From the NCBI GenBank assembly GCA_944376655.1, contig CALWDJ010000024.1:1-33763 (forward strand): a stretch of 33,763 bases of DNA, read 5' to 3'. Under the pieces are notes generated by a model. The model was given only the letters and a program-made list of their open reading frames with translations, did not search any database and was not told where the DNA came from. The DNA is from an uncultured Clostridia bacterium. GTDB lineage: Bacteria; Bacillota; Clostridia; Oscillospirales; Acutalibacteraceae. Shown here one piece after another: positions 1 to 33,763 of the stretch (position 1 is the first letter of the stretch; each line of letters begins with the position of its first letter). A program made the position numbers and the translations under genes.

Positions 1-100
1 ACTGATGGAGAGAACTAAGGGATATTTACTTTTCAATGATAGCCGAAAAACCCCGTAAAATCAAGGTTTTTCAGAGGCGAGCTTCCAAAAAGGGCATTCG

Positions 101-392
101 TTTTCGAGTCAAGTGTCAAAAAAAGAACTTGGCGGAATTTGACGGAAGATAAAATACCTTAACCGATCCCCCGCAATCCCCGTGATTGCGGGATTTTTTG
201 CACCTGAAATCTTCCGAAGCACCGCCGCTATTCGGGTCGCGGATTTTTCTCATGATATAGCAGTTCTAATCAAAATCCAATGAAAATGCTTAGAACTCTG
301 CATAGAAATAACCCTGTTTTGGCCCAAAAATCACCCATTTGGCAGTGCATCACAGAGACGGAGTTACGCCGCACAACACCAAAAGTCGTTTG
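101..392. repeat. Left copy of a 292-bp direct repeat that brackets the sugar locus
   Basis: This stretch aligns without gaps to 31811-32102, at a constant offset of 31710 bp. By hand count there are about 31 mismatches in 292 positions, roughly 89% identity. It contains, in order, the last 19 codons and TAA (160-162) of a conserved reading frame, a terminator hairpin (170-199), and an 8-bp inverted repeat AGTTCTAA/TTAGAACT (262-269 and 290-297) that is unchanged in both copies. Homology seems to stop sharply at 101; past 392 it may continue after a short indel. It could be a dispersed genomic repeat, a remnant of a mobile element, or a recombination flank of the locus. The repeat is directly visible; its origin is not. 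Confidence 0.9.
170..199 (+). terminator. Rho-independent terminator inside the left repeat
   Basis: A perfect 9-bp stem CCCGCAATC/GATTGCGGG (170-178 and 184-192) with loop CCCGT is followed by ATTTTTT. It starts 8 nt after a TAA that ends the frame conserved between the two repeat copies, so it probably terminates a gene lying mostly upstream of this window, or one that is now decayed. Confidence 0.8.
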
Positions 393-511
393 CTTTAAAA
401 TAGTAAACAAGAAAAATAGGCATGTGTTTTTGAATTATTGCTGTGATTATCATAATAAAATTTAAATTGTGATTTTAGCACAGTTTACAACTGTTTTTAT
501 TTATCTGAACG
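393..511. other. Short AT-rich gap downstream of the GH20 gene
   Basis: No credible gene is visible here. A weak 6-bp inverted repeat, ACAGTT-TAC-AACTGT at 480-494, is followed on the plus strand by TTTTATTTAT. In the direction of the GH20 gene it is not followed by a T run. It may be a poor terminator for plus-strand transcripts, or chance. Nothing else in the stretch stands out. Confidence 0.3.
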
Positions 512-2128
512 TCAGTTGACGCCATGTGAAATCACACCGACTGTAAAAGTCCTGTACCATGATTGGAAAGAAACAGGTCCTTTGTAGAAATTTTCTCCCC
601 CGCCGTAAGCGTCAAGAAGTTTTTCGTCAAGTTCGTCAATATGATCTATTTTTCCGTCTTTTAAAAGAATGAGTCTGTCACGGCAGTTTTCTACGCGCTT
701 TATCAGTCCTCCGATTCTTGAGTCCTGTATTTCAAAGCCCTGAGCCTTATTTTCAATAAACCACTGTTCTCTGTACGCTTTGTAAAATGCGTTGAGCCTC
801 TTTATCAGCAGCTTGTATTTATCTATAAGCGCATTCAGTTCATCTGTATTGCGCTCCGCATATATTCTGCGGGTCTCTTGCCCTATATTCGCCTTAACGG
901 CTAAAGCATCGCAAAGAGCATGCATTGTGCTGAATAAAAAGCCCCATTCGGAGTTTTTCTTTAAAAGGGAAAGCTTTCTGGCGCATTTTGCAAATAACTC
1001 AGCCTCATCGCCGTTAAGCGTACTGTCGAAAATTCCCGCAAACGGGTCATTGTAGAGTAAATATTTTTCGGGGTTCCTTACATCTCTGCCTTTGTTTGGT
1101 CCGTCCGGCAGATCAAGCAGTATAAAGCGGTCATAAGAAATTCCGAATTTTTCCTTGAATTTTCGTTTTATGTCACCCATATTATAGTTTCCCTTTGCAT
1201 ACTCAGACGCGGCAAACAAAGAGGGCAGAACCGAGAATCGGGAGCATTCTCCGCCGTCATCGCCCCACAGAGTGAGGAAAATATTTTTAATCCCGTGTTC
1301 TTCACAGCTTTTAAATGCGCTTTTTGTTGTTTTTAAGGAAAAATCGTTGTTCGGAGCGAATCCCTGCCATGTCCACAGTCCTCCGGCAAACCAGATGTCA
1401 TCACTGAGCAGGGTATGACTTTCAAGCATTTTATCGTAGTGCTTTTTATCGGTTGAATAATAATCCCAGTACACAAGCTGAACATTGTCCGGTATTTTAT
1501 TCTTTATCTCTTGGCTGAAGCTGACATTGTCGTAATAGTTTCCGCCGGTCATAAGACGGAAAAACATATCCGACCACATTATAAGGGTAAATCCGTATTT
1601 TTTACCGATTTCGGAAACCATGCTCAGATGTTCTAAAAGCAGTCCGGAGCGGTCGGCAGTGCCGTGCAAATCAAAATATCTGCCTCTGCCGATATTGTGT
1701 GCCTCGTCCATGCCTATGTTTATTATCTTTGTTGTAAGACATTCGGAGAGTGTGGAAAACATTTTATCAATGAGTTTATAAACATTATCGTCTCCGGCAA
1801 GCAGAATATCGTCTATGTCGAACATTGATGAATAGCACGGCCATCTTTTAATCGCGTTAAGATGCGCTAAAGTCTGGATACACGGTATCAGCTCCATACC
1901 TTTGCTTATTGCGTAGGCGTCAATTTCCTTAAGTTCGGCTTTTGAATATCTGCCGCGCAGGTAACCGAAATACGGGTTATCGTCTACCTCGTATGTATCT
2001 TCAGTATAGAGCATTACGGTGTTATAACCTAACGATGATGTTATGTCAATCCATTTTTTCAGAGCAGAAACACTCATAACAGCGTTTCTTGAGCAGTCTA
2101 TCATTGTTCCGAGTCTTTGCATTTTCAT
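512..2128 (-). CDS. GH20-type beta-N-acetylhexosaminidase, cytoplasmic
   Basis: Predicted to remove terminal beta-linked N-acetylhexosamine from imported oligosaccharides. The 538-residue product has no signal peptide. The N-terminal two thirds look like a TIM barrel, and the motif NIGMDEAHNIG places the adjacent Asp-Glu pair typical of GH20 at D141-E142. In that family the Glu is the acid/base and the Asp positions the substrate acetamido group. A helical C-terminal third follows. The frame stays open upstream, but ATG at 2128 is the likely start because AAAGGGGA lies just before it and the longer version would run through the end of the regulator gene. It lies 31 bp downstream of the AraC-family gene and is probably cotranscribed with it. 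The GH20 fold and family are fairly certain; exact specificity is not, since some relatives act on other hexosaminides. Confidence 0.82.
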   Translation of the reverse strand: MKMQRLGTMIDCSRNAVMSVSALKKWIDITSSLGYNTVMLYTEDTYEVDDNPYFGYLRGRYSKAELKEIDAYAISKGMELIPCIQTLAHLNAIKRWPCYSSMFDIDDILLAGDDNVYKLIDKMFSTLSECLTTKIINIGMDEAHNIGRGRYFDLHGTADRSGLLLEHLSMVSEIGKKYGFTLIMWSDMFFRLMTGGNYYDNVSFSQEIKNKIPDNVQLVYWDYYSTDKKHYDKMLESHTLLSDDIWFAGGLWTWQGFAPNNDFSLKTTKSAFKSCEEHGIKNIFLTLWGDDGGECSRFSVLPSLFAASEYAKGNYNMGDIKRKFKEKFGISYDRFILLDLPDGPNKGRDVRNPEKYLLYNDPFAGIFDSTLNGDEAELFAKCARKLSLLKKNSEWGFLFSTMHALCDALAVKANIGQETRRIYAERNTDELNALIDKYKLLIKRLNAFYKAYREQWFIENKAQGFEIQDSRIGGLIKRVENCRDRLILLKDGKIDHIDELDEKLLDAYGGGENFYKGPVSFQSWYRTFTVGVISHGVN

Positions 2129-2159
2129 TTGAATATCCCCTTTACAAAATAAGATTATT

Positions 2160-3032
2160 TCATTTAATATCATCGTCGGATAAATCCGAGGGTGAATGCT
2201 CCATATCATATGCCGCGGAATGTGTAAGCACATATTTTCTGAATGAAGATGGCGAACGGTGATAAACCGAGTTGAACTGACGGATGAAATTGCACAGATC
2301 ATTGAAGCCGCAGGCGGTTTTAATGCTTTCAACGCTCATATTTGTTGTTCTTAAAAGATTTGCCGCATGGTTTATGCGGTACTGTTTTAAGTACTGCTGC
2401 GGCGACATATCTATCGTTTCTTTGAAATAACGGAATATCTGGCTGCGGCTTAAATTGAATTCTTCCGACAGGCTTTCAACTGTTATATTTTCGGCAAAAT
2501 GCTCTTCAATAAATTTAATAATTTCATTTATGAGCTTTGACTGCTTGTATGAAACGCTGAAGCTCGGATTTATATACGAGAATATCTCGTACATTTTTGA
2601 TATGGCCATAAAATCGTTGCCGCGTTCACCGTAATATTCCACCATTTCCTCAATGCATTTTCTTGTTTTGTTTATGCTCGTAAAATTGAAAAGATTGTTG
2701 AAAGCCGAGAGACCGCGGTAGGAGATAATCATATTGCTGTATTCTCCCGAGAAACCGAACCATCCGTATTCCCACGGGTCAGAGTCATCGGCGTAATATT
2801 TTGCGGAAACTCCGGTGGGAATAAGAAATCCCTGACCGGCGTTTAGCGCTACCGTGTTATCAAAAATTTCAAGGTGCCCTTTTCCGGAATATATGAAATG
2901 TATCAGATTATGATCCCTTATAACCGGACCGAAGCCGTGTCCGGGAGCGCAGTCCTCAAATCCGCACTGCACAAGAAATAGGGAAGGGTTTATATTAAAG
3001 TCTTTATTTATGGAATAGCGGTGTACAAACAT
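2160..3032 (-). CDS. AraC/XylS-family transcriptional regulator
   Basis: A 290-residue sugar-responsive regulator, probably the local activator. Residues 1-110 form a cupin-like ligand domain, with the pattern LNAGQGFLIPTGV and then DPWEYGWFGFSG that is common in Clostridial AraC proteins. Residues about 184-285 carry two helix-turn-helix motifs: LSEEFNLSRSQIFRYFKE, then the signature around SVESIKTACGFNDLCNFIRQF. ATG 3032 was chosen because GAGG lies about 13 nt upstream and the product then begins at the conserved domain; an in-frame extension to 3101 adds only hydrophobic residues of low credibility. It is divergent from the 28-kb sugar array across a 266-bp intergenic region with phased direct repeats, the usual arrangement for local AraC control. 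The family is certain; the ligand and activator role are inferred. Confidence 0.92.
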   Translation of the reverse strand: MFVHRYSINKDFNINPSLFLVQCGFEDCAPGHGFGPVIRDHNLIHFIYSGKGHLEIFDNTVALNAGQGFLIPTGVSAKYYADDSDPWEYGWFGFSGEYSNMIISYRGLSAFNNLFNFTSINKTRKCIEEMVEYYGERGNDFMAISKMYEIFSYINPSFSVSYKQSKLINEIIKFIEEHFAENITVESLSEEFNLSRSQIFRYFKETIDMSPQQYLKQYRINHAANLLRTTNMSVESIKTACGFNDLCNFIRQFNSVYHRSPSSFRKYVLTHSAAYDMEHSPSDLSDDDIK

Positions 3033-3193
3033 TGGGAGTCCCGTCCTCAAATAATGAATTATTAAGACAAGTAAAATATGGCAAAAATAGAAAAACAACA
3101 TATTTTTTGTTGATTATTTGAAAAAATAATGCTTAATACAAAGGTATTCTACATCAAATACAGAAAAAAATCAATATAAAATAAATTATTTAA

Positions 3194-3222
3194 TGCAACA
3201 TAATGCAAAGTATTTGCAACAT
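3194..3222 (+). promoter_or_regulatory. Candidate AraC-type operator: phased TGCAA repeats
   Basis: The exact 8-mer TGCAACAT occurs at 3194-3201 and 3215-3222, 21 bp apart. A third TGCAA lies at 3204-3208, so the three cores begin at 3194, 3204 and 3215, about one helical turn apart. The promoter-proximal copy touches the proposed -35 hexamer at 3222. AraC-family activators often bind direct half-sites 21 bp apart with one abutting the -35. The repeats are seen; binding by the divergent regulator is inferred. Confidence 0.55.
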
Positions 3223-3251
3223 TGATATATTGTAAAAAATGCGGCTATAGT
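3222..3251 (+). promoter_or_regulatory. Candidate sigma-70-type promoter of the 28-kb array
   Basis: TTGATA (3222-3227) and TATAGT (3246-3251) are separated by 18 bp. The transcript would start around 3258, some 40 nt before the first gene. The -35 departs from consensus and overlaps the proposed operator by one base, as expected of an activator-dependent promoter. Confidence 0.5.
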
Positions 3252-3298
3252 TTAAACTGTAATTAGCAAATTTGAACAAAGGAGATAATAGAACGGTT

Positions 3299-4444
3299 AT
3301 GAATAAGTTCGGTTTCAAATTTATAAGTATATTTATTGTCATAGCCATGCTTCTTTCAGCTGTCGCGTGCGGAGATGAATCGGAAACAAAAGTTGTCAAA
3401 AAGAAGAAAGTTATTGACCGCTATCATGAGGCGGAAAGCTCTTCTGATGAGAGTACGTCTTCCGATGACAGTGCTTCGGGTTCGGGCGACGATTACATAA
3501 GTATCCCGTCGGGAGGAAGCGATTCTTCGGACGATACGTCGTCTGATAACAGCAGCGAGAGCCTTCCGCTGTATGAGGTCGACCTGGACGGAAAGGGATA
3601 TTCGGACGCTGACGCCAGAATAGGTATGGGGCTCTATCATTATTACCTCGGCGACTGGAATGAAGCATTCGGCGATATGTACGGCGAAGAAATGAGCTTT
3701 ATGAATACGAGCTTTTGTGACGCCGGTTCGGCTATGCTCGCAAAAGAAAATAACAGCGTGGTATGGATCGGTCCGGGAGAAGCATTTGACGACAGGAATG
3801 CTCTTGTTTTCAAAGCCGGCTTTGAGGAACAGCTTGAGATGACGGTACAGGCATATAAGGATGCAGGTTTATGGGATTCGGTCGCAGGCTTCCATTTCGA
3901 CGAGCCGTGCCTTAAATATACCGGCGAACAGTTTAAGGTTCTTACAAAATATCTCGCGGAAACATATCCAAATAAGCGCATATACCCGGTTGTATCCGTT
4001 TATGAAATACGCAATAACGCTCCTGCCGGAACGTTAGTAGGCGAGATGAGCTACGAAAATTACGGATACGTTACCGATATCGGATTTGACTGGTACGGTT
4101 CTGCGGATATCAACGAGCACAGAACCCTTCTCAACGAAATGAAAGAAAAGATCGGCAGAAGCGATGTGAGAATCTGGTTTTTCCCCTGTACCTCAAAGGC
4201 GTATGCGAATCAGGACGAGGATTATATGATAGAGCATCTCAATATGTGCTACGATTTACTTAAAGAGCAGGAAAATCCCGGCGGGCTTATGCTTTATACC
4301 TGGACCACATACGGAACACAGACAGGACTTCATGAGCTGCTTGATCCCAATCTCGGAAATTACCAAAGGCTTGCGGCACGTATAGTTGAAATAGGAAAAG
4401 AAATAAACTCAAATCCGTACAGATACAATAAACCAAAAAACTGA
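3299..4444 (+). CDS. Lipoprotein with an unrecognised glycosidase-like domain (GHx copy A)
   Basis: I do not recognise the family. The 381-residue product has a lipoprotein signal with the lipobox Cys at residue 24, a Ser/Asp-rich linker to about residue 95, and a domain of about 270 residues. That domain has landmarks shared with two other proteins in this window: AGFHFDEP (D201, E202), YVTDIGFDWY (D264), RIWFFP, GGLMLYTW near residue 328, and a C-terminal EIGKE. Acidic residues after short hydrophobic strands, alternating with helices, suggest a TIM-barrel glycosidase with E202 or D264 as candidate catalytic residues. It would sit on the outer face of the membrane. ATG 3299 follows AAAGGAG by 14 nt, an unusually long gap; an in-frame TTG at 3272 lies before that ribosome site and is unlikely. 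It is the first gene after the regulated promoter. The lipoprotein call is strong; hydrolase function is inference. Confidence 0.75.
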   Translation: MNKFGFKFISIFIVIAMLLSAVACGDESETKVVKKKKVIDRYHEAESSSDESTSSDDSASGSGDDYISIPSGGSDSSDDTSSDNSSESLPLYEVDLDGKGYSDADARIGMGLYHYYLGDWNEAFGDMYGEEMSFMNTSFCDAGSAMLAKENNSVVWIGPGEAFDDRNALVFKAGFEEQLEMTVQAYKDAGLWDSVAGFHFDEPCLKYTGEQFKVLTKYLAETYPNKRIYPVVSVYEIRNNAPAGTLVGEMSYENYGYVTDIGFDWYGSADINEHRTLLNEMKEKIGRSDVRIWFFPCTSKAYANQDEDYMIEHLNMCYDLLKEQENPGGLMLYTWTTYGTQTGLHELLDPNLGNYQRLAARIVEIGKEINSNPYRYNKPKN

Positions 4445-4460
4445 AAAGGAGAATGATAAT

Positions 4461-6176
4461 ATGAAGAAAAGAATAGCGGCGCTTCTGCTGTCAGTCGGTA
4501 TTATATGCACTGCCGCGGGATGCGGCGGAACAAAAGAAGATACTTCTTCGATAATCTGGGAATATGAATACAATGATATTTATGAGAGCGGAGAGTCCAC
4601 AGGCAGCGGCAACACTTCGTCAAACAGCTCGTCGGGCTCGGGTAATTCTATCGGGGTTGATGATAATTACCAGCATAATACCGGTACTGAGAATCTTGAG
4701 GGTAATACATATCTTTCCGGTTTTCCGATTGTAAAGGACAAGGAAAAAATCACCATAATGGCGGTTACGCGCTCTGATGTCGGCGATATAACCAACTCTG
4801 ATTTTACAAAGACATATTCTAAGCTCACAAATATGGATATTGAGTGGCAGCTTGTAACTGAGGGCGCCGCGAGACAGAGAGTAACGCTCGCTTTGCAGAG
4901 CGGAAACCTTCCGGATCTCATAGCGCTTGGCAGCAGCTATGTTACAAACGATGATATATTGCGTTACGGCCCTGAGGGTACAATGGTTGAGATTACAAAG
5001 TCAATGCTCGAAAAATGGGCGCCGAACGTCAAGGCGACCTACGATAAGTATCCGGAAGCGTGGGATTACACCAATGTTGACGGCAAGATGTATACAATAG
5101 CCTCGTTTTTCGCGGATTTCCCGTACGGTCAGCATTTTCTGTGGGTGAGAACCACCTGGCTTGACAAGCTGGGGCTTGGCATACCGAAGAATATGAACGA
5201 GTTCTACGATATGCTGAAGGCTTTCAAAAACAATGACCCGAACGGCAACGGACAGAAAGACGAGATACCGTACGCCACATGGAGTGACAGCGGATTTGTC
5301 ACCACTCCGTGGGGTATTTTAGGTAATTCGATAGAATTTGATAACAGCGGCAAGGCGGTATGCTCATATACAACTTCAAATATGAAAAACGCCCTTACCT
5401 TCTGGAACCGCGTATTTAAGGAAGGACTTGTGGACAAAGACTCCATAAACAACTGGACAGGTGACAACGCCGCTTTCAAATCCCTTATATCCGGCGGAAA
5501 GGTCGGCGCGTTCTGGTGGGGTTATCCTTCTGAAATGTCAGACAGTCTGCTCAAGGAATATACCGCTATACCGTGGCCTACCTCGGGTACGGACAACGGC
5601 AATTTCCCGAGCGTAGCGGTTAATATTAGTCAGATGGTTCAGCCGATAGGCTTTATTATCACCAATAAATGCAAAAACGTGCCGGCGGCTCTCCGATTTA
5701 TTGATTATCTCTACACCAATGACGGATATATGCTTAAGGCTTTCGGAAACGAGGGCGGAATATACGATAAAGTAGACGATAATACATATAAGCTGAACGG
5801 CAAAACAGCTGAGCAGAGCACGCTCGGTCCTAACTGGACCGTAATGGCAAGGCATTTTCTTGTGGATGCCGAACTGGTTTCAGATAAGTCACTTCTTAAT
5901 CAGAAGCGTGATGCGTGTAATGAACAGCTTGCGAGTATATACAGCTCACAGGGTCAGAAGATTATTCCGAACGCTCTGAAGAGCAAAACGGAAAATCAGG
6001 ACATAAAGCGTTACAGCACATATTTTGATACCCTGTATGGAAAGAAATACTTGTTTATAAAAGGCGACCTTAACCTCGGAAGCGACTGGACGGCGCTTCA
6101 GAATGATATCAGCGCCAAGGGCCTTTCAAATTATCTTAAATCGTATCAGACATTTTATGACAGAGTAAACAAATAA
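4461..6176 (+). CDS. Sugar ABC transporter substrate-binding lipoprotein, LipO-like type
   Basis: A 571-residue extracellular binding protein for an oligosaccharide importer. The lipobox TAAGC puts the lipidated Cys at residue 21, followed by a Ser/Gly linker. The two-lobed solute-binding domain covers about residues 90-570. It has the DPNGNGQKDEIP loop around residues 257-268, typical of large Clostridial and Bacillus LipO/YtcQ-type binding proteins, and the late hinge segment GFIITNKCKNVPAALRFIDYLY. AAAAGGAG precedes ATG 4461 and the gene starts 16 bp after the GHx lipoprotein. No permease is adjacent: both permease pairs lie more than 10 kb downstream, so its partner is unclear. Proteins of this class usually work with LplB/YtcP-type permeases. 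Confidence 0.92.
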   Translation: MKKRIAALLLSVGIICTAAGCGGTKEDTSSIIWEYEYNDIYESGESTGSGNTSSNSSSGSGNSIGVDDNYQHNTGTENLEGNTYLSGFPIVKDKEKITIMAVTRSDVGDITNSDFTKTYSKLTNMDIEWQLVTEGAARQRVTLALQSGNLPDLIALGSSYVTNDDILRYGPEGTMVEITKSMLEKWAPNVKATYDKYPEAWDYTNVDGKMYTIASFFADFPYGQHFLWVRTTWLDKLGLGIPKNMNEFYDMLKAFKNNDPNGNGQKDEIPYATWSDSGFVTTPWGILGNSIEFDNSGKAVCSYTTSNMKNALTFWNRVFKEGLVDKDSINNWTGDNAAFKSLISGGKVGAFWWGYPSEMSDSLLKEYTAIPWPTSGTDNGNFPSVAVNISQMVQPIGFIITNKCKNVPAALRFIDYLYTNDGYMLKAFGNEGGIYDKVDDNTYKLNGKTAEQSTLGPNWTVMARHFLVDAELVSDKSLLNQKRDACNEQLASIYSSQGQKIIPNALKSKTENQDIKRYSTYFDTLYGKKYLFIKGDLNLGSDWTALQNDISAKGLSNYLKSYQTFYDRVNK

Positions 6177-6278
6177 GCATTTTCCTTACGGCACTGAAAC
6201 TCGCCGGTGCCAAATATTGAGGCGCTGGTGAGCCCGATATCTGCGCATTTAAAAATATCAGTAAAGGAAAGATTAATA

Positions 6279-9200
6279 ATGAAAAATATGAAAATTTTCC
6301 GCAGATGGCTTTCTTTGATACTTTCAGTTGCGTTGCTTGTTTCAGCTGTACCGTCGCTTTTTGCCTCTGCCGCGGCTGACGGTCAGGATACCACAGTACT
6401 TTTTGACGGCACATATATGGGCTGGTTCACCGGAACCGACAATAATTCTTATACAGTTCGTATTGGAACACCGGGAATCCTCGAAGGCAAAGATGTACTC
6501 CGCATTACCGCCCAGGAATATAAGGAAGGGTGGAATGAGCTTTACCTTAATTCCAAAACCTTTTCCGAAAGCGGAATCACCGATACTTCTTCGCTTAAAA
6601 CTATTTCGTTTTTTGTAAAAACCGATGAGAATATGGGCGCTTTAAGTCTTAAGTTAAGCGATGTCAAGAACGACAGAAATCCTTATGAAGCAGTTCTCAA
6701 AACCGGAAAATATTATTTGCTTAATACTGAAAGCAATTATGTAACTGCCGCAATGCTCAATGACGGTTATGTGAATATTCCGGGCGGCTTTACCGGATAT
6801 GTCGTATACGACCTTACGACCTGCGATCAGGCACAGGTGACGGCGTTAATGAATCTTGATTTCGGAAGCATGCGCCTCTGGTTCCCATCGGCGTCTGAAA
6901 ATGAGCTTGATACCTCGTGGTATTTCGGCGAGCTCGCTGTCAGTGTAAAAGACGCCGTGACATTTATGGCAGACTATACGTCCGTATCCGCGGTTTCATA
7001 CAGGATACACTCGGGCGATAAGGTTGAAAATTGGGACGGTTCAGTGCAGAGCGCCACAGGCGTGGATGGTATTTTGGACGGTCAGAAGGTAGTAAGCCTT
7101 ACCTTCACGCAAGGCGGCTGGAAGCATGTCTATACCGGAGGATTATCACTCAGTCAAGCGGGGGTAAATGCCGGCGATGTAAAGGGAATGTCCGTATTTA
7201 TAAAGACGGACGAAAAATATGACCAGAGCATCCGTTTCAGCAATTGTAAAGAGTCAGCCGCTCAATATGATTATGCAAATTCGCCGGTTATTCTTTACGA
7301 TATAAACAGCGGTGTGGTTTTAAAGCTTACATCAAACGGTTCCGGCTGCGTGACGATTCCCGCCGGCTTTACCGGATATATGATATATGATTTTGTAAAC
7401 GCTGATTCTACAATCGTAAATAATATCCTTACAGGTAATGGCGGCTTTTCACCGCTCAGATTCAGCGCTGATTTAGGAAATATAAGCGAGCCGCAGACCC
7501 TTTACTTCGGCGATATGAGAGTATGGACCGCCGGAAATACTTCTCAGATGCTCGGTATTTTTGCCGCGGAATCCGGCACCGGCGCGGTTTCATACAGGAT
7601 ACACTCGGGCGATAAAACAGGCACCGTATGGGACAGCCCTGTCAAACAAACAGCCGAGACCGGTGTCGAAGGTGTTTTGGACGGTCAGAAGGTAGTAAAG
7701 CTCACCTTTAAAGATTTCGGATGGCTGCAGCATTATACAGGCGGTTTAAGTCTCACAGCCGCCGGAATAGCGGCTGACGATGTAAAGGCGATATCCGTAT
7801 TTATAAAGGTGGACGAAAAATATGATCAGAATATCCGTTTCGGAAATTATTCCGGGAGCGGACCAAACGCTTGGAAAGAATTTAATTATATAAATTCACC
7901 CGTTATTCTTTATGATATTAACAGCGGAGCGGTTTTAAATCTTACATCAAACGGCTCCGGCTGTGTGACGGTTCCCGCCGGCTTTACCGGTTATATGATT
8001 TATGATTTAAGAAACGAAAAAGCCAATGCGGAGGCGGTGGAAAATCTGCTTACCAAGAATGACGGTCTCTCGCCTCTGAGATTTGGCGCTGTTTTTGATA
8101 AAAAAGAAGATCAAACTTTTGAAGATCAGACCTTTTACTACGGTGATATGAGAGTATGGACCGTGGGCGACGGTATGTCGGCGGCAGCTGCTCTCGGCGC
8201 TGACCTTGAAGCTTATAATTCCGACAGCATAACAGTGCTTGATATGGAAGGAACCGGCACATATAATTACACGAAAGCACCGATTGCTTTCAATACCGAA
8301 ACGGTAGACGGAGTTTCTCCGGATGGTACGGCGCTCAAGCTGACAGAAGCGGGAAGTGAGAACCCCTATCCGTTAGCATGGCACGATTTCCCGGAGGTGG
8401 CTAACCTTTCTGAAATGAAGGCGATTTCCTTCTGGGTAAAGGCGCCCGGCGGGCTGCCTGATACCAATTTCCATTTCTGCGGCGAAGGCTACGGTTTCAC
8501 CGGCACTGTTACTACTGTAAATACTGCGACCGGCGAGGTAGGCGTAAAATATGAGCAGACTAAGCTGTCTCTGCCTGCCGGATTTGAGGGTTATGTTATT
8601 TTTGATTTGGAAACCGCGGTTTTCAATAAAACCTATGGAGGCGACGCCGGTACTTATACATGGCAAACGCTTGTAGGGGATAGAAAAAATTCAGCTTTAG
8701 GCTTCTACTATCATCCCGAAAACTTCCGCGGTGGAGTGCTCTATCTTGACTCATTTACATATCATACCGATGCAGATGCGGCGGCAGAAACGCTTTCGTC
8801 AGCCTCTCTTGCCGGCGATGTGAACAATGACGGCGTGACCGATCTTCTTGATCTTATAAGGGCTAAAAAATATCTTGCCGGCACCGAAGAAACAATAAAT
8901 TACTTTAACGCTAAGTTCACATATGAAATAGGATATTCGATAGCTGATCTTGCGGCTTTAAGAAAGCTGCTTTTGGGTCAGGAGACAGCGCAGCCGGAGG
9001 GCGTTTATGTACCGGCAGCGCTCAATAAGACAGGCGCCGCAATTTTCCATATGACAGTTGATGAATGGAACTATTCCGGTTCTGATGTCAGTGAAGAGCT
9101 ATTTATAAACAACTACGGTACATATGACAGCGTTGATTTGAAAGCTATAAAGTTAAAGGGCGGAGTTTCCTGGCTTCAGCTTTCAACTCCTGCTTTTGCG

Positions 9201-9824
9201 GACAGCAGTGCGGAAATTCCCGAGTCGTGGAAGACTAGGATTGAAACGATCATCGAAACATATAAGCGTCAGGGCGTTTACAATACCATGGCGGGATTCA
9301 TTTTTGAGGAATGCCTTTCGTCGATGACTGTCGAGCAGCATATCGCAGTTACGAAATATCTGCGTGAGACCTATCCCGACAAGCGTGTCTTTGATGTTTT
9401 GCAGTGGTCGGATATTTCTTCGGACAAAATCACTCCGGAATCTTTTGAGTACGTTACCGACATAGCTTATGACTGGTATCATTCGACCGATGCCGAGGCT
9501 CAGCAAACGCTGCTTAGTACCATGCTTGAAAAAGCAGGCAGCCGTTCTGACCTGCGCGTGTGGTTTTTCCCGCTTGCCTGTGAGTTAATGCCTTCAGAGC
9601 CGCTCGGAGCGGAATACGATATAGCGCATATAAATATGTGCTATGATATGCTTAAATCACTGCCTGAGGAACAGCAGGGCGGACTGGTCTTCTATAACTG
9701 GCTCTCGTTTGAGGAAGACGGGCAGCAGATATCAGTCGGAATCGAGGATTTGATTTCAAATCCCGCCTATGCCGCCGTTATAGAGCGTATGGTTGAAATA
9801 TCAAAAGAAATATTAAACAAATAA
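6279..9824 (+). CDS. Secreted multimodular protein: four beta-sandwich-like modules, dockerin, GHx domain (copy B)
   Basis: The 1181-residue product begins with a cleavable signal peptide (after about residue 33). Four related modules of about 190 residues follow (roughly 38-225, 235-425, 434-635, 648-825). Each ends in an aromatic-rich strand such as YYGDMRVW, and they resemble carbohydrate-binding modules. Residues about 846-905 form a type I dockerin-like unit: the first repeat, GDVNNDGVTDLLDLIRAKKYL, has the calcium loop, while the second lacks the acidic ligands. The C-terminal 265 residues are a GHx domain matching the 3299 lipoprotein, with YVTDIAYDWY (D1065) and RVWFFP; here the FDEP motif reads FEEC (E1010, E1011). 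ATG 6279 follows AAAGGAAAG; longer starts would precede the signal peptide. Likely role: a surface-attached or cohesin-docked glycan-binding enzyme. Module boundaries are estimates. Confidence 0.78.
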   Translation: MKNMKIFRRWLSLILSVALLVSAVPSLFASAAADGQDTTVLFDGTYMGWFTGTDNNSYTVRIGTPGILEGKDVLRITAQEYKEGWNELYLNSKTFSESGITDTSSLKTISFFVKTDENMGALSLKLSDVKNDRNPYEAVLKTGKYYLLNTESNYVTAAMLNDGYVNIPGGFTGYVVYDLTTCDQAQVTALMNLDFGSMRLWFPSASENELDTSWYFGELAVSVKDAVTFMADYTSVSAVSYRIHSGDKVENWDGSVQSATGVDGILDGQKVVSLTFTQGGWKHVYTGGLSLSQAGVNAGDVKGMSVFIKTDEKYDQSIRFSNCKESAAQYDYANSPVILYDINSGVVLKLTSNGSGCVTIPAGFTGYMIYDFVNADSTIVNNILTGNGGFSPLRFSADLGNISEPQTLYFGDMRVWTAGNTSQMLGIFAAESGTGAVSYRIHSGDKTGTVWDSPVKQTAETGVEGVLDGQKVVKLTFKDFGWLQHYTGGLSLTAAGIAADDVKAISVFIKVDEKYDQNIRFGNYSGSGPNAWKEFNYINSPVILYDINSGAVLNLTSNGSGCVTVPAGFTGYMIYDLRNEKANAEAVENLLTKNDGLSPLRFGAVFDKKEDQTFEDQTFYYGDMRVWTVGDGMSAAAALGADLEAYNSDSITVLDMEGTGTYNYTKAPIAFNTETVDGVSPDGTALKLTEAGSENPYPLAWHDFPEVANLSEMKAISFWVKAPGGLPDTNFHFCGEGYGFTGTVTTVNTATGEVGVKYEQTKLSLPAGFEGYVIFDLETAVFNKTYGGDAGTYTWQTLVGDRKNSALGFYYHPENFRGGVLYLDSFTYHTDADAAAETLSSASLAGDVNNDGVTDLLDLIRAKKYLAGTEETINYFNAKFTYEIGYSIADLAALRKLLLGQETAQPEGVYVPAALNKTGAAIFHMTVDEWNYSGSDVSEELFINNYGTYDSVDLKAIKLKGGVSWLQLSTPAFADSSAEIPESWKTRIETIIETYKRQGVYNTMAGFIFEECLSSMTVEQHIAVTKYLRETYPDKRVFDVLQWSDISSDKITPESFEYVTDIAYDWYHSTDAEAQQTLLSTMLEKAGSRSDLRVWFFPLACELMPSEPLGAEYDIAHINMCYDMLKSLPEEQQGGLVFYNWLSFEEDGQQISVGIEDLISNPAYAAVIERMVEISKEILNK
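6989..7615 (+). repeat. Intragenic tandem module duplication (33-bp identical segments)
   Basis: A 33-bp segment at 6989-7021 recurs exactly at 7583-7615, a period of 594 bp or 198 codons. A second shared stretch at 7073-7095 recurs at 7676-7698, 603 bp apart, so the later copy gained three codons between the two. The segments begin modules 2 and 3 of the secreted protein. DNA-level identity suggests a fairly recent duplication or ongoing gene conversion. Confidence 0.85.
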
Positions 9825-9844
9825 AAAATATCCGATACCGCTTT

Positions 9845-9942
9845 TGCCGGCGTCATTTACTGGACGCCGGCAGGGCGGCGGGATAAACCGGCGGCTGTAT
9901 CCGCCCGTGGCGCATTGCTTTTTCGTAATGCGTTAAGGGCGG
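9845..9942 (+). promoter_or_regulatory. GC-rich cluster of hairpins between two surface-protein genes
   Basis: Three inverted repeats lie in the 181-bp gap. Hairpin A has a perfect 10-bp stem, TGCCGGCGTC/GACGCCGGCA (9845-9854, 9863-9872). Hairpin B pairs GGATA (9881-9885) with TATCC (9898-9902), with GGGC/GCCC outside it. Hairpin C pairs CCGCCC (9901-9906) with GGGCGG (9937-9942), enclosing CGCATT/AATGCG (9911-9916, 9927-9932). B and C share bases and exclude each other. None is followed by a T run, so simple termination is unlikely. Attenuation, RNA stabilisation or processing are possible. Confidence 0.5.
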
Positions 9943-10005
9943 CGGCAGCGGTCTGTATGACAGTCGCGTTCTTAATGTTTTTGCTTTAAATACAGGAGGT
10001 AAGGC

Positions 10006-13000
10006 ATGAAAACATCATTTTTCAAATTAAAATTCAGGCACATCGTTGTGTATATCGTTACACTTGCGGTCGTTTTATCAACGGTAAGCGTCGGCTTCGG
10101 CGTACTTGCTGATGAGCCGGTCTATCACCGGCTGCACGCGGGTGACACAGTCGGAGACGTATGGGATTCCGGCAAACAGACAGTTGTGCCAGGTGTAGAG
10201 AATATTTTAGGCGGCCAGACGGTCAACAGAGTAACAGTTACAGCCTCCGGATGGGCACAGCACATAAGCAATTCACAAAGTCTTACAGCCGCCGGAATAT
10301 CAGCGGAAAGCGTCAAGACACTTTCTATTTTTGTAAAGTCGGACGATAGCTCCACAATATTTTTCCGTGCTATGAACCGCTCTGAGGGCGGAGATTACGC
10401 GTATCAGGAATTTAAAGTTACGAACGCGCCCGTATTGCTTTTCGATATAAATAAAAATACTGTTCTTGAAACTTCCACAGACGGCGGCGGCTGCATAAGC
10501 ATAGCGCCCGGATTTTACGGATACATTATATTTGATTTTGAGGGAAGCGACCCTAATCAGGTAACTGATATGCTCACAAAGAACGACGGTCTTTCTCCTT
10601 TGATGATAAGCCTTGATGTCAGGGAATATATAAACGAGATTACCTATTACTACGGCGATATACGCGTCTGGGAATGCGGAACGCAGCAGGCAAAGAAAGC
10701 GCTTTCAGATGAGTATTATTCTTCGAACATATCGGCGCCTGTCGCCGACCCCGACAGCGGCTATGTGAACGCAGGCGATACGGTCACTCTGACCGCTGAG
10801 GACGGCGCGGATATTTATTATACCATAAATACCGAGACTTCCGACCGCGAACCGGCTGTTGTGTTTGACGGTTCGAACGGAGTATCATGGTACGACGGTA
10901 ATAGTTTTGATCTTTCCTATGAAGACGGCGCTTTAGGCGACGGACCTGCCGCGGTATTTACACCGAAAAAGGCTTCATATTCCAATATCTCTATGAATAC
11001 CTCTGCCGGCGCCGAGCCTGTATCGAGAGTTCAGGCTATTACCGTGCGCCTGAAGGTCTCGGATTTCGGCGGGGAAGGAGTCAGTCTGTCACCCTGTATA
11101 AATCATGAGGGATCATATTGGAACGGCACGATTTACGCGGTAGATTCTGACGGAACTGTAACTTCCTTTAACTCTTCGCTTAAACTCAATGATTTTGACG
11201 GAATACTTATTTTCCCGATTAGCTCTTCTACCGAGATTTCTGTTCGGTATTCCGCGACAAAGCTTAAATGGAACGAGTTTATGCAGCAGTACGGAGGACT
11301 TCAGAATATTCAGTTCCTTACTACTGTTCCTGAAAGCGATAATTTCGAAGACGCAATGCTGATTTTTGACAGCTTTACCCTTAATTATGATGCCGCGGCG
11401 CTCATGGAAGAAAAAGCTCCGGATATTGATTTTTCATGGTACACGCCATTTGTTGAAGTTGAGTATCCGGATCAAAATTCCACAAAATATAGCGAACCTA
11501 TAACCGTTGACCGCGATATGACAATCTGCGCCGTAGCTTACAGCGGCGGGAAGAAGAGCATTCCCGTTTCTTTCAGCTACTGGCTGATAGACCCGGACGC
11601 TCCCAATCTGACGCCGCTTAACGACGGCAACGATATATCCCAGACTGATGCTACGGCTAAAGTAAAGGTTGAAATTATAAATGATGCCTCACCTGACGGG
11701 GAAGCGTACTCCGTAATGGGTAACGGAATGAGCGGCAGCGGATATGTTGAATTCAAAACAAAGGTCTATCATTCGTCGCTGGTGCTCAACAATGAGGCGT
11801 TTACCTTCTGGGTATCAATTCCCGGAAATATGAATTATACATTCTCGCCGCGTATTACGACCGAGGCAAATGAGTTTACCGGCACAATGCTCACTTACAG
11901 CACCTCAACAGGTGAGTTTAAAACATATAATCTGGCTGACGGAGTTACGCTGAGCGGATTCGAAGGCTATGTAATACTTAAATTTGACGATAACGCAAAG
12001 GTGAACAACAGCAGCAGAGAATATACGTGGGAAGAGTTTGTAAAGGAAGTAGGCTTCAATTCATTTATCCTTTACAATCAGAACGCGGAGACCGACAGCC
12101 GGTTGTTCGTTATAGACGATTTTGCCTTTGTTACCGATCTTGACGAATATCTTGCCGAGCTTGAGGAAACCGAGCTTCGTCCGGCACTGCCGTATGCCGG
12201 CATCGTCGGCGGAGAGCATGTCGCCGGAACCAACGTCCCTGTCTACGCCGAAACCGGAACAGAGATATACTATACTCTTGACGGCACTACGCCTACAACC
12301 GACAGTATAAGATATGTGCCGATAGGAATGGGCGGAAATGTTGCGGATACATCGCCGATAAACATTAACGAGGATATGACGCTCAAAGCGATAGCTGTCA
12401 AAAACGGGGTATCAAGCCGCATAATAACCTACACATACGCGGTCGAGATACCTTATACCGGTCCTGATACGGTAATTCTGAACGACGGTTCAGGCGAGGG
12501 CAGCAATACCTTCAGCTGGGTTGACACCAATACATGGAATACAACCATTGAAACTGAGAATCTTCCCGACGCTCCCGGCTTTAAGATGGAATACATAGCC
12601 GATGAGTTAAAAGCGACGGCGAATTTCTTTAACGGCAGCTTCAGCCAGTTAGAAAAGCCGTATAAGCTCGAGGCGCTCAGCTTTTACGCCAAAATTCCCG
12701 ATTACGGCGAGGCGCACCACGTTCAGATCGGACTTTATCTTAACGGTGAGTCTACGGGAATAAGAACCAAAATCTATGCTGTGAGTAACAAAGGCAAGGT
12801 ACAGGTGTTTGAAAAAACCCAGAACCTTAAACTCTCAAATTTTGAAGGTGTCATCATTGTTACTCTTGAGGGTGAGGACGCGGTCACACTTGACTGGGGA
12901 GCGAAGTCCATGTCGTGGAACGATTATATGAGAGAAAACACCTTCAATAATATAGGCTTTTATATTTCTTTCGGTGCCGAAATCGACGCGGTAAAGGGAA

Positions 13001-13860
13001 GCAGTCTGTATTTCGATTCTCTAAAAGCCCACTATGATCTCCAGAAGCTGATGACCGACTACAACATAGAAGGTTTGCTCGCTAAATACGATGTGGCTAC
13101 ATTTGAAAACGCTAATATGATAGTCGCGAACGATTGCAGCGGAAATACTACAAACGGCGCGTTTTCCGCGATAAGCGAAGGTCTTACTGTCGATAAATCT
13201 GATGTTTCGGCGGACGACCGCTGCATAAAGCTCACATTCGGCAAGCAGGATGGCGTGCTGAACTTTATAAACTACTGTACTTCAGATGACGCGCTTGCGG
13301 GAGACGGCTTTACATTCTGGGCAGAGCTGCCTGATAATACTCCTTCAGTCACGCTTAACCTTACGGCTGTGGACTCCGCAAACAACGGCACGGAGCATTA
13401 TTACTATTCCGATACAGCACGCTATTATCTGATAGACCGTGACGGCGTAATAAGCCGGAAAGAGGGTAGTCTGACGCTTCCGTCAGGTTTCCGAGGCTGG
13501 ATAATACTTCCGGGCAGCAGCTTTTTCCTTGACAGCGAAAAGAGTGTATTTGATAACGGTCTTATTGATTATAATGCTATCAGCGATATTGAGCTTACGG
13601 TTTATAATACCGACGGCAAATTGGAAAACAAAAATATGTATATTGATGACATTTGCTTCTATATGAATTTTGATAAACTTGTGAAGAGCAGAGCGCTGCG
13701 CTGGGACGGGCAGAGCATATCGGAGCTTCCGGACAATGACTCCGGAAATATTCCGGTTGCCGGTGAGAATACCGCTCCTCTTTATGCTACTTCGGCGGCT
13801 GTATTTATTTCCGCCTGCGCGTTGGTACTGTTAGGGTACGGGCTTAAAAGGAAGCTGTAA
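10006..13860 (+). CDS. Large surface protein with repeated carbohydrate-binding-like and chitobiase-C-type modules
   Basis: The 1284-residue exported protein has no recognised catalytic domain. A signal peptide (residues 1 to about 36) is followed by a module (about 40-230) closely related to modules 2 and 3 of the preceding gene product, sharing the start pattern HAGD-V-DVWDS and the end YYYGDIRVW. Further beta-sandwich-like modules lie at about 282-464, 553-712, 822-1009 and 1038-1235. CHB_HEX_C-type segments (IYYTLDGTTPTT, then LKAIAVKNG) occur around 737-812. The earlier one appears split, half at 240-280 and half at 485-525. The C terminus has IPVAG (1249-1253), a hydrophobic helix and KRKL, resembling a sortase signal. 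A strong AGGAGGT precedes ATG 10006. Likely role: holding a glycan at the cell surface for neighbouring enzymes and transporters (inference). Confidence 0.75.
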   Translation: MKTSFFKLKFRHIVVYIVTLAVVLSTVSVGFGVLADEPVYHRLHAGDTVGDVWDSGKQTVVPGVENILGGQTVNRVTVTASGWAQHISNSQSLTAAGISAESVKTLSIFVKSDDSSTIFFRAMNRSEGGDYAYQEFKVTNAPVLLFDINKNTVLETSTDGGGCISIAPGFYGYIIFDFEGSDPNQVTDMLTKNDGLSPLMISLDVREYINEITYYYGDIRVWECGTQQAKKALSDEYYSSNISAPVADPDSGYVNAGDTVTLTAEDGADIYYTINTETSDREPAVVFDGSNGVSWYDGNSFDLSYEDGALGDGPAAVFTPKKASYSNISMNTSAGAEPVSRVQAITVRLKVSDFGGEGVSLSPCINHEGSYWNGTIYAVDSDGTVTSFNSSLKLNDFDGILIFPISSSTEISVRYSATKLKWNEFMQQYGGLQNIQFLTTVPESDNFEDAMLIFDSFTLNYDAAALMEEKAPDIDFSWYTPFVEVEYPDQNSTKYSEPITVDRDMTICAVAYSGGKKSIPVSFSYWLIDPDAPNLTPLNDGNDISQTDATAKVKVEIINDASPDGEAYSVMGNGMSGSGYVEFKTKVYHSSLVLNNEAFTFWVSIPGNMNYTFSPRITTEANEFTGTMLTYSTSTGEFKTYNLADGVTLSGFEGYVILKFDDNAKVNNSSREYTWEEFVKEVGFNSFILYNQNAETDSRLFVIDDFAFVTDLDEYLAELEETELRPALPYAGIVGGEHVAGTNVPVYAETGTEIYYTLDGTTPTTDSIRYVPIGMGGNVADTSPININEDMTLKAIAVKNGVSSRIITYTYAVEIPYTGPDTVILNDGSGEGSNTFSWVDTNTWNTTIETENLPDAPGFKMEYIADELKATANFFNGSFSQLEKPYKLEALSFYAKIPDYGEAHHVQIGLYLNGESTGIRTKIYAVSNKGKVQVFEKTQNLKLSNFEGVIIVTLEGEDAVTLDWGAKSMSWNDYMRENTFNNIGFYISFGAEIDAVKGSSLYFDSLKAHYDLQKLMTDYNIEGLLAKYDVATFENANMIVANDCSGNTTNGAFSAISEGLTVDKSDVSADDRCIKLTFGKQDGVLNFINYCTSDDALAGDGFTFWAELPDNTPSVTLNLTAVDSANNGTEHYYYSDTARYYLIDRDGVISRKEGSLTLPSGFRGWIILPGSSFFLDSEKSVFDNGLIDYNAISDIELTVYNTDGKLENKNMYIDDICFYMNFDKLVKSRALRWDGQSISELPDNDSGNIPVAGENTAPLYATSAAVFISACALVLLGYGLKRKL

Positions 13861-13866
13861 TTTTGC

Positions 13867-13898
13867 GCGCCGCACATAATTTCAACTATGTGCGGCGC
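13867..13898 (+). terminator. Perfect 12-bp hairpin after the surface-protein gene
   Basis: GCGCCGCACATA (13867-13878) pairs fully with TATGTGCGGCGC (13887-13898) around an 8-nt loop, starting 7 nt after the stop codon. The following bases TGTTAGTTTTAGG form only a weak, interrupted T tract. It may be a partial terminator that lowers expression of the transporter genes relative to the surface proteins, or a 3'-end stabiliser. Confidence 0.55.
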
Positions 13899-13942
13899 TG
13901 TTAGTTTTAGGCAGATCTATTTTTTCTGAAAGGAACGGATAT

Positions 13943-16831
13943 ATGAAAAATTCTGCTGTAAAATTTATATCCTGCGCGGCGGCTGCGGCGATGATTTTAA
14001 GTTCGCTGCCGCGGGTATATGCAAAAACTCTCGCTGAAAAATTAGAATATGAAGACGACGCTTCGGTTTCGGATATTCTGTTTGACACATATTATTACAG
14101 TGATTATATTGAGGATAACGCCGGATACGGAAGTGTTTCAGGCGCAAGAGCTGATATAGATATAACCGCTTTTGTTTCTGAGGGTGAGAAACCAGAAATT
14201 CGGGAGGACGCCGAAAAGGGAAAGTGTGTTTACTGGGGCGAAAACTGTTCAGCGCTCAGCTTTGAGGTTGAGATCCCGGAAAAAGGCTTTTATGAAATGC
14301 ATATTGAATATTTCGCTGCTGACGGTAATCTGCAGAATATTTCAAGGGGAATAAAAATTGACGGAGATTATCCGTTTGAGGAATCAAAGAATATATTTCT
14401 GCGCCGGTTTTACAAGGATTCAGGCGAGCCGCTTACTAACAGCCTCGGAGATGAGGTTATGCCGTCGCAGAACGAGATAAAGAAATGGACCGACACAGCG
14501 GTTTACGATAATCAGGGACTTTATTCCGAACCGCTCCGCTTCGCGCTGGATAAGGGTAAGCACACGGTTACTTTTCTTTACATAAATCAGCCTGTGCTCA
14601 TTTCCGCTGTGTATTTTACGGCTCCCGAAGATATTCCGGAATACTCTGAAGTATTGAAAGAATACGAGGAAAACGGTTATAAAAACGCGGAGGATAAAAT
14701 GGAGTTTGAAGCGGAGGATTTCGATCACGTTGACAGTAAAACAGCTTCCTCTATTCTGATAGGCTCTGATTCCGACGAGACCATAACTCCTAAATCGGTG
14801 ACTAAAAAGCGCTACAATTATATCGGCGGCTCATCATGGGGCTCGGGCGGCGATTCCATAACATGGAATTTTACCGTTAAAGAGTCTGGACTATATAAGC
14901 TGGCTTTAAGAACGGTACAGAACGCCAACAGCGGAATGCCGTCCTTCAGGAAAATCGAGATAGACGGGAAGGTGCCTTTTGCCGAGCTTTGCGAATACCG
15001 CTTTGAATATTCGTCCGCATGGTCTACCAATGAAATTTCAGACGGTGATGAGCCGTATCTCTTTTACCTTGACGAGGGGGAGCATACCCTTACCATGACT
15101 GCCCAGAACGGCGGTATGACGGAAATAATAGAAAAAATATCCGAGGCTAATTCCCGTCTTTCAAACTGTTATCAGAATATAGTTATGGTAACAGGGCAGT
15201 CTCCCGACCTTAATTATGACTATGAGCTGGATAAATCCATATCGTCGCTTTACAGCGATCTTGACGGGGTGGTCGCCTGTCTTGACGACTGTATAACAAT
15301 GCTCAAAGAGATAACGAATGAAACGGCGACGCTTGAGAACAGTATAAAGCAGGTAAAAACCACGTTTGAGGAATACCGTGATGATCCGGATTCGATACCG
15401 GCGGGGCTTTCGGATTTTACAAGCGCGCTTACAAGCATGGGCGACTGGCTGACAACCGCGAAGACCCAGCTTTTATATGTTGATAAAATTATTTTTGTAT
15501 CGCCTGAAACAGAGCTTCCGAATCCTAAGCAGACAATATGGAACCGTATTGTCAATACCGTTATGAACCTTATTATTTCTTATACAAAGGATTATAACGC
15601 GGTAGGCTCTCTCGGTGAAGAGAATGAGGGCGGAAAAGAGCTTGAGGTATGGATCTCAAAAAGCAAGGAATGGGCGGAAACGCTTAAAGAGCTGGCGGAC
15701 AGCGGCTTCGCTATGAAAAACAATGTTAGACTTAAAGTAAATCTGCTGCCTGAAGGCGCTTTTTCCGGTGTCGTGAATACACTGCTGCTATCGATAAACG
15801 CCGGAAACTCGCCTGACGTGGTGCTTAATATGACTCCGAATATGGCGGCGGAATACGCGGTTCGCGGAGCGCTGTACGATATATCATCTTTCTCGGATTT
15901 TGAGGAAACGGCGGATATTACGCTCGAAGAAATGTTCAAGCCTCTTACATACGACGGAAAAGTATACGGATTTCCTGAAACAATGGACTTCAGAGTAATG
16001 TTCTACCGGACAGATATATTTGAGAAGCTGCATATCGATGTGCCTGATACATGGGACGATGTGTATGAGGATATGCTTCCGAAGCTCTACCAGTACAATC
16101 TTCAGATGTATGTCCCCGCCAATTTCTCGATATTCCTCTGGCAGAACGGAGGGCAGTTCTATACCGATGACTGCAAACAGTCGGCGCTTGACAGCGAGGA
16201 AGCTGTCAGAGCGTTTGAACAGTTTATAGGAAATTATAACGATTACGGTTTCCCGTACAACGTCAGTTTTTATAACCGTTTCAGAACAGGTGAGCTGCCG
16301 GTCGGAATAGGCGGACTGTCGGATTATATGTCAATTTCATATGCTGCACCGGAGCTTTCGGGAAAATGGGCAATCGCTCCTATACCGGCGCAGGTCAATG
16401 AGGACGGCACCAAAAACCGTTCGGTCGGCGGACTTATTACTACCGCTTCCATCATTTTACAGGATACTAAAGAACCCGAGCTTGCGTGGGAATTTATCAA
16501 ATGGTGGATGAGCACCGATACACAGGTCGAATATGGACAGAGAATCGAGTCGCTGCTCGGAATTTCCGCCCGCTGGGCTACCGCGAATACCGAGGCGTTC
16601 AGACGTCTGCCTTGGAGCACGGATGATCTCAAGGTAATAAGCTCATGCTGGGACTGGATAAAGGAAAATCCGTATGTTCTCGGCGGATATTTTACAGACC
16701 GCCATATAAACAATGCCATAGCCCGCTGTATAACCGGCGGGGAGACTCCGCGAAGCTCGCTTGAGGAAGCGTATGAGCAGATAAATATTGAGCTTGAGCG
16801 CAAACGTGCGGATTTTGGTATAGAGGATTGA
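13943..16831 (+). CDS. Extracellular solute-binding protein fused to two carbohydrate-binding-like domains
   Basis: The 962-residue product combines glycan capture and ABC import. An N-terminal signal ends near VYA-K. Two jelly-roll-like domains follow (about 53-229 and 252-389); both have a core of the type FYEMHIEY or LYKLALRT, then an IKIDG or IEIDG turn, then a phrase of the type LDKGKHTVTF or LDEGEHTLTM, as in galactose-binding-like modules. A Ser/Thr-rich helical linker covers about 391-540. The C-terminal 400 residues are a classical solute-binding domain with YDGKVYGFPETMD, VMFYRTDIFEKL and PDTWDDV. Ordinary sugar-binding proteins have about 420-450 residues, so this is about twice the usual length. 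No lipobox is present, so membrane attachment is unexplained. The stop lies 10 bp before the first permease, with GAGGAG between, showing tight coupling with that pair. Confidence 0.88.
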   Translation: MKNSAVKFISCAAAAAMILSSLPRVYAKTLAEKLEYEDDASVSDILFDTYYYSDYIEDNAGYGSVSGARADIDITAFVSEGEKPEIREDAEKGKCVYWGENCSALSFEVEIPEKGFYEMHIEYFAADGNLQNISRGIKIDGDYPFEESKNIFLRRFYKDSGEPLTNSLGDEVMPSQNEIKKWTDTAVYDNQGLYSEPLRFALDKGKHTVTFLYINQPVLISAVYFTAPEDIPEYSEVLKEYEENGYKNAEDKMEFEAEDFDHVDSKTASSILIGSDSDETITPKSVTKKRYNYIGGSSWGSGGDSITWNFTVKESGLYKLALRTVQNANSGMPSFRKIEIDGKVPFAELCEYRFEYSSAWSTNEISDGDEPYLFYLDEGEHTLTMTAQNGGMTEIIEKISEANSRLSNCYQNIVMVTGQSPDLNYDYELDKSISSLYSDLDGVVACLDDCITMLKEITNETATLENSIKQVKTTFEEYRDDPDSIPAGLSDFTSALTSMGDWLTTAKTQLLYVDKIIFVSPETELPNPKQTIWNRIVNTVMNLIISYTKDYNAVGSLGEENEGGKELEVWISKSKEWAETLKELADSGFAMKNNVRLKVNLLPEGAFSGVVNTLLLSINAGNSPDVVLNMTPNMAAEYAVRGALYDISSFSDFEETADITLEEMFKPLTYDGKVYGFPETMDFRVMFYRTDIFEKLHIDVPDTWDDVYEDMLPKLYQYNLQMYVPANFSIFLWQNGGQFYTDDCKQSALDSEEAVRAFEQFIGNYNDYGFPYNVSFYNRFRTGELPVGIGGLSDYMSISYAAPELSGKWAIAPIPAQVNEDGTKNRSVGGLITTASIILQDTKEPELAWEFIKWWMSTDTQVEYGQRIESLLGISARWATANTEAFRRLPWSTDDLKVISSCWDWIKENPYVLGGYFTDRHINNAIARCITGGETPRSSLEEAYEQINIELERKRADFGIED

Positions 16832-16841
16832 GGAGAAGAAA

Positions 16842-17744
16842 ATGAACGCAGTAACTAAAAAGAGAAAAGGTATGAGCAGCAGAGGGCTGGCAATATTGTT
16901 TTTTCTGCCGTTTTTTATACTCTTCTGCTTGTTTGTGCTGGCGCCTGTGGTACAGTCGATCTTTTACAGCTTTACAAACTACGATTTGCTGAACCGAATG
17001 GATTTTGTCGGCTTCAACAACTATAAGCAGCTTTTTCTGAATGATGAAATATTCCTGCTAGCGCTGAAAAACACGATGATATTTGCCTGTATCGCAGGAC
17101 CTGTAAGCTATATAATGTCATTTGTTATGGCGTGGGTGCTTAATGATCTTAAAGGCAGGACGGTTTTCGCTCTTGCTTTTTATGCGCCGTCGATAACCAG
17201 CGGTACCGCAATGGGCGTTATCTGGCTTTATTTCTTCTCGTCCGACAGCTACGGTCTTATAAATAACGCTCTGATGAAGCTGGGACTTATATCCTCTCCG
17301 ATTTTGTGGAGCCAGGATGTAAAACTTATACTTCCGGTATGTATATTCATTCAGATTTGGATGGGAATGGGCACCGGATTCTTAGTATTTATGGCGGGGC
17401 TTCAGAATGTTAATCCGGAGCTTTACGAAGCTGGTGCCATTGACGGAATAAAGGGAAGATTTGCGGAACTATTCTATATAACTCTTCCGCAGATGAAGCC
17501 GCAGCTCCTGTTCGGCGCAATAAATACAATAGCCGGATCATTCGGCGTGTTTGATATTATAAGCTCTTTCGCGGGCTTCCCAACCTCCAACTATGCGGCG
17601 CATACCCTTGTGGCTCACGTTTACGACTATGCGTTTGTACGGTATGAGATGGGTTATGCAGCGGCTGTTTCGGTCGTTCTTTTCCTTATAACGTTTTTGT
17701 TCGGAAAGCTCGTAATGTTCATGCTGTCAAGCAAGGACGAATAG
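16842..17744 (+). CDS. Sugar ABC transporter permease, MalF-like (pair 1)
   Basis: A 300-residue integral membrane subunit with about six hydrophobic helices. The cytoplasmic loop LYEAGAIDGIKGRFAELFYITLP (E196) is the EAA motif that contacts the ATPase; the usual second Ala is Gly here. The N terminus, a hydrophobic helix followed by SIFYSFTNYDLL and the FVGFNNYKQLF segment, is typical of UgpA/MalF-type permeases of CUT1 sugar importers. ATG 16842 follows GAGGAG and lies 10 bp after the fused binding-protein gene; a MalG-like partner starts 15 bp downstream. No ABC ATPase is encoded in the window, so a shared MsmX/UgpC-type ATPase elsewhere is expected, as is common in Firmicutes. Confidence 0.95.
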   Translation: MNAVTKKRKGMSSRGLAILFFLPFFILFCLFVLAPVVQSIFYSFTNYDLLNRMDFVGFNNYKQLFLNDEIFLLALKNTMIFACIAGPVSYIMSFVMAWVLNDLKGRTVFALAFYAPSITSGTAMGVIWLYFFSSDSYGLINNALMKLGLISSPILWSQDVKLILPVCIFIQIWMGMGTGFLVFMAGLQNVNPELYEAGAIDGIKGRFAELFYITLPQMKPQLLFGAINTIAGSFGVFDIISSFAGFPTSNYAAHTLVAHVYDYAFVRYEMGYAAAVSVVLFLITFLFGKLVMFMLSSKDE

Positions 17745-17759
17745 GCGGAGGTAGAATCT

Positions 17760-18641
17760 ATGAAAGTAACAAAAGGACTTCACTTACGGCTCGGCCGTTT
17801 TCACCTGACAATTTCCGCTTCACGTGTTTTCGTCTATCTTCTTGTGCTGCTTATGGTGGCATTTACCGCGCTTCCGCTTATATATGTTATTTCCACGGCG
17901 TTCAAGCCGCTCGATGAGCTGCTGAGGTTCCCTCCGATATTCTTTGTGAGGAATCCTACCCTTGACAATTTCCGCGATCTGCTTTTCGCCACTTCAAGCA
18001 GCTCGGTTCCGTTCCTCAGATATGTTATGAACAGCGTGTTCGTCGCTGCGGTAACGGTATTCCTTACTATACTTGTTTCATCAATAGGAGCCTATAGCCT
18101 TGTAAAGCTGGATTTGCCTTTTAAAGGGCTGATATTCAATGTTATAGTCGCGACGCTGATGTTTCCGACCACGCTTGCCACCATACCGAACTATATGGTG
18201 ATAAACTCACTCGGGCTGATGAACACCTATATGTCACTGATAATACCGAAAGTGGCGGGAGCCTTCGGATTTTTCTTCGTAAAACAGTTCTGCGACCAGC
18301 TCCCCGACGCTCTGCTTGAGGCGGCACGGCTTGACGGGGCAAGCGAATGGAAAATATTTTCGCGGATAGTCTTTCCGTTTATGAAGCCGGCGTGCAGCAC
18401 GCTTGTCGTTTTCACGTTTATATCAAGCTGGAACGATTCGTTCGCGCCTCTTGTTTACATAACGGACGACGCTATGCGTACTCTTCCGCTTGCGCTTCAG
18501 TCTATCGGCAGCGGCGCGACTCTCGCGAGAGCGGGCGCGATGGCGGCGGCGACTTTTCTTTCAACCGTTCCAACCATTATTATTTATACTATTATGCAGC
18601 GGCGCGTTATCGCCACTATGGCTTATTCCGGCATTAAGTAG
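17760..18641 (+). CDS. Sugar ABC transporter permease, MalG-like (pair 1)
   Basis: The 293-residue second membrane subunit of the first permease pair. It has the EAA loop LLEAARLDGASEWKIFSRIVFP (E187), here fully canonical, and the family ending in which a hydrophobic helix is followed by QRRVIATMAYSGIK. The early segment STAFKPLDELLRFPP matches CUT1 MalG-type permeases. GGAGGT precedes ATG 17760. It sits between its MalF-like partner and the NHL gene with only 14-15 bp gaps, so it belongs to the same transcript. Together with the upstream permease and the fused binding protein it would form one importer that lacks only its ATPase. Confidence 0.95.
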   Translation: MKVTKGLHLRLGRFHLTISASRVFVYLLVLLMVAFTALPLIYVISTAFKPLDELLRFPPIFFVRNPTLDNFRDLLFATSSSSVPFLRYVMNSVFVAAVTVFLTILVSSIGAYSLVKLDLPFKGLIFNVIVATLMFPTTLATIPNYMVINSLGLMNTYMSLIIPKVAGAFGFFFVKQFCDQLPDALLEAARLDGASEWKIFSRIVFPFMKPACSTLVVFTFISSWNDSFAPLVYITDDAMRTLPLALQSIGSGATLARAGAMAAATFLSTVPTIIIYTIMQRRVIATMAYSGIK

Positions 18642-18655
18642 GGAGGGGAAACAGT

Positions 18656-20095
18656 ATGCTTAAAAAAACGGCTGTAATTATATTTGTTTTTATTATAACA
18701 TCATTGTCGGCTGTTTGTGTAAATGCCCTCATGCCGGTCAGCAGCGGCTTTATTCTTGATGACGGCAGCCGTGTGACCATTCCGGTGCCGTTTGAGGTTG
18801 AGAAAATCGTTTCCTCTTTCGAGGGCGGCACATATGACTCACTCAACAATCCGCAGGACTTGTTTTATGATGACAACGGCTTTTATTTTATTGCGGATAC
18901 GGGCAACAACAGGGTTCTAAGGCTTGATAAGGATTTCAAGGTAGTCGCGGAATTTACCGAAGCTGACGGTATTGCCTTTTCGGAGCCGTCGGGAGTTTCT
19001 ACCGACAGTGACGGCGATATTTATATAGCGGATACCGGCAATGCGAGGGTGGTGCATTTCACCCCGTCGGGCGAATACGCAGAGAGCTTTGTCAAGCCTG
19101 AATCGGAACTGCTTTATGATGTGGATTTTTTTGCTCCGTCAAAGGTTGAGTTTGACCCTATAAGCAAAAATTTATATGTCATTCAGGGCAGACAGTTTAT
19201 GCGAATCGACGCGCTCAACCGTTTCAGGGGATATATAGGGGATAATGAGGTAGGCTTTGATCTGTGGGATTATTTTTTCCGTAAGTTCGCAACAGAAAAG
19301 CAAAAAATGCAGACCGAAAAGCGCGCTCCCGACCCGTATACCAATTTCTGCTTCGGTGAGGAAGGCAGACTTTACGCCGTGGGATTGAGCGACAGTCAGC
19401 GTATAAGCGTTATAAACACGGTGGGCAAGAATATTTACCCTTCCGGCGATTACGGTGAGACATCGTATAACAGCGACGGCTCCGCAGTTACGCCGATATT
19501 TACCGATATTGCGGTAAACAGCAGCGGGATAATATTTGTGTCGGAGCAGAATACCGGCTGTATATATCAGTATGACGACGAGGGAAATCTGCTCGGCGCT
19601 TTCGGCGGCAAGGGCTCGGGAAACAGCCAGTTTGAAATTATAAGTTCCATAGTAATAAACGGGGACGATTCACTTGTTACCCTTGATTCCTCGCTCGGAC
19701 GCATACAGGTTTTTGAAGCGACCGATTTTATGAAAAACGTTCACAGCGCTGTCGCGCTTTATCAGAGCGGAAAATATTCAGAATCGTATGAGAAATGGCA
19801 GGAAGTCCGGGATAAAAACGCCGGTTATACGCTTGCCCGTCAGAAAATAGGTGAGATAGAGTATAAAAACGGCAACTATGAAACCGCGGCGGATGAATTC
19901 TATAAGGGTGATGACCGTGAAAATTACGGAGAAGCGTTTTCAAAAATCCGTTATTTGTTTTTTAAAGAGCATTTTGCCGCGGTGTCAATAGCTGTTTTGG
20001 TGCTTATAGTGCTTGTAGTTCTGCTTATACGTTTCGGCAGAGGCTATATAGCCCGTATGAGAAAAAGGCTGTGGTATTCTGGAGGTGAGGAGTAA
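18656..20095 (+). CDS. NHL-repeat beta-propeller protein with C-terminal membrane helix
   Basis: The 479-residue product has an N-terminal signal or anchor sequence (residues about 5-25) and NHL repeats at about 55-350. Repeat signatures are FYFIADTGNNRVLRLDK, then IYIADTGNARVVHF, and a late GAFGGKGSGNSQFE. A TPR-like helical segment follows (SGKYSESYEKWQEVRDK, NGNYETAADEFYKGD; about 370-425), then a membrane helix near 440-460 and a basic tail. The propeller is predicted outside the cell, bound to the membrane. NHL propellers bind proteins or polymers and a few are enzymes; no catalytic site is recognised. GGAGGGG precedes ATG 18656. The next gene starts on the base after this stop codon, implying coupled translation and a shared complex with the YIP1 and DUF5696 proteins. 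Confidence 0.85.
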   Translation: MLKKTAVIIFVFIITSLSAVCVNALMPVSSGFILDDGSRVTIPVPFEVEKIVSSFEGGTYDSLNNPQDLFYDDNGFYFIADTGNNRVLRLDKDFKVVAEFTEADGIAFSEPSGVSTDSDGDIYIADTGNARVVHFTPSGEYAESFVKPESELLYDVDFFAPSKVEFDPISKNLYVIQGRQFMRIDALNRFRGYIGDNEVGFDLWDYFFRKFATEKQKMQTEKRAPDPYTNFCFGEEGRLYAVGLSDSQRISVINTVGKNIYPSGDYGETSYNSDGSAVTPIFTDIAVNSSGIIFVSEQNTGCIYQYDDEGNLLGAFGGKGSGNSQFEIISSIVINGDDSLVTLDSSLGRIQVFEATDFMKNVHSAVALYQSGKYSESYEKWQEVRDKNAGYTLARQKIGEIEYKNGNYETAADEFYKGDDRENYGEAFSKIRYLFFKEHFAAVSIAVLVLIVLVVLLIRFGRGYIARMRKRLWYSGGEE

Positions 20096-20716
20096 ATGTG
20101 GTGGCTGCAATGCGCTGTTATGATGCTGTTCCATCCTATAGAAATGGTAACGCTTATAAAAAGGCACAGAAAACATATTCCGGCGGGAGCGATGCTTATT
20201 CCGCTTCTACTGTGCGCGGCGGTCAGGATTCTTGCGGTGTACGGAGTGAATTATACCGTATCCTCGGTTTCCCCGGGAAATATAAATCTTCTGCTTGAAC
20301 TGGCGTTCATATTGCTTCCGGTTCTGCTGTGGTCAGTTGCCTGCTACGGTTTTATGACCATAATGGGCGGCGAATCCACATTTACCGAAACTCTTACGCT
20401 GAGCGTTTTCAGTATGATGCCGTATATTGTCCTTCAGCCCGTGCTGACGGCGGTTTCTCGGGTACTTTCATACTCTGAGTCGGGCTTTTACAACGCCGCT
20501 GAAATTTTTATGTTCGGCTGGGTGATAGTTTTGCTTTTTCTCACCTTTATGGAAAGCAATAATATCGGATTCGGAAAAGCCGTGTTTTTTTCATTGCTCA
20601 TAATAGTTACTATGTTTCTTATCCTGTGCGTTACGATGTTGGCGTTCGCGCTGGACAGCCAGATAGTACTGTTTGTGCAGGAAATAATATCGGAATTGAA
20701 TTTCTTTATGAGGTAG
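20096..20716 (+). CDS. YIP1-family-like integral membrane protein
   Basis: The 206-residue protein has about five hydrophobic helices and a short N-terminal segment, FHPIEMVTLIKRHRKH, that fits bacterial YIP1-domain proteins (often annotated PF04893). No enzymatic motif is seen. The start codon directly follows the TAA of the NHL gene, and its ribosome site GGAGGTGAGGAG lies inside that gene, so translation is coupled. The DUF5696-like gene begins 18 bp downstream. The role is unknown: from context it may be a scaffold or accessory subunit of the importer. The family call rests on pattern memory rather than a profile search. Confidence 0.72.
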   Translation: MWWLQCAVMMLFHPIEMVTLIKRHRKHIPAGAMLIPLLLCAAVRILAVYGVNYTVSSVSPGNINLLLELAFILLPVLLWSVACYGFMTIMGGESTFTETLTLSVFSMMPYIVLQPVLTAVSRVLSYSESGFYNAAEIFMFGWVIVLLFLTFMESNNIGFGKAVFFSLLIIVTMFLILCVTMLAFALDSQIVLFVQEIISELNFFMR

Positions 20717-20734
20717 CAAAAGGGGAAATCTGCA

Positions 20735-22909
20735 ATGAAAAGAAAAAAGATTATAGCTGTCACCGCGGTTGTGCTCGCGGCGGCAATTACGGTAGGAACC
20801 CTCGCTGTTATGAAGTTCAGCTCCGAAACGGACTATTCGCTGCTCGGCAAAACCGATACGGATGCGCCCGAATATCTTGATACAAATCTGCCGGAAACGG
20901 GAGAAACCACACTCGGTACAGAGGGAAGATACTCTCTGATTTATATTGCCGAACCTTTTGAAATACGGCTTGTTGATAACACTACAGGCGAGAGCTTTTC
21001 CACACTTTCAGAGGATGGTACCGAGAATTTTCTTCAGATAGGCTGTACGGATTTCAACGGTAAAAACGATGTTTTCAATCTGTCAGACAGCGAATATTCG
21101 CTTGCCTGCAAGGCTCTGAAAAACGGAGTGGCGCTGGGTATTTATTTAAAGGATTATTCACTCGGGATCACAGTAGAGCTTTGGCTTAACAAGTACGGGA
21201 TTAAAATACGGGTTCCGGTCGACAGCATAATGGAAAAAGGAGAATGGGGAATATATAATCTTTCTGTTTTCCCGACACTCGGAGCGGCGGACGACAGCGA
21301 AAACGGCTTTATCGTTTATCCTGACGGCAGCGGCTCACTTTACCGATTTGCCGATAAGGGCACACAGTCAGGGCCGGTTTCCACCTCGTTTTATTTTGAC
21401 AGCTCGTTTGACCTTGACAGCGTGGAAGAAAGCATCAGGCAGGGAGAGCAATATATAATGATACCGGCTTTCGGCATTTCAGACGGCAGCAAGGCTGTTT
21501 CCGGATATGTTACCGAGGGCGACAGCAACTGTTATCTGACGCTTTCTCCCAAAGGCTTCGGAGGGGGACTTAACCGGGTATATGTTTCATGTATGTACAG
21601 GAAAAGCTATTCGTATACTTCACCGAGCGGAGTGGAGATAAACGAGACGGAAAAGGAAATATCAGCTTCAAATTTCGCCGTTCAGTATTTCTTTACCGAA
21701 GACGGCGGGAGCACGTTTACATACAGCGATATCGCAATGCTTATAAGGGAGTTTATGATTGAGGAAAAATATCTTCCCGAGCGTGAAATAAGCGGGAACA
21801 GAGTAAATATACAGCTTATTATGGGCGCTATGGAAAATACGGGTATCGGCTCCGCTTTCAAAAAGCTTACGACCTTTGAGCAGGCACAGGAAATAACAGA
21901 AGAATTTACTCAAGTGCAGCGCAAATCGCTGAGGCTGTATCTCCTCGGATGGCAAAGCGGAGGATACGGACTCAATCCGTCCGGAGACAGTGTTTCAGGT
22001 AAACTCGGTGGAAAGTCGGGTCTTAAAGAGCTTAATGAATGGCTTGAAGAAGAGGGAACGGAGTGCTATCTCGCGGTGGATTATATAGCCGCCTCTTCTG
22101 ATGGCAAGGGATTTAATAAAAATTCGCAGGCGGTTTACAATGAGATGAAACAGCCGATAAGCAACAGCGACTATTCGGAGTTTCTGAGAAATCCGCTTAA
22201 AGAGCTTGCGGAATTTACCGGAAAAAGGCTTTCTTATATAAAGAATCTTTCCGCATACGGTGTGGCGTTTGAAAAGAGCGGATATTATCTTTATGATGAT
22301 TATCAGAGCGGACGTGAGATTAACCGCACGCAGGCTGTCGCTGCGCTTTCGGGATTGGCTGCCGCTGCGCTCGATGAATCGGTGTCTGCCGCCGTTCAGG
22401 GCGGAAACGCCTATATGCTCAAAAACGCTTCGGTGCTTTACGATTTGCCCGAATGCAATTCAGGCAACTCCGCTATGACATGCGCTATTCCGTTTTATCA
22501 GATGATAGTGCACGGCTCTGTACCTTACTGCGGAACAGTGCCCGGGAATATGGCGTCTGACTATCAGACCGAAAAGCTGAAATGGATTGAATACGGAAGC
22601 GAGCCTTATTTCGTGCTTACTTACGCTTCGGCGGATCTTATGAAGAACACATATGTTACCGACGCCTACGCTACGGATTATGAGCAGTGGATAGAAACCG
22701 CGGCGGAATGTGCCGAGGAATTTTCCGGAAAGCTCGCCTTTACGGCCGGAAGCGTTATGGTTTCGCATGAATATTTAAGTGATGATTTAGTAAGAGTAAA
22801 GTATGATAACGGCAGCAGTATAATAATAAATTATTCGTCTGAAGAACAGATTGCGGACGGTGTTGCCGTTCCGGCTGAGGATTATGTAGTGATCGGAGGA
22901 GAGAACTGA
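20735..22909 (+). CDS. DUF5696-like membrane-anchored extracellular protein
   Basis: The 724-residue product starts with basic residues and one hydrophobic helix (about 5-25) without a lipobox, so it is probably anchored by its N terminus with the rest outside. Residues about 55-330 look beta-rich, like the N-terminal sandwich of several glycosidase families. The central part has RLYLLGWQSGGYG, then GGKSGLKELNEWLEEEGTECYLAVDY, suggesting a TIM-barrel-like domain. This pattern matches what I recall of DUF5696 proteins found beside sugar ABC genes in Firmicutes. A hydrolase role is possible but no catalytic residues are assigned. The stop overlaps the next permease start by one base (ATG at 22909), tying it to the second permease pair. 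Confidence 0.7.
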   Translation: MKRKKIIAVTAVVLAAAITVGTLAVMKFSSETDYSLLGKTDTDAPEYLDTNLPETGETTLGTEGRYSLIYIAEPFEIRLVDNTTGESFSTLSEDGTENFLQIGCTDFNGKNDVFNLSDSEYSLACKALKNGVALGIYLKDYSLGITVELWLNKYGIKIRVPVDSIMEKGEWGIYNLSVFPTLGAADDSENGFIVYPDGSGSLYRFADKGTQSGPVSTSFYFDSSFDLDSVEESIRQGEQYIMIPAFGISDGSKAVSGYVTEGDSNCYLTLSPKGFGGGLNRVYVSCMYRKSYSYTSPSGVEINETEKEISASNFAVQYFFTEDGGSTFTYSDIAMLIREFMIEEKYLPEREISGNRVNIQLIMGAMENTGIGSAFKKLTTFEQAQEITEEFTQVQRKSLRLYLLGWQSGGYGLNPSGDSVSGKLGGKSGLKELNEWLEEEGTECYLAVDYIAASSDGKGFNKNSQAVYNEMKQPISNSDYSEFLRNPLKELAEFTGKRLSYIKNLSAYGVAFEKSGYYLYDDYQSGREINRTQAVAALSGLAAAALDESVSAAVQGGNAYMLKNASVLYDLPECNSGNSAMTCAIPFYQMIVHGSVPYCGTVPGNMASDYQTEKLKWIEYGSEPYFVLTYASADLMKNTYVTDAYATDYEQWIETAAECAEEFSGKLAFTAGSVMVSHEYLSDDLVRVKYDNGSSIIINYSSEEQIADGVAVPAEDYVVIGGEN

Positions 22910-23787
22910 TGAAAAAGAACCTTTTAAGCTCGGCGGCTCGCCGGCGTGAAGCGCTTACCGGTCTGCTTTTCATTTCTCCGTGGATCATAGGGGTATGCGT
23001 ATTTTTCGCGTTTCCTATTTTCAGGTCCCTTCAGCTCAGCTTTGTAAATGTTATAAATATGACCGACTATAAGGTTGAATGGGCAGGAATATCGCACTAT
23101 AAGGAAATAATCCAGACCGATACGTGGTATGTAAAGCATTTTCTTACAAAATGCCGTGAAATGCTTTATCAGGTGCCGCTTATAAATATTTTCTCGATTT
23201 TCATCGCCATTCTGCTCAACCGTAAATTTAAGGGGCGCACGGTTTTCCGTGTGGTGTTTTTCCTGCCTGTAATATTAGGCTCCGGATTTATAATGTCTCA
23301 GCTTGTTTCACAGGGCGTTCAGGGAGAAGCGATGGAAACGGCGCAGAATGTGCTTCTTCCGATGGAGGTAAAAATCTTTCTCGGTGAAAAAGCCACAAAG
23401 TTTGTCACTGATTTTCTTACGATTATTTCTTCCGTTCTTTGGAAATGCGGCGTGCAGATAATAATTTATCTTTCCGCGCTTCAGAGCATAGCGCCGAGCC
23501 TTTATGAGGCGGCGCGTGTTGACTCGGCAACCGAATGGGAGATGTTCTGGCTAATAACATTCCCGATGATGACGCCGAATATACTGCTTAATCTGGTATA
23601 CACGGTGGTAGACAGCTTTGTCGGTGCGGACGATCTGCTTTTCAAGCATATACAGAACATAGGCTTCCAGAACAGTCAGTTTGAAAACGCCTCGGCAATG
23701 AGTTGGCTGTTTTTTGTCTGGGCGATTTTACTTGTCGGAATAATTTTCGTAATAATGCGGCCTTTTGTAAATAAGGTCAGGGAATAA
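22909..23787 (+). CDS. Sugar ABC transporter permease, MalF-like (pair 2)
   Basis: The 292-residue membrane subunit begins with an N-terminal helix of the LLFISPWIIGVCVFFAFPIF type and has the EAA loop LYEAARVDSATEWEMFWLITFP (E200). The glycine that normally follows the EAA-x-x-D segment is Ser here. It overlaps the end of the DUF5696-like gene by one base, so translation is coupled to that accessory protein. Sequence and loop differ clearly from the pair 1 permease, so this is a separate lineage, not a recent duplicate. It should pair with the permease 14 bp downstream. Its binding protein could be the LipO-like protein at 4461 or the fused protein at 13943. Confidence 0.95.
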   Translation: MKKNLLSSAARRREALTGLLFISPWIIGVCVFFAFPIFRSLQLSFVNVINMTDYKVEWAGISHYKEIIQTDTWYVKHFLTKCREMLYQVPLINIFSIFIAILLNRKFKGRTVFRVVFFLPVILGSGFIMSQLVSQGVQGEAMETAQNVLLPMEVKIFLGEKATKFVTDFLTIISSVLWKCGVQIIIYLSALQSIAPSLYEAARVDSATEWEMFWLITFPMMTPNILLNLVYTVVDSFVGADDLLFKHIQNIGFQNSQFENASAMSWLFFVWAILLVGIIFVIMRPFVNKVRE

Positions 23788-23801
23788 GGAGGAGAGATGC
23801 T

Positions 23802-24731
23802 ATGAAATCGGTTAATAAGCCGTCTTTGAAAAAATCGGATGTATCATCGTTCCTTTTCCGCCTTATGGTTTATCTGCTGCTTACGGGACTGGCGTTTGTT
23901 TTTGTTTATCCTTTTATCAGCATGCTTGTCGATTCGTTCAAGAGCTATAATGACATTTCCAACAATACAGTAAAATGGATACCGCACGAACCTACGATTC
24001 AGAATTATAAGCTCGCGCTCGAGGCGCTGAATATCTGGAGAACCGGCGCGAATTCCATTATCGAAACAGCGGCGGCAACCGCGGGACATATAATTTCCTG
24101 CTCGCTTGTGGCTTACGGTTTCGCGCGCTTCCGCTTTCCGCTTAGAAACGCGCTTTTCGGGATTGTTGTGCTGTCCATTCTTATACCTACACAGACTATA
24201 ATTATTCCGTCTTATATAATCTATACCAATCTGCATATGACAGATTCGATTCTGCCGATGGTAATTCCGTCGTTTTTCGGTTTCGGTCTGCGCGGAGGAA
24301 TATTCATATTCATTTTCCGTCAGTATTTTCTGAGAATACCTAAGTCTATAGAGGAAGCGGCATCGATTGAAGGCTGCGGACCTATAAAAACATTTTTCAG
24401 AATAGTGCTTCCGACAACCGGAGCCACAATGGTGGTATGTCTTCTGCTTTCTGTGGTGTGGCATTTCAACGATTCGTACGAGCCGTCAATTTACCTTACC
24501 TCGTACAGTAAATTTATGCTTCCTCAGATGCTGTCGATACTTTCAGACCAGCTTTCAACAATGCAGAACGACGTAAGCTCAGGTTTGTCGGCGCTTACGA
24601 ATACCGTAATATATCACAAAGGAACCGTTATGGCGGCTACAACTATCTGCCTTATACCGCTGTTTGTTTTCTATATCTTTATGCAGCGTAAATTTGTGGA
24701 AGGCGTTGAGCGGTCGGGTCTTGTGGAATAA
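23802..24731 (+). CDS. Sugar ABC transporter permease, MalG-like (pair 2)
   Basis: The 309-residue subunit has typical MalG/UgpE features: VYPFISMLVDSFKSYNDI near the N terminus, the EAA loop SIEEAASIEGCGPIKTFFRIVLP (E185), and the ending MQRKFVEGVERSGLVE. There is a long extracytoplasmic segment before the last helix (about residues 235-275, LSDQLSTMQNDVSSGLSALT). ATG 23802 follows AAGGAGGAG; an ATG at 23797 is out of frame and opens only two codons. It is the last transport gene before the enzyme block, and GH36 starts 22 bp downstream. The family is certain; the partner binding protein is not. Confidence 0.95.
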   Translation: MKSVNKPSLKKSDVSSFLFRLMVYLLLTGLAFVFVYPFISMLVDSFKSYNDISNNTVKWIPHEPTIQNYKLALEALNIWRTGANSIIETAAATAGHIISCSLVAYGFARFRFPLRNALFGIVVLSILIPTQTIIIPSYIIYTNLHMTDSILPMVIPSFFGFGLRGGIFIFIFRQYFLRIPKSIEEAASIEGCGPIKTFFRIVLPTTGATMVVCLLLSVVWHFNDSYEPSIYLTSYSKFMLPQMLSILSDQLSTMQNDVSSGLSALTNTVIYHKGTVMAATTICLIPLFVFYIFMQRKFVEGVERSGLVE

Positions 24732-24753
24732 TACATAATTTTGGGGAGTAATA

Positions 24754-26970
24754 ATGTCAATCACATATTTTGAAGATAAAAGAGTGTTTTCCCTTGATAC
24801 GGCGGGAACTACATATCAGATGCAGATAGGAAAAGGGGATTACCTTGTTCACCTTTATTATGGCGAAAGGCTTGAAGGCACCGCCGAATCAGTGTATACT
24901 TATAACGCTAATATATATTGTCCGGAACCTATGGATCTTCCGCCCGGCACACTGTCACCGAATATGCTTATGCTGGAATACCCGGCTTCCGGAACGGGAG
25001 ATTACAGGACGCCTTGTATTGACGTGATTTTTGCCGACGGCTCACGCGCGCTTGATTTAAGATACAGCGCTCACCGTATTTACAGCGGAAAACAGCCTAT
25101 TGAGGGTATGCCCTCCGCGTTTGCGGGAGAAAAGGATATACAGGTTCTTGAAATTACGCTTAAAGATACGGTAAAGGATTTTTATGTAACGCTTGTTTAT
25201 TCGGTTTCTGAAGATACAGATTCCATAACACGCTCGGCATATATCCTGAATAAAGAACCCGAACCGGTTGTTCTTAAATCGGCTTTAAGCTGTTGCGTCG
25301 ATATATACGGCGGCAGGGAATATGATTTGGTGCGTTTTATGGGACGCGCGCTTATGGAGCGTGAGCTTATACGTACGCCTCTTACACAGGGAAAGCTGTC
25401 ATCTGAAAGCGTACAGGGTTTATCCGGACATTCGTCAAACCCTTTTATCGTTATGTGCGGGAAAAACACCGATGAAAAAAACGGAGACTGCATGGGAGTA
25501 ATGCTGATATACAGCGGCAATTTTACGGCTTCGGCAGAGCTTGAGCCGCATGGGAACGCAAGGGTAACGGCAGGAATTCATCCGTACGGCTTTTCGTGGC
25601 GGCTTGATAACGGGGAGACTTTCTGTACACCGGAGGCGGTGATATCTTACAGCAGCTACGGATTTACGAGGCTTTCCGACAATTTTCACAGAATAATAAG
25701 AGAGCATATCTGCCGTGGAAGTTACAGCCTTAAACGCCGTCCGGTTCTTCTGAACAGCTGGGAGGCGCTGATATACGACTTTGATTATGATAAGCTGATG
25801 TCTCTTGCTGACGCCGCGTCGGACTGCGGAATAGAAATGCTGGTGCTTGACGACGGCTGGTTCGGAAAAAGAAATGCCGATGACTGCAGCCTTGGCGACT
25901 GGATTCCGAATGAGAAAAAGCTCGGCGGAACACTTGCCAATCTCGCCGCCGGCGTAAATGAGCGCGGACTTAAATTCGGACTGTGGTTCGAGCCGGAAAT
26001 GATATCGCGAGACAGCGACCTTTACCGCGCTCATCCCGACTGGTGCCTTCAGTGCCCCGGAAGAACTCCGGCTGAGTGCCGCAATCAGCTTGTTCTTGAT
26101 ATGTCGCGCCCGGAGGTATGCGAATACCTTTACAACAGTATTTCAGCTGTTCTGTCGTCGGCTAATATAGAGTATGTTAAATGGGATATGAACCGTCCGC
26201 TTACCGATGTGTATTCGGCAAAGCTGCCTCCTGACAGGCAGGGCGAGCTGTATCACCGGTATGTTTTAGGACTTTACGGTCTGCTTGACAGGCTGACATC
26301 AGATTTCGAAAATGTGCTTTTTGAGGGCTGTGCGAGCGGCGGCGGACGTTTTGACGCGGGAATGCTATATTATTTTCCACAGATATGGTGCAGCGATAAC
26401 AGCGACGCGGTAGACCGTCTTTTTATTCAGTACAATACATCGTTCGGATATCCGATGTCGGCTGTAAGCGCGCATGTCTCGCCGGCAAAAAGCCATCAGA
26501 CAGAGCGTTCCATGCCTCTTGAGACACGCTGGATAACCGCGATGACCGGAGCGTTCGGTTATGAGCTTAATGTGACGCTGCTGTCACCGGAAGAGAGAAA
26601 AGAAATACTCAGGCAGACAGATTTTTACAGGGAGTACGCCGATTTGTTTCTTAAAGGCAGATATTTCAGGCTTAATGACCCAAATAAAAATGATGTAGCC
26701 GCATGGGAATTCATATCTGATAACGGCGAAACGGCTTTTGTCGGCGCAGTACAGAGACATTTTTCTCCTAATAACTGTCCGGCGGTGCTGAGGCTTTCAG
26801 GTCTTTTGAGCGGCGCGTGTTATGATGTTTCAGAAGCCGGAAGACAGATTCTGACCGGAGTTACCGGAGACGTTCTTATGAAGACGGGAATAACCGTTAA
26901 ATACCGGAGGGAAGAGTATCCGGCAACCTATTTTATAATCACAAAAGAAAAGAGTGTTAATAATGAATAA
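24754..26970 (+). CDS. GH36 alpha-galactosidase, cytoplasmic
   Basis: Hydrolyses terminal alpha-galactosyl residues from imported oligosaccharides such as raffinose-type sugars or galactan side chains. The 738-residue length fits bacterial GH36 enzymes that form tetramers. An N-terminal beta-supersandwich (about 1-320) precedes the barrel, with LLNSWEALIYDF, VLDDGWFGKR and LWFEPEMIS. The nucleophile is D478 in YVKWDMNR and the acid/base D548 in WCSDNSDA; the glycine/cysteine-rich LFEGCASGGGRFD lies between. Both catalytic residues are present and the gene is intact. No signal peptide, hence cytoplasmic. GGGGAG precedes ATG 24754. The last 8 bases overlap the following GHx gene. Confidence 0.97.
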   Translation: MSITYFEDKRVFSLDTAGTTYQMQIGKGDYLVHLYYGERLEGTAESVYTYNANIYCPEPMDLPPGTLSPNMLMLEYPASGTGDYRTPCIDVIFADGSRALDLRYSAHRIYSGKQPIEGMPSAFAGEKDIQVLEITLKDTVKDFYVTLVYSVSEDTDSITRSAYILNKEPEPVVLKSALSCCVDIYGGREYDLVRFMGRALMERELIRTPLTQGKLSSESVQGLSGHSSNPFIVMCGKNTDEKNGDCMGVMLIYSGNFTASAELEPHGNARVTAGIHPYGFSWRLDNGETFCTPEAVISYSSYGFTRLSDNFHRIIREHICRGSYSLKRRPVLLNSWEALIYDFDYDKLMSLADAASDCGIEMLVLDDGWFGKRNADDCSLGDWIPNEKKLGGTLANLAAGVNERGLKFGLWFEPEMISRDSDLYRAHPDWCLQCPGRTPAECRNQLVLDMSRPEVCEYLYNSISAVLSSANIEYVKWDMNRPLTDVYSAKLPPDRQGELYHRYVLGLYGLLDRLTSDFENVLFEGCASGGGRFDAGMLYYFPQIWCSDNSDAVDRLFIQYNTSFGYPMSAVSAHVSPAKSHQTERSMPLETRWITAMTGAFGYELNVTLLSPEERKEILRQTDFYREYADLFLKGRYFRLNDPNKNDVAAWEFISDNGETAFVGAVQRHFSPNNCPAVLRLSGLLSGACYDVSEAGRQILTGVTGDVLMKTGITVKYRREEYPATYFIITKEKSVNNE

Positions 26971-27919
26971 GACATTGGCAGATGGAAGGCCTTACGCTTC
27001 AGATAAACTGGGATTCGGGATATATCATTTTGCGCAGGGCGCTGAGGACGCAAGGGGATATAAAGATTCTGAAAACTTCCCCCACGACGGCGCCGACCGC
27101 AGGCAGTGCGACCGTCAGGAAAGGCTGGACTATATGAATATGTATATTTACCGGCTTGATGAATCCTGCTATGACCATCTGCGCAGGATTAAGGAAATGG
27201 GTTGTGTCACATGGGTGTTTTACTCGCCTTTTGTGTCGGTTGAGATAGGCGGCAAGCAGGAAAATCACCTGAAAGCCGGCTGGCGTGATGAGATTACAAA
27301 ACTGGTGGACGGTGTAAAGGAAGCTGGACTCTGGGATGTTGTTGCGGGATTTCAGTATGATGAGCCGATGCTTAATGTTACCACGGAGGTTTTTGAGGAA
27401 TTTTCGTCTTTTATGGCTACTTTTGGCAAGCGTCAGCTTGCTATATTCTCATATTATGAGGTGGTCGAAGGTTCAAATCCGCGTTCATGCGACCCCGAAT
27501 ACGGCAAGGAAGCGCACCTTATCACGCCTGAATCCTGCAAGTATCTTACCGATATTGGATTTGACTGGTACAGAAAATTCGATTATAATGAATTTAAAAA
27601 GCTGACTGATATAATGCTCGGACGATTAGGCCGTGACGATGTTTATGTATGGCAGGTTCCTACAACATGGACATTTTACGACAATAAGGACTTTACCGAG
27701 GAGCTTTGCATAGAAAGCCTTGAGGGCTGCTATAAGCTGCTGCTCGACAGCAAAAATCCAGGAGGACTTTTCTGCTATACATGGCGCTCATGGCTTAATG
27801 TGAAAGAGGGACTTGACTACCGTTTCAATACGGAAAATCACGAGCGCTGGGAGAAGCTTGAAAAGCGTATGATGGAAATCGGAAAAGAGCTTCGCGAAAT
27901 AAAGCTGAATGTCCTTTAA
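26963..27919 (+). CDS. Cytoplasmic GHx protein (copy C of the unrecognised glycosidase-like family)
   Basis: The 318-residue protein is an unrecognised family member that aligns with the lipoprotein at 3299 and the C terminus of the protein at 6279. Shared landmarks are GIYHF near the N terminus, VAGFQYDEP (D133, E134), YLTDIGFDWY (D201), YVWQVP, PGGLFCYTW, and an ending EIGKE. It carries about 60 extra residues between the first strand and the barrel core, rich in Arg, Asp and Tyr. No signal peptide, so it acts in the cytoplasm. ATG 26963 lies within the end of the GH36 gene and overlaps it by 8 bases, with only a weak A/G-rich ribosome site, so translational coupling with the alpha-galactosidase is likely. 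Function is unknown; position between GH36 and GH35 favours a galactoside-related hydrolase. Confidence 0.78.
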   Translation: MNKTLADGRPYASDKLGFGIYHFAQGAEDARGYKDSENFPHDGADRRQCDRQERLDYMNMYIYRLDESCYDHLRRIKEMGCVTWVFYSPFVSVEIGGKQENHLKAGWRDEITKLVDGVKEAGLWDVVAGFQYDEPMLNVTTEVFEEFSSFMATFGKRQLAIFSYYEVVEGSNPRSCDPEYGKEAHLITPESCKYLTDIGFDWYRKFDYNEFKKLTDIMLGRLGRDDVYVWQVPTTWTFYDNKDFTEELCIESLEGCYKLLLDSKNPGGLFCYTWRSWLNVKEGLDYRFNTENHERWEKLEKRMMEIGKELREIKLNVL

Positions 27920-27984
27920 TCCCGATTTATGACGGTTTGCTTTGCTCTCAGGCGATAATACAGCGGAAAGGGATTTCTTCATTT

Positions 27985-29715
27985 ATGGATTTCAGAATAG
28001 ATGGAAATAATTTTTTAAAGGACGGCAAGCCTGTAAAGCTAATTTCGGGTGCGGTGCATTATTTCAGGAATATGCCTGACACATGGGACGATATTTTTGC
28101 GAAAATGAAGGCGCTGGGTTTAAACTGCGTAGAGACCTATACGGCTTGGAATATGCATGAACCGAAGCCAGGAGAATTCTGCTTTGAAGGCAGACTTAAT
28201 ATCTCCGAATTTATAAAAAAGGCGCAGAAAAACGGCTTAATGGTCATTGTAAGACCGGGGCCTTATATCTGTGCTGAGTGGGAATTTGGAGGACTGCCTT
28301 GGTGGCTTCAGGTTATACCGGGTATGGAAATCCGCTGTATGAATAAAGAATATATAAAGTATTTTGACAGATATTTGGACCGTCTTTTCGATGAAATAAG
28401 ACCTCTTCTCGCAACAAACGGCGGACCGGTAATTATGCTTCAGTGTGAGAACGAATACGGTTATTACGGAGATGACAGGGATTATCTGGTTTATTTGAGG
28501 GACGGATACAGAAGACGGGGGATAGATGTACCTCTCTTTACCTCTGACGGTATTTCACAGTCCGATTTGCTTGACGGGAGCATTGAAGGCTGTTTTTCAA
28601 CCGTCAATTTCGGCAGTAATGTTGCGCGCGGCTTTGCCGCCCACGATGAACTGTATCCGGGACAGCCGAAAATGTGTATGGAGATGTGGGATGGATGGTT
28701 TGACGCATGGGGCGACGAAAAGCATCATACGACATCTGCGGAGGATTATGCCAAAACCGTCAGGGATATGCTTGAAAAAGGCAGTCTCAATATGTATATG
28801 TTTATAGGCGGCACAAATTTCGGATTTACATCGGGAGCTAACCATTATGAGAAATTCGCGCCTGATGTCACAAGCTATGATTATGACGCCTTGCTTTCGG
28901 AATGCGGAGATATTACGCCTAAATATTTGGCCGTGCGTGAGGTTATAAAGGATTTTACTGATGAGGCTCTGCCTGAAATTCCGGCAGACAGGCTCAAAAA
29001 AGCATACGGTGAGGTGGAACTTAATAAAACCGCATCGCTTTTTGATAATCTACATAATCTGTCCAAACCTGTAAAAAGCAATGTGCCGCTCGCAATGGAG
29101 GAATACGGCACGGGTTACGGTTATATTCTTTATGAAACCATGCTTGAGCGTGATTACAGCGAAGTGTGGCTTTCGTTTGAAAGCATAGGAGACAGGGCGC
29201 ATATTTTTGTCGGGGACAGAATACAGGGTATTCTTTATGTCAATGATAACGAGCTTGCCCTCCCGATACACGCAAAGGCGGGCGAACACCTTTATATTCT
29301 TGTCGAAAATATGGGCAGAACCAATTTCGGAAGCAAAATGATGCGTAAAAAGGGGATAGTCGGCAGAGTTCTGCTTGGCGGTAAAATTCATTTCGGCTGG
29401 CAGGTATATCCGCTTGAAATGAATAATCTTGAAATACTTGAATTTGACGACAAAAAGAGGAGTTTTGGCTTTTATAAGGGCGAATTTAATGTAGATGCCG
29501 TTGCCGACACATTTTTAAGGCTTGATAATTTCAAAAAAGGCTTCGTACTCATCAACGGCTTTAATATCGGAAGATATTGGGAAATAGGGCCGCAGAAAAC
29601 GCTGTATGTTCCCGCGTCGCTTCTGAAAAAGGGCGAAAACGAAATTTTGGTTTTTGAATCCGACTCGGTCGAAATACCGACGGTTAAGTTTACTGACAAA
29701 CCGGATTTAGGCTGA
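27985..29715 (+). CDS. GH35 beta-galactosidase, cytoplasmic
   Basis: Cleaves terminal beta-galactosyl residues. The 576-residue product has the GH35 barrel from residue 1: LISGAVHYFRN, then the segment around VETYTAWNMHEP, then IVRPGPYICAEWEFGGLPWWL. The acid/base is E157 in QCENEYG, preceded by Asn as in clan GH-A, and the nucleophile is E233 in CMEMWDGWFDAWG. Beta-sandwich domains fill the C-terminal 250 residues, ending with FNIGRYWEIGPQKTLYVP. ATG 27985 follows AAAGGGA and begins the usual family start; an in-frame TTG at 27937 would add 16 residues of no similarity. No signal peptide. The 65-bp gap upstream holds no clear promoter. Confidence 0.97.
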   Translation: MDFRIDGNNFLKDGKPVKLISGAVHYFRNMPDTWDDIFAKMKALGLNCVETYTAWNMHEPKPGEFCFEGRLNISEFIKKAQKNGLMVIVRPGPYICAEWEFGGLPWWLQVIPGMEIRCMNKEYIKYFDRYLDRLFDEIRPLLATNGGPVIMLQCENEYGYYGDDRDYLVYLRDGYRRRGIDVPLFTSDGISQSDLLDGSIEGCFSTVNFGSNVARGFAAHDELYPGQPKMCMEMWDGWFDAWGDEKHHTTSAEDYAKTVRDMLEKGSLNMYMFIGGTNFGFTSGANHYEKFAPDVTSYDYDALLSECGDITPKYLAVREVIKDFTDEALPEIPADRLKKAYGEVELNKTASLFDNLHNLSKPVKSNVPLAMEEYGTGYGYILYETMLERDYSEVWLSFESIGDRAHIFVGDRIQGILYVNDNELALPIHAKAGEHLYILVENMGRTNFGSKMMRKKGIVGRVLLGGKIHFGWQVYPLEMNNLEILEFDDKKRSFGFYKGEFNVDAVADTFLRLDNFKKGFVLINGFNIGRYWEIGPQKTLYVPASLLKKGENEILVFESDSVEIPTVKFTDKPDLG

Positions 29716-29763
29716 TTGTTTGATTCAATATTTAAAATCATTTAGAGGCAAAAGGAGAAAAAT

Positions 29764-31614
29764 ATGTTAAAGCCGTTATATTTCACACCGTTTACAACTG
29801 ACGAAATAAAACCCGCTGGCTGGCTTAAAAAACAGCTTGAGATACAGGCAGAGGGCTTAAGCGGGAATCTTGACAAAATCTGGCCGGACATTAAGGACAG
29901 CCGCTGGATAGGCGGCGACAGGGAAGGCTGGGAACGTGTTCCTTACTGGCTTGACGGTTTTATTCCTCTGGCTTATCTGCTTGACAATGAGGATATGAAG
30001 CAGCGCGCGAAAAAATATATTGACGCTATTATTTCCCGTCAGCAGGAGGACGGTTGGATATGCCCCTGCACATTTGAAGAGCGCACGCATTATGATATGT
30101 GGGCTTTGTTTTTAATTTGCAAGGTCCTTGTTGTTTATTATGACTGCACTAAAGATGAACGGATAGAGGATACGGTTTACCGTGCCCTTAAAAATCTTCA
30201 GATTCATATGGAACATCATACTCTTTTTGAATGGGCGGCGGCACGGTGGTTCGAGTGCCTTATTCCGATTTTCTGGCTGTATGAACGACGTCCCGAGGAA
30301 TGGCTGCTTGATTTAGCATATTCACTCCGCATTGAGGGCTTTAACTACGAGGAACTGTTTGATAACTGGCGTTACACAAAAGGGGAGAATAAATGGACGC
30401 AGACTTCGCACGTCGTAAACCTCGCGATGGCATTAAAATCCGCCGCGCTTTACTCACGTGTGGGAAAAAACGACCCCAACAAAATGGCAAAACAGGCTTA
30501 TGAGCTGCTCCAGAAATATCACGGAATGGCTTGCGGGCATTTTACCGGTGACGAATGTCTTTCCGGAAAAAGTCCGGTTCAGGGAAGCGAATGCTGTTCG
30601 GTTGTTGAGGCAATGTATTCGTATGAAAATTTGCTTTCGGTAACAGGTGATCCTTATTGGGGAGATCTTGCCGAAGCGCTCGCATTTAACGCCTTGCCGG
30701 CGACTGTAAGCCCCGATATGTGGACGCACCAGTATGACCAGCAGACAAATCAGGTCTGCTGCACAAAACTGCCCGAGGGTCACGTGGTATTCCGTACTAA
30801 TTCGGGAGAATCGCATCTCTTTGGCCTTGAACCGAACTTCGGTTGCTGCACCGCAAACTTTAATCAGGGCTGGCCGAAATTCGCACTTTCCGCTTTTATG
30901 AAATCTGAAAACGGTATAGTTTCGGCAATTACGGTTCCGTCAAGCGTCAGCACTGAAATAAATGATGTTCCGGTAACCTGCGAGCTTGAAACAGAGTATC
31001 CGTTCAGAAATACGCTCAAATATGCAATACATACCGATCGCCCTGTTTCGTTCGCTTTTTCGGTTCGTATACCCGGCACGGTGGTTTCCGCTGCGGTGAA
31101 CGGAGAACCGGCAACTCCCGGCAATTTCTTTACAATAGAAAAGGAATGGAACGGGACGGAAGAAATTACAGTTTCGCTTGAATGGAAAACCCGTATGGAG
31201 AATCGCCCTAATGATATGTTCTGCGTTAAGCGCGGACCGCTTCTTTATTCGGTTGCCATAAAGGAAGAATGGACAAAACTTGAGTATGAAAGAGACGGTG
31301 TGGAGCGCAAGTACCCATACTGCGATTATGAGATACGTCCGCTTTCAAAGTGGAATTATGCTTTCGCGGACGATAAATTTACTGTCTGCGAAAATGATGA
31401 CTATCCATCCGCTTTTTCTACGGAGCAGCCGCCGGTATCTATGACCGGAACCTTTGTGGAAATTGACTGGGGCTTTGAAAACGGTGTCTGCCGCGAGACT
31501 CCAAACAGCAGAACGCCGATTTCAGCACCGTGCAAGGTTACACTTATTCCGTACGGTTGCACAAATCTCAGAATGACCGAAATGCCGTTTGTTAATGTTC
31601 AAAATAGAAATTAA
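29764..31614 (+). CDS. GH127-superfamily enzyme, beta-L-arabinofuranosidase-like
   Basis: Predicted to release beta-L-arabinofuranose or a related sugar from imported fragments. The 616-residue product begins with a helical barrel, including WLDGFIPLAYLL and a middle HVVNLAMALK segment. The metal/nucleophile site of GH127 is visible: SECCS has Glu 276 and Cys 278 in the E-x-C pattern, and FGCCTANF has Cys 361-Cys 362. In HypBA1 the equivalents are E338, C340, C417 and C418, with C417 as nucleophile, and the spacing is similar. Beta-sandwich segments follow from about residue 375. No signal peptide. AAAAGGAG precedes ATG 29764. It is the last gene of the array. GH146 and other related families share this site, so the exact family and sugar are less sure than the superfamily. 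Confidence 0.85.
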   Translation: MLKPLYFTPFTTDEIKPAGWLKKQLEIQAEGLSGNLDKIWPDIKDSRWIGGDREGWERVPYWLDGFIPLAYLLDNEDMKQRAKKYIDAIISRQQEDGWICPCTFEERTHYDMWALFLICKVLVVYYDCTKDERIEDTVYRALKNLQIHMEHHTLFEWAAARWFECLIPIFWLYERRPEEWLLDLAYSLRIEGFNYEELFDNWRYTKGENKWTQTSHVVNLAMALKSAALYSRVGKNDPNKMAKQAYELLQKYHGMACGHFTGDECLSGKSPVQGSECCSVVEAMYSYENLLSVTGDPYWGDLAEALAFNALPATVSPDMWTHQYDQQTNQVCCTKLPEGHVVFRTNSGESHLFGLEPNFGCCTANFNQGWPKFALSAFMKSENGIVSAITVPSSVSTEINDVPVTCELETEYPFRNTLKYAIHTDRPVSFAFSVRIPGTVVSAAVNGEPATPGNFFTIEKEWNGTEEITVSLEWKTRMENRPNDMFCVKRGPLLYSVAIKEEWTKLEYERDGVERKYPYCDYEIRPLSKWNYAFADDKFTVCENDDYPSAFSTEQPPVSMTGTFVEIDWGFENGVCRETPNSRTPISAPCKVTLIPYGCTNLRMTEMPFVNVQNRN

Positions 31615-31671
31615 AACCCGATAACTATATTTTTCAGGCTTTTCCTTTCCGCAGGCGTCTGCAAAAGTTCT

Positions 31672-31872
31672 ATGATACGGTTATTTTTATGGCAAAACTA
31701 CAAGAAAAGCATGAGAAATATATCAGCGGACATTATACCTTATTATGATGTTGCCGGCTTTTGCAAAAACGAGGAAATTCGAATTTCAATGATTTTCGGT
31801 CTTATTGTCCGTTTCGAGTCAAGTGCTAAAAAACGAACTTGGCGGAATTTGACGGAAGATAATATACCTTAA
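31672..31872 (+). pseudogene. Possible remnant reading frame ending inside the right repeat
   Basis: A 66-codon frame runs to TAA at 31870-31872. Its last 19 codons, FESSAKKRTWRNLTEDNIP, match a frame ending at 160-162 in the left repeat (FESSVKKRTWRNLTEDKIP), while the codons before them do not match. No ribosome site precedes the first ATG. This suggests the 3' end of a repeated gene or element rather than a working gene. The rest of 31615-31810 shows no terminator with a T run and no other gene. Confidence 0.25.
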
Positions 31873-32102
31873 CCGAATCCCTGCAATCCCCGTGATTGCG
31901 GGCTTTTTTGCACCTGAAATCTGCCGAAGCACCGCTGTTATTTAAGTCGTAGATTTTTCTCATTATATAGCAGTTCTAATCAAAATCCAATGAAAATGAT
32001 TAGAACTCCGCATAGAAATGCCTCTGTTTTGGCCTGGATATTACCCATTTGGCAGTGCATTACAGAGACGGTGTTACGCCGCACAACACCAAAAGTCGTG
32101 TG
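31811..32102. repeat. Right copy of the 292-bp direct repeat that brackets the sugar locus
   Basis: Gapless match to 101-392 at about 89% identity, in the same orientation. It keeps the terminator (31880-31909) and the AGTTCTAA/TTAGAACT inverted repeat (31972-31979, 32000-32007). After 32102 the copies differ by a roughly 10-bp insertion, after which a short CTTTAAAA stretch may still be homologous. It lies between the end of the GH127-like gene and the DUF4143-type gene. In the small frame that overlaps the last third of the repeat, most differences between copies change the amino acid, so this part does not look protein-coding. Confidence 0.9.
31880..31909 (+). terminator. Rho-independent terminator inside the right repeat
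   Basis: The stem CCTGCAATC/GATTGCGGG (31880-31888, 31894-31902), with one G-T wobble, has loop CCCGT and is followed by CTTTTTT. The wobble preserves pairing relative to the left copy. It is also the first good terminator downstream of the array and could end its transcript. Confidence 0.75.
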
Positions 32103-32159
32103 GGATGGTTCCCTTTAAAAATAAAAACTCATTTCAGCAGAGGATTCTATCTCGTATAT

Positions 32160-32231
32160 TTGAAATGTCATAAAATCTATTGGGATTTAATATTGAAATG
32201 TCATTACTGATTTGCTATAATATATTTGAAA
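32160..32231 (+). promoter_or_regulatory. 33-bp-spaced TTGAAATGTCAT repeats upstream of the DUF4143-type gene
   Basis: The exact 12-mer TTGAAATGTCAT occurs at 32160-32171 and 32193-32204, 33 bp apart. A partial third copy, TTGAAAAGT, starts at 32226, again 33 bp on. The middle copy includes the -35 of the promoter. The spacing equals about three helical turns, as for sites bound on one face of DNA. The binding protein is unknown; chance in AT-rich DNA is not excluded for the partial copy. Confidence 0.45.
32193..32221 (+). promoter_or_regulatory. Sigma-70-type promoter of the DUF4143-type gene
   Basis: TTGAAA (32193-32198), a 17-bp spacer and TATAAT (32216-32221) with an upstream TGC, giving an extended -10, form a near-consensus promoter. 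Transcription would begin about 25 bp before the start codon at 32254, and the ribosome site GGAGG lies at 32241-32245. Confidence 0.75.
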
Positions 32232-32253
32232 AGTTTCGACGGAGGAATATTTT

Positions 32254-33603
32254 ATGCTATATCGTAAGATAGAATCTCTCATTGAAGAACATTTAAAATC
32301 TGATTCTAAAAAGATTCTTTTAATCGACGGCGCCCGTCAGATCGGCAAAACCTACATCATCAATTATGTTGGGAAAAAGCTCTTTGAAAACTATATCGAA
32401 ATCAATATGATTGAGGACTCTTTAGGCGACCGTCTTTTTGAAAATACGAAAACCGTAGAAGATTTTTATCTGCAGGTCAGTATGCTCGCAGGGGATAAAA
32501 TGAAGAGTAAAGAAAGCACGCTGATTTTTATTGATGAAATACAGGCTTATCCTCATTTGCTCACTCTGCTGAAATTCCTGTCGCAGGATAATAAGTTCAC
32601 CTATATTGCGAGCGGATCGCTTTTAGGTGTTACGCTATCGCAAACCACATCCATCCCAATGGGCAGCATCCGGAAGGTCAGGATGTATCCGCTGGATTTT
32701 GAGGAATTTCTCTATGCGAACGGAATGAACGAACTTGTGATTTCCTCCATGCGTAAAAAGTTTGAACGGTTGGAGGCATTAGATGAGTCTATGCACAATA
32801 AAATGCTGGATTTATTCCGCAAATTTTTGCTTGTAGGCGGATTGCCCGATGCGGTCAACGCCTATCTTGAAACAAAAAACATTCAGGCAGTCCGTGATAT
32901 TCAAAATGAAATTCACGATTACTACGCCGCAGATGCTTCAAAATATGACGATGAAAAGAAATTGAAGATTCGCAGAATCTATGATCTGATTCCCTCTAAT
33001 ATGGAGAATAAGAAAAAAAGAGTTGTCGTGCAAAACATAGAGAATAAGAGGGGTAAGACGTTCAATCATTATGCGGATGAATTCGATTATCTTATCGGCG
33101 CGGGTATCGCACTGAATGTTCAGGCGATTTCTAATCCGACATTCCCTCTGATCGAATCTACCGGAAAGAATCTGCTGAAGCTTTATCTGAATGATGTCGG
33201 TATTCTTACGGGCATTCTTTACGGAAATAACATCAAAGCAGTGCTGAATGATGAAAGAAGTATCAATCTGGGTTCTGTGTATGAAACGGTTGTTGCCAGT
33301 GAATTGATCGCGCACGGTCATAAACTCTTTTATTATGACAATCGCAGCAAGGGTGAGGTTGATTATCTGATTGATGATTATGACAGCCTGTCCGCTGTGC
33401 CGATCGAAGTAAAGTCCGGTAAGGATTATACCGTGCACAGCGCATTGAATACATTTGTTCAAAACGAAGATTATCATATCAAAAAAGCATTCGTTGTATC
33501 CAACGAAAGAAAAGTCACGCAAAAAGGCAAGATAACCTATATACCGATCTACTACATTATGTTTTTTAACGCGGATTGGGGTAATAAGAATTTACAGTTC
33601 TGA
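32254..33603 (+). CDS. AAA-family ATPase with DUF4143-type C-terminal domain
   Basis: The 449-residue product has an AAA_14-type ATPase with Walker A GARQIGKT (26-33), Walker B IFIDE (91-95), and the sensor-like segment YIASGSLLG. The C-terminal part has GEVDYLI (E368, D370) followed by PIEVKSGK (E385, K387), the PD-(D/E)xK nuclease-like arrangement found in DUF4143 proteins. These are common as orphan genes in anaerobes; their biological role is not established, though links to mobile or defence functions have been proposed. It has its own strong promoter and lies outside the repeat-bounded sugar locus, so it is unlikely to take part in sugar use. It is not an ABC importer ATPase, because it lacks the ABC signature LSGGQ. 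Confidence 0.9.
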   Translation: MLYRKIESLIEEHLKSDSKKILLIDGARQIGKTYIINYVGKKLFENYIEINMIEDSLGDRLFENTKTVEDFYLQVSMLAGDKMKSKESTLIFIDEIQAYPHLLTLLKFLSQDNKFTYIASGSLLGVTLSQTTSIPMGSIRKVRMYPLDFEEFLYANGMNELVISSMRKKFERLEALDESMHNKMLDLFRKFLLVGGLPDAVNAYLETKNIQAVRDIQNEIHDYYAADASKYDDEKKLKIRRIYDLIPSNMENKKKRVVVQNIENKRGKTFNHYADEFDYLIGAGIALNVQAISNPTFPLIESTGKNLLKLYLNDVGILTGILYGNNIKAVLNDERSINLGSVYETVVASELIAHGHKLFYYDNRSKGEVDYLIDDYDSLSAVPIEVKSGKDYTVHSALNTFVQNEDYHIKKAFVVSNERKVTQKGKITYIPIYYIMFFNADWGNKNLQF

Positions 33604-33687
33604 AACGAAGGAAGGCAAATGCTGATTATTTATATTCAGAATGGTATTGTTTTCGTGTATAAATAAACTTTTGAAAGGAGAAAGATG

Positions 33688-33763
33688 ATGAAACGCGTAT
33701 ATGATTTTTTGAAAAAAGCAGAGACCTATTATCTCGCGACGGTGGAGGGCGATCAGCCGAGAG
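33688..33763 (+). CDS. PPOX-family (pyridoxamine 5'-phosphate oxidase-like) flavoprotein, 5' end only
   Basis: Only about 25 codons are inside the window. They read MKRVYDFLKKAETYYLATVE and continue GDQPR, the usual start of small FMN-binding PPOX-like proteins of Clostridia. AAAGGAG at 33674-33680 lies 7 nt before ATG 33688; another ATG at 33685 is only 4 nt away and less likely. The gene runs off the right edge. Substrate and function cannot be judged from this fragment. Confidence 0.65.
   Translation, partial: MKRVYDFLKKAETYYLATVEGDQPR

Follow-up and report, generated by a model that had tools for sequence, protein, structure and literature searches.

A candidate glycosidase-like barrel family, GHx, with secreted and cytoplasmic members in Clostridia

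Among the barrel enzymes that act on glycans, GH36/GH27/GH29-type barrels use carboxylates on strands 4 and 6, members of clan GH-A carry a catalytic glutamate at the end of strand 7, and GH18 is recognized by the strand-4 motif DxxDxDxE. In the GH123/DUF4091 group (PF13320, beta-N-acetylgalactosaminidases), one report describes a DE motif whose two residues serve in substrate-assisted catalysis as acetamido stabilizer and acid/base, and finds little or no activity when the Asp is mutated to Glu or Asn (PMC11087588). Here we describe GHx, a family without a name in the libraries searched that has a glycosidase-like fold and setting and is present in three copies in one gene array of an uncultured Clostridia bacterium. 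The term unnamed refers to Pfam, NCBIfam, PHROGs and PDB sequences.

Three homologous copies and their neighbors

The window is the whole stretch of 33,763 nucleotides that was analyzed, contig C24 of the host genome. All sixteen genes between 3299 and 31614 share one orientation; no gap exceeds 181 bp, and the overlaps measure 1 and 8 bp. Two further genes upstream are divergent.

512..2332, minus strand: divergent GH20C-type hexosaminidase-like gene (PF18088 4.6e-50, PF00728 1.9e-8)
2160..3101, minus strand: divergent AraC-type regulator (PF12833 2.1e-21)
3299..4444, plus strand: GHx copy A, lipoprotein-like; barrel domain modeled from 3605-4444, with E202 and D264
4461..6176, plus strand: SBP1, solute-binding lipoprotein-like (PF01547 3.6e-17)
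6279..9824, plus strand: GHx copy B, read as secreted, with CBM-like repeats, a dockerin from about 8811 and a C-terminal GHx domain (8997-9824) in which E1010-E1011 replaces D-E
10006..13860, plus strand: large protein that combines CHB_HEX_C repeats with CBM-like motifs (PF13290 1.2e-25)
13943..16831, plus strand: SBP2, solute-binding protein (PF13416 1.8e-31); sub-threshold CBM35/Golvesin_C matches in the N-terminal part
16842..18641, plus strand: ABC permease pair 1, two genes (PF00528 in both)
18656..20716, plus strand: NHL-repeat protein and Yip1-like membrane protein
20735..22909, plus strand: DUF5696 protein belonging to a common uptake cassette (PF18952 6.7e-132)
22909..24731, plus strand: ABC permease pair 2, two genes (PF00528 in the first; the second, at 23802-24731, is a putative permease assigned from position and reading)
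24754..26970, plus strand: GH36 (Melibiase), directly upstream of copy C (PF02065 1.7e-141)
26963..27919, plus strand: GHx copy C, without visible signal, with D133-E134 and D201; 8 bp overlap with GH36
27937..29715, plus strand: GH35 beta-galactosidase-type gene (PF01301 4e-115); listed TTG start uncertain
29764..31614, plus strand: GH127-like gene (PF07944 1.1e-12)

The listed start of the GH20C-type gene, which overlaps the AraC regulator, is uncertain, and the start of copy C falls within the final 8 bases of the GH36 gene. Alongside its two ABC permease pairs and its two binding proteins, the window shows no ABC ATPase signature (LSGGQ) in any of the six frames.

A sequence-only reading of the window had proposed a glycosidase-like domain shared by three proteins of this array. 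The three open reading frames lie at the coordinates it gave, each with a ribosome-binding-like sequence upstream as judged by eye, and the homology of the domains was borne out by blastp, with 38% identity over 211 aa between copies A and C (E 8e-41), 35% over 275 aa between A and B (E 2e-43) and 25% over 310 aa between C and B (E 1e-19), which is far above chance. The ordered motif series on which the proposal rested was also found in all three copies and in the same order. Its AGFxx(D/E)E motif ends at E202 in copy A, E1011 in B and E134 in C, the TDIxxDWY motif holds D264, D1065 and D201, respectively, and the GGLxxYxW and EI(G/S)KE motifs are present in each copy. The two residues of copy A singled out for mutation, E202 and D264, carry the correct numbers, and both are invariant in the 41 aligned relatives.

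The N-termini, from which secretion or cytoplasmic location was assigned by eye throughout, agree with the three locations suggested earlier (lipid-anchored, secreted with dockerin, and cytoplasmic). Copy A begins with a hydrophobic stretch followed by a lipobox-like cysteine, copy B has a signal-like N-terminus and a dockerin that scores 23.2 bits against a Pfam cut-off of 22.9 (PF00404), and copy C has neither signal nor dockerin. These are the only GHx copies found in the host genome (1.99 Mb in 55 contigs, 96% complete). Four cohesin matches above the cut-off were identified in the same genome on contigs C46, C42, C44 and C23, in a search that passed the cut-off in 1 of 14 control genomes too; together with the dockerin they make it plausible that copy B is attached to a surface complex. 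CBM-like modules with a GFxGYxxxD-type motif are common to copy B (6279-8800) and the 1284-aa protein at 10006-13860.

Predicted fold and putative active site

The sequence-only reading could place the domain in no named family, and the profile searches sustain this, as no convincing match was obtained in Pfam, NCBIfam or PDB sequences. At E 1, Pfam returned nothing for copies A and C, while copy B gave the dockerin plus three matches at chance level; NCBIfam gave two chance-level matches for A and none for B or C; PHROGs searched with the three copies gave chance-level matches only, and searches of PDB sequences ended at chance level or without a match. When the 41 aligned members were searched, the matches were scattered over one or two members each, the best E being 0.0069 for Pfam and 0.017 for NCBIfam. 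Viral contigs and plasmids contained no match to the one window protein used as query. A literature search that covered few subscription papers returned nothing recognizable as GHx, and no paper for DUF4434 or DUF5696.

The TIM-barrel fold proposed from alternating motifs was recovered in AlphaFold predictions as a confident (beta/alpha)8 barrel with conserved acidic residues where strands 4 and 6 end. Copy C was modeled from 20 alignment rows (model 1; pLDDT 83.8, pTM 0.87) and the copy A domain from 32 rows (model 2; pLDDT 93.3, pTM 0.91), the latter showing eight strands alternating with helices. In the domain numbering of copy A, to which 102 is added for the full protein, E100 comes directly after strand 4 of model 2 (93-99), and D162 is the last residue of strand 6 (158-162), with Y164 after it. 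E100, T157, D158, D162, Y164, W191 and G227 are invariant in all 41 sequences; the near-identical record of the window's locus (L015 and L018), two fragments (L033 and L035) and repeats of named loci were left unaligned. A consecutive Asp-Glu in the style of GH123 stands at the end of strand 4 in 35 of the 41, position 99 being Asp in these and Glu in the other six, and the six E-E proteins read as secreted, copy B included. The probable acid/base is the strand-4 glutamate, corresponding to E202 in copy A, E1011 in B and E134 in C.

A Foldseek search with model 1 was headed by aldolases and GH30, followed by glycosidases mixed with other barrels. With model 2, glycosidases made up 31 of the 50 matches listed (4h41, GH158, GH2, GH164, GH53, GH10, GH18 and a chitinase), and the remaining 19 were designed Kemp eliminases, which are built on a GH10 scaffold. 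All 50 have TM scores of 0.57 or less and identities of 8-15%. Since these scores are weak and the matches mostly glycosidases, the predicted GHx domain appears to be a barrel of the glycosidase type to which no solved structure in the libraries searched comes close. A viral structure library gave weak barrel matches.

Distribution and recurrent loci

GHx is rare. Of the 398 genomes from the host's own family, 5 gave a match, the host among them, and in one of the five (G229) the match is no more than a short fragment interrupted by a stop; at class level 2 of 391 genomes matched, namely the host and one weak GH123-type match, and at phylum level only the host among 199. DUF5696 is present in 128 of 290 genomes of the family, and given these frequencies the idea that GHx is part of the DUF5696 uptake cassette was dropped. 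A scan of a species-genome collection identified 21 loci from 130 pattern matches, and this carrier count is a lower bound because a single eight-residue pattern was used. Most carriers are MAGs of Clostridia, and the sample names of several point to animal guts; there is also one Erysipelotrichaceae MAG, and the carrier of locus L028 is a named strain rather than a MAG, Pumilibacter muris strain CLA-AA-M08. Profile searches in four carrier genomes found 14, 4, 3 and 2 matching stretches; the 14 belong to SIG563 and represent 11 GHx genes in a 1.7 Mb genome, in which the pattern scan had flagged two loci.

The SIG563 loci are L147-L151, L153 and L154, and four of the genes (L148-L151) are divergent, with extra residues after strand 6 as read by eye. 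In L149, a single gene separates a GHx gene from that of a 563-aa protein (2740-4431) with matches to GH129 (PF11308 9.9e-21) as well as DUF5696 (PF18952 4.5e-8), a sequence-level lead that DUF5696 may be a GH101/GH129-like glycosidase family.

For the comparison of gene order we considered 25 loci, comprising the window (nearly identical in L015/L018), 19 others from the pattern scan and L147-L151, with the same contigs counted once (L152 is L032, L153 is L020 and L154 is L016) and the fragments L033 and L035 included. A first type resembles the window (the window, L016, L017, L019, L020, L031, L032+L152 and L147). In the second type (L021-L023 and L025-L029), a secreted lipoprotein-like GHx protein of 684-1108 aa is accompanied by a cytoplasmic GHx, which is short, and by a GH36-like gene, and an ABC permease pair precedes this set in seven of the eight loci, the exception being L026. 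L024, on a 4.4 kb contig, shows cytoplasmic GHx and GH36. A GH36-type gene adjoins the cytoplasmic GHx or lies one gene from it in 11 of the 25 loci (the window, L021-L029 and L032+L152), and KxDxN and a later SD are kept in all nine GH36-like proteins of L021-L029.

Secreted and cytoplasmic GHx occur together in 12 of the 25 loci (the window, L019, L021, L022, L023, L025-L029, L032+L152 and L147), where for L032, whose N-terminus is missing, secretion was taken from a dockerin-like stretch; the other 13 are without one partner or are cut off at a contig end or flank limit. A maximum-likelihood tree of 32 domains has four changes of location, which would become three without L022_s, a long and poorly placed branch. 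In this tree the L019 trio, two secreted members and one cytoplasmic, forms a 100/100 clade, so the split between secreted and cytoplasmic forms arose within the L019 lineage. The repeated pairing supports, without proving, one activity on both sides of the membrane.

Other features of these loci may be recorded here. The dockerin-GHx frame at L032:853-1719 has one in-frame TGA (a sequencing error, a pseudogene or recoding). A GH94-like gene lies directly 3' of copy C in two loci of the first type (L016:10988-13501 and L152:9925-13642), followed in L152 by a trehalase-like gene. Nag-type genes were sought near loci of the second type, and none was present among ten neighbor proteins checked, one from L019.

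The GH123 trace and the competing readings

The weak class-level match, L037, reads as GH123-type; it was itself selected by a search of 391 genomes, with E 7.9e-4 for one genome, and is the top scorer among the GH123-type proteins below. The control set of 72 proteins was made up of L037, 27 proteins fetched with the GH123 Pfam model and 44 from GH20, GH18, DUF4434 and GH36. The five best scores against the GHx profile were all GH123-type (19.1, 12.4, 8.6, 7.6 and 6.7 bits), the best other protein reached 4.9, and 23 of the 28 GH123-type proteins stayed at background. Among 7200 shuffles none reached 12.4 bits and five reached 6.7, and reversed sequences reached 3.0. The shared stretch covers about 55-80 residues from helix 3 via strand 4 to about strand 5, and the D-E of GH123 falls on D99-E100 in all eight GH123-type alignments in which the DE segment was read. 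A GH123-related hexosaminidase structure (8k2h) appeared in the same register at E 0.34, which is chance level, as two telomere-protein chains score better in the same PDB profile search.

The likeness to the GH123 group consists of an adjacent acidic pair in register at the end of barrel strand 4 and a conserved glycine on strand 8 of the GHx model, the GH123 side of which is taken from PMC11087588. However, copy C is a 318-aa barrel with no room for the N-terminal beta-sandwich of GH123, and four residues past the strand-8 glycine GHx has Tyr or Phe, not the conserved Trp. The low activity of GH123-group Asp mutants also argues against full equivalence for E-E copies such as copy B. PF13320 (GH123_cat) was matched by none of the 41 members at E 0.1 and by nothing in the host genome at E 1e-5, the 50 Foldseek matches listed for either model include no GH123 structure, and hhalign probabilities of GHx against GH123 are not significant (15.9 with 32 rows, 3.7 with 20 and 7.9 with 41; for reference, GH20 against GH123 gives 5.2, and the type-2 secreted group against the other 34 GHx domains, as a positive control, 99.8). 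The GH123 relation is best taken as a lead from sequence comparison, not as membership.

On the basis of homology, predicted fold, invariant residues and genome context, we infer catalysis, mechanism, substrate and order of steps as follows, with a probability of roughly 0.4 for the reading as a whole. GHx would be a new (beta/alpha)8-barrel glycosidase family, faintly GH123-like, that acts outside the cell and, after import, inside. The strand-4 glutamate (E202 in copy A) would serve as acid/base, with the preceding acid (D201 in A) and the strand-6 D264 completing the site. Because of the faint relation to GH123, the likeliest chemistry appears to be a retaining, substrate-assisted mechanism that cleaves beside an N-acetylhexosamine, in which the Asp-Glu pair of strand 4 would play the part of the GH123 DE motif. 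Copies A and B, lipid-anchored and dockerin-bearing, would work at the cell surface on a gut glycan that contains galactose or hexosamine and cut it there, the two ABC importers would take in the products, and copy C would act on them inside the cell with the GH36, GH35 and GH127-type enzymes. At the same rough odds, taken jointly, several Clostridia lineages would have independently split a faintly GH123-related GHx into a surface and a cytoplasmic copy, and both copies would act on the same linkage, one before and the other after an alpha-galactose-bearing gut glycan is imported.

GHx could instead be a new glycosidase family that is not substrate-assisted, with E202 and D264 as a classical two-carboxylate pair and, jointly, an alpha-galactoside or another glycan without N-acetylhexosamine as substrate. 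We regard this as a real possibility that still falls short of even odds. E100 and D162 are invariant and position 99 varies between Asp and Glu, carboxylates on strands 4 and 6 are the arrangement of GH36/GH27/GH29-type barrels, and the recurring partner gene is GH36-type. However, GHx shows no sequence relation or profile link to GH36 itself (hhalign probability 0.6), and the one sequence trace found leads to the GH123 DE segment.

It is unlikely that an existing CAZy family, be it the GH123 group, GH18, GH20 or the DUF4434 fold of BT_0435, includes GHx as a distant branch that ordinary profiles miss; this proposal overlaps with the preferred reading of a faintly GH123-like family and does not exclude it. 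The GH123 trace speaks for it, as does 4h41 (BT_0435; DUF4434, PF14488), the top Foldseek match of model 2 (TM 0.52-0.55), in which a Glu stands in the segment GGWYI-x-x-E, read as strand 4. However, hhalign probabilities lie between 0.3 and 15.9 over GH123, GH18, GH20, DUF4434, GH36 and DUF5696, and do not exceed 8.6 once GH123 is set aside; the DUF4434 and DUF5696 comparisons are weak tests, with alignments of two and three rows. The identity to 4h41 is 10%, and PF14488 has no match in the 41 members at E 0.1 and none in the host genome at E 1e-5. GH20 (PF00728) is likewise unmatched in the 41 members at E 0.1, with hhalign probabilities of 0.3-2.2. GH18 resembles GHx in its barrel and in an Asp after an aromatic residue at the end of strand 6, and in one comparison its strand-6 YD aligned near the GHx TDIxxD, an attractive reading of TDIxxDxY as xxYDxH. 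Nevertheless, the probability fell from 8.6 to 0.7 as rows were added, no GH18 Pfam match was found in the 41 domains, and DxxDxDxE is absent from GHx, whose strand-4 consensus is GFYxDEP; GH18 is kept only within this alternative. Clan GH-A was dropped, as the strand-7 region of GHx reads WxxP without a conserved acid.

That the barrel is a sugar binder or catalyzes another reaction, such as that of a lyase or isomerase, is improbable: TIM barrels serve many chemistries, glycosidase activity of GHx is a prediction and aldolases lead the model 1 list, but a dockerin and CBM-like modules are part of copy B, the acids are conserved at strand ends, the context is one of sugar import, and the matches listed for model 2 are glycosidases or GH10-derived designs.

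With the family missing from Pfam and NCBIfam, loci carrying GHx are at present half unread. The recurrent combination of secreted and cytoplasmic GHx with a GH36-type gene provides a concrete pathway hypothesis, and the named carrier strain, Pumilibacter muris CLA-AA-M08, would make expression and growth work feasible if the strain is obtainable.
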